A stretch of DNA of 64,000 bases from Anaerolineaceae bacterium (GTDB lineage Bacteria; Chloroflexota; Anaerolineae; Aggregatilineales; Phototrophicaceae), in NCBI GenBank assembly GCA_002699585.1, contig PABP01000004.1:105182-169181 (forward strand). The letters are read 5' to 3'. Both the position numbers and the translations under genes were made by a program. Positions 1 to 64,000 of this stretch are shown here, piece after piece (position 1 is the first letter of the stretch; each line of letters opens with the position of its first letter). The notes beneath the pieces were generated by a model. That model searched no databases. It was not told where the DNA came from and saw nothing but the letters and a program-made list of their open reading frames with translations.

Positions 1-316
1 AGACAGCTAATACGAGCGCCAGCGGCATAATGATGAAAACGCTTGCCGCTGTGTAAGTCAGGGTGTTACCTGCTGCCTGCCAGAACACAGAATCGTTAAA
101 AATGCGTTCGTAATTGGCCAGCCCCACCCACGTAATCTCGCCAATACCATTCCAACGGAACAGTCCCAGAATCAGGGCTGACAAGCTGGGAAATAAGAAA
201 AACAAGCCAAACAATAGGAAAAAGGGAGATATGAAGACGTACGGTGCGCACCCATATCTAGAAAATCTTGATCTACTTTGTGTGGCGATTGGCTCCGCAA
301 CGGTTGTGCTTGCCAC
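1..316 (-). CDS. ABC sugar transporter permease (MalF/UgpA type), 3'-truncated by the window edge
   Basis: Inner-membrane permease of a carbohydrate ABC importer (CUT1 type); only the first 105 residues lie in the window. After a polar N-terminus the translation shows APYVFISPFFLLFGLFFLFP, the usual first membrane segment, then LFRWNGIG and a VGLANYERIF motif typical of MalF-type subunits, then the start of the next membrane segment. The GTG at 314-316 is chosen because a strong Shine-Dalgarno (GGAGGTAA, complement of 321-328) sits just ahead of it; no upstream in-frame ATG is better placed. It lies 164 bases downstream of the binding-protein gene in the same direction and is separated from it by a hairpin. 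It probably continues the LacI/GH42/binding-protein operon; a second permease is expected beyond the edge. Confidence 0.85.
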   Translation of the reverse strand, partial: MASTTVAEPIATQSRSRFSRYGCAPYVFISPFFLLFGLFFLFPSLSALILGLFRWNGIGEITWVGLANYERIFNDSVFWQAAGNTLTYTAASVFIIMPLALVLAV

Positions 317-407
317 AGGATTACCTCCAAACAACTCGGTCTTTATGAGCCTACTCCCAGGCTCAGGTCATGCAGCGACGATTTGCCTTATTTGTTGATC
401 CGCCAAA

Positions 408-447
408 ATATGTCAGGATGCCTCTTATGGCAGACATCCTGACATAT
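408..447 (-). terminator. Intercistronic hairpin between binding-protein and permease genes
   Basis: A perfect 13-bp inverted repeat (ATATGTCAGGATG at 408-420, its complement at 435-447, 14-base loop) lies between the binding-protein stop and the permease start. There is no T-tract, so it looks more like an mRNA-stabilising or partially terminating hairpin than a full terminator. Such elements commonly make binding protein more abundant than permease. Confidence 0.6.
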
Positions 448-480
448 GGCCTTACAACAAATGCTCAAACGAGAGCAGGT

Positions 481-1773
481 TTACGAATCGAATGCGATTT
501 CGTCTTCAACGATGAAGATAACTTCATCAATCAGGGTTTGCGCATCCATACTGCCGTCGAAGAACAGCGGCATACGTTCGGTAATGGCATCATTCCAGAC
601 CGCACGGTACGGGCTTTGGTACCAAACCGGAACTTCTGTAACCGTCTCTGCCCAAATCTCACCAATGGGTTGACCGCCGTAGAAGGGATCTTCGAACCCA
701 ACGACGCGATCATCTTCAAATGCGGAGATCATGGTCGGGTAGTAGCCGATTTCTTCATAGCGCAGGACCTGGCCTTCATAAGTCAGGAAGCCGTAGTCGA
801 TCAGTTCCCAGGCAAGTTCAGCATTTGGGCTGTCTTTGGAAACAGCGAAGCCGGTGCCACCCCATACGCTGGTGCCGAGGCCTTCGCCATCATCCCAAAC
901 GGGCATCGGGGCGATACGCCATTCACCGGCCATATCTTCAGCTTGCGGTTTGATGATGTAGTCACCGTACCAGTCCGCCATGATGGAGCCAGCAAGTTGA
1001 CCGGATTGGTATTCTTCGATGGGGGTTGCGGTCCACATTTCACCTGTCAGGAAGGTTTCAAAGGCACCACTGTCCACACCCTGGCGCCACAGGTCGAGGA
1101 CCTCAAGCGCGATTTCACGGTTGGCTTCTTCACCGAAGACGAAGTTGCCATCCACGTCGAAGACCTGGCCGCCGCGCTGCAAGAAATACATCTGGAACAT
1201 GCTGGCATCGTCGGAAATGAAAGCCAGTGATGTACCTTGTTCGGCTGCTGCTGCACCGGTTTCAAGGAATTCGCTCCAGGTGGTTGGGACTTCGGCGCCT
1301 ACGCTCTCCAGAACTGCCGGTTGGTAGAAGTACGCAACTGTCGATAGACCACTGTCCACGCCGTAGATGCCGCCTTCGTAGTTGTAGAGTGTCCAACGAC
1401 CTTCGGCGATTTCATCGTACTTGTCGCCGATAAGATCCGTTAGATTGACGAAAGCCTGGTCGATGATGCCATCACGCATGTAGCGCGGGAACTGGCCCTG
1501 TTCGATGCCCAGGATATCCGGTAGGGGCTCGCCAGCAGCTAGGTTCGACAAGACGACGGTATCGACATCGGTTACGACCTGGAAGTCAAAGGTGAAGTTG
1601 ATATCAGGATGATATTCTGCGGCCCATTCTTCGGCACGCGCGCTGAAGAATTCGACATACAGACCATCATGCGTCCACAGGGTAAGGGTCACATCTTCTT
1701 GGGCGTTGACCATCCCTGCCATAAGCATGAGAGCGATCAATAGAGCAAATAAAGTTTTGCTGATCCGTAACAT
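481..1773 (-). CDS. ABC transporter extracellular sugar-binding protein
   Basis: Family 1 extracellular solute-binding protein (430 aa) for a CUT1 carbohydrate importer, exported and tethered or free outside the membrane. Residues 1-24 are a Sec signal peptide (hydrophobic core LFALLIALMLMAGM, cleavage after VNA). The mature start DVTLTLWTHDG is the classic first beta-strand of the family, and length is typical. A Shine-Dalgarno AGGAGA precedes the ATG. It lies downstream of the GH42 gene and upstream of a permease gene, so the imported sugar is probably a beta-galactoside or galacto-oligosaccharide; specificity cannot be read from sequence. No ATPase gene is present nearby, so a shared MsmK/UgpC-like ATPase encoded elsewhere is likely. 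Confidence 0.9.
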   Translation of the reverse strand: MLRISKTLFALLIALMLMAGMVNAQEDVTLTLWTHDGLYVEFFSARAEEWAAEYHPDINFTFDFQVVTDVDTVVLSNLAAGEPLPDILGIEQGQFPRYMRDGIIDQAFVNLTDLIGDKYDEIAEGRWTLYNYEGGIYGVDSGLSTVAYFYQPAVLESVGAEVPTTWSEFLETGAAAAEQGTSLAFISDDASMFQMYFLQRGGQVFDVDGNFVFGEEANREIALEVLDLWRQGVDSGAFETFLTGEMWTATPIEEYQSGQLAGSIMADWYGDYIIKPQAEDMAGEWRIAPMPVWDDGEGLGTSVWGGTGFAVSKDSPNAELAWELIDYGFLTYEGQVLRYEEIGYYPTMISAFEDDRVVGFEDPFYGGQPIGEIWAETVTEVPVWYQSPYRAVWNDAITERMPLFFDGSMDAQTLIDEVIFIVEDEIAFDS

Positions 1774-1837
1774 TTGTAAAGTTCTCCTAGTTGAATTTGC
1801 TTTTTTGACTTTGCTTTTCAGCGAAAGTACTCGTTAA

Positions 1838-1850
1838 ATGAACTGTTCAT
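1838..1850. promoter_or_regulatory. Perfect 13-bp palindrome upstream of the sugar-binding-protein gene
   Basis: ATGAACTGTTCAT is a perfect inverted repeat centred on one T, about 65 bases upstream of the binding-protein start, in the 129-base gap after the GH42 gene. Its position suits an operator or an internal promoter element. It does not match the LacI-type palindrome at 5276-5295, so the cognate regulator is unknown. Confidence 0.35.
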
Positions 1851-1902
1851 ACATCTTATATGGGTCTATAGGCATGTCCTTTCTCCAAACCTCACTGAGC
1901 AT

Positions 1903-3981
1903 CTAGGATTGAACGACGATTTTGACGTCCCACGCCCCGATGCTGAGTGCATCATTTTCGGAAATTTGCGAATCACTAAAGAGTTCACGACCACCGCCAG
2001 GGATTGAAGGCAGCGTTTGCGGCGTCCATGACCAGTTTGTAAAGAACAGCAAGCGTTCACCGCTGGTTGCCCGCGATGCAACCACTCGTACAGACGTGGG
2101 TAGCTCTTCCATGATGGGGGCGATATTGGCCTGTTCCATCGTCCAGGAAGCCAAAGCGCGACCGAGGGCTTCATTGGGGAGCGTGCCGCAGTACGTCACG
2201 CGGCCTTTGCCAACTTGCTTACTGACAATCGCTGGGAATCTTCCAAAGTGCAGATGTACATAGGTCACCAGCGCGTCTGCAGATTCCAACTCCAGACCAT
2301 CGGCCCAGGCCGTCGCTGCTGCGTCTTCCGGCAGGTCGATACCGTCGCCTGTCACGGGCAGGTCCTCTAGCAGGTTGCTGAATTCCTGGTAACTAGCACC
2401 AACGGCCTCGCGCAAAATACCTGGCGCGACGTTCCAACGTGCCCGTGCGAATTCATCGCTGTAGCCGCTACGGAACGTCACCAGCAGATGGCCGCCGTTT
2501 TCGGCATAGGCAACCAGACGGTTTAGCAGATTGTCATCGGCGGCATACAGCGCTGGAACCACCAGCAGCGGATATTTCTCAAATTCCTGCTCTGGATGGA
2601 CGATAGCCGTTTGCGCCGAAACATTGAAGAAGGCGCGATAGAAGTTATCGAAGATGCGCTCGTAGGAAATGCGGTCCGGCTGGGTTGTACCCGGCTTGGA
2701 GAGCGGCGGCATGTATGATAGGGCATACTTGCTATCTTCGTGATACAGTACAGCAACGTTGGCTTCTGGCTTAAGGTCCGTCAGAATGTCATTGTGCTCG
2801 ATGAGTTCGGTCGCAATCTGCTGGAACTCGTTGCCGATACGGCCTTTTTCCAGGCTGTGGCCCAGGACACCGCCCCAGTAGGTTTCAAAACCATAGTGCA
2901 GCGTATGCCAGTGCCAGTAGGACACCATATTCGCGCCCTTGCTGATGAAGCTGTACACAGACTGCCTCAGTTGGCCTTCATAACCAGGGAAATTGGTATG
3001 GGAGCCGCCGATGCTGTTGGCGTTCAACTCAGTAATCAGGAAGTTGTCCTCTTTACCGCTGCGCGCCCAATCGCCATTAAGGAAAATTTGGGAAACACCC
3101 ACATGGTCCTGGCGTGCTGTCATCCAATCCGGGCCGCCTGAGAGTTTGTTATGTTCAACATCCAGCTCAAGCCCTGCCTGTGTGACGTGGTAGGGGTTGA
3201 TGGCGACCACGTCCAGGCTCTTGCTGATCTGGAACATATCGCCTTCTGGGCGGCTGTAGGCCCCTACAAAACACTGGGTGACAAATTGATCATCACGCGC
3301 ATATTCGCGGACGATTTTGGCTTCCCAATCCAACAGGTCGGTTACTAACGTAGACTGGAAACGTCGCCAATCCAGATCATAACCGGGCGTGGAATTGCCA
3401 TCTGGCGTCCATAGTTCGTCCCACTCATTGATGCGATGCGACCAGTAGGTCAGGCCCCACACTTCATTGAGCTTGTCGACGGTCTTGTATTTGTCTTTGA
3501 GGTACCACAGGAACTTCTGGAAAACATCGGGATTATGAAGTTGACCACTGCTGGTCTCGTTATCAATCTGGTAGCCGATGATCGCCGGGTGAGGCGCATA
3601 ATGGCTGACCAGTTCTCGAATGACGCGCTCGGCATAGTGACGGAACGCCGGATGCGCATGGTTCATATTCTGGCGATGACCATAGGGCACATACGTCCCT
3701 GACGACCACTGCGCCATGATTTCAGGATGTTTTTTGGCCATCCAGGGCGGGATGGCATAGGTCGGTGTGCCAAAAATAACTTTGATGCCCGCGGCATGCA
3801 TTGCGTCAATGACGCGGTCCATCCAATGAAACTTGAAGACGCCATCTTCTGGTTCCCAGCTATACCAGGTAGATTCCCCCAACCGCACAACAGTCAGGTT
3901 CATCTCTTTCATCAGGCTGATGTCTTCTTCAAGGCGCTCATAGGGCTGATACTCATGATAGTAGGCAGCGCCATACAGCAT
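1903..3981 (-). CDS. Beta-galactosidase, glycoside hydrolase family 42
   Basis: Retaining beta-galactosidase of GH42 (692 aa), hydrolysing terminal beta-galactosides of imported oligosaccharides; no signal peptide, so cytoplasmic. The protein opens MLYGAAYYHEYQPYERLEED, typical of GH42. The acid/base is E142 in GYQIDNE and the likely nucleophile is E318 in FLITELNA; the TIM barrel is followed by the trimerisation (GATase-like) domain at about 410-620 and a small C-terminal beta domain. An in-frame extension to 4011 exists, but the ATG at 3981 has the strong GAGGAGA site five bases ahead and begins exactly where GH42 proteins begin. It sits between the LacI regulator and the sugar-binding protein on the same strand, so regulator, hydrolase and importer form one unit. 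Confidence 0.93.
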   Translation of the reverse strand: MLYGAAYYHEYQPYERLEEDISLMKEMNLTVVRLGESTWYSWEPEDGVFKFHWMDRVIDAMHAAGIKVIFGTPTYAIPPWMAKKHPEIMAQWSSGTYVPYGHRQNMNHAHPAFRHYAERVIRELVSHYAPHPAIIGYQIDNETSSGQLHNPDVFQKFLWYLKDKYKTVDKLNEVWGLTYWSHRINEWDELWTPDGNSTPGYDLDWRRFQSTLVTDLLDWEAKIVREYARDDQFVTQCFVGAYSRPEGDMFQISKSLDVVAINPYHVTQAGLELDVEHNKLSGGPDWMTARQDHVGVSQIFLNGDWARSGKEDNFLITELNANSIGGSHTNFPGYEGQLRQSVYSFISKGANMVSYWHWHTLHYGFETYWGGVLGHSLEKGRIGNEFQQIATELIEHNDILTDLKPEANVAVLYHEDSKYALSYMPPLSKPGTTQPDRISYERIFDNFYRAFFNVSAQTAIVHPEQEFEKYPLLVVPALYAADDNLLNRLVAYAENGGHLLVTFRSGYSDEFARARWNVAPGILREAVGASYQEFSNLLEDLPVTGDGIDLPEDAAATAWADGLELESADALVTYVHLHFGRFPAIVSKQVGKGRVTYCGTLPNEALGRALASWTMEQANIAPIMEELPTSVRVVASRATSGERLLFFTNWSWTPQTLPSIPGGGRELFSDSQISENDALSIGAWDVKIVVQS

Positions 3982-4140
3982 AGTTATCTCCTCAATGATG
4001 AATTGGGCCACACGAAATAAACCTTAGCGGGTTTCATATAGCCCGAACGGTAATCTAGCTTTATAATCACGAGGTCCATGTTGTCTCGTCCGTATGTTCT
4101 GGTGATTTGGCGGTCCCTGACAGCAGGCGAGATTGGCATG

Positions 4141-4169
4141 GACACCTCAAATAGTTGGGTGTCTTTTTT
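4141..4169 (+). terminator. Rho-independent terminator pointing along the plus strand
   Basis: GACACC, an 11-base loop, GGTGTC and six Ts (4164-4169) form a compact intrinsic terminator that reads on the plus strand. Both flanking genes (GH42 and LacI) are on the minus strand and no plus-strand gene ends here. It may end an antisense or small transcript starting in the GH42 leader, or it may be fortuitous. The rest of 3982-4197 shows no other gene. Confidence 0.5.
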
Positions 4170-4197
4170 CTATGGATGACTCCTCATAAGCAGCTTT

Positions 4198-5232
4198 TCA
4201 TAAACGTTTCCTCGAACTTCTTCGGATAACAATTTCTGGACGAATCACCGTCATTTCCGGTGCTTCAAACGTCCCATATTTGACATTCGATTCGATCATC
4301 TCAATGGCTTTGTGTACCAGGATAGACCCATAGGTATCAAAGGGCTGATGCACTGTCGTGAGCGGTGGCCAGAAGAATGCGCATTCTGGCATATCATCGT
4401 AACCTACGACGCCCATTTCATCGGGAATACAGATACCTCGTTCGTTGAGGATACTCAGTGCGCCCAATGCCATCTGGTCATTGCAGGCGAACACCGCATC
4501 CATTTCCTGGAATTGGTCTAATAACTGGGCGACGCCTTTAGCACCGCTTTCTACACTCCAGTCCCCATAAGCAATTTGCCGCTCATCAAAAGTTATACCC
4601 CGCTCAGAAAGCGCCTCACGCCATCCGGCGAAGCGCCGCTTGGCAACTTGCCAGTGTGAAGGGCCACCGATGATCCCGACATGCTTGTAGCCCTCATCAA
4701 ACAAATGATGGACGATCTGGCGTGCTGATTCTTGCTGCCCGACGTCGAGCACACTAGGCACGCCCAGCAGATTGTATTCCATCGTGATAATCGGGATTTT
4801 CGATAACAGATTCGGACTCTCAATACGTACCGGTTCATCCCAGGTACGTGCAATTTCCCAGATAATGGCATCCGGCTGATGGGCCATCAACGCTCGTATG
4901 TGGCTTTCCGGGTCAACTGGGTCGTCAGTGTGCAAAAAGTAGGGGAGTACGCGGTAGCCTGCTGCATCCGCATCGCGGTCAATGGCGACAAACGAAGAAC
5001 GAGGTCCAATGTGATGCAGATTTGAGCTAATCAACCCGATGGTAAATGTTTGACGCGCGCTAAGCCTACGTGCCAACACATTCGGCTGATAGTCGAGCCG
5101 ATCAATAATCTCCTGGACGCGCTTGCGCGTGGCAATCGCTACATCGGGATTATTATTAATCACCCTGGAAACGGTTTGTTTAGAAACCCCAGCTTCCTCG
5201 GCAATTTCTGCAAGAGTAATTTTGCGTACCAC
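4198..5232 (-). CDS. LacI-family transcriptional regulator of the beta-galactoside module
   Basis: LacI/GalR repressor (344 aa). Residues 4-50 form the helix-turn-helix and hinge (ITLAEIAEEAGVSKQTVSRV, then LDYQPNVLARRLS); the rest is the periplasmic-binding-protein-like effector domain beginning TFTIGLIS, with the family's late GYDDMPE segment. The start is a GTG at 5230-5232, consistent with the usual distance to the helix-turn-helix; no strong ribosome site is visible. It heads the minus-strand GH42/importer unit and is divergent from the GH2 gene. An inverted repeat between them (5276-5295) is its likely operator. Effector is presumably a galactoside or galactose, inferred from neighbours only. 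Confidence 0.92.
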   Translation of the reverse strand: MVRKITLAEIAEEAGVSKQTVSRVINNNPDVAIATRKRVQEIIDRLDYQPNVLARRLSARQTFTIGLISSNLHHIGPRSSFVAIDRDADAAGYRVLPYFLHTDDPVDPESHIRALMAHQPDAIIWEIARTWDEPVRIESPNLLSKIPIITMEYNLLGVPSVLDVGQQESARQIVHHLFDEGYKHVGIIGGPSHWQVAKRRFAGWREALSERGITFDERQIAYGDWSVESGAKGVAQLLDQFQEMDAVFACNDQMALGALSILNERGICIPDEMGVVGYDDMPECAFFWPPLTTVHQPFDTYGSILVHKAIEMIESNVKYGTFEAPEMTVIRPEIVIRRSSRKRL

Positions 5233-5275
5233 TTCAATGTACCAGCTTTTTAAACCAAATACTTTTGTGTTATGA

Positions 5276-5295
5276 TACCGATACCGTGATCGGTA
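5276..5295. promoter_or_regulatory. Candidate LacI operator between divergent lacI and GH2 genes
   Basis: TACCGAT, six bases, ATCGGTA: a 20-bp inverted repeat (arms 5276-5282 and 5289-5295), with further matching outer bases at 5273-5274 and 5297-5298. It sits 44 bases from the regulator start and about 160 from the GH2 start in the only divergent gap of the module, where autoregulation plus control of GH2 is expected. Confidence 0.5.
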
Positions 5296-5456
5296 ACAAT
5301 TGCCCTGAGCATATCGGATTAATCATCAGATGTCAAATCCATTGTTCAGGTATCAAGCAATACTTATGACACGACTATGAAGTCGCCGCAGCTTTTAATT
5401 CTCTTAGTTTGGCGACCGAATATTTATCAAGTTTTCTTCCGAAAAGGATACATGAG

Positions 5457-7832
5457 ATGCAGAAAAAATCATTTGATCTCGGATGGACGTTTAATGAGTC
5501 CAGCTTCTGGGAATCCATGTTGATGGGGGAGGCGGTTGGCCAGGTGGTCAACTTACCCCATGATGCCATGATCGCCAAACCGCGCGCGGCCAGCAACCCC
5601 TCTGGCACACATGGCGGGTTCTTCCCTGGCAGCAATGCCAATTACACCAAGTCTTTCGATGTTCCCGAAGAATGGCGTGGCCAAAAAGTGCAGCTTGAAT
5701 TTGAGGGCGTTTACATGAACGCCGAAATTTCTGTCAACAAGCAGCTTATTCAACGGCAGCCCTATGGCTATTCCAGCTTCCTGGTCGATATCACGCCGTA
5801 CCTGCGTTATGGCGAAACCAACGACATTAATGTCGTTGCCAATAATACCGCCCAACCCAACTCTCGCTGGTATTCAGGCACAGGCATCTACCGTCACGTC
5901 TGGTTGCGAATTGGCGATACCATGCATATCAAACCCTGGGGTATCTTCGTTACGACGCCATTAGCGGATACCGCAAAATCTGTCGTGCAGGTAGCGACTG
6001 AAATTGAGAGCCTGTCGGGTTTTGTTCTGGAAGGTGCGGCCCTGCGCTCGACCATCGTTGATGCTGACGAAAATGCCGTTGCCCACGTTGAGACGCTGCT
6101 AGCCAGCCTGAGCGTTGCGCAGACGCTCCAGGTAACCGATGCCAAGCTCTGGTCGGTGGATGAACCCTATCTCTACACGCTCCTGACCGAAATTGTCGTT
6201 GACGGCAGTGTGGTCGATAGTGAACAGACGCGCTTTGGTATTCGCTCAATCGAGATCGATGCTGAGAATGGCTTCCGACTCAATGGCGTACCGATGAAGC
6301 TGAAGGGTGGTTGTGTTCATCATGACAACGGCCCCCTTGGTTCTGCCAGCTACGACCGCGCGGAGTATCGTAAAGTCGAATTGCTCAAATCGGCGGGCTT
6401 CAATGCGCTGCGTACAGCCCATAATCCACCGGCTCCGGCTTTGCTCGATGCCTGTGATGAATTGGGTATGCTGGTCATTGATGAAACCTTCGACTGCTGG
6501 CGCATGGGGAAAACGCCCAACGATTATCACTATCACTTTGAAGAATGGTGGCAGCGCGATACCGCGGCAATGGTCAAGCGTGATCGCAATCATCCGTCGG
6601 TCATCATATGGTCTATCGGCAATGAAATTCTGGAAAGCCTGAGCGTACCTGACGGTGACAAGTGGAGCCAGCGCCAAGCGGATTATATTCGTTCGCTGGA
6701 TAGTACCCGCTATACCAACTCAGCTATTCCCGTCAACTTCTGGGAGATGTCAGAGTCACCTGATCTGGATAGCCTATTCAATCCGCCAACTGTCCCTGAG
6801 GATTACGAGCAAGACACCTGGGCGCAAATCACCCGTGACTATTGCAAGCACCTGGACGTCGTCGGCTACAATTACCTGATTAATCGCTATGAAATTGATG
6901 CAAGCCGCTTTCCGGGTCGTGTCATTGCCGGGACCGAAACGTTCCCGCATCAAGCCTTTGACTACTGGATGGAGACGGAACGCTTGCCGCATGTGATCGG
7001 CGATTTCGTCTGGACAGCCTTCGACTATATTGGCGAGGCCGGCATTGGCGGTGTGAACTATGATGAGCCGCTGACGTTCTCGAACCCCTATCCTTACCAC
7101 CTGGCCAACTGCGGTGACTTCGATATTTGCGGCTTCAAGCGTCCACAATCCTACTATCGTGACCTGCTGTGGGGTGTTCGGACCGCTCCTTTCATTGCTG
7201 TGCTCGATCCTGCAGACTATGGCAAAGAAATGAACTTTACTGCCTGGGGTTGGGAACCCGTACTGGCCAGTTGGACGTTCCCTGAAGCCGAGGGCAAAAC
7301 CACCCAGGTCGATGTCTACTCGATTGACGATGAGGTTGAACTGTTCATCAATGGCGCGTCCGTGGGACGTCAACCCGCTGGAGCCGCCAATAAGAACAAA
7401 GCCAGCTTTGAGGTGACCTACCAGCCCGGTACGATTGAGGCTGTCGGTTATACCAATGGCACAGAAACGGGCCGTGCCCAGTTGTCGACAGCCGGTAAAC
7501 CAGCCGCGCTGCGTATCTCGTCTGACCGCGATCAGCTTGCAGCGACACACGGTGACCTGGCCTACATCACCATTGAAATCGTAGACGAGAACGGTGTCGT
7601 CGTGAGCGCTGGCGAGCCAACAGTGTCCGTGGAAGTTGAAGGTGCTGGTGACCTCGCGGTCCTCGCGACAGCCAATCCCGTTTCCGAGGAGTCTTATGTC
7701 GGTAATGAACGCAAAGCGCACAATGGACGCTTGCTGGCCATTGTACGCACTAGCGGCGAACCCGGACAAATCACACTGACCGCGCAGACCAAGAGCCTGC
7801 CAGAGACGTCTATACAGTTACAGGTCAACTAG
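5457..7832 (+). CDS. Glycoside hydrolase family 2 enzyme (beta-galactosidase-like, DUF4982 type)
   Basis: Retaining GH2 enzyme (791 aa), cytoplasmic by lack of a signal peptide. Order: sugar-binding jelly roll (about 1-160; SRWYSGTGIYRHVWL), immunoglobulin-like domain (160-265), TIM barrel (265-590), then a DUF4982-like domain (about 600-680) and a terminal Ig-like domain (about 690-791). In the barrel, E390 of IWSIGNE is the acid/base and E494 of GTETFP the likely nucleophile, the latter motif being typical of the DUF4982 group of beta-galactosidases. Start chosen at the ATG at 5457, preceded by AAAAGGA, where the first domain begins; an upstream start at 5409 has no ribosome site. Divergent from the LacI/GH42 unit. 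Beta-galactosidase is likeliest; beta-glucuronidase or beta-mannosidase activity cannot be excluded. Confidence 0.88.
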   Translation: MQKKSFDLGWTFNESSFWESMLMGEAVGQVVNLPHDAMIAKPRAASNPSGTHGGFFPGSNANYTKSFDVPEEWRGQKVQLEFEGVYMNAEISVNKQLIQRQPYGYSSFLVDITPYLRYGETNDINVVANNTAQPNSRWYSGTGIYRHVWLRIGDTMHIKPWGIFVTTPLADTAKSVVQVATEIESLSGFVLEGAALRSTIVDADENAVAHVETLLASLSVAQTLQVTDAKLWSVDEPYLYTLLTEIVVDGSVVDSEQTRFGIRSIEIDAENGFRLNGVPMKLKGGCVHHDNGPLGSASYDRAEYRKVELLKSAGFNALRTAHNPPAPALLDACDELGMLVIDETFDCWRMGKTPNDYHYHFEEWWQRDTAAMVKRDRNHPSVIIWSIGNEILESLSVPDGDKWSQRQADYIRSLDSTRYTNSAIPVNFWEMSESPDLDSLFNPPTVPEDYEQDTWAQITRDYCKHLDVVGYNYLINRYEIDASRFPGRVIAGTETFPHQAFDYWMETERLPHVIGDFVWTAFDYIGEAGIGGVNYDEPLTFSNPYPYHLANCGDFDICGFKRPQSYYRDLLWGVRTAPFIAVLDPADYGKEMNFTAWGWEPVLASWTFPEAEGKTTQVDVYSIDDEVELFINGASVGRQPAGAANKNKASFEVTYQPGTIEAVGYTNGTETGRAQLSTAGKPAALRISSDRDQLAATHGDLAYITIEIVDENGVVVSAGEPTVSVEVEGAGDLAVLATANPVSEESYVGNERKAHNGRLLAIVRTSGEPGQITLTAQTKSLPETSIQLQVN

Positions 7833-7859
7833 CTCTCGATATATCCTGCGTTGATAAAG

Positions 7860-7896
7860 AAAACAGCCATTCCCCTAAGTGAGGAATGGCTGTTTT
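7860..7896. terminator. Bidirectional terminator between convergent GH2 and GH15 genes
   Basis: AAAACAGCCATTCC (7860-7873), a nine-base loop and GGAATGGCTGTTTT (7883-7896) form a perfect 14-bp stem with A-rich and T-rich flanks, so it can end transcription from both sides. Confidence 0.9.
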
Positions 7897-7957
7897 GATC
7901 TAGCCAGTACTGTTTGAATCTGATCAAGCCTTATCTACGCGCTCAGTACAAGACGAA

Positions 7958-9112
7958 TCACTGCCTTGCATGTGCCTGTAAGAGATGCAGCACAATGAGA
8001 TACTCAGCGTGTGTCCAGAGCAAGGGGTTGGCGATCTCGCCGCGTTCCTCCACCCATTCTTGGTAGTAACTTGGGTCGAGCATGGCATCTTTGGTCTGCT
8101 CCGGCAAGTTACCCTCACTATCCGCGTGCGATTCCGCCCAACTGAGGAGTTCTTTAGCTGCGGCGATGTCACCAACCTGGGTTTTGTACCACGCCAGCCA
8201 CAATCCCAGCAGGATCCAGGCCCCGCCCCCATAATACGTGTCTTCCACATGGCGATGTACACCATGTCCCTTGGCAAGTAGGTCGCGCTCAATACGGGCA
8301 ACCGTTCGCTGCATCAACGGGTCATCCGGCGCGAGAAGGCCATCATCGGGTAGGGCCGCCATGAGTAGATTGGCATCGACCATATCCAGCCCGACTGATT
8401 TTGCCAGTTCGCCGTTTGGTGTCAGTCCCTTTTCCATAATAAACGTGCGTATCGCCTCACGCGTGGGTTCGACGTCCAGTGTGGGAACCAATTGGTGGGC
8501 CGCGCCCAATCCAGCATAGATTGCCGCCAGTGTGCTGATGTGGACATCGTCGCCGCGCTCTTCCCAACAGTCATAGCATGGCTGCTGCCAGACGGCTGAC
8601 AAATAGCGAGCAACCAGTGTGATCGCCTTTACCCAGGCGATAGGCAGCGGCGTGATGCGGCATACGTCAACGTACTTGGCCAGCGACCAGACCCACAAGC
8701 TAGGCCCATCAAGCTGGAACTCTGGCCAACTATCGGGTCCGGCATTGCCGCCATCTTCGTATCGCGCATTAAGCGTATCGGCGACTACTAGATCTTGCCC
8801 CTGTTCCATGCGGCTGATAGTGCGCTCCAATGCGTCGGCGCGGCCATTGATGATCGCCGCACACCAGCGATGGAACTTATCCGCGCTGTCCCACTGCCCA
8901 GAAATGCCCGCCGAATGCGGGACCATATTGTCGATGCCATCCAGCGTCAGGGCATACGCGATGAACGCGCCATCACGGAACCACGAATAGTGATAATCGG
9001 GCATGGTCGGGCAAGCCAGGTAGCCCCCGGCTGGCTGCTGATTGTCCATAATGACCTGTTGGCTGTGGGCATGGAGCTTGCTCAATTTGTCAGATTGGGT
9101 TTTAGTGGTCAT
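7958..9112 (-). CDS. Glycoside hydrolase family 15-like protein (glucoamylase/glucodextranase type)
   Basis: (alpha/alpha)6-barrel exo-glucosidase (384 aa) resembling GH15 glucoamylases and glucodextranases, which release glucose from non-reducing ends of alpha-glucans. Family landmarks: YSWFRDGAF (residues 42-50), the acidic pair E184-E185 in CWEERGDD as candidate general acid, and E338 in LPEQ near the C-terminus as candidate general base. No signal peptide and no N-terminal beta domain, so it is a short cytoplasmic form. It overlaps the GH66 gene by 11 bases and is the last gene of the importer operon. In this context it should degrade imported isomalto-oligosaccharides. The bond preference (alpha-1,6 or alpha-1,4) is inferred from the GH66 neighbour. 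Confidence 0.82.
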   Translation of the reverse strand: MTTKTQSDKLSKLHAHSQQVIMDNQQPAGGYLACPTMPDYHYSWFRDGAFIAYALTLDGIDNMVPHSAGISGQWDSADKFHRWCAAIINGRADALERTISRMEQGQDLVVADTLNARYEDGGNAGPDSWPEFQLDGPSLWVWSLAKYVDVCRITPLPIAWVKAITLVARYLSAVWQQPCYDCWEERGDDVHISTLAAIYAGLGAAHQLVPTLDVEPTREAIRTFIMEKGLTPNGELAKSVGLDMVDANLLMAALPDDGLLAPDDPLMQRTVARIERDLLAKGHGVHRHVEDTYYGGGAWILLGLWLAWYKTQVGDIAAAKELLSWAESHADSEGNLPEQTKDAMLDPSYYQEWVEERGEIANPLLWTHAEYLIVLHLLQAHARQ

Positions 9113-10817
9113 CAGTGTACTCCACGACGATCATGCTCCAGTAGTGGAGCGTGGGCAAAGTAAATTGCAGCACCCCATCTGTGGCGCTGTAAGCAAGTGG
9201 TGCCATATTCATGCTGGTTTCTTCATCGGGTGATGCCACCCACACCGATGCCACCGGGCGTGTCACTGTGATCTTCACGACCACATCTTGCAGCAACGAG
9301 GGGGCATCTTCTGTGGGCGCATTCCAATTCGTCTGTTCGACGCCCATGAAGTTAATCAGGTTGAACGTATCGAACGATTCCCCGGAGCGCACAATCGGCA
9401 CAACCCGGTCCCGCGCAGTAATCCCCCGTGTACGAATGTCGCCCAGGTCCACCGCACGATGCAACCCATCACTGCCGGATGTCGTCGTGGTCGAGAGCAC
9501 GTTTTCGTAGCGCACCTGGAAGTCGTAATAGCGCCGGAAGATGGGTTGCTGTTCTGGTGTGAGCGTACCAAATAATGGGAAATAGGGATCAGCCAGCATA
9601 CTGCCGGGTTCGCCTGTCTCCAGATGCGTACCGCCACTGGCCAGGATCACCGAATTGGTAAGCCGCCAGTTGACCGTCTGCTCTGGTGGAATATAAGCTG
9701 GAATGATGATCGGCTTGCCATCGCCCAGGGCTTCCGCATTCGTGACAACCCGCCCCAGGTCGAGGTAGCTATCATACGGCGACCACACTTCAATGTAGGC
9801 AGCATCCTGTTGTGAAGGCGCAGCCATATCGATCGGCCAGTTACCGACACAATTGAACAGGGTAACACCCTCGTCCCTGCGCTCCTGCTGCACCAATTCA
9901 GCCGTTTGGTTGATGAACTGCGGCATCACCTCAGCCAGATCAACCGCATTGCCTGCATCATCATAGCCATTCTTGGGCGAGCCATACTGGTCGATGTGGA
10001 TGCCATCAAAGGCCGTGTTTTGCAACACATCGGCGAATTCGCCCAGCAGGTGTTGATTCCAGGCTGAGCCAACCGCCGGGTTCATGATGGCAATGAAGCT
10101 ATTCTCGCCAAAGTCGTACACCTTGCCCTGGGCATCGAATAAGCCCCATGTGGGGTGCTGGCGGTAAAACCCGGAGGAAGCGCCATAGATCGCCGTATAC
10201 GGCATGGCCGCGATGCCACTTTCATGCAATGTGTCAATCAGGCGGCGAATCGTCACCATCGATTGCGGACGGCCCAGGCCATCTTCAAAATCATCGGTTT
10301 CCGGCAGCAAGTCTTCCCATCGATACTGCCAATCATAAAATTGCACGCCGTTAATATGGTGCAGGCGCATCCATTCGCTGATGGCTTCATAATCGTCACG
10401 GCCTGCGACAAAATTGCTCAGGAAGCCATAACGTGGCGCATCAATCCAGCGGTCGAGCACATCAAAGGCCGATGTCTGCGTGGCGACGAGCTGTTCGCCA
10501 TCATATACATCGACGCTGAGGCCATAGCCGCGTGGGGCTTCCGGAGGCGGTGACCATGTGAGTGTCGCCTCGCCATCGACAATTGTCGCGTTCAAGCTGG
10601 CTAGCTCAGTCGATAGATAATAGATATGCGCCTTAAGATGTGTTCCTGCGCCCGTCCGAATCGTGATGGTTACGGGGTCATTGGGACGATAAAAGCTCTT
10701 ATCCGGCAGTATCGTGATGTGTGGTGAATCGGTAGCCAACGAGATGCTCCCTTGTACAAAGCTGAGAATAAGTAGTGCAACGAGTAGGGTAGGCAGTTTC
10801 CGCAATAGGCGGATCAT
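9102..10817 (-). CDS. Secreted GH66 enzyme (dextranase or cycloisomaltooligosaccharide glucanotransferase type)
   Basis: Endo-acting enzyme on alpha-1,6-glucan (571 aa). A Sec signal (residues 1-28, core LLVALLILSFVQG) precedes an Ig-like domain (about 32-120) and a TIM barrel starting near 128 (YGFLSNF). D276 in FDGIHIDQYG matches the GH66 nucleophile and E343 in AYIEVW the acid/base; the 67-residue spacing agrees with that recalled for characterised dextranases. A C-terminal beta domain follows from about 470. The start overlaps the end of the upstream permease gene by four bases (ATGA), so translation is coupled. As the only secreted hydrolase of the operon it should cleave the polymer outside the membrane before import. 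Confidence 0.82.
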   Translation of the reverse strand: MIRLLRKLPTLLVALLILSFVQGSISLATDSPHITILPDKSFYRPNDPVTITIRTGAGTHLKAHIYYLSTELASLNATIVDGEATLTWSPPPEAPRGYGLSVDVYDGEQLVATQTSAFDVLDRWIDAPRYGFLSNFVAGRDDYEAISEWMRLHHINGVQFYDWQYRWEDLLPETDDFEDGLGRPQSMVTIRRLIDTLHESGIAAMPYTAIYGASSGFYRQHPTWGLFDAQGKVYDFGENSFIAIMNPAVGSAWNQHLLGEFADVLQNTAFDGIHIDQYGSPKNGYDDAGNAVDLAEVMPQFINQTAELVQQERRDEGVTLFNCVGNWPIDMAAPSQQDAAYIEVWSPYDSYLDLGRVVTNAEALGDGKPIIIPAYIPPEQTVNWRLTNSVILASGGTHLETGEPGSMLADPYFPLFGTLTPEQQPIFRRYYDFQVRYENVLSTTTTSGSDGLHRAVDLGDIRTRGITARDRVVPIVRSGESFDTFNLINFMGVEQTNWNAPTEDAPSLLQDVVVKITVTRPVASVWVASPDEETSMNMAPLAYSATDGVLQFTLPTLHYWSMIVVEYTDDH

Positions 10818-11659
10818 CCGCGCACGCCCCCGCTGGTGATGCCTTGAATGAAATAGCGCTGGAAGAATACGAATAGCAAAATAGTCGGGATAACCGCCGT
10901 TAGCGACCCGGCGAACACCAGCCCCCAGTTGGAGCTGTACTGCCCTCGGAAATTGGCAATGGCAATCGGCAGCGTGCGTAGATGCTCATCAGTTAGGAAG
11001 TTGAGCGCCAGCAGGTATTCGTCCCAGGCCCCCAAAAAGCTGAATACGGCCACTGTGCTGATGGCGGGTGCGGCTAGCGGCAGCATAATCCGAAAGAACA
11101 CTGTAAAGGAATTGGCTCCGTCAATAATGGCCGATTCTTCTAGTTCACGTGGCAAATTCTCGAAGAAGCCGCGCAGCAGGAACATGTTGAAGGCCAACGG
11201 TCCCGAACTATAGACCAGCACCAGACCGGGCAAACTGTTCAGCAGACCGAGGTTTTTCGCCAGGATGAATTGTGGAATGAGCAGCACCACACCCGGAATC
11301 ATAATCATGATGAGCAGCATGCCGAATAAAATGCGCTTGCCATAAAAATCGAAGCGCGCGAAGGCATAGGCCATTGTCGCTGCCAGCGATGTCACCATCA
11401 CCGTCGTTGCGATGGCGACAAACGCACTGTTGAGCAACGCCCGTGCGAAGTTGCGGCTGGCGAAGGCTTGCTCGAAGTTCTCAAAGGTAAGGTTTTCGGG
11501 TATGAGTCGTGGTGGGTATTGTTGGACATAGGCTACGCCGTCAAAGGCGGTAGCTGCCATATACAGCAACGGTGCGACTGCAATGATCGCCCCCGCACAC
11601 AAAACGAGGAAAATGAGCAGGTTGAGGAGCCGTTGTTGGCTGTTGGACGTTGCTAACAT
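10814..11659 (-). CDS. ABC sugar transporter permease (MalG type)
   Basis: Inner-membrane permease of a CUT1 importer (281 aa). It has about six membrane segments, starting near residue 12 (LLNLLIFLVLCAGAIIAVAPL). The EAA loop is seen around 175-200 (ELEESAIIDGANSFTVFFRI, then MLPLAAPA), which contacts the ATPase. The C-terminus ends FFQRYFIQGITSGGVRG, the classic MalG-type ending. The gene follows the MalF-type permease by two bases and overlaps the GH66 gene by four. No cognate ATPase gene is in the window. Confidence 0.93.
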   Translation of the reverse strand: MLATSNSQQRLLNLLIFLVLCAGAIIAVAPLLYMAATAFDGVAYVQQYPPRLIPENLTFENFEQAFASRNFARALLNSAFVAIATTVMVTSLAATMAYAFARFDFYGKRILFGMLLIMIMIPGVVLLIPQFILAKNLGLLNSLPGLVLVYSSGPLAFNMFLLRGFFENLPRELEESAIIDGANSFTVFFRIMLPLAAPAISTVAVFSFLGAWDEYLLALNFLTDEHLRTLPIAIANFRGQYSSNWGLVFAGSLTAVIPTILLFVFFQRYFIQGITSGGVRG

Positions 11660-11661
11660 GT

Positions 11662-12624
11662 TTAGTACTCCAAATCCTGGTCGCCGCGGCCAAAGAATTT
11701 CGACTGTGCGGCGCTCACAATCACGATCACAACCGCCAGTACATAGCTCAACGCAGCCCCATAGCCAAAGTTGAGGTTGCCAAAGGCTTCGTCAAACATA
11801 TACGTCAGGGCCACTTCCGTGCGATGCAGCGGACCGCCGCCTGTCATCAACAACACAGAGATAAATACCTGGAAGCCGCCAATCATCAGTGCGATGAGCA
11901 CGAAGAAAATCGTCCGGCGGATGAGGGGCAGGGTCATATGCCGGATGCGCTGCCACTCGTTGGCTCCATCGATAGCCGCCGCTTCATATAGCTCAGGTGG
12001 AATGCCCTGCAAGGCCGCCAGGAAGATGACCATCGCCCAGCCCATACCTTTCCAGATACCCAGGCTGTAAATGGCGATCCAGGCGGTGCTGCTATTAGCC
12101 AACCAGGAAATCGGCTCTTGGATTGTGCCCGTCTTCATCAGGGCGAAGTTCATCAGACCTGCATCGCCTGGGCTGAAGATGTAGACAAACAAGAAACTGA
12201 CCACCACCCACGATGTCACCACTGGTAGATAGTAGATTGTCCTGAAGAAACGCTTGGCAATCGTTACGCGATTGACGAGGATGGCCAACGTCAGGCCGAT
12301 GACCATCTGGCCAGCGACAGTTATAACGGCATACATGGCCGTGTTTTGCATCGCCAGCCAGAATGTTTTGTCGGTCAGCATGGCCTGGTAGTTAGCCAGA
12401 CCAACGAACTCGCTTGTTTGTCCTGGGATAATGCGCCAGTCAAAGAAGCTGATATAGAGCTGATAGAGCAGGGGGTACACGGCCCATAACAGATACAGGG
12501 CCAACCCCGGCAGCAAGAACAGGTAAGGGACATAGGGACGGTAGTAGGGCTTACCGCGATGTCGTTTGTGGCTTTTCATCTTTTTTGCTGGATCAGCCAT
12601 AGCTTGCATGGTGTTGCTACTCAT
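11662..12624 (-). CDS. ABC sugar transporter permease (MalF type)
   Basis: Partner permease (320 aa from the chosen start). A basic N-terminus (KSHKRHRGK) precedes membrane segment 1 (YLFLLPGLALYLLWAVYPLL); VGLANYQAML and the EAA loop (ELYEAAAIDGANEWQRIRHM, then TLPLI) mark it as MalF-type. The ATG at 12622-12624 (MSSNTM) has GAAGGA eight bases ahead, while an ATG three codons earlier overlaps that ribosome site, so the later start is preferred. It works with the adjacent MalG-type permease and the binding protein upstream to import a glucan fragment. Confidence 0.93.
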   Translation of the reverse strand: MSSNTMQAMADPAKKMKSHKRHRGKPYYRPYVPYLFLLPGLALYLLWAVYPLLYQLYISFFDWRIIPGQTSEFVGLANYQAMLTDKTFWLAMQNTAMYAVITVAGQMVIGLTLAILVNRVTIAKRFFRTIYYLPVVTSWVVVSFLFVYIFSPGDAGLMNFALMKTGTIQEPISWLANSSTAWIAIYSLGIWKGMGWAMVIFLAALQGIPPELYEAAAIDGANEWQRIRHMTLPLIRRTIFFVLIALMIGGFQVFISVLLMTGGGPLHRTEVALTYMFDEAFGNLNFGYGAALSYVLAVVIVIVSAAQSKFFGRGDQDLEY

Positions 12625-12700
12625 GGCAACCATCCTTCATTCGCGTGTCGCCAGATGATAGACATCTCAAAGCTCAATTTCACTAACCGTCCCATTGATT

Positions 12701-13918
12701 CTAGTTGCCTGCCAGCAGGGCGTCGATTTCTTCTGCGGCCAGGTCCATTGCTTCCTGTGCGTCCATTTCACCACGGAGGACGAGATGAGCAGCATCGCCG
12801 AGTACGGTTTCGATGTCATTGTAAGCCGGGACAGGTGTACGAGCTTGTGCTGTCTGCAACTGCTCAAGGAACATGCCGTAATACGGATGATCGGTGAAGT
12901 ATTCGTCTTCAATCAACGTGCTGAGCACGGTCAACTGGCCAACTTTGGACATTTCCAGTTGGTACACATCGCTCTGGGTGAAGCGTAGGAACTCAAGTGC
13001 TTCTTCGGGATGGTTGGTGCTGGCCATCACAACCACATTTTCGCCACCGACCACGGAAATATGACCGCCGTCACCGGCTGGCATGAGTGCTGCGCCTGTT
13101 TCAAAGTCCGGGTATTGGCCTTCGAGGGTGGGGTAGAACCAGGGGCCTTCTAACATGGAAACCAGCGTACCGCCGAAGAAGCTGCCCCAGGTATCGATGC
13201 CGCTGCCGATAAATCCATCGGAGAAGCAACCACTCTGGACCATATCTGCCAGGAATTGAACAGCCGCCACAGTGGCTTCGCCATTGACGTAACCTGTTGC
13301 GGTCGTCATGGCTTCATCGGTGACATCGCCACCAAAGCTCCAGATCCAGGGTAGGATAGCCCAGCCATAGGTGCCGCCATCGCTGAACAGATAGGTATCT
13401 TCTGGCAGCGAGTCGCACATAGCCGCGAAATCGTCGATGGTTTCTGGTGCTGTTTCCATCAGTGCCGGGTTGTAGACCAGGATACGCGTATTGGTATCCA
13501 GCGGCAGGCCGTAATACGACCCTTCGTACATATTGGTTGATAGCGGGCCTTCAAAGACATTGGCTGCCAGCTCGTCAAAATCGGGTAGGGCATCGCTCAG
13601 GTTCATCAGAATGCCTTGCTCGGCAAATTCTGGTGACCAGATGATGTCCAGGCGTACCAAATCAGGGCCTTCGCCACCAGCGGCGGATGTCAGCAGCGCC
13701 TGACGGAATCCATCGTAAGGGTAGGGCACGGATTCGACACTGATGCCGGGGTGTTCTTCTTCAAACATGGGGATCAGAACGTCAGTCAGCGTTTCGTTTT
13801 CTGGCGAAATTTCGTTGTAGGTATGCCAGAACGTAATCGTGACGGCATCTTGGGCGAGTGTCGCCGGGGCGACCAGTAGCGTAACGAACAACAGAGCTAA
13901 GATGATACGAGTTTTCAT
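12701..13918 (-). CDS. ABC transporter extracellular oligosaccharide-binding protein
   Basis: Family 1 solute-binding protein (405 aa). Signal peptide 1-23 (MKTRIILALLFVTLLVAPA, cleavage before QDA), then VTITFWHTYNE, the usual opening strand of MalE-like proteins. Start placed at the ATG with GAGGAG six bases ahead; an upstream in-frame start at 13942 lacks support and would bury the signal peptide. First gene of the importer/GH66/GH15 run, with a perfect LacI-type operator 77 bases upstream of its start, so it is probably induced when the adjacent LacI protein releases. Expected ligand is an isomalto-oligosaccharide or related alpha-glucan, inferred from the two hydrolases. Confidence 0.92.
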   Translation of the reverse strand: MKTRIILALLFVTLLVAPATLAQDAVTITFWHTYNEISPENETLTDVLIPMFEEEHPGISVESVPYPYDGFRQALLTSAAGGEGPDLVRLDIIWSPEFAEQGILMNLSDALPDFDELAANVFEGPLSTNMYEGSYYGLPLDTNTRILVYNPALMETAPETIDDFAAMCDSLPEDTYLFSDGGTYGWAILPWIWSFGGDVTDEAMTTATGYVNGEATVAAVQFLADMVQSGCFSDGFIGSGIDTWGSFFGGTLVSMLEGPWFYPTLEGQYPDFETGAALMPAGDGGHISVVGGENVVVMASTNHPEEALEFLRFTQSDVYQLEMSKVGQLTVLSTLIEDEYFTDHPYYGMFLEQLQTAQARTPVPAYNDIETVLGDAAHLVLRGEMDAQEAMDLAAEEIDALLAGN

Positions 13919-13995
13919 TTGGGTCTCCTCAAATAAACACATTATTCATACAGAAGCCATCAAGTTATCTGGGGTGTAAAAAACATCCTCCTTTA

Positions 13996-14009
13996 TTGAA
14001 CCGGTTCAA
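13996..14009. promoter_or_regulatory. LacI-type operator upstream of the alpha-glucan importer
   Basis: TTGAACCGGTTCAA is a perfect 14-bp palindrome with the central CG of LacI-family operators. It lies between the lacI stop and the binding-protein start, and the same sequence recurs just upstream of lacI itself (15062-15079). Confidence 0.85.
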
Positions 14010-14022
14010 AATTGGCAAAAAT

Positions 14023-15051
14023 TTACTGCGGAACGCCTGTAGACTGGCGAGCGATTAATTCAGGTTCGATCAGTTGTCCACCGATATGTTCAAGCGATTC
14101 TTGATTGATCATTTTCATAAGCAGGCTGTACAGCGCTTTACCAATTTCATGTGTGGGCTGGTTGATGGTGGTCAATGGGGGATTGCTATATCGTGCCAGT
14201 GGGATGTCGTCAAAGCCGATCACCGAAACATCCTGGCCCACGACCAAGCCTCGCGCCTGGATAGCACGCATGGCGCCGAATGCCATCCGGTCATTGTTGC
14301 AAATGATGGCTGTGGGCGGGTCGTATTGGTCGAGCAAATAATGTGCCCCTAATTGGCCGGATTGCTCACTAAAATCTCCCTCGAAAACCAGCGACTGATC
14401 AATGGGCAGGTTGGCCTGACCCATGCCATTGACAAAACCGTCCCACCGCAATTGCGTCAGATACTGTTCATGGGGTGGAGAAAGATACGCAATCCGCCGA
14501 TGTCCCAGGTCTGCCAGGTGTTTGACAGCCAATTCGATCCCGACCGCACCGTCAACGTCGATCCAATTCTGGCCTTTCTCCGACTGAAAGCGCCCAAACA
14601 CGACAAATGGAAAATTCTGCTCCGTCAGGTAAGCCACGCGGGGATCGTTCTCGCGCAAGGCGAAAACAATCAACCCGTCAATCTGTCGGCTGGTCACCAA
14701 TTGCTTGTAAAGCTGCATTTCGCCTTCACCTGCTGGGACCGTCCAGAAGGTCAGCCCGATGCTGCTGCGCGTTGCTTCACTGGTGATGCCATCAATCAGG
14801 TCAAGCACAACCGGGTCGCTCTCGATAGCATCGTTTGGCAAACGAATCTCACTGCGGATCAGGCCAATCGTATTGGTGCGCTGCGTGTTCAAACTGCGTG
14901 CAGCCGCTGTCGGATGATAGTCGAGTGCGGCAATCGCTTCCAGAACCCGCTCCCTCGTTTCGCTTTTAACCAGCGTACTTCCGTTGAGAACGTTAGAAAC
15001 TGTTCCCACGGAGACCTTGGCGTATCGAGCGACATCACGAATGGTTGGCAT
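14023..15051 (-). CDS. LacI-family transcriptional regulator of the alpha-glucan module
   Basis: LacI/GalR repressor (342 aa). Residues 1-47 are the helix-turn-helix (MPTIRDVARYAKVSVGTVSN, then VLNG) and 48-60 the hinge (DYHPTAAARSLN). The effector-binding domain runs from about 62 and contains VIGFDDIPLARYSNPPLTT, typical of the family. Start chosen at the ATG at 15051: it begins exactly at the conserved helix-turn-helix, and a longer frame from 15114 would place the operator at 15062-15079 inside the coding region. Operators before itself and before the binding-protein gene indicate autoregulation and control of the downstream operon. Confidence 0.92.
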   Translation of the reverse strand: MPTIRDVARYAKVSVGTVSNVLNGSTLVKSETRERVLEAIAALDYHPTAAARSLNTQRTNTIGLIRSEIRLPNDAIESDPVVLDLIDGITSEATRSSIGLTFWTVPAGEGEMQLYKQLVTSRQIDGLIVFALRENDPRVAYLTEQNFPFVVFGRFQSEKGQNWIDVDGAVGIELAVKHLADLGHRRIAYLSPPHEQYLTQLRWDGFVNGMGQANLPIDQSLVFEGDFSEQSGQLGAHYLLDQYDPPTAIICNNDRMAFGAMRAIQARGLVVGQDVSVIGFDDIPLARYSNPPLTTINQPTHEIGKALYSLLMKMINQESLEHIGGQLIEPELIARQSTGVPQ

Positions 15052-15061
15052 CTTTAACCTT

Positions 15062-15079
15062 AATTGAACCGGTTCAATT
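15062..15079. promoter_or_regulatory. Autoregulatory LacI operator, 18-bp perfect palindrome
   Basis: AATTGAACCGGTTCAATT is perfectly symmetric and contains the same 14-bp core as 13996-14009. It ends only ten bases before the lacI start codon, so bound repressor would block transcription at or just after the start site. Confidence 0.85.
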
Positions 15080-15356
15080 TTAGTAAACCATCTATGCTTG
15101 GATTTGTCAACCAACTTGTATCAAAGCTCGTTTTATTTGCACAAATAGGATGTCGTTTTTTCCTGTTTGCATCGTTTTCCCGCCAGATATGTATAATTCT
15201 GTGCAGGTTATGGATACGATCCTTAAATGACAGCCTGTTGGTGTTATTGACTTTTCAGTATCCTCACCCCATAGAATAGGCTATGGTTATGATTGATTTG
15301 TCAGGGCATCGTACCTTGAGTATATTGACTTGCCTAAAAATAGAACGAAGTAGAGT
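15080..15356. other. Divergent intergenic region between lacI and the IclR gene
   Basis: No gene is seen. A TATAAT hexamer is present on the plus strand near 15190 and two TTGACT hexamers lie further on (near 15247 and 15328), but none is paired with a well-spaced partner. Promoters for the IclR gene and perhaps for lacI must lie here; I cannot place them. Confidence 0.4.
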
Positions 15357-16157
15357 ATGTTGATGCCAAAGCCAGAATTAGCAGAACAACAACCCAGCCG
15401 CACCTTAGCCAAAGGTCTCCTTATACTAGAGGCGTTTAGCATACATAAACCTCAGTGGGGGGTCCGTGAACTTGCACGCGAGTTGGACATGAGTCCAGCC
15501 ACGGTCGCGCGCTTGCTGGCAACGCTCCAAAACATGGGCTATTTAGAGCAGTTCAGTGGAACACAGCAATACAGGCTAGGCCCGATGGCGATGCGCCTGG
15601 GTAATATCTATGCGCATCATAATCCGCTGCCGACCCAGGCGCAGAATATTTTTGAACAATATGTGGATCGTTTTGCTTATAATTTTTACCTCGGTATCCT
15701 GGATCGTGATGAAGTCATTTATTTGGCAGCACTCGATGGGCGGGGACCCATAAAAGTGGTGGTGTCTCCGGGTGGGGCAACGGGCTTGCATTCAACCGCA
15801 CTAGGTAAGGTCCTCTTAGCTTACCAAGGTAATGACTACATCCGGCAGATCATCAACAGTGGCTTGGGGACTCACACCCCTCATACCGTTACCAATTCAC
15901 AGGATTTATGGGCCCAAATCGATGAGATTCGGGCCGTGGGCTATGCCATCAACATAGGCGAACAGTTCGAGGACATCGGAGCTGTTGGTGTTCCCGTCCG
16001 CAATACATATGGGGATGTCGTTGCGGGTGTCAGCCTCGCTTATCCCCAGGTGCTCATTCAGAATGGTAACCTTGATTTAGCCGAAATCATCGAATTGGCA
16101 AAAGAAGTCGGGCATGCCATTACCGCACTCAAACTTGACGGTAATGTCATTCGTTAG
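15357..16157 (+). CDS. IclR-family transcriptional regulator
   Basis: IclR regulator (266 aa). The N-terminal winged helix (about 14-75) reads TLAKGLLILEAF, then WGVRELARELDMSPATVARL; the effector domain follows (about 85-260) with the family's LHSTALGKVLLAY segment. It sits just upstream of, and in the same direction as, the Liv-type operon. A 15-bp palindrome of the KdgR type lies between its end and the operon's first gene, so it probably controls that operon. Ribosome site is weak; the ATG at 15363 is an equally possible start. IclR members act as repressors or activators and the direction cannot be told here. Confidence 0.9.
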   Translation: MLMPKPELAEQQPSRTLAKGLLILEAFSIHKPQWGVRELARELDMSPATVARLLATLQNMGYLEQFSGTQQYRLGPMAMRLGNIYAHHNPLPTQAQNIFEQYVDRFAYNFYLGILDRDEVIYLAALDGRGPIKVVVSPGGATGLHSTALGKVLLAYQGNDYIRQIINSGLGTHTPHTVTNSQDLWAQIDEIRAVGYAINIGEQFEDIGAVGVPVRNTYGDVVAGVSLAYPQVLIQNGNLDLAEIIELAKEVGHAITALKLDGNVIR

Positions 16158-16254
16158 TCTCCAATTTAACCATTCGCACAAGCCATACAGCCATAGTTTC
16201 GTGGATTTGTACCAATGCGGAAGCCCAGTGCAACATAGTAAAACATATATAGAG

Positions 16255-16269
16255 TGAAACACTGTTTCA
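16255..16269. promoter_or_regulatory. KdgR/IclR-type operator upstream of the Liv-type operon
   Basis: TGAAACACTGTTTCA is a perfect 15-bp palindrome, 65 bases ahead of the binding-protein start. It matches the known consensus of KdgR, an IclR-family regulator, as I recall it. A second, looser symmetric element (GAACAATTC) follows about ten bases on. The IclR gene immediately upstream is the natural cognate regulator. Confidence 0.7.
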
Positions 16270-16334
16270 TTATGTGGAACAATTCGGTGTTTAAGCTCCG
16301 TTTTGTCCGGCAGGTACCGTTTCAGGAGAAGGTA

Positions 16335-17537
16335 ATGAATAAACGCATCCTCACCAAATCGGCTACGCTCTTTTCGTTGGTTACGACTATCGTCCTCATT
16401 TTGTCGCTCGGTGTTCTTAGCACGGCTGCCCAAGATGAACCTGAACCAATCAAAATTGGTCTTTATGCTCCTATGACGGGCCCCGTTGCCTTCCTCGGTG
16501 AAGGCTTTGAACTGGGCGCAACGATGGCCTTAGAAGAATTAGACTATGAAATTGAAGGTGTTCCGGTTGAGCTTGTTGTCGCTGACAACATGTGTAACCC
16601 AACGGATGCCGTCAATGCTATCCGCAAGCTAATTGAAGTTGATGAAGTTGACGTCATCCTCGGTGGCGGCTGTAGTTCCGCAACCGTTGCCGCGCAACCC
16701 ATCATTGCGGAAGGTGAGACACCTGCCGTCTCAGCTACATCAACCAACCCCAGCATTTATGATGGCATGGGCGTCGGTGGCAATATCTGGCAGTTCCGTG
16801 TTAATCCCGATGACCTGATTATGGCAAATGCATTTGCTGATCTTATTGCAGACGATGCTGGGTCACTGGGACTCGTTGCTGAAAACACTGACTTTGGCCG
16901 TGGCGCGCTCGCCGCTTACAAACCGCTTTTTGAAGAAATGGGTGTTGAGGTTGTATACGAAGACTACTTCGACCTGGGCACAGCCGACTACCGTGCTGGT
17001 CTGACCGCCATTCGTCGTGCCAACCCGGATGCGCTTCTGATCGTGATGACTGAACGTGACGGCTCAACCTTCATGCGCCAACTGCGTGAGGTCGGCTTGG
17101 AGCAGACCATCTTCTCGCGTGGTAGCCTGACATCACCGCTGTTTGTGGAATTCACCGAAGATGATCCTACCATCGGTGAAGGTATCCTTGAGTTCTCCTT
17201 CTGGGCTTTCGGTCTGGACCCAGAGCATGATGAAGCCTTCTTTGAGCGCTTTGATACAGCCAATTCACCGCACCGTGGCATGTCTTACTATGTCGTCAAA
17301 GACGTCATTGCGGAAGCTATCCGTGCTGCTATTGAAGAAACAGGTGAAGCCACTCGTGAATCGATTCGTGATGCTCTAGCGGAAATCGACATCGAAACCC
17401 CGATTGGCCCGGTTGCCTTCGACGATCACAATCAAGCTTATCCGTTCGGTACTATCCAGACCATTCAAGATGGTGTTCCCACGCTCCTTGATACCATCGA
17501 ACTGGTCCCCGTTGAGCGCGAAACCTCAGAAGAGTAA
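16335..17537 (+). CDS. Branched-chain-amino-acid-type ABC transporter binding protein (LivK-like)
   Basis: Extracellular receptor of the type I periplasmic-binding fold (400 aa, Peripla_BP_6). Signal peptide about 1-31 (core LFSLVTTIVLILSLGVLS, then TAAQDE). The mature protein opens PIKIGLYAPMTGPVAFLGEG, the hallmark of LivJ/LivK relatives, and VDVILGGGCSSATVAAQPII forms the usual ligand-loop region. Start at the ATG at 16335 with AGGAGAAGG ahead; a longer frame from 16254 would begin inside the operator. First gene of the operon running to 25615. The family transports amino acids, amides, urea and aromatic acids, so the ligand is open. Confidence 0.92.
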   Translation: MNKRILTKSATLFSLVTTIVLILSLGVLSTAAQDEPEPIKIGLYAPMTGPVAFLGEGFELGATMALEELDYEIEGVPVELVVADNMCNPTDAVNAIRKLIEVDEVDVILGGGCSSATVAAQPIIAEGETPAVSATSTNPSIYDGMGVGGNIWQFRVNPDDLIMANAFADLIADDAGSLGLVAENTDFGRGALAAYKPLFEEMGVEVVYEDYFDLGTADYRAGLTAIRRANPDALLIVMTERDGSTFMRQLREVGLEQTIFSRGSLTSPLFVEFTEDDPTIGEGILEFSFWAFGLDPEHDEAFFERFDTANSPHRGMSYYVVKDVIAEAIRAAIEETGEATRESIRDALAEIDIETPIGPVAFDDHNQAYPFGTIQTIQDGVPTLLDTIELVPVERETSEE

Positions 17538-17555
17538 CTGAGTAAACGTTATCGA

Positions 17556-17585
17556 GGCCGGCCATCTCTAAAAAGGTAGCCGGCC
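17556..17585 (+). terminator. Intercistronic GC-rich hairpin after the Liv-type binding-protein gene
   Basis: GGCCGGC (17556-17562) and GCCGGCC (17579-17585) form a strong stem around a 16-base loop. No T-tract follows, so it is likely an attenuating or mRNA-stabilising hairpin between the binding-protein and permease genes. Confidence 0.6.
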
Positions 17586-17619
17586 CACTTAATTAGCCTG
17601 ACATCACAGAGCCTTCCGC

Positions 17620-18507
17620 ATGTCCATTGAACTTGAGATTTTCCTGGAAACCATCATAAACGGCCTGACACTGGGTGCATTGTACGCCCTCGTCACGATG
17701 GGGTTGGCCCTCATATTTGGTGTGGCACGTTTGGTCAATTTCGCGCATGGTGATCTGTTTATGATCGGCGGCTATGCTCTATTCGTCCTCCTGGGCGTGG
17801 AAGGCATGGAACTGCCATATGTGCTGATTGTGCCCCTGGTAGTCATCGTCACGATGGCCTTTAGCTGGATCATTGAGCGCACCGTGATTCACCGGGTTAT
17901 CAATCAAAGTTGGCGTGTTCATGCTGTCGCGACCCTGGGCATCTCCATCGTGCTGCAAAACATCGCACTGATCCTGTTCACCACCGATCCCAAACAAACC
18001 CCGACAATCTTCTCTCGACAGATCATTGAGCCGTTTGGCGTGCGCATGTCGATGCAGCGGGTGATTATTCTCGTTGTGGTGATCGTCGTCTTTTTAGGAT
18101 TGCAGTACTTCGTGCGCCGGACAAAACTCGGCAAGGCGATTCGTGCCGTCTCTCAAAACCGGGATATGTGCGCCATCGTCGGCATTGATGTCAAGAAGAT
18201 CGTAATGATTACCTTTGTCATCAGCGGTGGTCTGGCTGGCTTGGCTGGAGCATTGCTTGCTCCTTTATACAGCGTTACGCCCATGATGGGATCTTTGCTG
18301 ACGCTAAAGGGCTTGGCGGCGGTCGTGCTTGGCGGCCTGGGGTATATCAATGGGGCCGTATTCGCTGCATTTGGCCTGGGCATTATTGAAGCGCTTTTCA
18401 GCACCTATGTATCATTTGCTTTCAAGGATGTCATCGTGTTTGGCATTTTCATACTATTCCTGTTCTTCAGACCGCAGGGTATCTTTGGGAGGCGTGTCGG
18501 CTTATGA
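17620..18507 (+). CDS. Branched-chain-amino-acid-type ABC permease (LivH-like)
   Basis: Inner-membrane permease (295 aa) with about eight hydrophobic segments. It opens LETIINGLTLGALYALVTMG and GVARLVNFAHGDLFMIGGY, both signatures of LivH. The LGKAIRAVSQNRDMCAIVGI loop contacts the ATPases, and the protein ends FLFFRPQGIFGRRVGL as usual for the family. The stop overlaps the start of the LivM-like gene by four bases, so the two permease halves are translated together. Confidence 0.94.
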   Translation: MSIELEIFLETIINGLTLGALYALVTMGLALIFGVARLVNFAHGDLFMIGGYALFVLLGVEGMELPYVLIVPLVVIVTMAFSWIIERTVIHRVINQSWRVHAVATLGISIVLQNIALILFTTDPKQTPTIFSRQIIEPFGVRMSMQRVIILVVVIVVFLGLQYFVRRTKLGKAIRAVSQNRDMCAIVGIDVKKIVMITFVISGGLAGLAGALLAPLYSVTPMMGSLLTLKGLAAVVLGGLGYINGAVFAAFGLGIIEALFSTYVSFAFKDVIVFGIFILFLFFRPQGIFGRRVGL

Positions 18508-19511
18508 ACAACGCCCACATAGATGTCCGAACAGTCCTATTTTGGGGGATTTCCGCAGTCATTTTGCTGATTTTGCCCCAGCTATTCCCACTTGGCTATT
18601 TAGTCAATGCCATGATTACCACCGTCGTATGGATCATCTTTGCCCTGGCTTTTGACCTCAGTGCGGGTCATGTCGGCGCTGTCTCTTTGGGACATGCCGT
18701 GTTTTTCGGGGTAGGGGCATATGTGGCCGCTATCGCCGCTCCCCAATTAGGGCTTGGCTATTTTGGCAGCATGGGCTTGTCGGCTGTTACGATGGGCATT
18801 CTGGCCCTCATTGCTGGGATCGCCTTCTTTCGTATTGCGGAAGTCTCCTTTGCGATTGGCACACTGGGTGCGCTGATTATCGCGCAGCAGATCGCCAACA
18901 ATGCCTATGATCTGACAAACGGCCCTATGTGCATTCAATCTGTGCCTAACCCGACCATCCATCTACCCGGTAATGCCATCAGCGTGACGCAGCCTGTGGA
19001 GTATTATTATGCGCTGCTGCCGCTCTTGCTGCTTACCCTGATTGTGTATCGTTTGCTGACCACGCAGCGTATTGGCCGTGCCTTTGCCTCTGTCAGGGAA
19101 GATGAAGTGCGTGCGTCAGCGATGGGTGTGCATCCGCTGCGTTATAAGTTGCTGGCATTTAGCGTCGGCGGTGCGTTGATTGGCGCCCTCGGCAGCTTTC
19201 AGGCGCAGTACATTACGGTCGTTTGTCCCTCAGAACTGGCCATAGACTATACGCTGACCATGCTCATTATCGTGTTTGTGGGTGGGGCCGGGCGTATGCG
19301 CGGTGTCGTTATTGGTGCCATTCTGTTCAATACATTGCCCCGTATTTTAGAAAACATTGGCGGCGGAACAATACCGCCAGCCTATCAGCAAGTCATCTAC
19401 GGGCTGATTTTGCTAGGCGTCGTGCTTTATATGCCCGATGGCATTGATGGCCTCATCACTCGTCTGACGGGTGGCCGCAAATCTAAGCGTCAGGTGGTCA
19501 CCGATGCCTGA
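18504..19511 (+). CDS. Branched-chain-amino-acid-type ABC permease (LivM-like)
   Basis: Second permease half (335 aa). Membrane segments start near residue 14; HVGAVSLGHAVFFGVGAYVA is the LivM signature, and RIGRAFASVREDEVRASAMG is the ATPase-contact loop. It overlaps the LivH gene by four bases and the LivG gene by eight, so the transporter core is tightly coupled. The C-terminal tail is short and basic. Confidence 0.94.
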   Translation: MNNAHIDVRTVLFWGISAVILLILPQLFPLGYLVNAMITTVVWIIFALAFDLSAGHVGAVSLGHAVFFGVGAYVAAIAAPQLGLGYFGSMGLSAVTMGILALIAGIAFFRIAEVSFAIGTLGALIIAQQIANNAYDLTNGPMCIQSVPNPTIHLPGNAISVTQPVEYYYALLPLLLLTLIVYRLLTTQRIGRAFASVREDEVRASAMGVHPLRYKLLAFSVGGALIGALGSFQAQYITVVCPSELAIDYTLTMLIIVFVGGAGRMRGVVIGAILFNTLPRILENIGGGTIPPAYQQVIYGLILLGVVLYMPDGIDGLITRLTGGRKSKRQVVTDA

Positions 19512-20265
19512 TACCTTGCTTGAAGTACGCAAATTAACCAAGCATTTTGCAGGTGTAACCGCCTTGCTTGATGTCGATATCGATGTCTATCCCGGCGAAC
19601 TGCTCAGCCTGATCGGCCCCAATGGCTCTGGCAAGACGACCATGTTCAACTGCATCAGCGGCCTGCTGAAGATCGACACTGGCAGCGTACGCTTCAAGGG
19701 GGCGGACATCACCCGTAAACGACCCGACCAGATCGCGCGTTTGGGTCTACGGCGCACCTTTCAAGATGTGCGTAACTTCCCCAATATGACCGTCATGGAC
19801 AACCTCTTGATGGCCATCCAACAGCAGCAGGAAGACAACCTGATTGCCCGTGCATTCCGTACGCCGCGTATTCAAGAGTATGAAGCGATAGCCTATGAGC
19901 GCGCCCGTGACGTGCTTGAGTTGACAGAACTCACGCGCGTTAAAGACCAGGTTGCCGGGAGCTTGTCTTATGGTCAGCGCAAATTGTTGGAATTCGCCTG
20001 TGCGCTAATGCCCGACCCGGATCTGATCCTGCTCGACGACCCCGCCGCAGCCGTCAGCGCCACCATGATCACGCGCATGAAAGCCTACATACGGGAATTA
20101 AATCAGCAGGGTAAAACGTTCCTTGTCGTGGAACATAATATGAAAGTCGTGATGGACCTTTCTCAGCGCATCATCGTATTGGATCACGGACAGAAGATCG
20201 CTGAAGGAACCCCCGACATGATTCGTAGTGACCAGAAAGTGCTAGAGGCCTACTTCGGTGACTGA
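19504..20265 (+). CDS. ABC transporter ATPase (LivG-like) with altered Walker B
   Basis: Nucleotide-binding subunit of the Liv-type importer (253 aa). Walker A GPNGSGKTT (38-46) and signature LSYGQ (154-158) are intact. Walker B reads LILLDDPAAAV, so the usual catalytic glutamate is aspartate (D179) and the following AAG/NP stretch of the family is AAAVS. The partner LivF has the standard glutamate, so one of the two ATP sites is probably slow or inactive. Start at the ATG at 19504 (MPDTLLEV), which overlaps livM by eight bases; the frame open from 19471 lies wholly within livM. Confidence 0.92.
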   Translation: MPDTLLEVRKLTKHFAGVTALLDVDIDVYPGELLSLIGPNGSGKTTMFNCISGLLKIDTGSVRFKGADITRKRPDQIARLGLRRTFQDVRNFPNMTVMDNLLMAIQQQQEDNLIARAFRTPRIQEYEAIAYERARDVLELTELTRVKDQVAGSLSYGQRKLLEFACALMPDPDLILLDDPAAAVSATMITRMKAYIRELNQQGKTFLVVEHNMKVVMDLSQRIIVLDHGQKIAEGTPDMIRSDQKVLEAYFGD

Positions 20266-20998
20266 AAACGCAGTGCAAAGCAACGAAACCATCCTGGCGA
20301 TGCGCAATATCCAGGCCGGTTATGGCGACATGACCGTATTGGAAGACGTCAACATGGAAGTCAAACGGGGCCATATCGCCACCATTATCGGCGCGAATGG
20401 GGCAGGCAAATCGACGCTTCTAAAGACCATTTTCGGCCTGGTGAAGCCGACACGCGGCAGTATCGTGCACCAGGGCGAAGACATCGCTGGCAAAGGTACG
20501 CTGGACGTGCTCCGGCGCGGCATCACCTTTATCCCTGGCGGACGCGCCAATTTCCCTGCGATGAGTGTTCAGGAAAATCTGGAAATGGGCGCTTATTTGC
20601 GCAATGACAAAGACCAGATCCGCGCAGAAATCGACCAGCTTTGCCAACGCTTCCCTTTACTACAGGAAAAGCGCAATACCGCTGTTGGTAACCTCAGTGG
20701 TGGCCAGCAGCAAATGGTGGAAATGGCCATCGCCATGATGCTCAAGCCGGATATCATGCTCATTGATGAACCGACTATTGGCCTCGCCCCGCTGATCGTC
20801 AATGAAATTTTCCAGGTGATACAAGAAATCAATGCCGATGGCACAACCATCTTGCTGGTAGAGCAAAATGCCAAGCGGGCGTTGGAAGTCTCGGATCATG
20901 GCTTTGTGCTGGAACTCGGTCGTATCCGCTACTCCGGTGCGGCAGAAGAGATTGCTTCTTTTGAAGAAGTCTACCGCGCCTATTTGAGTGAACGTTAG
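20258..20998 (+). CDS. ABC transporter ATPase (LivF-like)
   Basis: Second ATPase of the importer (246 aa). Walker A GANGAGKST, signature LSGGQQQM and Walker B IMLIDEPTIGL are all canonical, and ITFIPGGRANFPAMSVQENL is the LivF-type Q-loop region. Starts with GTG eight bases before the end of the LivG gene, so it is translationally coupled. It completes a full five-gene importer, unlike the other three ABC systems in the window. Confidence 0.94.
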   Translation: MTENAVQSNETILAMRNIQAGYGDMTVLEDVNMEVKRGHIATIIGANGAGKSTLLKTIFGLVKPTRGSIVHQGEDIAGKGTLDVLRRGITFIPGGRANFPAMSVQENLEMGAYLRNDKDQIRAEIDQLCQRFPLLQEKRNTAVGNLSGGQQQMVEMAIAMMLKPDIMLIDEPTIGLAPLIVNEIFQVIQEINADGTTILLVEQNAKRALEVSDHGFVLELGRIRYSGAAEEIASFEEVYRAYLSER

Positions 20999-21060
20999 TT
21001 TCTTTTACATACACATTTACATGACTATTTGTTGATGACTTTGATGAAGGAGAACGTGCG

Positions 21061-22266
21061 ATGCTGGTGAATGAGACGAGATTGCGGGCCAAAATGTTGG
21101 AAGAAGGCCTGGATGGCATCATCGCAACAACTTTGGAAAATGTCTACTACCTGACTGGGGTGTCGAACGTTTCTTTACATATGTTCCCCCACGGCGGTCA
21201 GTGTTATGCCATTGTGACCCCCGACCGCTTGACCGAACCTTTTATCGTGTCGCCCACAATTGATACTGACCAGTTCACGATGGATTCCCCGCTGGCCTTA
21301 CGCGGCAACACGACTTTTGGCACATTCTACCGGGAAGATGCCGCTGCTGGCCTCTCCCTGAGCGATAAAGAGCTAGAGCTACAGCAGCGTTCCGACCTTA
21401 GCAAGGCCCATGCATCGCCTGCCGATGCCCTGATTGACGCCCTCAAACAACTTGGCTTGGCTGATAAAAAAATCGGTATTGATGAAGTCGGTATATCGCC
21501 TGCCGTGATGGATGCCGTAGCCGATCAATTGTCTGCCAGTACAGTCGTGCCAGCGGCATCGGTGTTCGCTTGGGCACGCCGCGTTAAAACAGCCGAGGAA
21601 ATCAAACGACTGACGGCTTCCTGCCGTGTCGTTGAACAGGCGATTCGCTCCGTTGTTGCGATTGCGCGTTCCGGCGTCACTGAAGTAGAAATGGCTCGTG
21701 AGTTCGAGCGTTCAGTCGTCAGCCAGGGTGCTATGCCCAAATTCACCCTCATTCGCATCAACGGGAACGCTGTTTTTGGTCAGTCCAAGCCCATGCGGAC
21801 TGCCCTCAAACCCGGTGACCTGATCTGGTTCGATGTCGGCTGCGTACTCGATGGCTACTGGTCGGATATTGCCCGTAATGTCACCATTGGCGAGCCGACC
21901 GAGCGCATTCGTAAAATTTACGATGCCATGTTGATCGGCGAACAAGCTGCCATTGAGCAAGCCCGTCCCGGTATGACGGGGGGCGAACTGTTCGACCTGA
22001 CGATTGAGGCCACCCGCGCTGGTGGCATGCCGACCTATCGCCGCCATCACGTGGGCCATAGTATCGGTGTCGAGGTCTATGAGCAGCCGCTCATTGCTCC
22101 TGGCAATACCAGCGTGATCGAAGAGGGCACCGTCATCAATATCGAAACGCCTTACTATGAATACGGCCTGGGCAGCTTGCATGTAGAAGATCCGTTTGTT
22201 GTGGGCGCTGATGGCGATAACACCGTTCTGACAGCACTCACCCGCGAACTCATCATCGTTGAATAA
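21061..22266 (+). CDS. M24-family metallohydrolase (Xaa-Pro dipeptidase/creatinase/ectoine-hydrolase type)
   Basis: Pita-bread-fold enzyme (401 aa) with an N-terminal creatinase-like domain (about 8-165) and a catalytic domain (about 180-395). All five metal ligands of the peptidase branch are present: D258, D269, H333, E362 and E376. It should therefore be metal-dependent, unlike creatinase, which has lost these ligands. GGAG lies ahead of the ATG. It follows the ATPase genes of the Liv-type importer by about 60 bases and is probably the first enzyme acting on the imported compound. Candidates are prolyl dipeptides, or ring or amide hydrolysis as in DoeA-type ectoine hydrolases; the sequence alone does not decide. 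Confidence 0.88.
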   Translation: MLVNETRLRAKMLEEGLDGIIATTLENVYYLTGVSNVSLHMFPHGGQCYAIVTPDRLTEPFIVSPTIDTDQFTMDSPLALRGNTTFGTFYREDAAAGLSLSDKELELQQRSDLSKAHASPADALIDALKQLGLADKKIGIDEVGISPAVMDAVADQLSASTVVPAASVFAWARRVKTAEEIKRLTASCRVVEQAIRSVVAIARSGVTEVEMAREFERSVVSQGAMPKFTLIRINGNAVFGQSKPMRTALKPGDLIWFDVGCVLDGYWSDIARNVTIGEPTERIRKIYDAMLIGEQAAIEQARPGMTGGELFDLTIEATRAGGMPTYRRHHVGHSIGVEVYEQPLIAPGNTSVIEEGTVINIETPYYEYGLGSLHVEDPFVVGADGDNTVLTALTRELIIVE

Positions 22267-22279
22267 CGGGACACATCCC

Positions 22280-23308
22280 ATGACTTCTATCGAACTAGGT
22301 GTTGGACTGTTTTGGAAAGATCAAAGTTACGCTGATTTCGTCGACACAATCGAGAAGTGCGAGTCACTCGGTTATGACGAACTATGGATCAGCAACGAAA
22401 AATTCTTTCGCGAGATGTATATCTCGGCAACAGTCGCTGCCCAACATACAAAGCACGCCCGTATTGGCACATTTGTCGCTGATCCTTATTCGCATCATCC
22501 CGCATTGACGGCGATGGCCATCGGTACCCTGGACGAAGTCAGCCAGGGACGCGCGATGTTGGGCATTGGGGCCGGCGGAACAGGCTTCCCGCCGATGGGC
22601 ATCAAACGCCGCAAACCGGCGTTGGCCATCAAGGAAGCTAGCAAGATCATTCGGGGTCTGCTCCATGGCGAAACAGTCGACTATCAAGGCGAGGTCGTTC
22701 AATTCCACAACGGTCGCCTCAATTTTAAACCGCGCCCCGATATCCCGATTGTGGTTGCATCGCGTGGCAATCTTGTTCTGCAAACGGGCGGCGAAGTCGC
22801 CGATGCCGTCATGATTGCGACCTATGCCGAGCCGATAGGGATCCAGCACGCCCTGTCGATGGTTGAAAAAGGTGCCAAACGCGCCGGACGTTCTCTGGAT
22901 GACATCAGTATTATCTCGCGCGTCGATGCCTGCATCCATGAAGATCGCCAATTGGCTTACGAAGCGGTGAAGCCGATGGTTGGGGTCTTCCTGTGGACCA
23001 GTTATCCAGATAGGGAATTCGTCAATCGTGTTGGACTGGAAGTGCCCGATGACCTTGAGAAAATCATCGCCAAGCGCGATTACAACCTTATGCACGAAAA
23101 TACACACCTCATCCCGGATAGCTTCGTAGATAAGTTCTGCTGGGCGGGTACGGCTGAGGAAGTTGCCGAAAAAGTCGCTCGTGTCGTTGAAATGGGCATT
23201 AATCGCATCACATTTTTGCCCCATCCGCCAGAAGGCGGTGATGTCAACGGCACCATTGAGGCTTTTGCCCAGGTGGTGCGCCCTCATATTGAAAATAGGC
23301 TTACATAA
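22280..23308 (+). CDS. LLM-class flavin/F420-dependent oxidoreductase
   Basis: Bacterial-luciferase-like TIM-barrel oxidoreductase (342 aa) using FMN or F420. Hallmarks are the N-terminal strand IELGVGLFW, LGYDELWISNE, and the TLDEVSQGRAMLGIGAGG loop common to F420-dependent reductases of this superfamily. Start at the ATG at 22280, directly at the conserved first strand. It follows the M24 gene by 13 bases. A second LLM enzyme ends the operon; the two are different in sequence. Likely role is oxidation or reduction of an intermediate; cofactor and substrate are not assignable. Confidence 0.88.
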   Translation: MTSIELGVGLFWKDQSYADFVDTIEKCESLGYDELWISNEKFFREMYISATVAAQHTKHARIGTFVADPYSHHPALTAMAIGTLDEVSQGRAMLGIGAGGTGFPPMGIKRRKPALAIKEASKIIRGLLHGETVDYQGEVVQFHNGRLNFKPRPDIPIVVASRGNLVLQTGGEVADAVMIATYAEPIGIQHALSMVEKGAKRAGRSLDDISIISRVDACIHEDRQLAYEAVKPMVGVFLWTSYPDREFVNRVGLEVPDDLEKIIAKRDYNLMHENTHLIPDSFVDKFCWAGTAEEVAEKVARVVEMGINRITFLPHPPEGGDVNGTIEAFAQVVRPHIENRLT

Positions 23309-23320
23309 ACAGGTGTGAGA

Positions 23321-24568
23321 ATGGCTTCAATGCAAGCGAAAAAGTTACAAATGACCGAGTCAACGGCGCGTGCCCAGCGCTGTCTGAATTGTGGGCAGGA
23401 GTATCCGCTGTATCCGCCGATTCTTTTCGGCTGCCCCGCCTGCGAAACAGAAGATTTTAAGGCGCCTTTGGAAATTGTCTACGATTATCCATCTTCGACA
23501 GATTGGATGCCGGATGCGGCCTTACCCGGCCTGACACGCTATGCGCCTATCCTGCCGCCATTGGTTGCTGATGTCAGTATGGGCGAGGGTGGTACGGCCC
23601 TGGTGCCTTTCCTTGGGGAAATTCCCGGTGTCAGTGCTGAGGTCTATATCAAAGACGAAAGCCGCAACCCCACCTGGAGCCATAAAGATCGCCTCAATCT
23701 ATGTGTGACCAGTACCGCGCTGGCTGTCGATGCGCCCGGTATTGTGACGGCATCATCGGGCAATCATGGGGCGGCCTGTGCCGCTTATGCTGCCCGTGCA
23801 GGCTTGCCAGCGATTGTCTTTACGACCCCGCGGCCGCCTGCTGTCGCCAGCTTTATGCAGGCTTATGGCCAGAAGATTGTCGCTGTGCCAGAGCCACACA
23901 TGCGTTGGACGCTCCTGGAACAGGTCATAGACAAGCTGGGCTACCATCCTGCGAGTAACTTCACAACACCGCCGACCAATCATCCCTTCGGCAGCGAAGG
24001 TTACAAAACCATCGCTTACGAAATTTATCTGCAACTCGATAAGCGGGCCCCAGAGGCCGTATTTATCCCGGTTGGGTATGCCGAGCTGTTGTTTGGTGTG
24101 TATAAAGGCTTTAAGGAACTGCAGCTATTCGGCCTGATTGATACGATTCCGTTCATTATTGGTTGTGAACCAGCCGTAGGTGCGCCGCTAAAGAAAGCTA
24201 CCGAAGACAACGTTCGTGTTGCCCATGTAGATGTCCAGCCATCGGATGCCTACGCCATTGCTGTCCCCGTGAACAGCTATCGCGGTGTGGTGGCTGTTCA
24301 GGGGTCGGAAGGCAACGCCGTTGGCGTGACTGAAGCCGCCATGCACGATGCTCAGGCTGCTTTGGGCAAGCAGGGCATCTGGTCGGAAATTTCATCTGCG
24401 ATTGCCCTTGCCGCTGTGCACCAGGCCTCAGAGTTGGGCATCGGTCAGCGCGGCCCCCTGGTCGTTGTCACGACATCCAGCGGTTTTAAAGACATTCACG
24501 TTGGCCAAAATGAAATCCCCCTGATAGATGGCTCCTGGGAAGAGCTGGAAGCCCTGTTGAAACAGTAA
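23321..24568 (+). CDS. Threonine-synthase-like PLP enzyme with N-terminal zinc ribbon
   Basis: Fold-type II PLP enzyme (415 aa). An N-terminal zinc-ribbon-like knuckle has C21, C24, C38 and C41. The PLP lysine is K122 in SHKDR and the glycine/serine loop is ASSGNHGAACAAYAA, both typical of threonine synthase and threonine dehydratase relatives. Threonine-synthase-like paralogues in catabolic operons often do elimination or replacement chemistry on amino acids other than phosphohomoserine. Start at ATG 23321 after AGGTG; GTG 23315 is possible. It lies between two LLM oxidoreductases in the Liv-type operon, pointing to catabolism of an amino-acid-like ligand rather than threonine biosynthesis. 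Confidence 0.87.
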   Translation: MASMQAKKLQMTESTARAQRCLNCGQEYPLYPPILFGCPACETEDFKAPLEIVYDYPSSTDWMPDAALPGLTRYAPILPPLVADVSMGEGGTALVPFLGEIPGVSAEVYIKDESRNPTWSHKDRLNLCVTSTALAVDAPGIVTASSGNHGAACAAYAARAGLPAIVFTTPRPPAVASFMQAYGQKIVAVPEPHMRWTLLEQVIDKLGYHPASNFTTPPTNHPFGSEGYKTIAYEIYLQLDKRAPEAVFIPVGYAELLFGVYKGFKELQLFGLIDTIPFIIGCEPAVGAPLKKATEDNVRVAHVDVQPSDAYAIAVPVNSYRGVVAVQGSEGNAVGVTEAAMHDAQAALGKQGIWSEISSAIALAAVHQASELGIGQRGPLVVVTTSSGFKDIHVGQNEIPLIDGSWEELEALLKQ

Positions 24569-24598
24569 GATTGTCATGCGTCAGAGAAAGGCTTTGAG

Positions 24599-25615
24599 AT
24601 GATTGTAAGTGCTGGACTTCCCACTTGTATGGAAGGCATGATGTATCCGGTCCCATTTGCCACAGTGGACGAGATCGTTGAGGTTGCAATACATGCGGAA
24701 AAACTGGGCTATCATTCCGTATGGGGCAATGACCACATGACCACGCAGCGCTATGTGCGCGCCGAATTCGATACACCACCTAATTTCTGGGAGCCGTTGA
24801 TTCTCTATTCGTACATGGCCGCCCAGACGACCACGCTCAAGTTCGGCACGGGCATTTTGGTGACGCCCATGCGCAACGATATCGTGGTCTTGGCCAAGCA
24901 ACTGGCCACGCTGGATCACGTCAGCAAAGGGCGTTTACTGGTTGGCGTTGGTGTTGGTGCTTACCGTGAAGAATTTGAGGCTCTACAACCGGGTGTCAAG
25001 ACGCACCGCGGTAACAAGCTAGAGGAAAGCATCCAGGCGCTGAACGTTCTTTTTGAAGAACGAAATGCCAACTGGGATGGCGAATACTATCAATACACCG
25101 ATGTTGAAATGTACCCCAAGCCCTATCAGGAAGAGGGTATTCCGTTTTATTTTGGTGGCAACAATCCCAATGCTGTACGTCGGGCGGCTCTCTATGGTGC
25201 GGGATGGTTGCCTGCGGGCATGCCCCATGACCAACTCAAGGCGAAAGTCGCTGAGTTACACGAAATAGCTGCGGAAAACGGCCGCGATGGTACCAAAATT
25301 GACGTTGCGCCGCAGCTTATCACCTACATTGGCAAAACGCATGAAGAAGCCGTTACGCACTTCCGCAAAAGCCAGATTTACCAGCATCTTGTCTCTCTCA
25401 AGGCTTCCACGCTAAAGGATCAGGCCGACATCGCCTTTGAAGATGCCAACTTGGTCGGTACGCCGGAGGAACTTGTCGAAAAGATTGGCCATCTGGCTGA
25501 AGCAGGTGTGACGCATCTCTGCGGTACTTATTTCACAGCCGATACGGTGCCTGAATTAAAAGATCAGATGCAAATCTTCGCTGAGGAAGTCATGCCGCAG
25601 ATTGCGGCTCTTTAA
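24599..25615 (+). CDS. LLM-class flavin/F420-dependent oxidoreductase, second copy
   Basis: Luciferase-like oxidoreductase (338 aa). Landmarks: EKLGYHSVWGNDHM near the N-terminus, LKFGTGILVTPMRNDIVVLA, TLDHVSKGRLLVGVGVGAYREEF, and IPFYFGGNNPNAVRRAALYG, which resembles F420-dependent enzymes of the family. Last gene of the operon; a long inverted repeat follows about 20 bases after the stop. Co-occurrence with a different LLM enzyme suggests two sequential oxidation steps or a two-substrate pathway. Confidence 0.88.
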   Translation: MIVSAGLPTCMEGMMYPVPFATVDEIVEVAIHAEKLGYHSVWGNDHMTTQRYVRAEFDTPPNFWEPLILYSYMAAQTTTLKFGTGILVTPMRNDIVVLAKQLATLDHVSKGRLLVGVGVGAYREEFEALQPGVKTHRGNKLEESIQALNVLFEERNANWDGEYYQYTDVEMYPKPYQEEGIPFYFGGNNPNAVRRAALYGAGWLPAGMPHDQLKAKVAELHEIAAENGRDGTKIDVAPQLITYIGKTHEEAVTHFRKSQIYQHLVSLKASTLKDQADIAFEDANLVGTPEELVEKIGHLAEAGVTHLCGTYFTADTVPELKDQMQIFAEEVMPQIAAL

Positions 25616-25635
25616 CAAACAAGCATCATCCTCAT

Positions 25636-25679
25636 CTGAGGCCTGCAAAGCGTCGCCCCCAAGCCGCTACAGGCCTCAG
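25636..25679 (+). terminator. Long inverted repeat closing the Liv-type operon, in a 312-base gap
   Basis: CTGAGGCCTG (25636-25645) and CAGGCCTCAG (25670-25679) form a perfect 10-bp stem with a 24-base loop that can pair further inside (AGCG with CGCT). No T-tract follows. The rest of the gap (25680-25927) holds no gene; an AT-rich segment near 25856-25876 is the likeliest place for the promoter of the next gene, but no clear -35/-10 pair is visible. Confidence 0.6.
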
Positions 25680-25927
25680 GTTGCTGTCTGAATGCCAGTC
25701 AAGAAGACACATTAACCTAACAAATACCAACTGTATCGATAGACCAGAGATTTCCTTGAGGCTATCGTAGATGTCTCGTTCACATGCTTAACCTCCGCTT
25801 ACCTGACGCTCTCATATATTCCGCCTTTGGACTGAATACTTTTGGCGCTGAGTTTCGTATAGTAATTATATACGTAAGAGAAAGAGTGAATAAGGTACAA
25901 GCTCTTGCGTAGCACTTGGAGGAACTC

Positions 25928-27313
25928 ATGAATTACAAACGTCTATGGCTTTTGGGTCTGGTCGTCAGTGTTCTATTACTTGGCAACCAGACGTTGTTTG
26001 CCCAATATGGTTTTCAGTGGACAGTCTCTTATTTCAACAATGAATGGCTGAGCGGTAGTCCTGTTGTGACACAAACGGTCGGCAGCGTGAATATGAATTG
26101 GGGCACCAATGCCCCGGCAACAGGTGTCAATGCGGATCACTTCAGTGCGCGTTTTAGTACCACGGGTTATTTCACGGCAGGGACGTATCGCTTTACGCTA
26201 TCTGCCGATGACAGTGTCCATCTCATACTGGATGACTCCAACTTCCTCATTGATAACTACAACACGCCTGATCCCGATAACACCTGGACCGCCGATGTCT
26301 ACATCTCAACCGGTTATCACAATCTCCAGGTTGATTATCGCGAAGTGACTAGCGTCGCTTTCGTCAACCTCAGTTGGACCAATATCAGCAACACGCCAAG
26401 CCAACCGCAGCCACCCCAGGGCGGCAGCGGCCCCTGGATGGCGCAGTATTACAGCAATGTCAACCTGGCCGGTAACCCGATCGCCACATTCAATGAATAT
26501 TCGCCCACCCATAACTGGGGCAATGGTGCGCCGTTCAGTGGCTTCCCAACCGATAACTTCAGCGTTCGCTGGACCAGCGTCCAGTACTTAGGTGAGGGAA
26601 CCTATGAATTCGTTGTGCGGTCGGATGATGGCGTGCGCGTGCGCTTGGATAATCAGCTTGTCATTGATGAATGGCATTTGTCTGATGGTGGCACGTATAC
26701 AGGGCAGATTGCTATTGGCCAGGGCAACCATACCATCACCGTTGAGTATTATGAGCAGGGTGGTTGGGCTTACATTAACTACGACCTGCACCGGGCGACG
26801 ACGGCCCAGGCAGCCCCGCCAGCCGCCAGCGGCCCACGCGCTCAGATTAACACAGCGACCCTTAACTTCCGCCGGGGACCATCAACGAATACAGACATTC
26901 TAGGCAAACTCTCGCGCGGGAGTCTGTATCCTATCACCGGACGCTTGGCCGATAACAGTTGGTGGCAAATACGGGTGAACGGCACCACAGGTTGGGTCAG
27001 TGGTCGCTACATCATTACGCTAGATGCCCAAAACGTGCCAGTTGTCGATAATACGCCAGCGCCAGCGCCTGTACCAACCGGGGCAACCCTTTCCACCACA
27101 GCCAACTTGAGCTTACGTGCAGGCCCAGGTACTTCCAATCGCCGCCTGACGGTCATCCCGGCACGCACGATTATCCAGGTCGTGGGTCGCAACGCCAGTC
27201 AGAGTTGGTGGCAGGTGACTTATGGTGGTCAATCTGGCTGGGTGAGTGGACGTTACGTTTTGTTGGGTAGCGGCACCAGCGCAGGTAATGTCCCGGTGAC
27301 GGCCAACAACTAG
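25928..27313 (+). CDS. Secreted protein with two PA14-like and two SH3b domains
   Basis: Exported surface or extracellular protein (461 aa). Signal peptide 1-26 (core LLGLVVSVLLLGN, cleavage after LFA). Two PA14-like beta-barrels follow (about 28-152 and 168-290), each with the family's SADDSVHLILDD or RSDDGVRVRLDN segment; these usually bind carbohydrate. Two SH3b repeats (about 304-362 and 387-446) each end WW..V...GWVSGRY and usually bind peptidoglycan peptides. Linkers are rich in proline and alanine. GGAGGA precedes the ATG; it stands alone between two operons. No enzymatic domain is seen, so an adhesin or wall-anchored glycan binder is the best reading. Confidence 0.85.
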   Translation: MNYKRLWLLGLVVSVLLLGNQTLFAQYGFQWTVSYFNNEWLSGSPVVTQTVGSVNMNWGTNAPATGVNADHFSARFSTTGYFTAGTYRFTLSADDSVHLILDDSNFLIDNYNTPDPDNTWTADVYISTGYHNLQVDYREVTSVAFVNLSWTNISNTPSQPQPPQGGSGPWMAQYYSNVNLAGNPIATFNEYSPTHNWGNGAPFSGFPTDNFSVRWTSVQYLGEGTYEFVVRSDDGVRVRLDNQLVIDEWHLSDGGTYTGQIAIGQGNHTITVEYYEQGGWAYINYDLHRATTAQAAPPAASGPRAQINTATLNFRRGPSTNTDILGKLSRGSLYPITGRLADNSWWQIRVNGTTGWVSGRYIITLDAQNVPVVDNTPAPAPVPTGATLSTTANLSLRAGPGTSNRRLTVIPARTIIQVVGRNASQSWWQVTYGGQSGWVSGRYVLLGSGTSAGNVPVTANN

Positions 27314-27354
27314 ACAATACTCTAATAGCAACACCCTTTGAGGTTTAATTCTGC

Positions 27355-27386
27355 ACGGCCTCTCCTATTTATGTAGGAGAGGCCGT
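27355..27386. terminator. Bidirectional terminator between convergent genes
   Basis: ACGGCCTCTCCTA (27355-27367), six-base loop, TAGGAGAGGCCGT (27374-27386): perfect 13-bp GC-rich stem followed by TTCTTG on the plus strand. It separates the PA14/SH3 gene from the long minus-strand operon ending at 27418. Confidence 0.85.
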
Positions 27387-27417
27387 TTCTTGTTATCTAG
27401 ATGGATTTTGGCGTGGA

Positions 27418-28917
27418 TTACTCAAACTGCAAGGCGTACAACCGCGCACGGCGCATCCAGAAGCGCAGCCGGATCGGTTGGCCAGCCCACTTTGATAGAT
27501 CGGCGTTGCCGTTCCACGTAACCACATGCTCCAACGAGTCGCCACTGAAGGCATCGCAATCATTCAGCGTATAACCCTCAGCCGCATTGGAATTGCTGTT
27601 GAAGTCCAGGTATTCGTTGCCAACATCAATAACCGAGTAGACATCCGATTCCGGATCAATCACTTCCACTCGGATTTCGCCGCCGAAGCGCGTCCAGGCA
27701 TTGAGCTTCAGTTGACTGCCTTCAAAGACCAGCGGCGCAGTCGTAAAGCTGCCCAAAGAATCCGCTTCCAGAGCCATAAAGCCATCTTGACGCCAGGTTG
27801 CCAGCGCCAGATGTCCGCGGTCGGGGGGCGGCTCCGGGCGGCCTTCAGGATAGTGACCCTCGTTGTGGGTGTGCCACTTGGGGCCAATCAATAGCGAGAC
27901 TTCCCCCGGTGTCAGGCTAACCAACCCGGAACCGGCATATAGTCCACCTTCCCAGCCAGTGCCCGGTTCGCCCGTCGGGATGATCGGCTCTTGCAGCGGG
28001 CGTTCCCAGCGGATGCCATCGCGGCTGGTGTACATCAGCGTATGCGTGACGTCATAAGTGCGCTGGTAAAATGCCGGGAACATCAAATGGGCATTGGCAG
28101 CACCCGGCCAGATGCAATAGCCGTTTGTGTAGATATCAACTTCCGGTGCATCGTTGACGTTCGGCTCAACGATGATTTCTGGGCGCGGCCATGAACGGAA
28201 ATCTTCTGTTTCCGCATAGGAAATAGCCCGCCGACCGTGCCATTTTCCGGCTTCGTAACCCCGCCAGCCACGGAAGTAACCGACGTACTTGCCTTTTTCT
28301 TCATCGTAGCGCACGACGGTCTGCGTGTCGCTCATATAGTTGTCGATCAGCGGCTTGTTGATAGCGGTCCACTGGATGCCATTCGGCGAAACCGCGCCAA
28401 AGATGCGCATTTTGCCATCTTCACGGCCCATGTGGATAAGCTTGTAGCGCTCTTCTGCGGGGGCTGATGGGTCTTTGAAGACTGTGCCACCGTGGGCACC
28501 GCGCCCGCGTGAAACATCCAGCGCGTAAACCAGATTATTCGCCTTCGATCCCTGGAATTCGACCTGGCCCAATTCCGGCTTGACCCAATTAACGCCATCA
28601 GTCGATTCTGCATAGGAGAGCATGGCTGTCAGGTCGCTTGGTTCGTCGCTTGGTTCACGATAGTAGCTTTCGTAGTACAGGCGATAGCGGCCCTCATCCT
28701 CGAACATCGTCGCATATACGTTGATGAACGTCTCCCAGGGGCGGTCCGATTGGATGATAGGTGTCTTGTCCAGGCGTGGCGGGCAAACCCGCAGGCGGAT
28801 GCCATAGGGCATTTCGCGGCTGGTCGGGCGTTCGCCTTTCCAGGCCACACCATACCCTGGCTCGATGAGGTCCCAGTTGATGAACACTTGCTTCTTGTTG
28901 CCGATGTAAAAAGTCAT
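27418..28917 (-). CDS. Glycosidase-like beta-propeller protein (GH32/GH43-clan fold), copy 1
   Basis: Predicted five-bladed beta-propeller plus C-terminal beta-sandwich (499 aa), the architecture of GH32-like proteins. Repeating strand motifs such as YRLYYESYY, LSYAESTDGVNWVKP, RAISYAETEDFRSW and LMYTSRDGIRWERP mark the blades; the last 130 residues form the sandwich, ending ADLSKWAGQPIRLRFWMRRA. The WMNDPNG motif of true invertases is not visible, so activity is unproven. No signal peptide: cytoplasmic. AGGGA precedes the ATG. Last gene of the GntR-controlled operon. The protein at 31321-32718 shares the ending pattern and overall layout, so they are distant paralogues. Confidence 0.65.
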   Translation of the reverse strand: MTFYIGNKKQVFINWDLIEPGYGVAWKGERPTSREMPYGIRLRVCPPRLDKTPIIQSDRPWETFINVYATMFEDEGRYRLYYESYYREPSDEPSDLTAMLSYAESTDGVNWVKPELGQVEFQGSKANNLVYALDVSRGRGAHGGTVFKDPSAPAEERYKLIHMGREDGKMRIFGAVSPNGIQWTAINKPLIDNYMSDTQTVVRYDEEKGKYVGYFRGWRGYEAGKWHGRRAISYAETEDFRSWPRPEIIVEPNVNDAPEVDIYTNGYCIWPGAANAHLMFPAFYQRTYDVTHTLMYTSRDGIRWERPLQEPIIPTGEPGTGWEGGLYAGSGLVSLTPGEVSLLIGPKWHTHNEGHYPEGRPEPPPDRGHLALATWRQDGFMALEADSLGSFTTAPLVFEGSQLKLNAWTRFGGEIRVEVIDPESDVYSVIDVGNEYLDFNSNSNAAEGYTLNDCDAFSGDSLEHVVTWNGNADLSKWAGQPIRLRFWMRRARLYALQFE

Positions 28918-28961
28918 GCCGTCCCTCTCATAATTTGGATAACTGTGTTCTAAATAGTTGG

Positions 28962-30143
28962 CTAATGACGTCGTTGAATCGTCGATGTGTTGCGCTGGTT
29001 AGCTAGGTCGTCTGCGTCCAAGTTCGCAAAGCGCGTTGGAGCGAAGGTGTCCACGTTGATGCTCGGTGTCTCACTCAGTGCTGTTTCGGCTAGCAGCAGC
29101 CCCGCAACCGGGTTGTAAGCGAAGCCGCCAGAGTGGAAGCTGCCTGCCACGATCAGCCCCGGGGCCAGTTCGCCTAAGATCGGCTCTTCATCTGCCGAAA
29201 ACGATAGCAGCCCCACATGTTCTGTAGCCCACGAGGTATCTTTCAGGCGCGGCAGCAGTGGTGTGAGATTATCTTTCAGGCGCTGTTGGTAGACCTCTGG
29301 CGTTCTGACGCTGGCCATATCGAAGTCCATGCTCGGTATGTCGAATGGGGTCGGATTGGGCGTTTCGTAACCTGCCAGGATGCAGTTGCCTTCAGCGGGT
29401 CGCACATAAGCTCCATACGGATTGGCATTCACCGCCGGGATGTTGACCGCTTCCGTGAGTGGGGCAGTCACATAGCGTTGATGCACAATCGCTCGCATTG
29501 GCAGGGTTAACCCGGCTGTTCCCAGCAGATGGTTGGTCCAGATGTGGCTGGCGCTGATGATACGCTCAGCGGGAATCGTGCCGTCCGCTGTCTGAACGCC
29601 TGTAAACGTGTCACCGTTGCGCTCAAAGCCAGTGACGATCTGGTTCTCGCGGATTTCCACGCCCAACTGACGCGCTTTTGCGGCAATCGCCGGGATGTAG
29701 CGCTGCGGTTCGCTATAGCCCCCTAGCGGATCATACAGCCCCACGATGCCCGATGCCGTATCCGGGGTGAGTTTGGGCCAGCGATAGTGGATTTCTGTTG
29801 CATCCAGTACTTCATAGGGCACATCAAGCTGGTCATAGAGCGGCAGCAGGGCTTCTCGTTCTTTCCAGCTCACGGCATCAAACAGGTTGAGCGTCCCGCT
29901 TGCCTGGAATGTGTAGCCATCCAGTTCTTCCGATAGCTCGCGGTAGCGCTGCAAACTGATCTTACGGGCACGGACGCCAGTCTCCGACCACAGATGCCCG
30001 GTGATGATCCCCGCCGCCCGTGAACTGGAGCCGCTGCCAACCTCGCCTTTTTCCAGCACGATGATGTCTTTTGCACCTTTGCGTGCCAGGTGATAGGCTG
30101 CACTCAGGCCAATGACCCCGCCGCCGATGATAACGATACTCAT
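28962..30143 (-). CDS. FAD-dependent amine/D-amino-acid oxidase (DAO family)
   Basis: DAO-family flavoenzyme (393 aa), related to sarcosine, glycine and D-amino-acid oxidases. The Rossmann FAD motif is at the N-terminus (MSIVIIGGGVIGLSAAYHLA, then VLEKGEVGSGSSSRAAG), and the usual C-terminal FAD loop includes PGLIVAGSFHSGGFAYNPVAG. The start overlaps the class V aminotransferase gene by four bases, so the two proteins are made together. It oxidises an amine to an imine, which would fit with the RidA protein of the divergent operon. Cytoplasmic; exact substrate unknown. Confidence 0.88.
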   Translation of the reverse strand: MSIVIIGGGVIGLSAAYHLARKGAKDIIVLEKGEVGSGSSSRAAGIITGHLWSETGVRARKISLQRYRELSEELDGYTFQASGTLNLFDAVSWKEREALLPLYDQLDVPYEVLDATEIHYRWPKLTPDTASGIVGLYDPLGGYSEPQRYIPAIAAKARQLGVEIRENQIVTGFERNGDTFTGVQTADGTIPAERIISASHIWTNHLLGTAGLTLPMRAIVHQRYVTAPLTEAVNIPAVNANPYGAYVRPAEGNCILAGYETPNPTPFDIPSMDFDMASVRTPEVYQQRLKDNLTPLLPRLKDTSWATEHVGLLSFSADEEPILGELAPGLIVAGSFHSGGFAYNPVAGLLLAETALSETPSINVDTFAPTRFANLDADDLANQRNTSTIQRRH

Positions 30144-31312
30144 AGCACGTCCTTCTGCCGTTCGGCAATGCGCTGTACACCCGTGATGAGCCGTTCCGCA
30201 TCGCTTTCGTTGTTAAACACATGTGCCGAAATGCGAATGCTACGTGGGTTGAACTCCAACGGGGAAACCAGCACGCGCTCTTCTTCAAGCAGGCTGTTAG
30301 AAATGTCACTCGCGGTCAGTCCGGGAATATGGAATACAACCGTTCCCGATGACTGCGCATAGGGCAGGGGCGTTTCCAGCACCAGCCCCGGAACAGTCAG
30401 CAAAGCCTGTTTGAGATGGTCCGTATAGGCTTCCAATTGGGCAAAAACGTTCTCCCAACCGATGTCGCGCCACATGCGCAAGGCATAGCAGAATCCCGCT
30501 TGGTCAGCCAGATTGCGCGTACCGAACTCAAAGCGCTTTGCCGAGTCCAGCAGCACGAGTTTGCCGTGCATGTCCATCTCTTGCTGTGAGTGCGACCCGA
30601 CCCAGCTTGGGAACAGCGTTTCCAGGCGATCTTTGCGCACATAAAAGCCGCCGGTTGCCTGTGGTCCCATGATGTACTTATGCCCACTGAACGCATAGAA
30701 ATCGCAGTCGAGGTCGCGTACATCCACAGGTATCGCGCCGAAGGATTGCGCGCCATCTAGCATCACCGGGACGCTGACCGCATGTGCCCGACTGATGATG
30801 GCCTTAGCGGGAAGCCGTAAACCGGAGCGCCGCGACACATGGCTGATGGCGATCAGGCGTGGGCCTTCTGCCAAAAAGGTGTCCAACTCATCCAGCAGGG
30901 TCGCTTGGTCATTGGTCATCGATAAAAATCGTAGCTTGATGCCCCGACGCTGGGCCAGGTTGTACCAGGGGATGCGGTTGCCGGGGTGTTCATGGTCGCT
31001 CAGGATGACGATGTCCCCCGGCTGCCAATCGAACCCGGTTGCCACCACGTTGATGCCAATCGTCGTGTTCTCATTCAGCATGATTTCATCGACATCGGCG
31101 TTGATGGCTGCTGCGACCTCGGCCCGTGTCGCCTCTAGCATCTCAGCCATTGACGCATGGACTTCGTTCAGGGCAGGCCCTTTTGCCTGGAACTCCAGCC
31201 AGCGTTTGACCTCGTCAATGACAGGCTTCGGCTTGGGCGAAAACCCGCCGGTCTGGAAGTAGGCATAGTCATCTGGCGAGGGTAACAAGCCTCGAATATC
31301 AGCCAGTTTCAT
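30140..31312 (-). CDS. Class V aminotransferase-like PLP enzyme (isopenicillin-epimerase/desulfurase type)
   Basis: Fold-type I PLP enzyme (390 aa). PLP-binding features: NENTTIGINVVATG near residue 80, SHVSRRSGLRLPAKAI, the aspartate in MLDGAQSFG, and the lysine in YAFSGHKYIMGP. The family includes cysteine desulfurases, isopenicillin N epimerases, and kynureninase- or 2-aminoethylphosphonate-like enzymes. The catalytic cysteine loop of desulfurases is not evident, so an aminotransferase, epimerase or lyase role is likelier. It starts eight bases after the upstream gene ends and overlaps the oxidase gene by four, so all three are one transcript. Confidence 0.85.
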   Translation of the reverse strand: MKLADIRGLLPSPDDYAYFQTGGFSPKPKPVIDEVKRWLEFQAKGPALNEVHASMAEMLEATRAEVAAAINADVDEIMLNENTTIGINVVATGFDWQPGDIVILSDHEHPGNRIPWYNLAQRRGIKLRFLSMTNDQATLLDELDTFLAEGPRLIAISHVSRRSGLRLPAKAIISRAHAVSVPVMLDGAQSFGAIPVDVRDLDCDFYAFSGHKYIMGPQATGGFYVRKDRLETLFPSWVGSHSQQEMDMHGKLVLLDSAKRFEFGTRNLADQAGFCYALRMWRDIGWENVFAQLEAYTDHLKQALLTVPGLVLETPLPYAQSSGTVVFHIPGLTASDISNSLLEEERVLVSPLEFNPRSIRISAHVFNNESDAERLITGVQRIAERQKDVL

Positions 31313-31320
31313 AAATCACC

Positions 31321-32718
31321 TCAGAGCGTATCGGCTGGGTTACGGCCTATGTACACCTGGCTTTCGAGCCGGATGGCGAAAATTTCAGCTTCGCGCATCT
31401 GGAATTCCAACCGGATGGGACGGTCAATCAATTCGGATAGGTCAGCATGATCTTTCCATTGCGGCCTCGCAAAGAGGTGATCGCCCGTGATCGGCTCGGC
31501 TTCTTCCAGCGTATAGCCAGGGATCGGCTCGGCGGTTTCACCATCCAGCACCTGCACCTTGATGAAGGTATGGGCTGTCGTGCGCACATTCAGCCGCAAA
31601 TCGCCTGCCTTCGGGATGATCGTCCGCGTGCGCAGCCAACCGTCGCGGCTCCATGTCTTCATCGAGCAGAAGCCATCCAGGCGCATTTCATAAAGCATCG
31701 GTGCGAAGAATCCGGCTGTGCTGCGGCCCATGGCCTGGATGTCTTTATAGGAATAATGCTCGCCCCAGGAGCCACTACCGATGAACAGCAGTTTGTTGTC
31801 ATTGGTGCGGATCATTTCCTGAACGGAAATCTGCCCACCAGCTTGTTGGCCAAAATCCTGAATGCCAATGAACGGCTCGCGCTGGGTGCGGTACCAGTTG
31901 AAGCCGTTGTAGCTGTAGGACAGCTCGGTTTCTGTGCGACCACCCATCCGGTAGCGACGTGTTTCCAGCGTGTCCGGGGTGAACATATGCGGCAGCCCGA
32001 TGAACATATCGTCATAGGGGATAACGGGCATGCTGTAGATTTCTGCGCCGATGCGGTCCTGGGCATCCGGCTGTAACACCGTTCGAATCCCCGAAAACGA
32101 ATTGAAGTCGGGCGTCGTCACGAACGATACGCGGCGGTCGACGTTCATCGGGCGTGTCGAAATCTGGAATACCTTTTCGTTCTTATTCCAGGTGACGCCG
32201 CTCCAGGTATCGCTGCGTGAGTGATGCCAGGGATTATCATAGTCGATAGTGAAGTGAATCCCGTCTTGTGAGAAGGCTGCATAGCTGTTGTGATCGCTGC
32301 GGTCCGATGGGATGCAGGTTGCAATATAACCCCGGTCTTCTAACGGGGTACCTTTGAGTGAGCGTGTGACCAGCGGCCAGAAGCGATCACCGCCTTGCTT
32401 GACGACCACATCGCTGAAGCCTTTCCAGGCAGGTGTGGCATTGACATCATAGGTAGGCGTTGGCCAGTTATAAGGGTCGTCGCTCTGCAGCCGCAGCACG
32501 AATGTACCCGGGTCGGCTTCTGGCGGATAAACGGCCAGATACATCACATACTTGCCGAGTTTGTCATCATAAAAAGCGGATAGATACCCCCCGTAGCCCA
32601 ATGTCTCCGGGTGGAAATCTTCGATCAGTTGCTTGACGAATTTCGGTTTGTACCATTGCCGATCGACGCAATCTGCGCGGTCAATCAGCCAATTGTCCAA
32701 GAACAAGATGGATTGCAT
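31321..32718 (-). CDS. Glycosidase-like beta-propeller protein (GH32/GH43-clan fold), copy 2
   Basis: Beta-propeller with C-terminal beta-sandwich (465 aa), resembling copy 1 at 27418-28917 in layout. Blade motifs include GKYVMYLAVYP, SYAAFSQDGIHFTID, VSFVTTPDFNSFSGI and LSYSYNGFNWYRT. The end, ADLSELIDRPIRLEFQMREAE, parallels copy 1. No signal peptide. GAGAGGA ahead of the ATG. It lies between the sialidase-like gene and the aminotransferase gene, so three cytoplasmic propellers are co-transcribed. Whether it is an active glycosidase or a lectin-like protein cannot be settled by eye. Confidence 0.62.
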   Translation of the reverse strand: MQSILFLDNWLIDRADCVDRQWYKPKFVKQLIEDFHPETLGYGGYLSAFYDDKLGKYVMYLAVYPPEADPGTFVLRLQSDDPYNWPTPTYDVNATPAWKGFSDVVVKQGGDRFWPLVTRSLKGTPLEDRGYIATCIPSDRSDHNSYAAFSQDGIHFTIDYDNPWHHSRSDTWSGVTWNKNEKVFQISTRPMNVDRRVSFVTTPDFNSFSGIRTVLQPDAQDRIGAEIYSMPVIPYDDMFIGLPHMFTPDTLETRRYRMGGRTETELSYSYNGFNWYRTQREPFIGIQDFGQQAGGQISVQEMIRTNDNKLLFIGSGSWGEHYSYKDIQAMGRSTAGFFAPMLYEMRLDGFCSMKTWSRDGWLRTRTIIPKAGDLRLNVRTTAHTFIKVQVLDGETAEPIPGYTLEEAEPITGDHLFARPQWKDHADLSELIDRPIRLEFQMREAEIFAIRLESQVYIGRNPADTL

Positions 32719-32740
32719 GGAATAAGTCCTCTCTTAAAAA

Positions 32741-33880
32741 TTAGGGTTGGATGCTGAGGATTGCCCAACGAATATCGAGGAAAGTGCTATCTCCGGCGTA
32801 ATACAGCACGAGGACATCGCCATTTGGCAATGCTTCACAAAAGGGGAGGCCGAACGTCCAACGTCCCATATCGACCAGCATTTCGCCGGTCGTAGCAACG
32901 TTGTTCGCAGCTTGTTGATGATCGTAGATAACGACTTCTGACTCCGGTGCAAACGCGCTATCAATGCCGGGGGCGATGCGAGCACGAATAGACTGGGTGC
33001 CGTAGCGATCCACCCAGGCCAGGACAGTCGTCCCATCGGCGAAGATTGCCGGGTGAGAAGGCTGGTCTGCAAAGCCGAGGTCTTCGGCGGGGGTAAACGT
33101 ATAGCCGCCATCTGTGCTCACGCGGCGATGAATATTGAGGTAGCTTTGGCTATGGTTATCATAGGTCCAGTCATAGGTGATGATGTCGCCGTTAGTGGCC
33201 ATACCCACGCGCTGGTCCCAATTGAAGATGCGTCCAGTCGGGTCATAACCCACATTGACGGGGTCGCCCCACGTCTGGCCGCCATCCTGCGAATGAAAGA
33301 AGACAACCCGTTGCATCCAGGGATTTGTATCTTCGTAGTCTTTATTGGTTTCGATGCTCAGGACGAGTGTGCCGTACTCATCCGGCAGTTGCACCAGACG
33401 GTCCGTCAAGCTGGGTGGGCCAATGAACTCCGGCATGGGCACAATCTGCCAGTCAGACCATGTGTGCCCGACATCGGTAGATTCAGCCAGATAGATGCCC
33501 ATAGGTAGGCAGCCTTCTGTCTCCGGGTCGAAGAACGGCTTGCCCGCATAGGTTCCCCGGTCAATCCACATAGAAACAGCTAGCAAACGCCCCGGCTCTG
33601 TCTCGCTGATATACGCTACCCGCAGCGAACTTGGCTGCCCGTTGACGTACGCCAGCGGGAAAGGCCGTTCCGGTTCACTCCAGGTCTGGCCCCCATCGCT
33701 AGAGCGATAAAGCTCCACCATCTCGTCAGCAGCATCTTTGGAGGAACCTGCACGCGCAGTTGCCAACAGGGTGCCATCACTGAGCACGGTGACGTTGGCG
33801 TTAATCAGCATGGCGCGTTCTGTATTTGGTATGCCCCGGCTGAGGATACCTCCTTTTATGATTTGTAATCGGGGAGGCAT
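32741..33880 (-). CDS. Sialidase-like (BNR/Asp-box) beta-propeller protein, cytoplasmic
   Basis: Six-bladed sialidase-type propeller (379 aa). Four Asp-boxes are visible: SSDGGQTW (60-67), STDVGHTW (134-141), SQDGGQTW (197-204) and STDGGYTF (255-262). The early R of GGILSRGIPNTER and the acidic and Arg-containing loops are compatible with an exo-alpha-sialidase active site, but I cannot confirm the arginine triad. There is no signal peptide, so it would act inside the cell on an imported glycoside. It is flanked within two bases by the GSAM-like gene and 22 bases by a second propeller gene, and the divergent operon opens with an N-acetylneuraminate-lyase-like gene, which makes a nonulosonate substrate plausible. 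Confidence 0.72.
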   Translation of the reverse strand: MPPRLQIIKGGILSRGIPNTERAMLINANVTVLSDGTLLATARAGSSKDAADEMVELYRSSDGGQTWSEPERPFPLAYVNGQPSSLRVAYISETEPGRLLAVSMWIDRGTYAGKPFFDPETEGCLPMGIYLAESTDVGHTWSDWQIVPMPEFIGPPSLTDRLVQLPDEYGTLVLSIETNKDYEDTNPWMQRVVFFHSQDGGQTWGDPVNVGYDPTGRIFNWDQRVGMATNGDIITYDWTYDNHSQSYLNIHRRVSTDGGYTFTPAEDLGFADQPSHPAIFADGTTVLAWVDRYGTQSIRARIAPGIDSAFAPESEVVIYDHQQAANNVATTGEMLVDMGRWTFGLPFCEALPNGDVLVLYYAGDSTFLDIRWAILSIQP

Positions 33881-33881
33881 C

Positions 33882-35210
33882 TTATTTTACCAATCGTCGG
33901 AATGGTTCTTTTTTGATGTCTACAGTGAGGAGCGAATCAACATCGCCGCTTTCCAACCCCTGGCGAATGACGCCGAGTGCTTCCTGGGCGGCTTGGGCCG
34001 TGACCTGAATATCGTCCTCGGTATGGGCCAGCGTAAATTTAAAGGCCACCGAGCAGTGAATGCCGCGCTTGGCCATTTCCTGAATAAACAGGGTATTCAC
34101 TTTAGGGCGTATGGTTTCGTCAGGTAGGTCCAGCCGGATCATGGGGTTGGTATGCAGCCCGACGCATTGGCCGCTTAGGCCAGCGCCTTCAATCGCCCGA
34201 TTAAGTGCGCTGCGCAGTGATTCACCAATTTCTTTGAAGCGTCGTGCAGAGTCGCGCCGTTTTAATTCGGTGATCGTTGCGATAGAGGCGGCTAACCCGA
34301 TGTTGTCACTCCAGTACGAACTGGAAATGAACATTCGCTTGGCCGGTTCCATAGCGGCGCGCGAGCCAACGACAGCGCCCATCGGGTAACCATTGGACAT
34401 GGCCTTCGCCACGACGGTCATATCCGGCGTCACACCAACGTATTCCTGTGCGCCCCCCACAGCCAGCCGCCATCCTGACGATACCTCGTCAAAGATGAGC
34501 AGGGCACCATGCTTATGCGCCAGGTCACGCACACTTTCCAGATAGCCTTCAGGCGGCAGTTCGGTTCGCAGTGGTTCCATCATAATCGCCGCGACCTGCC
34601 CATTGTGTTCTTCTAGTAGTGCTTCCAACATCGGCAGATTGCCATAGGTAAACGGAATCGCCGTACCTGCCAGGGCACGCGGTATACCAATCGGCTCGAT
34701 GCCTGCAAACGGGTATTCGCCACTTTCCGGGTCAACCAGGAAATTCGCTGCCTGGTACCAATCGTGCCAACCGTGATAGCCACAGAACAGGATAATATCG
34801 CGCCCTGTGGTCCCGCGAGCAATGCGTGCCGCGACAGCACACGCTTCACCGCCACCTTTTGTATAGCGCACCATCTCCGCACTGGGGATCGTATCGACCA
34901 GCAGGTCCGCCAATTCCAGTTCTAGCGGGTTGTTGAGGCTGTATAGGCTGCCCCGGTGAATCTGGTCAATGACAGCCGAGTCGACGACCTCATCGGCATG
35001 GCCCAGGATGATCGCACCAACGGCACTGATCCAGTCGATATATTCATTTTCGTCGATGTCAATGAAGCGAGACCCTTTGGCGCGCTGGGCATAGACTGGG
35101 CTAACGCCGTTAGCGAATTGATCCGCGCGTCTGCTGATGAGTTGTGTCCAACCAGGGATTAATTCACCAGCGCGCTCGTATAGCTCGACTGACTGAGAGA
35201 CGTCGTGCAT
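33882..35210 (-). CDS. Class III aminotransferase, glutamate-1-semialdehyde-aminomutase-like, copy 1
   Basis: PLP fold-type I enzyme (442 aa) of the GSAM-like branch of class III aminotransferases. Typical features: WTQLISRRADQFANGVSPVY at the N-terminus, the GG/GE loop YTKGGGEACAVAARIAR, aspartate in LLIFDEVSSGWR, and the PLP lysine in VVAKAMSNGYPMGA. True GSAMs open PGGVNSPVR; here it is altered, and the gene is in a catabolic operon, so haem synthesis is unlikely. Start at ATG 35210 after AAAGGAT, just beyond the DppC stop; a longer frame from 35252 would overlap DppC by 35 bases. A second copy is at 52243-53511. Confidence 0.85.
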   Translation of the reverse strand: MHDVSQSVELYERAGELIPGWTQLISRRADQFANGVSPVYAQRAKGSRFIDIDENEYIDWISAVGAIILGHADEVVDSAVIDQIHRGSLYSLNNPLELELADLLVDTIPSAEMVRYTKGGGEACAVAARIARGTTGRDIILFCGYHGWHDWYQAANFLVDPESGEYPFAGIEPIGIPRALAGTAIPFTYGNLPMLEALLEEHNGQVAAIMMEPLRTELPPEGYLESVRDLAHKHGALLIFDEVSSGWRLAVGGAQEYVGVTPDMTVVAKAMSNGYPMGAVVGSRAAMEPAKRMFISSSYWSDNIGLAASIATITELKRRDSARRFKEIGESLRSALNRAIEGAGLSGQCVGLHTNPMIRLDLPDETIRPKVNTLFIQEMAKRGIHCSVAFKFTLAHTEDDIQVTAQAAQEALGVIRQGLESGDVDSLLTVDIKKEPFRRLVK

Positions 35211-35217
35211 AAAAAGG

Positions 35218-36189
35218 TTATCCTTTAGAACTTCGTGGATTAAGTGCGTCATTCAGGCCATCGCCAAACATGTTGAAGGCGAACACGCAGACTGCCAGCA
35301 CAATACCGGGCATGGCCACCAGATGGGGATGCATGCGCCAACCGACAAGGCTCTCGTTAATCATCGTTCCCCAACTTGCACCCGGCGGGCGAATACCCAC
35401 GCCCAGGTAACTGAGTGATGACTCGGCCAGCATGGCCCCGCCAAAACCTGCTGTGAAGGCCACGATAATGGCGCCAATCGCATTTGGCATCAGGTGCCAG
35501 CGGATAATCTGCCAGGGCGTGGCCCCAAATGCTCTTGAAGCCAGGACATAATCGTTTTCACGCAGCGACAAAATTTGGCCACGAATAAGGCGTGCGGCCC
35601 ACGGCCAACTCGCCAATGCTAACGCGCCGAACACAATCAGATAGTCCAGCATGACCGTATTTCTAAATATCTCGACGCCCGTATCTCGATATATCTCGTA
35701 AGCTGCATCAGCAATGGGTCGTCGCACCGTCGCGCTGACGAAGACGGCCAACAGCAAATGGGGGAACGACATGAAAATATCGGCCAAACGCATAATGAGG
35801 GAATCAATCCAACCGCCGCTATAAGCCGCGATAGCTCCCAAAATGGCCCCAACGCTATAGCTAATCCCCTGACTGATGAGCGCCACAGCCAGCGCCGTGC
35901 GCGCGCCCCACATCAAGCGGCTGAGGATGTCCCTGCCCAGTTCATCTGTCCCTAGCAAGTGCTCTGCGGTGGGAGGTTGGCTTGTATTGAAGATGTCCTG
36001 CTTCGTGTAGTCGTAAGGTGATAGAGCTGGGCCAAAGATGGCCAGCAGCAGCACCAAAATCACGATAAATAGCGAAAACAGCGACATGCGATTGCGGATG
36101 AGGCGCCGAAAAGCATTGGACCATAGACTACGAGTTTTCGGTGCTTCCTCTGATATTTGTGTTACGTTATCTGTAGTGGTAGCTGACAT
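35218..36189 (-). CDS. Dipeptide/oligopeptide-type ABC permease (DppC-like)
   Basis: Inner-membrane permease of the peptide/nickel (PepT) class (323 aa). A cytoplasmic N-terminus leads into the first membrane segment (SLFSLFIVILVLLLAIFGP), then DYTKQDIFNTSQPPTAEHLL and GTDELGRDILSRLMWGARTA, both DppC signatures; the ATPase-contact loop is DYVLASRAFGATPWQIIRWH. The C-terminus ends FNMFGDGLNDALNPR. It follows the DppB gene by 17 bases. Transporters of this class carry dipeptides, nickel, opines, and in some bacteria sialic acid (SatABCD), so ligand class is open. Confidence 0.93.
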   Translation of the reverse strand: MSATTTDNVTQISEEAPKTRSLWSNAFRRLIRNRMSLFSLFIVILVLLLAIFGPALSPYDYTKQDIFNTSQPPTAEHLLGTDELGRDILSRLMWGARTALAVALISQGISYSVGAILGAIAAYSGGWIDSLIMRLADIFMSFPHLLLAVFVSATVRRPIADAAYEIYRDTGVEIFRNTVMLDYLIVFGALALASWPWAARLIRGQILSLRENDYVLASRAFGATPWQIIRWHLMPNAIGAIIVAFTAGFGGAMLAESSLSYLGVGIRPPGASWGTMINESLVGWRMHPHLVAMPGIVLAVCVFAFNMFGDGLNDALNPRSSKG

Positions 36190-36206
36190 ATTTCGACGTC
36201 CTTCCC

Positions 36207-37148
36207 TTAATCCAGGTTGACTCGTGGATCGAGAAGCGGGTAAATCATATCCACGATGAAGTTAGATGCCATGATGATGAACGATGAAACCAACGTCGTA
36301 CCCAGGATCAGCGGGTAGTCAAATGAACGCAGGCCGTCGTAGATGAGTTTGCCAAACCCAGGGATGCCGAAAATGCTCTCAATAAACAACGAACCAGTGA
36401 GCAGGCTGGCAACAACAAATCCCATGCTAGTGACAACAGGAGCAAGTGCATTCTTAAGAATGTGTCGCATCATAACTTGCCGATTACCCAGCCCCTTCGC
36501 TTTTGCCGTGCGCACGTAATCTTGTGGCAGGGCTTCCAGGACAGCACTGCGGGTCTGCCGGACAATCGTCAGTAGCGGGCCGACAACCAGGATGAACAGT
36601 GGCAGGATGGCTCGTGGGTCTAATAAGCCTTCCCAGCCAAAAGAGTAGGGCAGTATCTTGAGCTGTAATACCGCCAGGATGAGTAGCAAGGGTGCCAGCA
36701 CAAAAACGGGTATTGTCGGTAACATTGCGGAAAAAGAAACAATGATGTAGTCAATAAGCGAGTTGTGTTTATAGGCTGCCAGCATGCCTAGCGGGACGCC
36801 GATCACAAAGATCAGGACAGCCGCTGCACCCCCCAACTGTAAAGAGACACCCAGGCCTGTACCGAGCATATCTCGTATAGGTCGCTTCGCCTGCACTGAA
36901 ATCGACATCCCCATGTCCCCCTGTGCTAAGCCCACAATGTAGTCGACAAGCTGCTCATGAAACGGGCGATCCAGGCCATAAAGCTCACGTAACCGCGCAA
37001 GCTGCTCAGGATCAGGGGGGATTTGTTCACCCAGTTGATATTGCAGTGGGTCGCCCGGTCCATAGTATCCCAACGTAAAGGTAATCAGGATGACACCTAA
37101 CAAAGTTGGGATCATATGGAGTAGACGGCGAAGGACATAAGTCGTCAT
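36207..37148 (-). CDS. Dipeptide/oligopeptide-type ABC permease (DppB-like)
   Basis: Partner permease (313 aa). Opens YVLRRLLHMIPTLLGVILIT, the standard DppB start. It has the periplasmic GPGDPLQYQLG loop and the ATPase-contact motif DYVRTAKAKGLGNRQVMMRH. The C-terminus ends FIVDMIYPLLDPRVN. It lies downstream of the binding-protein gene, after a 233-base gap with a strong hairpin. Genes for the two ATPases (DppD/DppF) are absent from the operon and window, so they must be shared from elsewhere. Confidence 0.93.
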   Translation of the reverse strand: MTTYVLRRLLHMIPTLLGVILITFTLGYYGPGDPLQYQLGEQIPPDPEQLARLRELYGLDRPFHEQLVDYIVGLAQGDMGMSISVQAKRPIRDMLGTGLGVSLQLGGAAAVLIFVIGVPLGMLAAYKHNSLIDYIIVSFSAMLPTIPVFVLAPLLLILAVLQLKILPYSFGWEGLLDPRAILPLFILVVGPLLTIVRQTRSAVLEALPQDYVRTAKAKGLGNRQVMMRHILKNALAPVVTSMGFVVASLLTGSLFIESIFGIPGFGKLIYDGLRSFDYPLILGTTLVSSFIIMASNFIVDMIYPLLDPRVNLD

Positions 37149-37321
37149 GCTTCATATTCCAGTGACTAGGTTGACGTTATGGGTGGGTGTATCCGAGGAG
37201 GGCATCCGACAACGATACCTTACGACGGATACGAGCGGACCGATAGCATTCCGGTAGGCCGTATTTTCTCGATAGAAGTGTTATTAATTGAATCGAGCCT
37301 AAGTAGAATGTTGCTATGTGT

Positions 37322-37347
37322 TGCAGGGGGATTTTACACCCCCTGCA
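37322..37347 (-). terminator. Strong hairpin between peptide-type binding-protein and permease genes
   Basis: TGCAGGGGG (37322-37330), eight-base loop, CCCCCTGCA (37339-37347): a perfect 9-bp GC-rich stem, 34 bases after the binding-protein stop. No T-tract on the minus strand. Partial termination or 3'-end protection of the binding-protein mRNA is likely. The rest of the gap to 37148 holds no gene. Confidence 0.65.
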
Positions 37348-37381
37348 TTGTTGCGTGTCATAGAACTGGTCTGGTGTGGAC

Positions 37382-38947
37382 TTAGTTTGCCAACACCACG
37401 ATGGATTCCCAGTTGATGTCCTGGTTCAGGCTGGTTTCAAAGCCTTGGATATAGGGCTTGACGACCCAATTGTACGGCACACCAATCTGGGGCCAGACGG
37501 CTGCTTCTTCAACAATAAGCTGGTTCTCAACGTCCTGATACACATCACAACGGTTTTCGGCATCCATCGGCAGGGAATTGGCTTCTTCGATCAGGGCCGA
37601 CAGTTCTTCGGGCGGTGTGTAGTTAGCGACTGCCGCGTAGTTACCGTTCTGGGCAGCGAACTTGGTCAGGATGTCTGACGGGTCGTTGATGGTCGGGCCA
37701 CCGCTAAAGCGATAGACATTGCCGACGGTGTCATCATATGTATCGACGCCATTGAGTTGAACTTCGATACCCAGGTTTTCCTGCCATTGCTGCTGGTATG
37801 CGGTCAGGATACGACCCCAGAAGTCAATGCTTGTGTAGAAGTAAACCTGGACCGGTGGCACATTTTCGGCGCTACCATACTCGGACATGGCCAGTTCTTC
37901 ACGCGCAAGTTCCGGGTCATAAGGAATGGTCAGGTCCGCGTTGTAGCAAACTGTCGAGCCTTGGACGATGGTGCTGGCAACCGGATGGTTGGGGAACAGC
38001 GCGCCAATGACAGTTTCATGGTCGATAGCGTACAGCAGGGCACGACGCAGGTGCACATCGGTGGTGGGTTCAACTTGGTTGCTAACAGCCAGGAAGAAGA
38101 AGCCCAGGCCCGGGATCGGGATCATTTCATCGGCATGTGTTTGTGAAATCTGATCCAGCAGACCACCAGTATCTTTGAAAACGGCGATTTCGTCATTTTC
38201 ATAGGCGATCAGCTTGGTCTGTACGTCGGAGATCAAGCGGTAGTGAATTTCGGTCAATGTTGCCGGTTCACCCCACCAGTTGTCATTGCGTGTCAGGTCA
38301 ACTTCGTCGGTGTCCGGGTTCCAGGTCAGTGTGAATGGACCGGCTGTGGTTGGGCTGCGCCAGTAATCCGGGTTGTCCAGGTCATCATCGGCCTTGACGA
38401 TACCCGTCAGGTAGCTACCAAGCGCATCCTGGAAGCCAATGACCGGGCGGGACAGCACGATTGTTAGCGTATGGTCATCGACAACGACCAAACCTTCAGC
38501 ATCGTCGCTTTCACCAGCGCTCACCTCAGGAATACCAACGATGGGTTCAAAGATAGTCATCAAACCACCCCAGCTTGGGATGTTTTCAACCTTAACGCCC
38601 CATTCCCAGGCTTCTTTTAAAGATTCAGCGGTGATGGGGGTACCATCGGAGAAGATGGCTTCCGGTTCTAGGCTGATGGTGTATTCCAGACCATCGTCGC
38701 TAACTTCGTAACCCGTTGCCAACCACGGTTCTAGCTCACCTTCTGGCGTACGTACGAAAGGTGCTGCGAATGTGACCCGCGTCCAGTCACGCTGGCCGCC
38801 ACCCACTGCACTCGGATGGATGACGCTGACGGATGATTCCATAACTGCCGTCACAACCTGCTCTTCAGCCAGGTCATCCTGTGCGATTGTTGGCACGATG
38901 CTGATGAGCAACGCGACAACGACCCATAGTAAGCGATGTTTGTTCAT
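37382..38947 (-). CDS. Family 5 extracellular solute-binding protein (DppA-like)
   Basis: Periplasmic-type receptor of the peptide/nickel class (521 aa). Signal peptide about 1-23 (core LLWVVVALLISIVPTIA, then QDD). Family 5 landmarks: DGLEYTISLEPEAIFSDGTP, HLRRALLYAIDHETVIGALF, and PYDPELAREELA. Start at ATG 38947 with GGGGT ahead; an in-frame start at 39010 would precede the signal peptide by 21 residues. First gene of the minus-strand operon; operator A (39054-39072) is about 107 bases upstream and shared with the divergent aldolase operon. Ligand unknown: peptides are the default, but sialic acid receptors such as SatA belong to the same superfamily. Confidence 0.92.
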   Translation of the reverse strand: MNKHRLLWVVVALLISIVPTIAQDDLAEEQVVTAVMESSVSVIHPSAVGGGQRDWTRVTFAAPFVRTPEGELEPWLATGYEVSDDGLEYTISLEPEAIFSDGTPITAESLKEAWEWGVKVENIPSWGGLMTIFEPIVGIPEVSAGESDDAEGLVVVDDHTLTIVLSRPVIGFQDALGSYLTGIVKADDDLDNPDYWRSPTTAGPFTLTWNPDTDEVDLTRNDNWWGEPATLTEIHYRLISDVQTKLIAYENDEIAVFKDTGGLLDQISQTHADEMIPIPGLGFFFLAVSNQVEPTTDVHLRRALLYAIDHETVIGALFPNHPVASTIVQGSTVCYNADLTIPYDPELAREELAMSEYGSAENVPPVQVYFYTSIDFWGRILTAYQQQWQENLGIEVQLNGVDTYDDTVGNVYRFSGGPTINDPSDILTKFAAQNGNYAAVANYTPPEELSALIEEANSLPMDAENRCDVYQDVENQLIVEEAAVWPQIGVPYNWVVKPYIQGFETSLNQDINWESIVVLAN

Positions 38948-39053
38948 GTTAGATACCCCTTCGCTATATAGATGATCCGATAAGAAATTGCTGGGTGAGG
39001 ATACCGACACTTCGAAGATTTCCCTTTGCTCCCAACCCTTAAGTTCGGTATAA

Positions 39054-39072
39054 TGGTACTATAACTGAACCA
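39054..39072. promoter_or_regulatory. GntR-type operator, site A (divergent promoter region)
   Basis: TGGTACTATAACTGAACCA has the form TGGT-N11-ACCA shared by sites B, C and D. A TATAAT hexamer (39049-39054) lies directly at its edge on the plus strand, so bound repressor would cover the transcription start of the aldolase operon. It also lies upstream of the divergent importer operon. Its flank GGTATAATGGTACT is repeated on the opposite strand at site B. Confidence 0.8.
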
Positions 39073-39102
39073 GTATTGCAAAAAAAAAGTGAACAAAAAA
39101 AC

Positions 39103-40020
39103 ATGGCCAAAATTCAGGGAATCATACCAGCACTCGTCACACCATTTGGTTCAGGCGGGGAATTCAATGCCGAAGTGTTTCGCGATATCATCCAATTTCA
39201 CCTTTCTACTGGCGTTGATGGCTTCTATGTCACCGGGGGGACCGGCGAAGGTTTGCTGTTAGATCCTGATGAACGACGCAGAATTCTTGAGGTGGCAATC
39301 GATGAAGTAGCAGGGCAGGTGCCAGTCATTGCCCATGTCGGCGCAGTTGCCACCCATACGGCTGCCGACTTGGCTGCACATGCCGCTTCGGTTGGGGCCG
39401 CTGCCATAGCAGCCATCCCTCCTATATATGTCAATGCCGACCTGGCTGGCATAAAGGAACACTATCGTCGTATTGCTAAGGCTGCCAACGGCGTGCCGAC
39501 ATGGTTATATTATGTGCCTCATGCGACGGGTGTCACCCTGACATCGAAAACATTTGCAGAACTCATGGACATCGACAACGTACGTGGTGTCAAATACACC
39601 TCCTACAACTTCTATGAAATGCACAACATCATTGAACTTGCACAAAACCGTGACTTCACCGTCATTTCCGGGCCGGATGAAATGTGCCTACCTGCTTTGA
39701 CGATGGGTGCAACCGGGGCCATCGGTACGACATACAATGTGATGCCTGGGCAATTCCTCAAGTTGTTCCGCGCATGGCAAAACAAAGACATCGAAACCGC
39801 CCAGCAGCTTCAATATCAGGCCAATCAGGTCATCAATGCCCTGTTGACTGTCCCGACACTGGCGGCAGTTAAGGCAGTTCTGAAGCGAATGGGCTTTGAT
39901 TGTGGCGTACCGCGCAGCCCTCTGCGTGGCCTGACTGTGGAAGAAGAGGAACGCTTATGGCAAGCGCTCGACGAATCTCCCTTCTCTGAAATTGCTGACA
40001 TCCCCCTAAAGGCCGTCTAA
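39103..40020 (+). CDS. N-acetylneuraminate-lyase-like class I aldolase (DapA/NAL family)
   Basis: Schiff-base TIM-barrel aldolase (305 aa) splitting off pyruvate from a 2-keto acid. Residues that bind substrate in E. coli NAL appear conserved: GGTGE (45-49), Y136, the Schiff-base lysine K164 in GVKYTS, the GPDE motif with D192 and E193, and GTTYN (208-212; GSTYN in NAL). The D-E pair contacts the sugar-acid tail and points to the NAL rather than the DapA subfamily. Start at ATG 39103; an upstream TTG (39076) lies in a poly-A leader, and no Shine-Dalgarno is visible. First gene of the plus-strand operon. KDG-type or other 2-keto-sugar-acid aldolase activity is the main alternative. Confidence 0.83.
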   Translation: MAKIQGIIPALVTPFGSGGEFNAEVFRDIIQFHLSTGVDGFYVTGGTGEGLLLDPDERRRILEVAIDEVAGQVPVIAHVGAVATHTAADLAAHAASVGAAAIAAIPPIYVNADLAGIKEHYRRIAKAANGVPTWLYYVPHATGVTLTSKTFAELMDIDNVRGVKYTSYNFYEMHNIIELAQNRDFTVISGPDEMCLPALTMGATGAIGTTYNVMPGQFLKLFRAWQNKDIETAQQLQYQANQVINALLTVPTLAAVKAVLKRMGFDCGVPRSPLRGLTVEEEERLWQALDESPFSEIADIPLKAV

Positions 40021-40022
40021 AC

Positions 40023-40967
40023 ATGGAATATTGCCAGCTAGGACGCACGACGCTAAACATCTCTCGTTTGTCACTCGGCACAGTGGCCCTGGGACTGAAC
40101 TACGGTATCGCGCCCAATTCAAACAAAGGGGCCGCACCTCCCGAATTATCAGAGTCCATTGCGCTGATTCATCAAGCGCTTGATGCTGGCATCAACTTCC
40201 TGGATACAGCCCGTGCCTACGGCAACAGCGAAGAAGTGGTGGGGCAAGCCTTACAGGGTCGTCGCGATGAAGCGGTTATCACAACCAAAGTGCAGTGCTT
40301 CGAAGATGGCGTTCCGCTGCGGGGCGATGCCCTGCGCGAGCGTATTCGCAGTTCCATCCGTCAAAGCCTGGACTTGCTGAAAACGGATTACGTCGATGTG
40401 CTCATGTTGCATAGTGCGCCAATTGAATTATTAGAAGGTGGCGAAGCCTTAGCCATGCTGGCAGAAGTGCGCGATGAGGGCTTAACACGCCATATTGGCG
40501 CTTCGACTTATGGCAGCGATGCCCCGCGTATGGCTATCGAACAGGGCGCTGAAGTCCTGCAAGTGGCCTATAGTGTGCTTGACCAGCGCATGGGCGATGA
40601 AATCTTCCCCTTGGCCAAAGAGCGCGGTGTCGGTATGGTCGTTCGCTCCGTCTATCTCAAAGGGGCACTGACCGAACGCGCCGAACAACTCCCCGATCAT
40701 CTTGAAAAACTCAAGCAAATCTCCCGCGAATACCGCCAACTGACCAGCCAGCAGGGCATTGATCCGGCTCAGGCTGCCCTCCGTTTTGTGCTTTCACAGG
40801 ACGAGGTATCAACAGCATTAGTCGGTGTGCGCAACCAAACAGAACTCCAGCTAGCGCTTGATGCGGCTGAGGCGGGTGGTTTACCGGACGATCTTTTAGC
40901 TCAGGTAACATCCTTGCGAATCGAAGAAGAAGAACTCCTAAATCCTGGCTATTGGGGAATTCCGTAA
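40023..40967 (+). CDS. Aldo-keto reductase
   Basis: NAD(P)H-dependent aldo-keto reductase (314 aa, TIM barrel). Catalytic tetrad candidates are D in FLDTARAYG, Y in the same motif, K in VITTKVQ and H in VLMLHSAP. RLSLGTVALGLNYG at the N-terminus and GVRNQTELQLALDA at the C-terminus are typical of the AKR branch near L-glyceraldehyde and pyridoxal reductases. It follows the aldolase gene by two bases, so it may reduce or oxidise the aldehyde or hexose released. Confidence 0.9.
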   Translation: MEYCQLGRTTLNISRLSLGTVALGLNYGIAPNSNKGAAPPELSESIALIHQALDAGINFLDTARAYGNSEEVVGQALQGRRDEAVITTKVQCFEDGVPLRGDALRERIRSSIRQSLDLLKTDYVDVLMLHSAPIELLEGGEALAMLAEVRDEGLTRHIGASTYGSDAPRMAIEQGAEVLQVAYSVLDQRMGDEIFPLAKERGVGMVVRSVYLKGALTERAEQLPDHLEKLKQISREYRQLTSQQGIDPAQAALRFVLSQDEVSTALVGVRNQTELQLALDAAEAGGLPDDLLAQVTSLRIEEEELLNPGYWGIP

Positions 40968-41040
40968 CCACGCCTCAGCCATCATGACGCCATACATTGA
41001 CGAGCAGCATCGATACACGGAATGAACAATGGGAGGGAAC

Positions 41041-42510
41041 ATGAAGAAGCGCATCGCTATCGGTAGCGTCTGCCACGAGACCAGTACTTTTACCCCGGTT
41101 TCTTCAACCTGGGATCGCTTCTATGTACGAGGTGAGGACATCTTCACCACATTCACCGGGACGAATACGCCCGTCGGTGGCTTCATTGACGCAGGGCAGG
41201 ATTTCGAGCTAATCCCCTTATTGTCTGCGGAAGCGCACCCCGCTGGGCCGCTCCCGCGTGAGTTGTTTGACCCAGCGCTTGATGAATTACTTCAGGCCCT
41301 ACGTGATGCCGCACCCATCGATGGGGTTCTGCTCTATCTCCATGGTTCGATGGTGGTCGGCAGCGGCGAAGACCAGATTGACGACCCCGAAGGCTACATC
41401 CTGGCCGCTGTGCGTGAGGTCATCGGCCCGGAAACACCGCTGCTTGTTCCCTTGGATATTCATTCCAATATCTCTCCGTTGATGGCTGAAATGGCGGATG
41501 CACTGGTCGTCCGCGAAACCTATCCTGAAGTGGACATGGCCGAACGCGGTCGTGAGTGCGTCAATATATTGCGCCGTATGCTCGATCAGGGCCTCAAGCC
41601 AACGATGGCCTTTTACCCGCTCCCACTCATTTGGGGGATGAACCAGGTAACGGCCCACGAACCCATGCTGAGTGCGATCAACTACGTTCACGAGATAGAA
41701 TCGCGCCCAGGTGTCATCAATGTATCGCTCAACATGGGCTATTTCCTGGCCGATGTCCCCGATATGGGGTCGTCTATTATTGTCATCACAGATAATGACC
41801 TGCAACTAGCTGAAAAATACGCCGCCGAACTGGCCCAATGGGTGTGGGATCGCCGCGAGGATTGGTACTATGACCTACCCACTGCCAAAGAAGCCTTGGC
41901 CCTGGCAGAGCAGGCCGGAGCGTTCCCCGTGATTTTGTCGGATATGCGCGATAATCCCGGTGGTGGTTCCCCCGGTGATAGTACGGGTATCCTCAAAACA
42001 TTCCTGGAAGCCAATTTGCGGGATGCTTGCATCCTCTATATTGTCGATCCTGAAGCGGCGGCTATCTGCCACGCGGCGGGTGTCGGCGCGACGGTGTCGC
42101 TTGCAGTCGGCGCCAAAGCATCCTCGTTACAAGGCGAACCCGTGCATATGCAAGCAGAGGTCATCGCACTTTCAGAAAAAGGCGAATTTGACTATGCCGG
42201 CCCCATGTTTGCCGGGTTGCATGGTCAAATGGGCCTGTCCGCCCATATTCGCCAGGGCGGTGTGCATGTTTTGCTTGTGTCTGTCCGCGAGCAACCTTTC
42301 GACATGGAATTTGCCCGCACCATGCAGCTCGATCCTCAACAGATGCGTTACATTGCCGTGAAGTCAACGGCGCACTTCCGCGCTGCCTACGAACCTTGGG
42401 CCGGGGCTATTTACATGGTTGCGGAGCAAAGCGTCCATGATTTTGGCAATTTGCCTTTTCATCGCCTGGGCCGCAAACTGTACCCCTTCGATATGACTGC
42501 TGAACTATAG
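41041..42510 (+). CDS. M81-family (MlrC-like) metalloenzyme with an altered metal ligand
   Basis: DUF1485/M81 protein (489 aa) related to MlrC, the enzyme that cleaves linearised microcystin fragments. It opens KKRIAIGSVCHETSTFTPVS, and has LLYLHGSMV and GGGSPGDSTGIL as in the family. Metal ligands D139 and H141 are present in PLDIHSNISP. The third position, normally histidine in a TYPH-x-D motif 22 residues on, is E163 (TYPEVDM). Metal choice or activity may therefore differ. Start at ATG 41041 after GGGAGG. Most M81 proteins are uncharacterised and lie beside peptide-type importers, as here. Confidence 0.85.
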   Translation: MKKRIAIGSVCHETSTFTPVSSTWDRFYVRGEDIFTTFTGTNTPVGGFIDAGQDFELIPLLSAEAHPAGPLPRELFDPALDELLQALRDAAPIDGVLLYLHGSMVVGSGEDQIDDPEGYILAAVREVIGPETPLLVPLDIHSNISPLMAEMADALVVRETYPEVDMAERGRECVNILRRMLDQGLKPTMAFYPLPLIWGMNQVTAHEPMLSAINYVHEIESRPGVINVSLNMGYFLADVPDMGSSIIVITDNDLQLAEKYAAELAQWVWDRREDWYYDLPTAKEALALAEQAGAFPVILSDMRDNPGGGSPGDSTGILKTFLEANLRDACILYIVDPEAAAICHAAGVGATVSLAVGAKASSLQGEPVHMQAEVIALSEKGEFDYAGPMFAGLHGQMGLSAHIRQGGVHVLLVSVREQPFDMEFARTMQLDPQQMRYIAVKSTAHFRAAYEPWAGAIYMVAEQSVHDFGNLPFHRLGRKLYPFDMTAEL

Positions 42511-42533
42511 ACCAGAACAGGAGATGACTTCGC

Positions 42534-43565
42534 ATGAAAATTGCGATATTACACGGGCCGCGTGATCTTCGCATCGAAGATCAAAGCCTGGACGCCAGCC
42601 AGCTCGCACCTGACGACATTCACGTCAAGACCATCATCAGCGCCTTTAAAATCGGCACCGACCGTGGTAATTACGAAGGCGCGGAACACGTCCCCGGTGC
42701 ACCCGGTTACCCGCGTTGGGTCGGCGATAGCAACCTGGGCGAGGTGCTGGCCGTCGGCAGTGCCGTTCAGCGTGTCCAGGTGGGCGACCGCATCGTGACG
42801 CGCCAGCCGCACCAATCCGAGTACATCATGAAGGAAAGCGCCAGTCTGGTCAAAGTGCCCCCCGGCGTCGATCCCGAAGATGCCGTTTATGCCCATCTCT
42901 ATGCCCTCAGTTCACTCTGCTACCGCAAAGCCTTCTTCCAACCCGGTGAAAACGTCGCTGTCGTCGGTGTCGGCGTGCTTGGCCTGGGCGCGATTGCCCT
43001 GGGACCCTTATTTGGCGCACGGGTTGTCGCCCTGGCCAATAGTCCCGTCCGCTTGGAAATGGCCGAAAAAGTCGGTGCACATGCCGGGTTCCTCTCCAAT
43101 GATCCCGATCTGGGTGCCAAGCTGGATGACTTCACACGTGGGGCAGGGTTGGATTTGGTGATTCTTACGGCCAATCCCTGGCCTGCATACCAGACCGCTG
43201 TCGATATCGTGCGACCCAATGGCCGCGTTTCCATCGTCAGCCTGTTAGGGCGCGGCGAAAATGACCTCGATTTCAACCCGTTGTCGATGGATCGCTTCTA
43301 TACCAAAGGCATTTCGTTGATCGCCGTTAGCGGCGCGGCGGGGTATCTTTACCCTGAAAATGGGGGTTCTGGGAAAACGGTAGATCGCTTTGCGCCCGAC
43401 CGGGCCGCGGAGCACGTCCTGGATTTGATGGCCGATGGCAATCTGAAGCCCAGCAGCCTGATTACCCACCGTTTTCATTACTCACAGATGGTCGAAGCCT
43501 ACGAAATGGCCTTCCGTCGTGAAAAGTCCATGCTCGGTGTCATTTTTGATTGGCGGGATGCATAG
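42534..43565 (+). CDS. Zinc-independent MDR-family dehydrogenase
   Basis: Medium-chain dehydrogenase/reductase (343 aa) with N-terminal GroES-like domain and C-terminal Rossmann domain (VAVVGVGVLGLGAIAL near 140). The catalytic-zinc cysteine and the GHE motif of alcohol dehydrogenases are replaced (KIGTDRGNYEG, VGDSNLGEV), and the structural-zinc cysteines are absent, so it is probably zinc-free. NAD(P) is the expected cofactor; substrate unknown, perhaps a sugar alcohol or hydroxy acid. GGAGA lies ahead of the ATG. It sits between the M81 and M19 genes with short gaps. Confidence 0.85.
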   Translation: MKIAILHGPRDLRIEDQSLDASQLAPDDIHVKTIISAFKIGTDRGNYEGAEHVPGAPGYPRWVGDSNLGEVLAVGSAVQRVQVGDRIVTRQPHQSEYIMKESASLVKVPPGVDPEDAVYAHLYALSSLCYRKAFFQPGENVAVVGVGVLGLGAIALGPLFGARVVALANSPVRLEMAEKVGAHAGFLSNDPDLGAKLDDFTRGAGLDLVILTANPWPAYQTAVDIVRPNGRVSIVSLLGRGENDLDFNPLSMDRFYTKGISLIAVSGAAGYLYPENGGSGKTVDRFAPDRAAEHVLDLMADGNLKPSSLITHRFHYSQMVEAYEMAFRREKSMLGVIFDWRDA

Positions 43566-43568
43566 CTC

Positions 43569-44636
43569 ATGTTTATTGTAGATGCTCATCTTGATCTATC
43601 GTGGAACGCGCTCCAGTGGAACCGCGATTTGCTACAGTCGGTCTACACCATTCGCACCCAGGAAGTTGGGATGCCCGGTAAGGGGCGTGCCCAGAATACT
43701 GTCGCCTACCCCGACATGCGCCGCGGGCAGATTGGCCTGTGTGTCGCAACACTCCTTGCTCGCTCGACAGGTCGCCCCGTTCCCCACGTGGATTTTGCCA
43801 CGCCTATGCAGTCCTATGGGGTAGCTCAGGGCCAGTTAGCCTACTATCGTGCCCTGGAAAGCCAGGGAATTGTCCGCATCATCAGCGATGCCGCCGCACT
43901 GACCGAACATGTCGCCCAATGGACTGCCGAAAATCCGTCTGCGGATTTGCCGCTGGGCTTTGTCATCAGCATGGAAGGCGCGGACCCAATTTTACAGCCC
44001 GATGATTTGCAAGCTTGGTATGATGCCGGCTTGCGTCTCTTAGGCCCAACGCACTATGGGCCGGGGCGCTACGCGGGTGGCACAGGCACGGAATTGGGCT
44101 TCACCGATATTGGCCGTGAATTGCTGAAAGAAATGCAGCGCCTGGGTATCTTGTTGGACCTGACCCATTTGTCAGACGAATCCTTCTGGGAAGCCCTCGA
44201 TCTTTACGAAGGTCCTGTCCTGGCCAGCCATCAGAACTGCCGCGCACTGGTCCCACATCAGCGCCAGTTCAGTGATGACCAGCTACGCGCTATTTTTGAG
44301 CGTGATGGCGTCATTGGTGCCGCCTTTGATAATTGGATGCTTTATCCGGGTTGGTCGGTCAATAATGCCGATAACCAGCTTGTCTCGTTAGATACCGTCG
44401 TCGGTCATATTGACCATGTTTGCCAATTAGCTGGCAATACGCGCCATGTGGCCATCGGTACCGACCTTGATGGCGGCTTCGGACGTGAGCAATCCCCGAA
44501 TGATCTGGATACCATCGCCGACCTGCAAAACCTCATTCCCTTGCTGGAAAAACGAGGCTATTCGACTAACGATATTGAAGCCATCTTTCACAAAAACTGG
44601 ATACGCTTGCTCACCGATGCCTGGGGGGCCAAATGA
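43569..44636 (+). CDS. M19-family membrane-dipeptidase-like enzyme
   Basis: Binuclear-zinc dipeptidase of the renal dipeptidase family (355 aa). Ligand candidates: H7 and D9 in DAHLDLSWN, bridging E136 in FVISMEGADP, H200 in LDLTHLSD and H221 in LASHQNCRAL, with D in AIGTDLDGGFG near the end. The family cleaves dipeptides, often with a D-residue at the C-terminal position. No signal peptide or anchor, so cytoplasmic despite the family name. It overlaps the amidohydrolase gene by four bases. With the peptide-type importer it suggests that the imported compound has, or yields, a dipeptide-like bond. Confidence 0.88.
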   Translation: MFIVDAHLDLSWNALQWNRDLLQSVYTIRTQEVGMPGKGRAQNTVAYPDMRRGQIGLCVATLLARSTGRPVPHVDFATPMQSYGVAQGQLAYYRALESQGIVRIISDAAALTEHVAQWTAENPSADLPLGFVISMEGADPILQPDDLQAWYDAGLRLLGPTHYGPGRYAGGTGTELGFTDIGRELLKEMQRLGILLDLTHLSDESFWEALDLYEGPVLASHQNCRALVPHQRQFSDDQLRAIFERDGVIGAAFDNWMLYPGWSVNNADNQLVSLDTVVGHIDHVCQLAGNTRHVAIGTDLDGGFGREQSPNDLDTIADLQNLIPLLEKRGYSTNDIEAIFHKNWIRLLTDAWGAK

Positions 44637-45631
44637 TTGCCCACGACCTGACCGATGCCGAACTCGCCTTCATTGATCGTGAGATTCGTCCTTTTTTGCC
44701 ATCGAAAATCTTTGACGCCCACGCGCATCTCTTCGCCAAGAGCAACTACAAAGACGTGCCTGCATCCTATGAGAATCTGCCAGAAAACATAGGCGTTGAT
44801 GCTTTCTACGACTATATTCAGGCCATCCACCCTGGCGCAGAGACCGTCGGCGGCCTCTTTTTTGGCCTGGTCTTTCTGGATGACCGTCAAGGGAACAATG
44901 ACTTCGTTGCCCAGGAAACGGCGAAATCTCCTTTGGATTTAGGCCAGTTGGTTGTTCCGCCCGATATGGACCCCGAACAGGTTCGGGAGGAAGTCCGTCG
45001 CGGCGGTTTTGTGGGCCTCAAGTGTTATCATGTCATGGCCGATGTCGATTACCCGACCTGGTTGGCTCCCATTGAGGACTATCTGCCAGAAGAACATATT
45101 CGCATCGCCCACGAAGAAAAACTGAGCATCACCCTGCATATGGTCCGTGACCGCGCCCTGGCCGATCCAGTGAATCAGGCGACTATCCGTCGTTACTGTG
45201 AAAAATATCCTGATATGCGCCTGATCCTGGCCCACGCCGGACGCGCTTTTAATCCCTGGCATACAATAGAAGGTATCGACAGCCTTAAGGGCCTGGATAA
45301 TGTCTGGTTCGATACGTCCGCTGTGACTGAAGCAGGCGCATTCGAAGCCATCATCGAGACAATGGGCCATGATCGTTTGCTCTATGGCAGCGACTTCCCC
45401 GTAAGTCATATGCGCGGGCGTTGTGTCGCCATTGGCGATTCATTCTATTGGTTATATGCCGATGAAATGGACCTGAACGAAAAACATACAACCCTGGAAC
45501 CCGTCATGATTGGCCTGGAATCCCTGCGTAGCCTGAACTTGGCTTTCCGGCGTACCAAGCTCAACGATTCGCAGATCGAAGACATTTTCTATAACAATGC
45601 TGCTCGCTTGTTTGACCTAGACTCAAGATAA
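44633..45631 (+). CDS. Amidohydrolase-superfamily protein (COG2159 type), copy 1
   Basis: TIM-barrel metal-dependent hydrolase or decarboxylase (332 aa). The N-terminal metal motif is KIFDAHAHLF, with later ligands in HMVRDRA, ILAHAGRAF and YGSDFPVS. The branch includes decarboxylases and lactonases as well as amidases. It starts within the stop of the dipeptidase gene (ATGA). A second member is at 51322-52212 in the same regulon. Reaction unknown. Confidence 0.83.
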   Translation: MIAHDLTDAELAFIDREIRPFLPSKIFDAHAHLFAKSNYKDVPASYENLPENIGVDAFYDYIQAIHPGAETVGGLFFGLVFLDDRQGNNDFVAQETAKSPLDLGQLVVPPDMDPEQVREEVRRGGFVGLKCYHVMADVDYPTWLAPIEDYLPEEHIRIAHEEKLSITLHMVRDRALADPVNQATIRRYCEKYPDMRLILAHAGRAFNPWHTIEGIDSLKGLDNVWFDTSAVTEAGAFEAIIETMGHDRLLYGSDFPVSHMRGRCVAIGDSFYWLYADEMDLNEKHTTLEPVMIGLESLRSLNLAFRRTKLNDSQIEDIFYNNAARLFDLDSR

Positions 45632-45647
45632 CCGGAAGGGCAGACTG

Positions 45648-46424
45648 ATGAAACGTCTACAAGACAAAATCGCGCTCATTACGGGTGCGGCACGCGGCAT
45701 TGGCGCTGGCATCGCTCGCTGCATGGCCGCAGAAGGAGCGCATATTGTCATCAATGATGTGGGCAATATGGCCGCAGCTGAAGCTACTGCTGAAGAAATT
45801 CGCGCATTAGGCTCGCAAGCTCTCATCTGGCAGGCTGATGTCTCAGACCGCGCTGCGGTCGCCGCCATGATCGAAGCTGCTGTCCAGCATTTCGGCAGGT
45901 TGGATATCGCTGTCGCCAATGCTGCCATCAGTCGCCGTGCACCCTTCCTTGAAATTGATTGGGCTGATGTACAAAAGACCCTGGAAGTTTCCCAGTTTGG
46001 GGCTTTCCATACGGCCCAACTCGCTGCCCAGCAGATGGTTCGCCAGCCTGCGCCCGCTACCGGGGCGCGTGGAAAAATCATTTTTACGGGTTCGGTGCAT
46101 CAGGAACTTCCTCTACCGAACAGTACAGCTTATAATATGGCGAAGATTGCCATCAATCATCTGGCACGTACCGTTGCTGCCGAGCTTGCAAGCGAGCGCA
46201 TCAACGTCAATGTGATTAATCCTGGCTGGATTGATACCCCTGGGGAGCGCGAATACAGCACCGAGGAGCAAATACAGGCCGGGGGCGCACGTATCCCCTG
46301 GGGCCGTATTGGCACGCCAGATGACATTGGTAAGGCGGCTGTTTTCCTGGCCAGTGACGAAGCCGACTACATCACCGGGACATCCCTACGTGTAGACGGC
46401 GGATTTGTACTAAATCGACCTTGA
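45648..46424 (+). CDS. Short-chain dehydrogenase/reductase
   Basis: Classical SDR (258 aa). Cofactor motif TGAARGIGAG (13-22), NAxA-like segment VANAAIS, catalytic S/Y/K with YNMAK, and C-terminal EADYITGTSLRVDGGF. NAD(H) or NADP(H) dependent; substrate unknown, possibly a sugar acid or hydroxy intermediate. It follows the amidohydrolase gene by 16 bases and the GntR gene begins ten bases after its end. Confidence 0.9.
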   Translation: MKRLQDKIALITGAARGIGAGIARCMAAEGAHIVINDVGNMAAAEATAEEIRALGSQALIWQADVSDRAAVAAMIEAAVQHFGRLDIAVANAAISRRAPFLEIDWADVQKTLEVSQFGAFHTAQLAAQQMVRQPAPATGARGKIIFTGSVHQELPLPNSTAYNMAKIAINHLARTVAAELASERINVNVINPGWIDTPGEREYSTEEQIQAGGARIPWGRIGTPDDIGKAAVFLASDEADYITGTSLRVDGGFVLNRP

Positions 46425-46434
46425 GGTACACGAT

Positions 46435-47115
46435 TTGTTAAAGCCCGTATCGCGTGATACGCTCACGCGCCAAGTCAAAGAAACCATCAAACGTTTTATC
46501 GTGCAAGAAGACCTTGCACCTGGGTCGCGGCTGCCCAGTGAACGCGAATTGAGCGAGTCGCTCAGCGTCAGCCGCAATATCGTCCGTGAAGCACTTAGCG
46601 GCCTGGTTTCGGAAGGTATCGTGATTAAGGAAGTCGGTCGCGGTTCCTTCGTCGGTAATGTCGATGCCGAGTTACTTACCGCATCGATTCCTGTCACATT
46701 AGGGGAAAATGGCGCGTCCGCCCAGGCTTTACGTGAAGCGCGGGTTGCCCTGGAAGCGGGTTCAATTGGGTTGATCGTCCAGCGCATCACCGATGCGGAA
46801 ATTGAGAATCTCAAGCAAATTTTAGAGAACTACGAGCAGAAGCACCAAGAGGGCAAAAGCACGGTCAAGGAAGACATCGATTTCCATCTGGCGCTGCTCA
46901 ATGCCACCCAAAATCAAGTCATACAGGATATGGCCCCGCTAGTGATGGAAGTCTTCCGACAGACGCTCATCGAAGGGCCATCGGCTATGCGTCGCAATCC
47001 CGATCGCATCATTGTCGAGCATCGCCGTATTTTAACGGCGTTGCAAGATCGCGATATCGTAGCCGCGCGCGAAGCCATGCACATTCACTTCCGCTTACAG
47101 AATTTCCCGATCTAA
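46435..47115 (+). CDS. GntR-family regulator (FadR/FCD subfamily), copy 1
   Basis: GntR regulator (226 aa). The winged helix (about 10-75) reads GSRLPSERELSESLSVSRNI, then VREALSG; the all-helical FCD domain follows (about 90-225) with metal-type ligands in DIDFHLAL, HRRIL and the final MHIHF. Start at TTG 46435, with GAGGT about seven bases ahead, matching the N-terminus of the paralogue at 50597. Encoded inside the operon it probably controls. The 19-bp sites at 39054, 47703, 50433 and 53549 are the likely targets of this protein, the paralogue, or both. Confidence 0.9.
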   Translation: MLKPVSRDTLTRQVKETIKRFIVQEDLAPGSRLPSERELSESLSVSRNIVREALSGLVSEGIVIKEVGRGSFVGNVDAELLTASIPVTLGENGASAQALREARVALEAGSIGLIVQRITDAEIENLKQILENYEQKHQEGKSTVKEDIDFHLALLNATQNQVIQDMAPLVMEVFRQTLIEGPSAMRRNPDRIIVEHRRILTALQDRDIVAAREAMHIHFRLQNFPI

Positions 47116-47159
47116 GATCACGATCTATATTCACAGTATCACTCACAAGAGAGGGCCAT

Positions 47160-47615
47160 ATGTCATTCGAAGCCAAAGTAAAAGAAATGGGTTACACCAT
47201 AGAAACGCTTGAGCTGGATGCAGGCAAGATCATGCTTGGCGTGCGTAGCGGCAACCTGATTTATACCTCCGGGCAGGTCTCTGCATACGGCGACAAGACC
47301 ATTAAAGGCAAAGTCGGTGCTGACCTCACTGTCGAACAGGGTTATGAAGCCGCTCAACTGTGCACGCTCAATTGCCTGAGTGTGATCAAGACCCTGGCGG
47401 GTGGCAGCCTGGATAACGTCAAGCAGATCGTCAAAGTCTTCGGCATGGTCAACGTCGCCCCGGATTTTGATAATACTCCCGGCGTCATTCACGGCTGTAG
47501 CGACATGCTGCTCTCCGTATTTGGTGACGCTGGTAAACATGCCCGCAGCGCCATTGGCCTGGTGGTGCCGCTCAACTTCGCTGTTGAGATCGAAATCATC
47601 GCTGAAGTCAAATAA
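47160..47615 (+). CDS. RidA-family enamine/imine deaminase
   Basis: RidA (YjgF/YER057c) family protein (151 aa, a slightly long member). LIYTSGQVSAYGDKTIKG at the N-terminus, VKQIVKVFGMVNVAPDF in the middle, and HARSAIGLVVPLNFAVEIEI with the conserved arginine that holds the substrate carboxylate. The family hydrolyses reactive enamines and imines made by PLP enzymes and amine oxidases, which suits the PLP enzymes and the DAO-type oxidase of this regulon. Last gene of the operon; a strong terminator follows 26 bases after the stop. GAGAGGG precedes the ATG. Confidence 0.9.
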   Translation: MSFEAKVKEMGYTIETLELDAGKIMLGVRSGNLIYTSGQVSAYGDKTIKGKVGADLTVEQGYEAAQLCTLNCLSVIKTLAGGSLDNVKQIVKVFGMVNVAPDFDNTPGVIHGCSDMLLSVFGDAGKHARSAIGLVVPLNFAVEIEIIAEVK

Positions 47616-47640
47616 TCGCCAGATAATGGCTTTATAACGT

Positions 47641-47680
47641 AACGGGGTCTGTAACTGACAAGTTATAGACCCCGTTTTTT
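47641..47680 (+). terminator. Rho-independent terminator of the aldolase-to-RidA operon
   Basis: AACGGGGTCT and AGACCCCGTT pair, the stem continues inward through GTAACT with AGTTAT around a GACA loop, and six Ts follow. This is a textbook intrinsic terminator. Confidence 0.93.
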
Positions 47681-47702
47681 GTTCAAAAGTGACTTGTCCT
47701 AG

Positions 47703-47721
47703 TGGTATAGTTGAAGTACCA
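47703..47721. promoter_or_regulatory. GntR-type operator, site B
   Basis: Read on the minus strand the site is TGGTACTTCAACTATACCA (TGGT-N11-ACCA), with the flank TTCGGTATAATGGTACT shared base for base with site A. It lies 46 bases ahead of the HpcH/HpaI aldolase start, just after the terminator of the previous operon, so it should control that gene. Confidence 0.8.
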
Positions 47722-47767
47722 TTATACCGAAACTATTATTCAAGGGCTTTACTAGGGAAGCAGCGTT

Positions 47768-48541
47768 ATGAGAAAAAGCAAAGTTCTGGAAAAGTGGCGT
47801 CGTGGTGAATTCGCACGGTTTTGTGCGTTAGGGCATGTGCTGCCTTTTTTTATTCGCTATGCTGCCCACTATGGCTATGATGGCATCTGGCTAGACCTCG
47901 AACATCGCAATATGGATGATCGGGAAGTCCAGCATCTATTGGCACTGTGCCAGATGTTCGATATTGATTGCATGGTCCGCCCACCGACTTTGCAGCGCTC
48001 TCGCCTGTATCGTTATCTTGAAGACGGTGCGACTGGCTTGATGATTCCCTTTGTCTCCACTGCGGAAATTGCCCGTGATCTGGTAACAGCGGTTCGCTTC
48101 CCGCCGCTCGGCAACCGTGGCCTGGATGGGGCAGGGCTAGATTGCCAGTTTGGTATCGAGTCTTGGGCACCGGGTAGCAACTATCCCGAAGATGCTAACC
48201 GAGAAACGTTTATTGTCGCTCAGATTGAAACGCCTGAAGCCGTGAATAACGCTGCCGAAGTAGCTGCTGTACCCGGTATTGATGCCCTATTTATTGGCCC
48301 TGGCGACCTGGGGCTGCGCTTATCTGTCGAGCCGACTGATATGACAATGGAAGACGCTGTTGAAAAAGTTGCTGCCGCTGCCCAACAGCACGGCAAAGTG
48401 TGGGCGCGCACAGCCAGCAGCATTGAGGAACTCGACCGTTATCGTGCGATGGGCGCCCAGATGGTTCCTTGGGGTGGCGATTTCGCCCTGATGAAAGTCC
48501 TTGAAAAAGCCAGTCAGGAATTGGACAACGTGCTCATCTAG
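47768..48541 (+). CDS. HpcH/HpaI-family 2-keto-acid aldolase
   Basis: Class II pyruvate-type aldolase (257 aa) of the HpcH/HpaI (2-dehydro-3-deoxy-glucarate and 4-hydroxy-2-oxo-heptanedioate) family. GYDGIWLDLEHR holds the early acidic and base residues, MVRPP the substrate arginine, and E in QIETPEAVNN plus D in FIGPGDLGL are the divalent-metal ligands. It would cleave a 2-keto acid to pyruvate or oxaloacetate and an aldehyde. Own promoter region with operator B; convergent with the M24 gene downstream. With the NAL-like enzyme the regulon has two independent pyruvate-releasing aldolases. Confidence 0.9.
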   Translation: MRKSKVLEKWRRGEFARFCALGHVLPFFIRYAAHYGYDGIWLDLEHRNMDDREVQHLLALCQMFDIDCMVRPPTLQRSRLYRYLEDGATGLMIPFVSTAEIARDLVTAVRFPPLGNRGLDGAGLDCQFGIESWAPGSNYPEDANRETFIVAQIETPEAVNNAAEVAAVPGIDALFIGPGDLGLRLSVEPTDMTMEDAVEKVAAAAQQHGKVWARTASSIEELDRYRAMGAQMVPWGGDFALMKVLEKASQELDNVLI

Positions 48542-48559
48542 GCACACGTCGTCTTGTAT

Positions 48560-49681
48560 TTATGGAATATTCAGATCATATGGACTGATGATTTCCGGGC
48601 CATTATCTGTCACCAACACAGCGTGCTCTAAACGCACGCCAGTTTCCCCAGGATAATAGATGCCCGGTTCCAGCATGATGACCATACCTGCTTCCAGAAT
48701 TTCTTCACTATGCGGGGTGATGCGCGGTCCTTCATGCCCGATGACCCCGGCGCCGTGCCCCGTGTGATGCGGGTAGGATGGGTATCCAGCATCCATCACG
48801 AACTGCCGCACTGTCTGGTCGATTTCGCGGGCGATGGCCCCCGGTCGTGCTAATGAGATCGCCAGTTCCAGTGCATCCGCAACTGTGCGATGCATAGCGA
48901 CCTGTTTGGAAGATGGCTCGGTCGCATAATACGTGACGCAACTGTCGCTCCAATAGCCATGCAATATCGTGCTCAAATCGACGATGAACGAGTCCGTCGG
49001 CAAAATCTCAATGTCGAGCGCCGGACCACCCATGCGCCGCCCGACTACACAGTCATTGCCCAGGTGTAGGGTTTGTCCGGCGGCTGTTTGCATCGCATTG
49101 TGGATCGCAAACCACACATCCATCTCGGAATTCCCTGGTTTAACCGTAGCCTTGGCTGCTTCCTGGCCTATTTTGATGAGTGCGAAGTTCTCGCGCATTT
49201 TGTCGAGTTCTTCATCTGTCCGCACCAGTCGATAGGGCGTCAGCCATTCATCAATATCAATCAGATCACTTGTAGATGAACGCACGACTTCAGCCAGAGC
49301 AAAAGGCAAATAACGTGCTTCAACGCCGACAGTACCCGTATTGCCTGATGCCTCCACCAGTTGACGCAGCGCTGCTTTCAGTAGGGTATGTCCCTGTGGG
49401 GCTTTCTCATAAGCGTAACCCGCATACCCGATCACCGCGCAACCCGCTTCTTGGGAAAAAGCCTCCGCTTCTGCGACCTGGCCATCCATGACGATAAGCG
49501 TGAAGTGCCCATCTTCATACCAGACCAGCGGTGGCCCACCCGCATATAAATCGGCTCCGGCACGCCAGGGACGCGCGAAGCCGGTCAGCCAGGTGACATT
49601 AGCCGGATTGGCAAACAACGCTCGATGGATAGACTTGCTTTTCAGAAGGGCGTGTGTACGTTCACGTTGTTCTTGATGCAT
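48560..49681 (-). CDS. M24-family metallopeptidase (Xaa-Pro dipeptidase-like), copy 2
   Basis: Pita-bread metallohydrolase (373 aa). N-terminal creatinase-like domain (FANPANVTWLTGFARPW), then the catalytic domain with full ligand set: D in FIVDLSTI, D in YWSDSC, H in HTGHGAG, E in MLEPGIYYPG and E in RLEHAVLV. Start at ATG 49681; a TTG two codons earlier is possible. Downstream of the CBM9-like gene on the minus strand, after about 60 bases, so the two may share the promoter at site C. Only distantly similar to the M24 enzyme at 21061. Confidence 0.88.
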   Translation of the reverse strand: MHQEQRERTHALLKSKSIHRALFANPANVTWLTGFARPWRAGADLYAGGPPLVWYEDGHFTLIVMDGQVAEAEAFSQEAGCAVIGYAGYAYEKAPQGHTLLKAALRQLVEASGNTGTVGVEARYLPFALAEVVRSSTSDLIDIDEWLTPYRLVRTDEELDKMRENFALIKIGQEAAKATVKPGNSEMDVWFAIHNAMQTAAGQTLHLGNDCVVGRRMGGPALDIEILPTDSFIVDLSTILHGYWSDSCVTYYATEPSSKQVAMHRTVADALELAISLARPGAIAREIDQTVRQFVMDAGYPSYPHHTGHGAGVIGHEGPRITPHSEEILEAGMVIMLEPGIYYPGETGVRLEHAVLVTDNGPEIISPYDLNIP

Positions 49682-49741
49682 GGGCAACTCACTATGATGA
49701 ACTTAATTGATCAATGCGCTAAAGAGTGTGTCTACGACGTC

Positions 49742-50380
49742 TCAAAATGAAAATCTAAGAATGCCAAATTGGGATGGTTCATGGAAACTTGCTGACAGGG
49801 TAGGTGACCAGCAGCTAAACTCCGGTTCTTGGCCGCGTGGGCGTTCGATACGTGTGAAGTTAGCTCGCCAAATCTCAGGGATAGGGCCATCGGGTACCAG
49901 TGCCGCCCAGGGAATAATCAGCGTAGCCACCCAATATTGTGCCTCGTCGTTACGCTCAGCCTGCCACTGAATGCCTGGACAGTCCCACTCGTGATGCACT
50001 TCGATTTGATCATGCCCTAATCCCATATTGACGATTTTGGCATCAAACAGGACCCCGTTGGGATTGATCTCAAATTCAAAGTAATGTGTCGGATCACCCT
50101 CGCCCGGTGCCAGGAAAATCTCAGCAACTTCTTCATCGTAAATCGGCTCATCCCGCTCGGTCATCGTTGCCCATATATCGGGGTCATCACATTCAAAATG
50201 AACATAAAGCGCTTTGTCATCATAACAAAGGCGCGTAACCGTTTGATAAAAGGGTGGATGATTGTTGTCGATAAGGACAAATGGAGAAAGTGGCGGGATA
50301 TGATGCCAGTCTTCATTGACATCAGCCGACCACCTTTGCGGTACCTGCGGCACGGTATAATCATGGGTTGAAGCAGACAT
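49742..50380 (-). CDS. CBM9-like carbohydrate-binding-fold protein
   Basis: Single-domain beta-sandwich protein (212 aa) resembling the family 9 carbohydrate-binding module-like (DOMON-type) domain. Landmarks: VTRLCYDDKALYVHFECDDP, EEVAEIFLAPGEGDPTHYFE, FEINPNGVLFDAKI, and the ending WSPTLSASFHEPSQFGILRF. There is no signal peptide, so it is intracellular, unusual for a binding module. Function unknown: possible sugar binding or haem-type binding as in DOMON relatives. Its promoter region contains operator C, with a TATAAT on the minus strand inside the operator. Confidence 0.8.
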   Translation of the reverse strand: MSASTHDYTVPQVPQRWSADVNEDWHHIPPLSPFVLIDNNHPPFYQTVTRLCYDDKALYVHFECDDPDIWATMTERDEPIYDEEVAEIFLAPGEGDPTHYFEFEINPNGVLFDAKIVNMGLGHDQIEVHHEWDCPGIQWQAERNDEAQYWVATLIIPWAALVPDGPIPEIWRANFTRIERPRGQEPEFSCWSPTLSASFHEPSQFGILRFSF

Positions 50381-50432
50381 GCATCCTCAACTGGGCAGAA
50401 AATTATGTATAGTTAAGACATTGGTAACGATT

Positions 50433-50451
50433 TGGTACTACCATTATACCA
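50433..50451. promoter_or_regulatory. GntR-type operator, site C
   Basis: Read on the minus strand: TGGTATAATGGTAGTACCA, the most symmetric of the four (TGGTA-N9-TACCA). It lies in the 216-base divergent gap between the CBM9-like gene and the second GntR gene. A TATAAT (minus strand, 50443-50448) falls inside it, so binding would repress the minus-strand promoter and probably autoregulate the GntR gene. Confidence 0.8.
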
Positions 50452-50596
50452 ATATGGATATTCTACAATTCCTTACGGTTTAAAGCTATAAGATCTATCA
50501 AATCTATAGCAGTTTTCCTGATGAGGTTATCGATTTGTTATATAGTAAAGATAGTACCCATTAGAACATCTGCAGAATTGAAGTCAGGGGACCAAA

Positions 50597-51292
50597 GTGA
50601 GCAGCTTATTGAGGCCCGTATCTCGTGATACGCTGACGAATCAGGCCACAGAAACGATAAAACGTTTCATTTTAGAAGAGAATATGGAGCCAGGTACAAA
50701 GCTCCCCAGCGAACGCGAATTGAGCGAGATGTTGGCCGTAAGCCGTAATATCCTGCGCGAGGCGCTGAGCGCGCTATCTGCCGAAGGCATCATCGCCAAA
50801 CAAGTAGGGCGCGGTACATTTGTCGAGGAATTCGATAAAGAAGTGGCCCTGGCCAGCCTGAGCAACAACGTTGGGGATACGACCAACGTCGTCACCGTAG
50901 AAGCGCTGAAAGAAGCTCGTGCAGCCCTGGAAATTGGCGCAGCCGGGTTGATCGTTGAGCGCATTACGTCAGAGGATATTGCGGCTTTGCAGGAAATTAT
51001 TGACCGCCATGAGGCCAAAGGGCGCGAGGGCAAAAGTACAATTAAGGAAGATATTGATTTTCATTTGGTGCTGCTTAAGGCCGCCAAGAACCCTGTTATC
51101 GAGGAAATGGCTCCGTTGGTGGTTGAGCTATTTCGTCGGACAGTGGCGCAAGCGCCGGGGGCAGTGCGCTATCCGCCAGAACGCATCATAAACGAACACC
51201 GTGCGATTCTGGCGGCCCTAGAGCAGCGGGATTTGACTGCCGTACGTGCAGCCATGCGCAGTCACTATTATTTCCAGGAATCCTCGTTCTAA
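50597..51292 (+). CDS. GntR-family regulator (FadR/FCD subfamily), copy 2
   Basis: Close paralogue of the GntR protein at 46435 (231 aa). The winged-helix part reads LRPVSRDTLTNQATETIKRF, then GTKLPSERELSEMLAVSRNI, LREALSA. The FCD domain has DIDFHLVLL, HRAILAAL and the final MRSHYYFQ. The recognition helices of the two are nearly identical (SVSRNIVREAL and AVSRNILREAL), so they probably share the 19-bp operator but may differ in effector. Starts with GTG after AGGGG. Convergent with the second amidohydrolase gene. Confidence 0.9.
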   Translation: MSSLLRPVSRDTLTNQATETIKRFILEENMEPGTKLPSERELSEMLAVSRNILREALSALSAEGIIAKQVGRGTFVEEFDKEVALASLSNNVGDTTNVVTVEALKEARAALEIGAAGLIVERITSEDIAALQEIIDRHEAKGREGKSTIKEDIDFHLVLLKAAKNPVIEEMAPLVVELFRRTVAQAPGAVRYPPERIINEHRAILAALEQRDLTAVRAAMRSHYYFQESSF

Positions 51293-51321
51293 CAACCAAG
51301 TCTGTTGGTAAAAACGGTTGT

Positions 51322-52212
51322 TTAATCCAGTCCCAACAGCCCCAGGCTATCCCGATGGATGATTTCCTCAATCTTATCTTCCGGCACGCGCGGGAAGTTA
51401 GTGCCTTCAACGATGCTGTTGACGTTACGCAGCGCGTTGATCGTTTCCTCTGCTGTAGTGACCGGGAAATCCGATCCTAGCATCAGCTTGTCTAGCACTT
51501 TCCATTCAGTTGCTCGCATGAGCGCTTCGTAGAAGCCATAGGGCCGATAGATCAACGCCGACACATCAGCATACAGATTCGGGTGCTTACGAATGACAAC
51601 CGAGCAATCGGCTGTCCAGGGATGCCCCATATGCGCCAGGATCATCTTGAGATCTGGGTAGCGCATCGCGACCTCATCCATCGCCAGCGGGTGCGAATAC
51701 GTAATGGGCGCCATCCGCACGGGTGATGTCCCCTGATGGAACAGAATCGGCATATCGTACTTCTGGGCCAGCTCATAAATCTTGAGCGCTCGCGTTTCCA
51801 GCGGGTCAAAAATCTGGTAGTTGGCACCCAGCTTGATGCCCTTCATACCCAGGTCGACCCGGCAGCGCTCGAACTCATCCAGCATATTCGGATCATGTGG
51901 ATGTAGCGCCATAAAGCCAATCAGTTTGTCCGGGTATGCATTGACGAAAGCTGCTGTCGCGTCGTTGTAGTTCCCCGGTAGGTCGCCAACATTGTGCCGA
52001 GCTTCAATCCCACCGGATACATTGGATGACGGTTGCCATGCGATATTAAAGGTGATGACCTTGTCCGCCATTTTTTCGGCTTCCATAAAGTCATCCCAAT
52101 TCGTCACAGCCTTTACTTTGCGGTCGGGCCGCCATACATCGTTGTAGACGATTTTGTCTTCCGGGATTTCCCCGCGATATTGGGGTGGGTGCGTATGGAC
52201 ATCAACAATCAT
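51322..52212 (-). CDS. Amidohydrolase-superfamily protein (COG2159 type), copy 2
   Basis: TIM-barrel metal-dependent hydrolase or decarboxylase (296 aa). Begins MIVDVHTHPPQYRG with the HxH motif, then ILFHQGTSPVRM, MILAHMGHPW and MLGSDFPVTTAEE as later ligand segments. GGAG lies ahead of the ATG. It follows the second GSAM-like gene by 30 bases on the same strand and must share the promoter at site D. Same superfamily branch as 44633-45631 but clearly diverged. Confidence 0.85.
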   Translation of the reverse strand: MIVDVHTHPPQYRGEIPEDKIVYNDVWRPDRKVKAVTNWDDFMEAEKMADKVITFNIAWQPSSNVSGGIEARHNVGDLPGNYNDATAAFVNAYPDKLIGFMALHPHDPNMLDEFERCRVDLGMKGIKLGANYQIFDPLETRALKIYELAQKYDMPILFHQGTSPVRMAPITYSHPLAMDEVAMRYPDLKMILAHMGHPWTADCSVVIRKHPNLYADVSALIYRPYGFYEALMRATEWKVLDKLMLGSDFPVTTAEETINALRNVNSIVEGTNFPRVPEDKIEEIIHRDSLGLLGLD

Positions 52213-52242
52213 GGCAACTTACTCCAGACAGGTTTTTCAGCG

Positions 52243-53511
52243 TTAAGAAAGAACTTCGTCAACGATTTCGAGCGTGCGGTCGATATCGGCTTTGGTATGG
52301 GCCAGGCTAATGTGATTGCGCTTGAGGTTCACAGGCAGCTCGTAGACGCCTTTTTCAATCAGCTTGCGACGATGGGCGACGAAGGTTTCGACGTCGTTGT
52401 TCAGCAGGTCCGTATAGGTATTGGCGGGGCCATCCATGAAGTAAGTCACAAACACCGAACCAAACCCGGCAACAGTAGCTGTAACATCATGCCGTGCATA
52501 AATCTCGCGCAAACCATCTCGCATCCGGTCACCCATCGCGAATAGGTGCGCGTGGCTTTCCGGTTGTTCCAGAATGCCAACCGTCGCCAGCGAAGCCGCG
52601 ATACCCACCGGATGGGCGTTAAACGTCCCAGCGAAGAAGACGCTGCCACCAGGGCGGCAGTATTGCATCAAGTCCTCACGACCACCCAGGGCCGCCAGCG
52701 GGTAGCCATTGGCAATCGCCTTGCCAAACGTTGTCAGGTCGGGGGTGATGCCGACAATCGACTGATAGCCGCCTACGGCATGGCGGAACCCGGTGATAAC
52801 CTCGTCGAAGATCAGCACGGTACCATGCTTGGTTGTCAGGTCACGCAGAGCCTGTAGGAATTCCTTACGCGGCATGACGCAGCCAATATTGTGTGGGATC
52901 GGCTCCAATATCACGGCTGCAATTGAGTCGCCCTCTTCATCAAAGAGCGCATTAGCCGCCTCAACATCGTTGAAGGGTAGTACCAGCGTATCTTCGATGA
53001 GTTCTGGCGTCATACCCGCAGAAATCGGGTCTTTCTTGCCGATTTTGTCCGGTGCGCTGATGACGTTCATCAAAACGGCATCGTGCCAACCATGATAGCA
53101 GCCCTGGAACTTGACGATCTTGCGTCGTCCGGTTGCTGCCTTGGCCAGTCGCAAGGCGGAATAAGTGGCTTCAGAGCCGGAGTTGCAGAACATCACTTTA
53201 TTGGCGCTAGGGATATGTCCGACGATCTTTTCTGCCAACTGGGCTTCACGCTCACTGGTGCCCACGCCAATCAAATCGTGTTTTGACAGTTCCTCATAGA
53301 CTTGCCGATTGACTTCCGGGTGGCAATGTCCCAGAACTGGCGGGCCGAATGCGGCATGGTAGTCAATGTATTGCTTACCATCGGCGTCAAAAATATAGGC
53401 CCCTTCGGCACGGGTGAAAGTAATATTTGGCTCAACAAGGCGGTTAGCGCTGCTGACGCCACCGGGAATAAACTGCTGTGCATGATTGAAGATGGCTTGG
53501 GATTCGCTCAT
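52243..53511 (-). CDS. Class III aminotransferase, glutamate-1-semialdehyde-aminomutase-like, copy 2
   Basis: PLP enzyme (422 aa), closer to true GSAM than copy 1: FIPGGVSSANRLVEPNITFT at the N-terminus, FCNSGSEATYSALRLAKAAT at the phosphate-binding loop, VLIFDEVITGFRHAVGG for the PLP aspartate, and FGKAIANGYPLAAL with the PLP lysine. Its context (amidohydrolase downstream, dioxygenase divergent, GntR operator between) argues for catabolism of an amino acid or amino aldehyde rather than haem biosynthesis. AAGGT precedes the ATG. Aminomutase, transaminase and racemase activities are all known among relatives. Confidence 0.87.
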   Translation of the reverse strand: MSESQAIFNHAQQFIPGGVSSANRLVEPNITFTRAEGAYIFDADGKQYIDYHAAFGPPVLGHCHPEVNRQVYEELSKHDLIGVGTSEREAQLAEKIVGHIPSANKVMFCNSGSEATYSALRLAKAATGRRKIVKFQGCYHGWHDAVLMNVISAPDKIGKKDPISAGMTPELIEDTLVLPFNDVEAANALFDEEGDSIAAVILEPIPHNIGCVMPRKEFLQALRDLTTKHGTVLIFDEVITGFRHAVGGYQSIVGITPDLTTFGKAIANGYPLAALGGREDLMQYCRPGGSVFFAGTFNAHPVGIAASLATVGILEQPESHAHLFAMGDRMRDGLREIYARHDVTATVAGFGSVFVTYFMDGPANTYTDLLNNDVETFVAHRRKLIEKGVYELPVNLKRNHISLAHTKADIDRTLEIVDEVLS

Positions 53512-53534
53512 GATGACCTTTTTTGGGGCAATGT

Positions 53535-53563
53535 TTTACATTCTCAACTGGTTCTATTATAAT
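53535..53563 (+). promoter_or_regulatory. Sigma-70-type promoter for the dioxygenase/DSD1 operon
   Basis: TTTACA (53535-53540), a 17-base spacer and TATAAT (53558-53563) make a near-consensus promoter reading on the plus strand, with the dioxygenase start about 40 bases on. Operator D overlaps the spacer and -10 box. Confidence 0.7.
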
Positions 53564-53567
53564 ACCA
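53549..53567. promoter_or_regulatory. GntR-type operator, site D
   Basis: TGGTTCTATTATAATACCA (TGGT-N11-ACCA) lies in the short divergent gap between the second GSAM-like gene and the dioxygenase gene and covers the -10 box of the latter. Its place is ideal for a repressor of both directions. Confidence 0.78.
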
Positions 53568-53603
53568 CTGAACCTTTTCGGCAAATACAATGTCCGGGAG
53601 TTA

Positions 53604-54356
53604 ATGATGCAAAATGATGACGCTTTACGTAGCCAGTTCGATGAGCAGGGGTACATTCATATCCCAGGATTCTTGACGGAAACCGAGTGCTCAGCCGCTG
53701 AAAACCACATCCAGAGCTATCTGACGGAAATTGCCCCCACGTTGCCTAAAACAGAAGTCATGTATGATGACTATGACCGCCCGGAAACGCTAAAGCGCAT
53801 TTCTCGTCTGCAACTCGACCCATTCTTTGAAGAACTGCGCTCCCAACCCAAATTTACCGACCTGGCCCAATTGTTGCTTCAGGATGAGGCTATTGCGCAA
53901 AGTCTGCAATACTTCAACAAGCCGCCACAAGGCTCCGCGACACCTGCCCACCAGGATGGTTATTATTTCTGCCTCGTTCCCAATGAAGCTATCACATTTT
54001 GGATCCCATTGGATGATGTCGATGACGACAATGGTACGCTACACTATGTGGCGGGTTCGCATAAAGTGGGCATTCTGCCACACAAGCCCTCATCCGTGAT
54101 TGGCTTTTCCCAGGGGTTAGCCGAAGCCGACCTCAGCCAATATGGTGAAGAGCGAATTTGTGTTGTCAAACGGGGTGATGTCCTGATTCATCACTCGCGC
54201 ATCATTCATCTGGCTGGCCCCAATCAGAGTGATCGCCAGCGCCGGGTGTTAGGGCAGGTCTACTTCGCTAAGCGTGCCAAAGTGGACCCGACAATGAAAG
54301 AACAATATGACTCTGCGCTCAGTGCCCAGCGTAAAGCGTCCGGCCTGGGCGAATGA
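53604..54356 (+). CDS. Phytanoyl-CoA-dioxygenase-family Fe(II)/2-oxoglutarate oxygenase
   Basis: PhyH-family non-haem iron oxygenase (250 aa). The facial triad candidates are H and D in AHQDGYYF and the later H in IIHLAGPNQS, followed by an arginine for 2-oxoglutarate (DRQRRVLGQVYF). The double-stranded beta-helix runs through ITFWIPLDDVDDDNGTLHYV. Two adjacent ATGs (53604, 53607) follow GGGAG; either may serve. An upstream frame from 53523 would cross the promoter and is rejected. It probably hydroxylates a regulon intermediate or oxidatively removes an N- or O-substituent. Confidence 0.88.
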   Translation: MMQNDDALRSQFDEQGYIHIPGFLTETECSAAENHIQSYLTEIAPTLPKTEVMYDDYDRPETLKRISRLQLDPFFEELRSQPKFTDLAQLLLQDEAIAQSLQYFNKPPQGSATPAHQDGYYFCLVPNEAITFWIPLDDVDDDNGTLHYVAGSHKVGILPHKPSSVIGFSQGLAEADLSQYGEERICVVKRGDVLIHHSRIIHLAGPNQSDRQRRVLGQVYFAKRAKVDPTMKEQYDSALSAQRKASGLGE

Positions 54357-54416
54357 GTATGTGACTGATTTGTGGCTTTTGATCTACTGGATCTCGAACC
54401 ATTGGAGCACTGACCC

Positions 54417-55466
54417 ATGCACATCGATATGTTAGAAACGCCCGCCGCCGTCGTTGACCTCGATAAGTTGGAGGCCAATATTAAGCGCCTCCAGGCTTAC
54501 CTGGATGAGCACGGCATCGCCAATCGCCCCCATATTAAGACGCACAAGATCCCGGCAATTGCCCAGATGCAGGTGGCTGCGGGTGCGGCGGGCATCACCT
54601 GCCAAAAATTGGGTGAAGCAGAAATCATGGCTGATGCTGGCCTGGATGACATCTTCCTGCCATACAACATCATGGGGCAGTCCAAACTAGAGCGTCTGAT
54701 GGCTCTGGCGAAGCGCATTCAACTCAGTGTCACAGCGGATTCCGAATATACCATTCGTGGCCTGTCTGAGGCAGCTCAACAGGCTGATACTACGCTATCT
54801 GTGTTAGTTGAGTGCGATAGTGGTTTAGGACGCTGTGGGGTGCAATCTCCACAGGAAGCGTCTGAACTGGCCAAACTCATCGTCGCATTACCCGGCCTTA
54901 GCTTCGGTGGTCTGATGTCCTACCCAAACTCTGACGAAATGGACGTCTTCGTTCGCGAGACAAAAAACTTGCTGGAACCCGATGGCATCCAGGTGGAGCG
55001 TGTCAGTGGCGGTGGAACGCCCCAGATGTGGCATGCCCATGAGCATCCTGAACTGACTGAGCATCGGGCGGGGATGTATATCTATGGCGACCGTTATACC
55101 CTCAAATCTGGTGCCATGACGCTCGATGATTGCGCCTTCTCAGTGATTGCGACCGTCGTCAGCCGCCCAACTGAGGATCGTGGCATCTTGGATGCGGGTA
55201 GTAAAACGCTGTCTTCTGACCTGCTTGGTCTTGATGGACATGGCTACATTCTGGAATATCCCGAAGCGCGTATCGTCGGTCTATCCGAGGAACATGGCAA
55301 AGTCGATTTCTCCGAGTGTGCCTCACGTCCCGCCATCGGCGAGCGTGTGACCATCATCCCCAATCACTGCTGCCCGGTGAACAACCTGTTCAACGAGATT
55401 GTCGGCATACGCAATGATGAAGTAGAAGTCGTCTGGCCCGTTGCCGGACGTGGTGCTTTGCAATAA
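54417..55466 (+). CDS. D-threonine-aldolase/D-serine-dehydratase-like PLP enzyme (DSD1 family)
   Basis: Alanine-racemase-fold PLP enzyme (349 aa). The PLP lysine is K41 in RPHIKTHK at the first barrel strand. The C-terminal beta domain ends with H317 and C319 in NHCCPVNN, the metal-binding pair of the DSD1/D-threonine aldolase family. It acts on D-3-hydroxy amino acids, giving glycine plus aldehyde, or a keto acid plus ammonia. Last gene of a two-gene operon after the dioxygenase; a terminator follows. A hydroxylase next to a D-hydroxy-amino-acid lyase suggests hydroxylation then cleavage of a D-amino acid or N-substituted glycine. Confidence 0.88.
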   Translation: MHIDMLETPAAVVDLDKLEANIKRLQAYLDEHGIANRPHIKTHKIPAIAQMQVAAGAAGITCQKLGEAEIMADAGLDDIFLPYNIMGQSKLERLMALAKRIQLSVTADSEYTIRGLSEAAQQADTTLSVLVECDSGLGRCGVQSPQEASELAKLIVALPGLSFGGLMSYPNSDEMDVFVRETKNLLEPDGIQVERVSGGGTPQMWHAHEHPELTEHRAGMYIYGDRYTLKSGAMTLDDCAFSVIATVVSRPTEDRGILDAGSKTLSSDLLGLDGHGYILEYPEARIVGLSEEHGKVDFSECASRPAIGERVTIIPNHCCPVNNLFNEIVGIRNDEVEVVWPVAGRGALQ

Positions 55467-55495
55467 TCCTCTAGCCGGAATTTAACCCGCCAAAG

Positions 55496-55538
55496 AATAG
55501 CTATTTCTCCAATCCAACTAGGAGAATGGCTATTTTTT
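55496..55538 (+). terminator. Rho-independent terminator after the DSD1-like gene
   Basis: AATAGCTATTTCTCC pairs with GGAGAATGGCTATT with small mismatches around a 10-base loop and runs into six Ts. It ends the dioxygenase/DSD1 operon. Confidence 0.85.
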
Positions 55539-55591
55539 GTTCCCATATTAGTGACCTTATAAGTTACCTGATTATGGGGAACTGCGATAGA

Positions 55592-55628
55592 AAATGGCTA
55601 AGCACAGGGGGTTGATGCTTAGCCATTT
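55592..55628 (-). terminator. Terminator of the cytochrome/reductase operon
   Basis: AAATGGCTAAGCA (55592-55604) and TGCTTAGCCATTT (55616-55628) form a perfect 13-bp stem; on the minus strand the distal arm runs into TTTTC. It lies 27 bases after the cytochrome stop. Confidence 0.88.
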
Positions 55629-55654
55629 AAGGAGGGGAGGCGTCCTAGGATTTA

Positions 55655-56443
55655 TTAGTTTTGACCGCTGGTATCACTCGCGTCCTGTGATGATGTAGCC
55701 TCTGCGGTGGGTTCTTCAGTTGCTGTACCCTGCTCGCTATCTTGGGTACCGTTATCGTCAATAGGCGTAACTTCTGTATCGGGATGTTCTGGTGGCGCAG
55801 CCGGAATACCCGGTGACATCATGGAGTCATAGTGCGTCGTGGGTACACCAAGTTGTTCCAGTCGCGGCGTATCATCTTCGATCATGCGTTGGCCGCCGTT
55901 TTCGTGACATTCACTGCAGTAATCGATCTGCTCACCATGAGAAACATGGCAGGTATCGCAGGTGAAGTCGCCCATGCCGCTGTTATGCGGATTATAGAAT
56001 AGGAAATCTGTTGATCTGGCGACGCTGGCCATGTCACCGTGACACTGCGTGCAGATGTCATCATCAAAATCGCGCTTGAGGATATGGCCTTCGCTGTTGA
56101 CGGTGTAGTTACCTGTGACGAAGTTCAGCCCGGACACGATTTCTTCAGGAACGCCATAGTCTGAATGGCATTCTTTGCACTGTACCCCGGCTTCTGCATG
56201 CACGTTATCTAGATGATTACTCGTCAGATAAGAGTCAACATTCGGCTGCATGATGTGGCAGCTTGCACAGAACTCAGGATTGGTATCAGATTGGTGAATA
56301 ACGGCAGAGGCCCCGGCAACACCAACAACACCAATAATGATGATGACGTTGACGACGATGCTGAAGAGCAACCAGCGGTTTCTTCTGGTTCTGGGTTGTC
56401 GATTGCGATCTTGGTTTTGATTGTCGCTTTTTGGCGATTCCAT
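55655..56443 (-). CDS. Membrane-anchored five-haem c-type cytochrome (NapC/NrfH-like)
   Basis: Quinol-oxidising-type multihaem cytochrome (262 aa). One membrane helix (about 24-47) is followed by five CXXCH motifs: C59-H63, C89-H93, C131-H135, C162-H166 and C176-H180. NapC, NirT and NrfH usually have four; this has five, with a low-complexity Glu/Thr/Ser-rich tail (about 215-262). It should take electrons from menaquinol and pass them to the partner FAD reductase encoded upstream in the same direction. Only cytochrome gene in the window; haem-attachment genes are not nearby. Confidence 0.9.
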   Translation of the reverse strand: MESPKSDNQNQDRNRQPRTRRNRWLLFSIVVNVIIIIGVVGVAGASAVIHQSDTNPEFCASCHIMQPNVDSYLTSNHLDNVHAEAGVQCKECHSDYGVPEEIVSGLNFVTGNYTVNSEGHILKRDFDDDICTQCHGDMASVARSTDFLFYNPHNSGMGDFTCDTCHVSHGEQIDYCSECHENGGQRMIEDDTPRLEQLGVPTTHYDSMMSPGIPAAPPEHPDTEVTPIDDNGTQDSEQGTATEEPTAEATSSQDASDTSGQN

Positions 56444-56546
56444 AAGATATATCCTGAGATTATGTGCTTCGCCTCTGCCAGTGCAAAATCCGCCTAAGGA
56501 GCGAAACGGGCATTGACTGGCAGGGCGCTAGATGTAAGGAATAAGG

Positions 56547-56601
56547 TTGGGCGCGCATCAGATCTCTGGAGGGTTGAGTAATATTACTGATGTGCGCCCA
56601 A
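56547..56601 (-). other. Long inverted repeat between reductase and cytochrome genes
   Basis: TTGGGCGCGCATCAG (56547-56561) pairs with CTGATGTGCGCCCAA (56587-56601), one mismatch in 15, around a loop that itself holds the palindrome AGTAATATTACT. A second inverted repeat (CTGCCAGT at 56475-56482, ACTGGCAG at 56516-56523) follows on the minus strand. No T-tract; an mRNA-processing or partial-termination role is likely. Confidence 0.6.
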
Positions 56602-56606
56602 GCGTG

Positions 56607-58298
56607 TTACGCTTCGTTGATTGCCTTGCCTGCCAGGTATCCCCAGGTCAGGCAGCGACCGTGGCTGTTACCTGGAACCTGAATCGGATAGTCCTGACCG
56701 TACAGGCTGCCGGACACATTACCGACGGCATACAGGCCGGGGACCACGTTCTGGTCGGCGTCCAATACGCGCATCTGGGTGTCGATGTCCAACCCGCCGA
56801 CAACAGTCAGTAGGGCACCACCGAATTTCAGAGCATAGTAAGGCGGCTCGTCAATCGGGAACAGCAGTTCCGCACGTTTGCCATAATCCGTGTCCTGGCC
56901 TTCTTCAACCAATGCGTTGTAGCGTTCGACGGTTGCCACGAATTCGTCTGCCGGAACGCCGATTTTCTCAGCCAGTTCTTCCAAGGTGTCGGCTTTCCAA
57001 CCCCAATCTCCGTCTTCGATATAGCCTTCGATGGTGGCGCGGTCGCCGTCTGGTGTCCATTCTGTGCCATAAGCGCGGAACGAATCCCAGAACATGCCGC
57101 CGCCGATGCCGACTGTTTGCGGCACGTATTCCGGCCAATTGGCATCAAAGATCGAGTACGCCCACGGATTATCGGGCTGATTCAATGTTTGCAGTGACTT
57201 GGCCTGTACCCAGCTATCTTCATTCATGAAGCGCTGGCCGCGTTGATTGACGAACAGGAAGCAGTACTGGATCCAGGAGAAAGCTTGCGGATGCAGCATG
57301 GTGGGGAAGGGCGTATCTTGGATCGCGCCACCGGCCCATAGTCCCATCTTGTGGCCGTCGCCCGTGTTGACACCAATCGGCGTGTAGTCTGACTGGTTGG
57401 CTTCCAATGCCAGCGGGGCGTAAGCTTCGCACATTTCTTCGTTGCCGCCGATGTCGCCAGTCGCCAGGATGACACCCTTTGATGCCACGAATTTCTTGTA
57501 GCCATCCTCGGACTTACCGATGACACCTACGACGCGGCCATCTTCTTTGATGAGTTGCTCACCCGGTGTGTTGAAGTAATACGTGACGTCTTCTTTCAGT
57601 GATTCGTCATACATCAAGTTGGCGAGTTCGGCGCCGGGGTTCTTGCCTGCGGCTGCCGCTGGCCCACCGAAGAACATGTGGTAGCAAGGATATTCAGTGT
57701 AGGTGGGGCCTTTGTAGTTGCCACCCCAGATGATACCGGTGACACCCGTGGGTTCGGCTTTGTCCAGCCACCAGTCCATGGCTTCGCCGCTGTTATTCAG
57801 GAAGGTCCAAATCAAAGATTCTTTGGCGCGGTTACCGCACATTTCGATCCACTCGCGTGCGATCTCGGCTTTGTCCAGCTCGATGCCAGCGTCGCGCATC
57901 ATCTTGGATTCAAACACGCCGATACCGCCACCACGACCACTCCAGGTTGAGGCTTTCTCAATCACAACCACTTTGGCGCCGTTTTCTGCTGAACTAAGCG
58001 CGGCGGTCGTTCCGGCGAAGCCAGCGCCAACAACCACAACGTCAGTTTCAATGGTTTCGACAATGTCATCGTCTGAAATAGGATCTGGGGCGGTTTCCCA
58101 TGACAGGCTACCATTGGCGATAGATAGAGGTGCTTCTTCGGTAGCTGCGACTTCATCCGCAACTTGCGGTGAACATGCGGCCAATGCCCCGGCAGCGACA
58201 ATGCCAGCACCCGTACCCTTGATGAAGTTGCGGCGCGACAAGCGGCTTTCCTGTTGTTCACTTTCTAGTTCTTCGTTTTTGTTCTTTTCATTGCTCAT
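56607..58298 (-). CDS. Tat-exported FAD-dependent reductase (fumarate/urocanate-reductase-like)
   Basis: Flavocytochrome-c/fumarate-reductase-like flavoprotein (563 aa). A twin-arginine signal (SRRNFIKG, 21-28) leads into a lipobox-like LAAC with C42, suggesting a Tat-exported lipoprotein. The FAD motif is VVVVGAGFAGTTAALSSAEN, then VIEKAS; the C-terminal FAD and active-site segment is YPIQVPGNSHGRCLTWGYLA. It carries no haem motifs of its own; electrons should come from the five-haem cytochrome encoded next. Members reduce C=C bonds of fumarate, urocanate, cinnamates and similar acids; the acceptor here is not predictable. Co-located with a NarX/NarL-type system, so expression is probably signal-dependent. 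Confidence 0.85.
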   Translation of the reverse strand: MSNEKNKNEELESEQQESRLSRRNFIKGTGAGIVAAGALAACSPQVADEVAATEEAPLSIANGSLSWETAPDPISDDDIVETIETDVVVVGAGFAGTTAALSSAENGAKVVVIEKASTWSGRGGGIGVFESKMMRDAGIELDKAEIAREWIEMCGNRAKESLIWTFLNNSGEAMDWWLDKAEPTGVTGIIWGGNYKGPTYTEYPCYHMFFGGPAAAAGKNPGAELANLMYDESLKEDVTYYFNTPGEQLIKEDGRVVGVIGKSEDGYKKFVASKGVILATGDIGGNEEMCEAYAPLALEANQSDYTPIGVNTGDGHKMGLWAGGAIQDTPFPTMLHPQAFSWIQYCFLFVNQRGQRFMNEDSWVQAKSLQTLNQPDNPWAYSIFDANWPEYVPQTVGIGGGMFWDSFRAYGTEWTPDGDRATIEGYIEDGDWGWKADTLEELAEKIGVPADEFVATVERYNALVEEGQDTDYGKRAELLFPIDEPPYYALKFGGALLTVVGGLDIDTQMRVLDADQNVVPGLYAVGNVSGSLYGQDYPIQVPGNSHGRCLTWGYLAGKAINEA

Positions 58299-58361
58299 GA
58301 TGATTCCTTTATGTATCGACTTGAGAAATACAGACTTAAAGAGATCAATAAAATTCAGGTC

Positions 58362-58685
58362 TCAACCAATTAATCGAACAAGTTCTGCGAATTCTGAGAC
58401 AACAAGCTGCTCCCCTGAAATAACTGAAACCAACTCGTTCTCGTAATTCAGCTCGATGATTTGCGTTTTGCCCCCCATAGCTTCTAGGATCTGTCGATCA
58501 TCTACATATGGGCCATCACCTTTAACAAACAAGACCACATCTGGATGGACCCCGCGTATTTGTTCGAGTGCTGTTTCCAGGCTGTCTTCACACCCCACCA
58601 CATCCAGGTCGGATTGTTGTTCAATCAACTGCAATAGACCTTCTGTAAACATGGAGTGACCCGAACAAATAAAGACACGCTTCAT
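58362..58685 (-). CDS. Degenerate stand-alone receiver-like protein
   Basis: Small protein (107 aa) that follows the NarL-type receiver pattern, but without the chemistry. RVFICSGHSMFTEGLLQLIE aligns with RVLLADDHALFRQGVKSLLE of the response regulator at 58990: the acidic pair becomes S8-G9. PDVVLFVKG aligns with PDVVLMDI, so the phosphoacceptor is V54. It has no DNA-binding domain. It precedes the reductase gene by 63 bases in the same direction, so the two are probably co-transcribed. A non-phosphorylated partner for the kinase or regulator is possible; a decaying gene is the alternative. Confidence 0.7.
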   Translation of the reverse strand: MKRVFICSGHSMFTEGLLQLIEQQSDLDVVGCEDSLETALEQIRGVHPDVVLFVKGDGPYVDDRQILEAMGGKTQIIELNYENELVSVISGEQLVVSEFAELVRLIG

Positions 58686-58989
58686 ATCGTCTGACCTTCC
58701 GTGATGAAAGGAGCGTATACAAATCTTATATCGCTTGTGAAATATTTCTCAGACGCATATGAGTGATTAATGAGAGACAAAGGGGGGATTTTTGGGGCAC
58801 CTTATATCCCCCATCTGGGGGAGGCGGATATGATTACGTATCCCCCGTTTGTCGTTGTGACATGGAACTGCACTTAAATAGCCTGTTGTCAGCCACAAAC
58901 GTACATAACGCATGCTACCTGTGTAAATAAAAACGGCCCCGGAATCACGTCCAAGAGCCGTTTATTGATGCGTTAGATTGTTATCAAGA
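58686..58989. promoter_or_regulatory. Upstream region of the reductase operon, with G/C-run palindrome
   Basis: This 304-base gap holds no gene. TCCCCCATCTGGGGGA (58807-58822) is a perfect palindrome; TATCCCCC recurs at 58839-58846 and two G-runs lie at 58782-58798. The cluster is a plausible target of the NarL-type regulator encoded upstream. A terminator for that regulator lies at 58929-58963. Confidence 0.45.
58929..58963 (-). terminator. Terminator after the NarL-type regulator gene
   Basis: On the minus strand AAACGGC, a loop, and GCCGTTT run into GTTTTTATTT. It lies 27 bases after the response-regulator stop. Confidence 0.75.
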
Positions 58990-59655
58990 TCATTCTTGAT
59001 AGGGCGTATCGACCAAACCTTGGCTGACAGCGAAGACCGCTGCCTGTATGCGGTTGTGCAGATGTAATTTCGATAGGATGTTGGCGAGATACGTTTTCAC
59101 CGTGTTCTCTGTAATGATCAGCTTCTCAGCGATTTCTTTATTGGTTAAGCCTTCAACAATGAGTTCTAATACTTGCCGCTCTCGTTCAGATAGCTCCTCA
59201 CGAACGGGGAAGGAGGCTTCTGCTACCGGCTTATTGTTGAACTCAAACAGGATTTTGGCGGCGATGCTGCCAGAAAGCGGGGCATCACCTCGACGCAGAC
59301 CATCAAGCATCTCAAATAGTTGATGAGCTTCCAGGTTTTTCAGCAGGTATCCCTGGGCACCACACTTGATCGCCTCAAAAATCGTATCATGGTCATCCGC
59401 AACCGTCAGAATCACGATCTTGATATTCGGGAACTCGCGCTTGATCTGGCGCGTAGCTTGTAATCCATCGCAGTTGGGCATGGCGATGTCCATTAAAACC
59501 ACATCCGGCACAAAGTCGCGCACCATCTTGATAGCTTCACAGCCATCACCAACCGTACCGACTACCTCAATATTAGGGTAGGCTTCCAACAGCGATTTGA
59601 CGCCCTGACGGAACAACGCATGGTCATCCGCTAGTAGTACTCGTAAGGTATCCAT
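58990..59655 (-). CDS. NarL/FixJ-family response regulator
   Basis: Response regulator (221 aa). Receiver domain 4-120 with acidic pair in LLADDH and phosphoacceptor aspartate in VVLMDIAMP; LuxR-type helix-turn-helix about 150-215 (LSERERQVLELIVEGLTNKE, then NTVKTYLANILSKL). Encoded 15 bases downstream of the histidine kinase in the same direction. Likely target is the reductase operon just downstream, perhaps through the palindromic cluster at 58807-58846. Confidence 0.94.
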   Translation of the reverse strand: MDTLRVLLADDHALFRQGVKSLLEAYPNIEVVGTVGDGCEAIKMVRDFVPDVVLMDIAMPNCDGLQATRQIKREFPNIKIVILTVADDHDTIFEAIKCGAQGYLLKNLEAHQLFEMLDGLRRGDAPLSGSIAAKILFEFNNKPVAEASFPVREELSERERQVLELIVEGLTNKEIAEKLIITENTVKTYLANILSKLHLHNRIQAAVFAVSQGLVDTPYQE

Positions 59656-59670
59656 AGTCTTGTCCGTTTC

Positions 59671-61317
59671 TCAATTTTCAAGTGGAATACGGAAAGAGAT
59701 GCACGAGCCTTCGTCGGCTGCTGTCTCAATTTCCATACGTCCACCCAGACTTTCGGCTCGTTCGCGCATGACCTGTAGGCCGACATGCGCATATTGATCC
59801 GGTTGAAGCTGATCTGGGTCAAACCCCTTACCATCATCCCTGACGCGACAAATCAGATAGTTGGATGTTTCTACAAACTCCACACATACGGACTTGGCTG
59901 CCGCATGCTTGCGCACATTGGTCAGCGCTTCTTGGATAATGCGCGTCAGTTGAATAATAGATTCTGCTGAAAGCGTCACATTGGCCTCATCGGATGCCAC
60001 AAGATGCGTCTCTAATCCGTAATTATCCTGATACCGCTCAAGGTATTTTCGGATCGTATGCTTAAATTCTTGTATAGTCGTTGTGCCATGTCGCAGGCTG
60101 ATGATTGCATCGCGGGCATCCACATTGGCTTCGTTCAACACCTCACGGAGCTGCCCCAGGAAAGACTTCGCCTGCTCAATATCGCCAGTGTCTAACAGGG
60201 TACCAATATGTGAGGCCTGCAAATGGACCACGCTCAACGCTTGCGCCAGGTTATCATGGATCTCGCGTGCGAGCCGTTCTCGTTCTTGCAGCACCGCCAT
60301 ATGCCGTGTCTTCTCATACATCTGTGTATTTTCAATCACCAGGGCGGCTGCGCGGGCAATATCCCATGCCAGTTCGACCTGTTCCGCTGTAAATGCGCGA
60401 TACGTATTGAATGTACCTGTCACGGCTATTGCTACCACCCGGCCATGTGTAACCAGTGGAACCGCCAGCAGCGATTTTGTGCCCATTTCTATGTTAATGT
60501 CCGGGTTGATGCGCGGGTCAGCGAAGATGTCATTACGCACCACAGGCTTCTGATTTTGGATCAGATCGCTATAAAATGGATCTTCCTTACCATCGGGTGG
60601 GTAAGATAGGAACAGTTCTTTTCGTTTGTGGTCGTGCGGAACCCGACTGATACCGATCTTTGGCGTCAGCATGTTTGTTTCTTCGGACGTCATGTAAAAG
60701 TCGCAGTGATTGACATGCAGCACACTGATAATCCGCTCGGCAATTTGCTTGAGGATATGGTCGAGGTCTAACTGCTCATGTGGATACTCGCCCATCTGCA
60801 ACATGCTGATGATACGATCATGCTGCTCTTGCAACTGGCGGTTGATTTCTGTGCTGTAAAGCGCATTAAATCGCTGCACCAACCACGATAAATACTGGTC
60901 CAGTATGGCCATCAGACGAAAAGCTGGCTCTGTATCAGTAGGGTACGCCCGACTAATAACAGGCATAACGGCATTTTTGCATTGCAGCAGCCAACCAATG
61001 ACTTCGCTGGTTTCAAATCCGGTGCGGATTGTTTGCTCACATAAGTCCAGTAAATACACTTCAAGACCATCATAGGAACCCGACCTGAGAGCGCCAGCAA
61101 GCGCCGACACGGCGTATCGGTTGGATTCAATCAAGATGTTCATCCACTGTTTTTCCGGGTGGAAACTTGCCGTATTGTAGATGTCCCTTGCCCAGCTAAG
61201 GATGACGTCGTCAAGATGGTCATCCAGCAACTGGGCCAATGCTAAAGCGCTCGCATTGGATTCGCTATCACCAAGGCCTTTAGGCGGTAACACTTGGGAT
61301 GAAACATAGTCGTTCAC
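59671..61317 (-). CDS. GAF-domain histidine kinase (NarX/LiaS type)
   Basis: Soluble sensor kinase (548 aa). A helical N-terminal region (about 20-165, RsbRD-like) and a GAF domain (about 186-331; ends TAEQVELAWDIARAAALVIE) precede HisKA_3 with phospho-accepting H354 in REIHDNLAQAL and an HATPase domain with EALTNVRKHAAA and VRDDGKGFDP. No membrane segments: it senses a cytoplasmic signal, ligand unknown. Start at GTG 61317 with AGGTGG six bases ahead; a GTG at 61359 has no ribosome site. Partner of the adjacent NarL-type regulator. Confidence 0.9.
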   Translation of the reverse strand: MNDYVSSQVLPPKGLGDSESNASALALAQLLDDHLDDVILSWARDIYNTASFHPEKQWMNILIESNRYAVSALAGALRSGSYDGLEVYLLDLCEQTIRTGFETSEVIGWLLQCKNAVMPVISRAYPTDTEPAFRLMAILDQYLSWLVQRFNALYSTEINRQLQEQHDRIISMLQMGEYPHEQLDLDHILKQIAERIISVLHVNHCDFYMTSEETNMLTPKIGISRVPHDHKRKELFLSYPPDGKEDPFYSDLIQNQKPVVRNDIFADPRINPDINIEMGTKSLLAVPLVTHGRVVAIAVTGTFNTYRAFTAEQVELAWDIARAAALVIENTQMYEKTRHMAVLQERERLAREIHDNLAQALSVVHLQASHIGTLLDTGDIEQAKSFLGQLREVLNEANVDARDAIISLRHGTTTIQEFKHTIRKYLERYQDNYGLETHLVASDEANVTLSAESIIQLTRIIQEALTNVRKHAAAKSVCVEFVETSNYLICRVRDDGKGFDPDQLQPDQYAHVGLQVMRERAESLGGRMEIETAADEGSCISFRIPLEN

Positions 61318-61586
61318 GTGATGCCACCTGTGATGGGTTTTAGGAAGTGTCGTAAGCACAGTCTAATATGCCACAAGTTAACCTAGCACGTATAGTCATT
61401 GTAATGATGTTAAATACACCTAACAAGCGATTTTGAGGAGCGTCACGCCCATAGGGTGACGTATATCCTCAATGGCCCTGGACAAGTTCACCTCATTTTT
61501 GTCCCTGTCTAATGCCAATTCTTTGACCCGTCTGGCCAATCCATTACAATCTCCTCCATCGTTGAAATTCTTTAGAAGGATCAGAG

Positions 61587-63569
61587 ATGAGTGATACCCC
61601 CCGTACCATGCAGCGCGAAGACTTATTCAAATTGGATTGGTTGCAAACCGCCCAGCTATCACCGGATGGACAAAAGGTGATTTATGCAGTCTCCCACATT
61701 GAAGGGGAGGAAGACAAAGAAAAAGAGTATTCCACTCTCTACTTGCTCGATGTCAAGACAGCTACCAGCCGCAAAATGACCAGCGGCAAACAAAAGGATA
61801 CCAGTCCCGCCTGGTCGCCGGATGGCAAGACGATTGCCTTCGTCAGTGACCGTGCGGAAAAGCCCCAGATTTACCTGCTGCCCGTCGACGGCGGCGAAGC
61901 TCAGGCCCTGACAGATCTTAAGCAGGGTGCAGGTGGTCCGATTTGGTCACCGGATGGGACCAAGATTGCTTTCACCGCTGGCATCGACTATGGCGAGGAC
62001 GAGGCCCCTGATCGTAGTAGCCAACCATACCGCGTTACGCGCAATATCTGGCGCTTTGATGACATCGGCGATATTGACCTCGCCGTGAATAACCTCTACG
62101 TCATCGACGTTGCAAGCAGCGATGTCACCCAAATGACTGACCACAATATGATGATCTCTAATGTGCAGTGGCATCCCGATAGCAGCCGCTTGCTTTATGG
62201 TGCCATGATGAAACCTGACCAATGGTTTGGCTTCCGTAGCGAGAATTACATCATCGATCTAGATAAGAATGCCACGCCCATTCTGCCCGACTGGTTGACT
62301 GTCAGCATGGCGCGCTGGACGCCTGATGCCAGCAAAATCATCTTCATGGGCGAACAAGAAGAACCGATTATTGGGACACATGCCAATATGTGGGCGTTGG
62401 ACATGGAATCCGGCGAGGTTTCCAACCGATCAGCAGACATGGAACTAAGCATTGCTGGCGGCCTGGAAGGGCGCATGCCAGCCTTACGTCAGGTACGCGG
62501 TATGCTGCATATCGATGCTGACGGTCAATACGCCTACGCGCAGGTGCAGCAGGGCGGCAATGTCGGTGTCTATCGTTTTGCTCTCAGTGGGGATGTCGCC
62601 TATGAACAACTCATCGGTGGCGAACGCTGCTGTATATTGCTCGATATGCAAGGTGACGCACTGCTCTATTCCGTTGATGACATCACCCATACGCCCGATG
62701 TCTACATGGCTCAGGCCGATGGCAGTGACGAACAGCAGCTCACGCATATCAACGATGCCTTCCTGGAAAATATCATCATGCCGGAGTCAGTCTTCCTTCA
62801 ATTCAAGGGTAGCGATGGCGTCGATGTTGAAGGCTGGTACGTCAAGCCAACTACAGGCGATGAGGGTCCGTACCCGACAATCCTGTGGATTCATGGTGGG
62901 CCTCATGGTGCTCAGGGCAATCGTTTCGCCTTCGATACCCACATGCTGAATGGTGCCGGTTACGGGGTCATGTTTGTCAACCATCGCGCCTCAACTGGTT
63001 ATGGCGATGCTTTCTCGACGGGTATACAAGGTGATTGGGGCAATCTGGACTACAACGATCTCATGGCTGGCGTGGATTACGCTATCGAGCTGGGTTTAGC
63101 CGATGCCGATAAACTCGGCTGCTGTGGTATTTCCGGCGGTGGTAACTTATCCACCTGGATCATTGGCAATACGGATCGCTTTAAGGCTGCCGTTCCCCAG
63201 AACCCTGTGACAAGCTGGCTGAGCTTCTACGGCGTCAGCGACATAGGCGTCTGGTTTGCGACCCGCCAACTTGGCGGTCATCCTCATGAAATCCCGGAAA
63301 CATATACCAAATGCTCGCCGTTGACCTATGCTCATAACTGCACGACGCCTACGCTGATGATCCAGACCGAACGCGATTACCGCTGCCCGGTCGATCAATC
63401 TGAGCAGTTCTATACTACGCTGCGCGCCAACGGCTGCATTGTTGAAATGCTGCGGCAACCACAAGGCTCCCACGGTGGTTCCATTCGCGGTCCGTTGCCT
63501 ATCCGTAAAGAGAACCTCAAGGCCAAGCTGGAATGGTTCAATAAGTACATCTTGGACATGGAAGCGTAG
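61587..63569 (+). CDS. S9-family serine peptidase (acylaminoacyl/dipeptidyl-peptidase-like)
   Basis: Prolyl-oligopeptidase-family enzyme (660 aa). An N-terminal WD40-like propeller (about 15-385; repeats such as SPAWSPDGKTIAF and GGPIWSPDGTKIAF) precedes an alpha/beta-hydrolase domain (about 400-660). Catalytic triad: S516 in CGISGGG (an unusual replacement of the GGSYGG elbow), D597 in TERDYRCP and H629 in GSHGGS. No signal peptide, so cytoplasmic peptide turnover. GAAGGA lies ahead of the ATG. Divergent from the kinase across a 269-base gap in which CGTCAC and GTGACG (61441-61461) form a small inverted repeat. Confidence 0.92.
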   Translation: MSDTPRTMQREDLFKLDWLQTAQLSPDGQKVIYAVSHIEGEEDKEKEYSTLYLLDVKTATSRKMTSGKQKDTSPAWSPDGKTIAFVSDRAEKPQIYLLPVDGGEAQALTDLKQGAGGPIWSPDGTKIAFTAGIDYGEDEAPDRSSQPYRVTRNIWRFDDIGDIDLAVNNLYVIDVASSDVTQMTDHNMMISNVQWHPDSSRLLYGAMMKPDQWFGFRSENYIIDLDKNATPILPDWLTVSMARWTPDASKIIFMGEQEEPIIGTHANMWALDMESGEVSNRSADMELSIAGGLEGRMPALRQVRGMLHIDADGQYAYAQVQQGGNVGVYRFALSGDVAYEQLIGGERCCILLDMQGDALLYSVDDITHTPDVYMAQADGSDEQQLTHINDAFLENIIMPESVFLQFKGSDGVDVEGWYVKPTTGDEGPYPTILWIHGGPHGAQGNRFAFDTHMLNGAGYGVMFVNHRASTGYGDAFSTGIQGDWGNLDYNDLMAGVDYAIELGLADADKLGCCGISGGGNLSTWIIGNTDRFKAAVPQNPVTSWLSFYGVSDIGVWFATRQLGGHPHEIPETYTKCSPLTYAHNCTTPTLMIQTERDYRCPVDQSEQFYTTLRANGCIVEMLRQPQGSHGGSIRGPLPIRKENLKAKLEWFNKYILDMEA

Positions 63570-63616
63570 AACGCAGGTTTTCTATGGACTATTGATCCGC
63601 TCGTGCGCCTAGACCC

Positions 63617-63647
63617 AACAAGCCCATCTTTTTCAGATGGGCTTGTT
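63617..63647. terminator. Bidirectional terminator between convergent genes
   Basis: AACAAGCCCATCT (63617-63629), loop TTTTC, AGATGGGCTTGTT (63635-63647): perfect 13-bp stem between the S9 peptidase and the partial gene at the window edge. Confidence 0.9.
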
Positions 63648-63674
63648 ATGCTTCATGTTAGCGAGATGTGTAGT

Positions 63675-64000
63675 CTAGCCCACGCACGGATCGAACATTG
63701 GGTTAACGGATGTCGGTGCCCAAACGGGGCAGAGCGGTTTTGGTTCCTCAGTGGGTGCAACGGGAGCCGTCACCGGGGTGTAATCTTGCGGGAAATGCAG
63801 TTCGTTAATTTTGCCATGCTCATCAAAGGCTTTGAGCGTCAGCGTGGGGTCGTAGCCTTCATAGCAGCTTACGACAAGCACGCTGGGGCCATAAGTGCCC
63901 AGACCGGCTTCAATTTCTTGGGAAACACCGACTTCGCAAGCGCTGGCGAAGGTTTCATCAATCACCGACTGCGGCACATTCCACAGAAAACCACCTGTGC
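63675..64000 (-). CDS. Unrecognised protein, C-terminal part only (5' end beyond the window)
   Basis: About 108 residues of the end of a protein; the frame stays open to the window edge, so the apparent GTG start at 63977 is not trusted. The visible part reads GGFLWNVPQSVIDETF and later SVLVVSCYEGYDPTLTLKAF. It then has a Pro/Thr-rich linker (TPVTAPVAPTEEPKP) and a short tail with two cysteines. The linker and cysteines suggest an exported or surface protein. I do not recognise the family. Confidence 0.6.
   Translation of the reverse strand, partial: TGGFLWNVPQSVIDETFASACEVGVSQEIEAGLGTYGPSVLVVSCYEGYDPTLTLKAFDEHGKINELHFPQDYTPVTAPVAPTEEPKPLCPVWAPTSVNPMFDPCVG

Follow-up and report, generated by a model that had tools for sequence, protein, structure and literature searches.

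The four intergenic sites designated here A to D, found in a 64-kb stretch of DNA (hereafter, the window), appear to be copies of one conserved operator, usually GGT-N5-GGT-N11-ACC, which we predict to be bound by the regulators GntR1 and GntR2, likely repressing the surrounding catabolic gene cluster and their own genes; we give this reading, which draws on sequence evidence, a probability of about 0.78. The operator sequence, its conservation, its position before orthologous genes and its co-occurrence with GntR proteins were computed here. The predicted binding of GntR at A to D would likely turn all units of the cluster on or off in concert, and sequence matches in relatives place this operator before catabolic genes that are the same as here, or before the gene of the same GntR regulator. 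The putative operators and their predicted regulators are as follows.

39047..39074, + strand: three-box operator A (GGTATAAT GGTACTATAACTGA ACCAGT), separating the importer operon from the DHDPS-to-RidA operon
47701..47728, − strand: three-box operator B, lying before the HpcH aldolase gene
50433..50453, + strand: operator C, without the outer GGT box, between CBM9 and GntR2
53547..53574, − strand: three-box operator D (GGTTCAGT GGTATTATAATAGA ACCAGT), separating the aminotransferase/amidohydrolase pair from the PhyH/DSD1 pair
46435..47115, + strand: GntR1, FCD-type GntR regulator (Pfam GntR and FCD; fold)
50597..51292, + strand: GntR2, FCD-type GntR regulator (Pfam GntR and FCD)

The first-pass annotation of this DNA had listed four 19-mers of the form TGGT-N11-ACCA, and all are present, at 39054-39072, 47703-47721, 50433-50451 and 53549-53567, as is the 17-base flank that it described as common to A and B (TTCGGTATAATGGTACT). 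Exact matches to GGTATAATGGTA occur only three times, at A, B and C, in the source genome, which is that of an uncultured bacterium and comprises 6.7 Mb. The window contains six copies of TGGT-N11-ACCA, four intergenic and two (at 38472 and 61944) coding, compared with 1.18 expected per 64 kb from the genome density (P for at least six = 0.0014), and its 4,788 intergenic bases contain four compared with 0.089 expected (P = 2.4e-6), so that chance is not the explanation. N11 is also the sole spacing, among those from 0 to 24 between intergenic TGGT and ACCA in the window, that is seen more than once. A motif common elsewhere was to have counted against the proposed regulon; bare TGGT-N11-ACCA is indeed common, at 124 places in the genome compared with 132 for the reversed control, and was rejected as a genome-wide marker because of this lack of enrichment, whereas the extended motif is not common elsewhere.

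The intergenic position of all four sites was confirmed with DHDPS starting at ATG 39103 and PhyH at ATG 53607, given which A to D overlap zero coding bases. The mechanical TTG start at 53523 would put operator D within the PhyH open reading frame, but the part homologous to the syntenic relative runs only from residue 29 on, which corresponds to 53607. The description of the regulon as dispersed did not hold: the sites together span 14.5 kb, and a model search of the whole genome with a limit of E ≤ 5 added a single weak match, C28:893634 (E 0.2), so that the regulon in this genome forms one local cluster. The idea of one regulon linking six units gained from the finding that the motif is conserved and promoter-linked, although the GntR2 gene has to be added as a likely seventh target to the units below.

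27418..39010, − strand: importer unit, a likely target: peptide-type importer genes (SBP 37382-39010, permeases) with aminotransferase III, a BNR propeller and others (Pfam; putative operon)
39103..47615, + strand: DHDPS/NanA-like lyase, aldo-keto reductase, M81, ADH, M19, amidohydrolase, SDR, GntR1 and RidA, likely target unit (Pfam; putative operon)
47768..48541, + strand: HpcH/HpaI aldolase, likely target (Pfam)
48560..50380, − strand: CBM9 protein and M24 peptidase-like protein, likely target pair
51322..53511, − strand: GSAM-type aminotransferase and amidohydrolase, likely target pair
53607..55466, + strand: PhyH dioxygenase and DSD1/BhcC-like protein, likely target pair

The same-strand gene order of the importer unit is kept in the syntenic relative, G009, and no M24 match was found at the G009 locus.

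An operator of 19 bp had been proposed, with a span longer than that of TGGT-N3-ACCA. The 19-mer is common to all four sites, but the aligned sequences indicate that the usual unit is about 28 bp, with two direct boxes 8 bp apart and one inverted box, so that a further box lies 8 bp outside the 19-mer; all three boxes are present in A, B and D and the outer GGT box is absent from C. The longer span stands, with 11 nt between GT and AC, but operator C, alone among the four, also has an inner N3 pair, TGGT-N3-ACCA (50433-50443), nested within its 19-mer. Among 27 further sites found with a core-only PWM, some of which were retrieved through matches to a model (R1) that contains the outer box and which come from related genomes that are not independent, GGT stands at −8 in 20 and GGC in 2 more, and no other offset outside the core from −16 to +23 has GGT in as many as three. 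Ten GntR-bearing genomes gave no site to model R1 (G027, G462, G237, G294, G430, G455, G230, G424, G265 and G416). Within about 13 kb of these R1-independent GntR genes, and leaving out two distant sites on the G294 contig, GGT is found in the best orientation at 7 of 12 core-PWM sites and GGC at 1 more, and a further one shows GGT if read in the other orientation; the P of 1.7e-12 for the outer box near GntR is too small, because it was computed for 8 of 12 with this re-read site counted. Three later sites (GGT, GGT and GGC at the outer box) lie outside both the 27 and the set of 35 sites.

These counts weigh against a simpler reading, which we consider unlikely, in which a single GntR dimer binds the 19-bp TGGT-N11-ACCA palindrome and the outer GGT is either a coincidence or belongs to a promoter −10 element. 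The presence of the 19-mer even in C, where the outer box is missing, would suit a single dimer, and TATAnT does occur at −6 to −1 in 12 of the 35 sites. However, GG is found at −8/−7 in 29 of the 35, and because 17 of those 29 keep it without a TATA, the outer box was rejected as a mere −10 element; moreover, the outer box of B points away from HpcH, and a GT-AC spacing of 11 nt greatly exceeds the 2-3 nt that a survey gives for FadR-type dimers (PMC4494728). On the preferred three-box reading, boxes at −8, 0 and +14 would fit dimers stepped by 8 bp with one strong half-site each, because GntR dimers are two-fold symmetric.

Overlap of several sites with TATAAT boxes had also been noted, and is seen at the edge of A, on the minus strand at B and C, and at D. 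A strict sigma-70 promoter scan retained only part of this: D was supported, with one match per strand (2 sites found compared with 0.4 expected), B was weakly supported by two matches and A and C gave no match. The promoter-like matches, and a hairpin nearby, are as follows.

53535..53563, + strand: TTTACA-N17-TATAAT toward PhyH, over operator D (11/12)
53556..53584, − strand: TTGCCG-N17-TATAAT toward the aminotransferase (10/12)
47682..47711, + strand: weak TTCAAA-N18-TATAGT toward HpcH, ending inside operator B (9/12)
47711-47739: second weak match near operator B
47641..47676, + strand: terminator-like hairpin after RidA, before operator B

The −10 hexamers of D overlap on opposite strands (TATAAT at 53558-53563 on the plus strand and 53561-53556 on the minus strand), so that its sequence matches show the overlapping −10 elements on both strands expected of a bidirectional promoter. 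Since bidirectional promoters are reported to be common in bacteria (PMC12825309), it might be argued that the conserved blocks are promoters only and not operators; we regard this as very improbable, as the most conserved letters of the motif are TGGT and ACCA rather than the promoter hexamers, motif and GntR gene go together from genome to genome, and A and C score no promoter. If the sites are operators, bound GntR would cover those −10 regions with which the boxes overlap, excluding RNA polymerase, and at D a single occupied operator could silence two divergent units at once.

Orthologous loci were examined, as the first-pass annotation had suggested. In G009, operators A, B and D are closely conserved at base level (29 bases identical at A; D within 43 identical bases), and the position of C holds a different, independent copy of TGGT-N11-ACCA. 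Close copies of operator A precede DHDPS genes on two G024 contigs, and in G015 a site precedes the HpcH orthologue. The same 5 of 101 relatives carry GntR (E ≤ 1e-30) and model matches (E ≤ 0.05). Across 396 genomes of the class, a GntR orthologue is present in 10, the motif in 11, where some chance matches are expected at E ≤ 0.03, and both in 7 (Fisher 1.3e-10; 8.9e-8 without the two training genomes); the reversed control model has matches in 3 of the 396. In six of the ten R1-independent genomes a site stands before GntR or before the operon to which GntR apparently belongs, lying within 200 bp upstream of GntR in G462, G237, G294, G430 and G230 and before an AKR gene adjoining GntR in G455. 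A model match was found anywhere in seven of the ten, those in G027 being on contigs separate from GntR, and G265, G416 and G424 gave no match at E ≤ 0.1. All four matches in G462 at that threshold fall within 31 kb around GntR and precede orthologues of cluster genes. A tie between the motif and FCD-GntR proteins is thus supported by synteny, by co-occurrence and by the placing of sites ahead of the GntR gene.

Four class genomes (G172, G234, G353 and G408) match the motif but lack a close FCD GntR, as would be expected if some other DNA-binding protein recognised the sites and the FCD-GntR genes were only targets. A candidate would be a GntR of the YtrA subfamily, for which widely spaced GT/AC boxes are reported (PMC4494728). 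This seems improbable to us: the motif co-occurs with and adjoins FCD GntR in several families, and the recognition-helix sequence is kept in 16 of 16 aligned orthologues. GntR1 and GntR2 themselves carry FCD domains rather than the short C-terminal domain, of about 50 residues, of the YtrA subfamily.

GntR1 and GntR2 are, as first described, paralogous FCD/FadR-type proteins with near-identical recognition helices; they share 57% identity and score above the Pfam cut-offs for both GntR and FCD, which places them in the FadR (FCD) subfamily, marked by a GntR winged helix at the N-terminus and an FCD domain at the C-terminus, the latter at about residues 99-224. Metal-type FCD residues (D-x3-H, H, H), assigned by alignment with DgoR (PMC7674646), were seen by eye in 16 of 16 aligned orthologues, from which metal binding is predicted only. 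An AF2 monomer with a mean pLDDT of 79 is consistent with the FCD-GntR fold and uninformative on DNA spacing; the fold search returned FCD GntR structures, with full-length TM-scores of about 0.4-0.5 among the matches listed. A carboxylate derived from the imported substrate might bind the FCD domain at the metal site and release the repressor.

For a regulator family of a bacterial class from which few members have been cultured, these results give a predicted operator and a likely regulon, with support that includes genomes outside motif building. This operator was not found described in the open-licence literature on multi-box GntR operators or on GntR motifs in Chloroflexi/Anaerolineae. 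Canonical FadR-subfamily operators (those of PdhR, LldR and DgoR) consist of TKGT/ACMA boxes in which 2-3 nt separate GT from AC (PMC4494728); the TGGT/ACCA boxes, the FCD regulator and the TGGT-N3-ACCA of site C are shared with these, whereas the spacing here is 11 nt rather than 3 or 2 and most copies have a strong direct outer box. Weaker extra half-sites have been reported beside GntR-family sites, in a range of 7-12 nt from the centre of a short palindrome (PMC4494728). The outer box likewise lies near a palindrome, within that range if measured box to box, but it is nearly as conserved as the core, and its distance of 8 bp from the wide palindrome is constant. Bidirectional promoters that share a symmetric −10 are known (PMC12825309) and resemble operator D in its two matches with overlapping hexamers on opposite strands; D, a putative bidirectional promoter, differs in that a predicted repressor site encloses its symmetric −10.

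The nearest precedent, by analogy, is provided by the tandem boxes of NanR. The Escherichia coli NanR operator is (GGTATA)3 (PMC8012715), with direct repeats given as TGGTATAW (PMC4494728). NanR is itself an FCD-type GntR and among the closest solved relatives of GntR1 and GntR2, GGTATA-like boxes stand in tandem in both systems and a NanA-like lyase gene lies within this cluster, so GntR1 and GntR2 may work in a NanR-like way. NanR itself is characterised by GGTATA direct repeats about 8 bp apart and by three dimers on one operator. In A, B and D two direct boxes are 8 bp apart and the third box is inverted. GntR1 and GntR2 align from query residue 3, equivalent to NanR residue 25, and the frame allows at most 7 more residues (233 codons for the 226 residues of GntR1), from which it follows that the 32-residue cooperative extension of NanR is mostly missing. 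NanR membership was rejected on this N-terminus and on NCBIfam NanR scores of 95 and 106 bits, compared with a cut-off of 260. If the present reading is true, the FadR-type operator grammar would be extended by an 11-nt GT-AC spacing and a third box; such a form could bridge canonical palindromes and the tandem repeats known from NanR. We tentatively advance a broader model, possible rather than probable, in which FCD-GntR proteins without the NanR extension bind as three dimers on an 8-bp lattice with half-sites facing either way, GGT(−8)/GGT(0)/ACC(+14) forming one cooperative operator; through a symmetric −10 within the lattice, two divergent units of a nonulosonate-like catabolic regulon in uncultured Anaerolineae would come under the control of a single complex, and canonical N3 palindromes and the tandem repeats of NanR would be special cases of the same arrangement.

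The four TGGT-N11-ACCA 19-mers that the first-pass annotation took to mark a dispersed GntR regulon are present where it placed them, and all four are intergenic. The six gene units that it linked to them all begin beside the sites, and gntR2 brings the number of such units to seven. The predicted operators, the two GntR genes and the units are as follows.

39047..39074, predicted operator A
47701..47728, predicted operator B
50433..50453, predicted operator C
53547..53574, predicted operator D
46435..47115, GntR1
50597..51292, GntR2
Unit 1, importer operon (limits inferred from spacing and strand)
Unit 2, DHDPS-to-RidA operon, including GntR1 (limits inferred from spacing and strand)
Unit 3, HpcH
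Unit 4, CBM9/M24
Unit 5, GntR2
Unit 6, aminotransferase/amidohydrolase
Unit 7, PhyH/DSD1

Taken as the sole marker, the bare TGGT-N11-ACCA motif is weak evidence, since it occurs at 124 places in the 6.7 Mb genome versus 132 for the reversed control. The window holds six copies, two of them coding, and its four intergenic copies compare with 0.089 expected (P 2.4e-6); among spacings of 0 to 24 in the window's intergenic DNA, N11 alone recurs, every other spacing being found at most once. Exact GGTATAATGGTA occurs three times in the whole genome, at sites A, B and C, and with one mismatch shows no genome-wide excess over the reversed control (5+6 versus 13+10).

An extended model, R1, was built from 11 sites of four genomes, and a core-only 19-bp matrix from eight sites of the window and the syntenic relative G009. 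The core-only matrix found 27 further sites in the scanned loci, with GGT 8 bp before the core GGT in 20 and GGC in two, although some of these loci had been fetched via matches to R1, which includes the outer box, and three (L033, L036 and L088) contain sites used in R1. At each remaining offset between -16 and +23 beyond the core boxes, GGT and ACC each number fewer than three among the 27 sites. Across all 35 sites, GG occupies -8/-7 in 29, 17 of which lack TATA. In genomes that contributed nothing to R1, 12 sites lie within ~13 kb of a GntR gene, and 7 of them have the outer GGT (8 if one is re-read in the other orientation). The predicted operator unit is GGTATAnTGGTACTATAAnTRWACCAnT, ~28 bp, comprising a direct pair of boxes at an 8-bp interval and a third box in inverted orientation. 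Site C is exceptional, having no outer box and a TGGT-N3-ACCA nested within its 19-mer. The one further weak model match in the host genome, C28:893634-893657 (L011, L083; E 0.2), lies outside the cluster and reads TGGTATTACAATGGTACCA followed by GTATAAT.

The relatives used for footprinting are MAGs from the phylum Chloroflexota, class Anaerolineae. G009 is syntenic with 27418-55466 (protein identity 66-91%), the M24 gene being the only one in this interval with no match there. Between genes the alignment is poor except at the sites. Site A has 29 bases identical in G009, site D lies inside 43 identical bases and site B retains AGTTGAAGTACCATT-TACC; at site C the alignment breaks down and G009 has its own TGGTACTATTGTAGAACCA. 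In G024, where GntR is 55-57% identical, A-like sites precede DHDPS genes on two contigs.

At site D, TTTACA-N17-TATAAT and TTGCCG-N17-TATAAT stand back to back (53535-53584), their -10 hexamers overlapping within the operator; the two matches share a palindromic -10 and fall in a block conserved in G009. At site B, a weak plus-strand promoter match ends in the operator and is preceded by a terminator-like hairpin. GntR bound to the operator would mask the -10 region and so keep RNA polymerase out. GntR1 and GntR2 would both be autoregulated. GntR1 and GntR2 both carry GntR and FCD domains and are 57% identical to each other. SRNI(V/L/I)REAL, in the recognition helix, and the four residues D-H-H-H are conserved across 16/16 aligned orthologues. 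This suggests that they share a single DNA specificity and bind a carboxylate ligand with the help of a metal, the latter being reported for DgoR (PMC7674646).

A GntR orthologue (E<=1e-30) is present in 5 of 101 relatives, and R1 matches at E<=0.05 only in the same five (14 at E<=0.5), four of which supplied R1 sites; in the fifth, G027, motif sites and the GntR gene are on different contigs. Among 396 class genomes, GntR (E<=1e-45) is found in 10, R1 (E<=0.03) in 11 and both in seven. With two training genomes removed these become eight, nine and five (Fisher 8.9e-8, genomes of one family not being independent); a reversed control model matches 3/396, one of them with GntR. The distance from site end to where the match to GntR begins (residue 1 or 2) is ~66 bp in G237, ~146 in G294, ~190 in G430, ~20 in G230 and ~19 in G462, and in G455 a site lies upstream of an aldo-keto reductase gene adjoining GntR. 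All four matches (E<=0.1) in G462, a 7.8-Mb genome outside the model, lie within 31 kb of one contig. One precedes M81, which has a divergent DSD1-like gene, and the others are upstream of GSAM-M19-SDR-HpcH orthologues, of ADH-amidohydrolase and of GntR. These genes represent much of the window's set in changed order.

The association has exceptions in both directions. G265, G416 and G424 contain GntR with no R1 match at E<=0.1, only weaker core palindromes being found near the G416 and G424 genes. The G416 GntR is only 44% identical, and in that genome a TGGTTCTTTAAATGAACCA palindrome lacking the outer box lies upstream of a DHDPS homologue with 48% identity (L119 5949). Conversely, R1 matches occur in G172, G234, G353 and G408, where GntR is either missing or not close (best E 1.3e-23 to 7e-31). 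G172 and G234, of one other genus, have no close GntR1 orthologue and share a variant site, GGTACTTTGGTACTAT-GCAAAACCA (L120 9165, L121 8543), at which a different regulator is perhaps used.

G009, G024 and G027 each have a second peptide-type importer locus with a pair of sites ~2 kb apart, one of the G009 pair being seen only at E 0.06. The closest solved structures to the DHDPS-family protein are N-acetylneuraminate lyases (best E 5e-50 versus 5e-41 for the best DHDPS), and it scores 258 of the 281 bits of the NCBIfam cut-off for that lyase, falling below it. BNR propellers are found in the importer operon and the second importer loci; among solved structures an uncharacterised protein matches them best, with sialidases next.

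Window 32741-33880, 39103-40020; L084 5901-6905, 7906-9054; L086 1463-2467; L087 8438-9574: NanA-like lyase and BNR (sialidase-fold) propellers

The recurrence of both in regulated loci next to peptide-type importers hints at a sialic-acid-like substrate for the cluster, which we regard as a lead and not a result. Two GSAM-type aminotransferases, ~30% identical, belong to different units of the predicted regulon (33882-35252 and 52243-53511). Directly past the cluster lies a multihaem NapC/NirT-like, cytochrome c3-like gene (55655-56443), with no model site nearby.

The FadR-subfamily survey of Suvorova et al. (PMC4494728) gives GT-to-AC distances of 3 or 2 nt, naming NanR and BioR as exceptions, and describes weaker extra half-sites at 7-12 nt from the centre of the site. 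The boxes and the notion of an extra half-site recur in the present operator, whereas its main spacing is beyond the range reported there. Its spacing would fit symmetric dimers on an 8-bp lattice (11 = 3 + 8; outer box at 8), comparable to the reported assembly of three NanR dimers on (GGTATA)3, for which NanR requires an N-terminal extension (PMC8012715). Unlike NanR, GntR1 and GntR2 are missing most of this extension, so that any cooperative contact would have to lie elsewhere.
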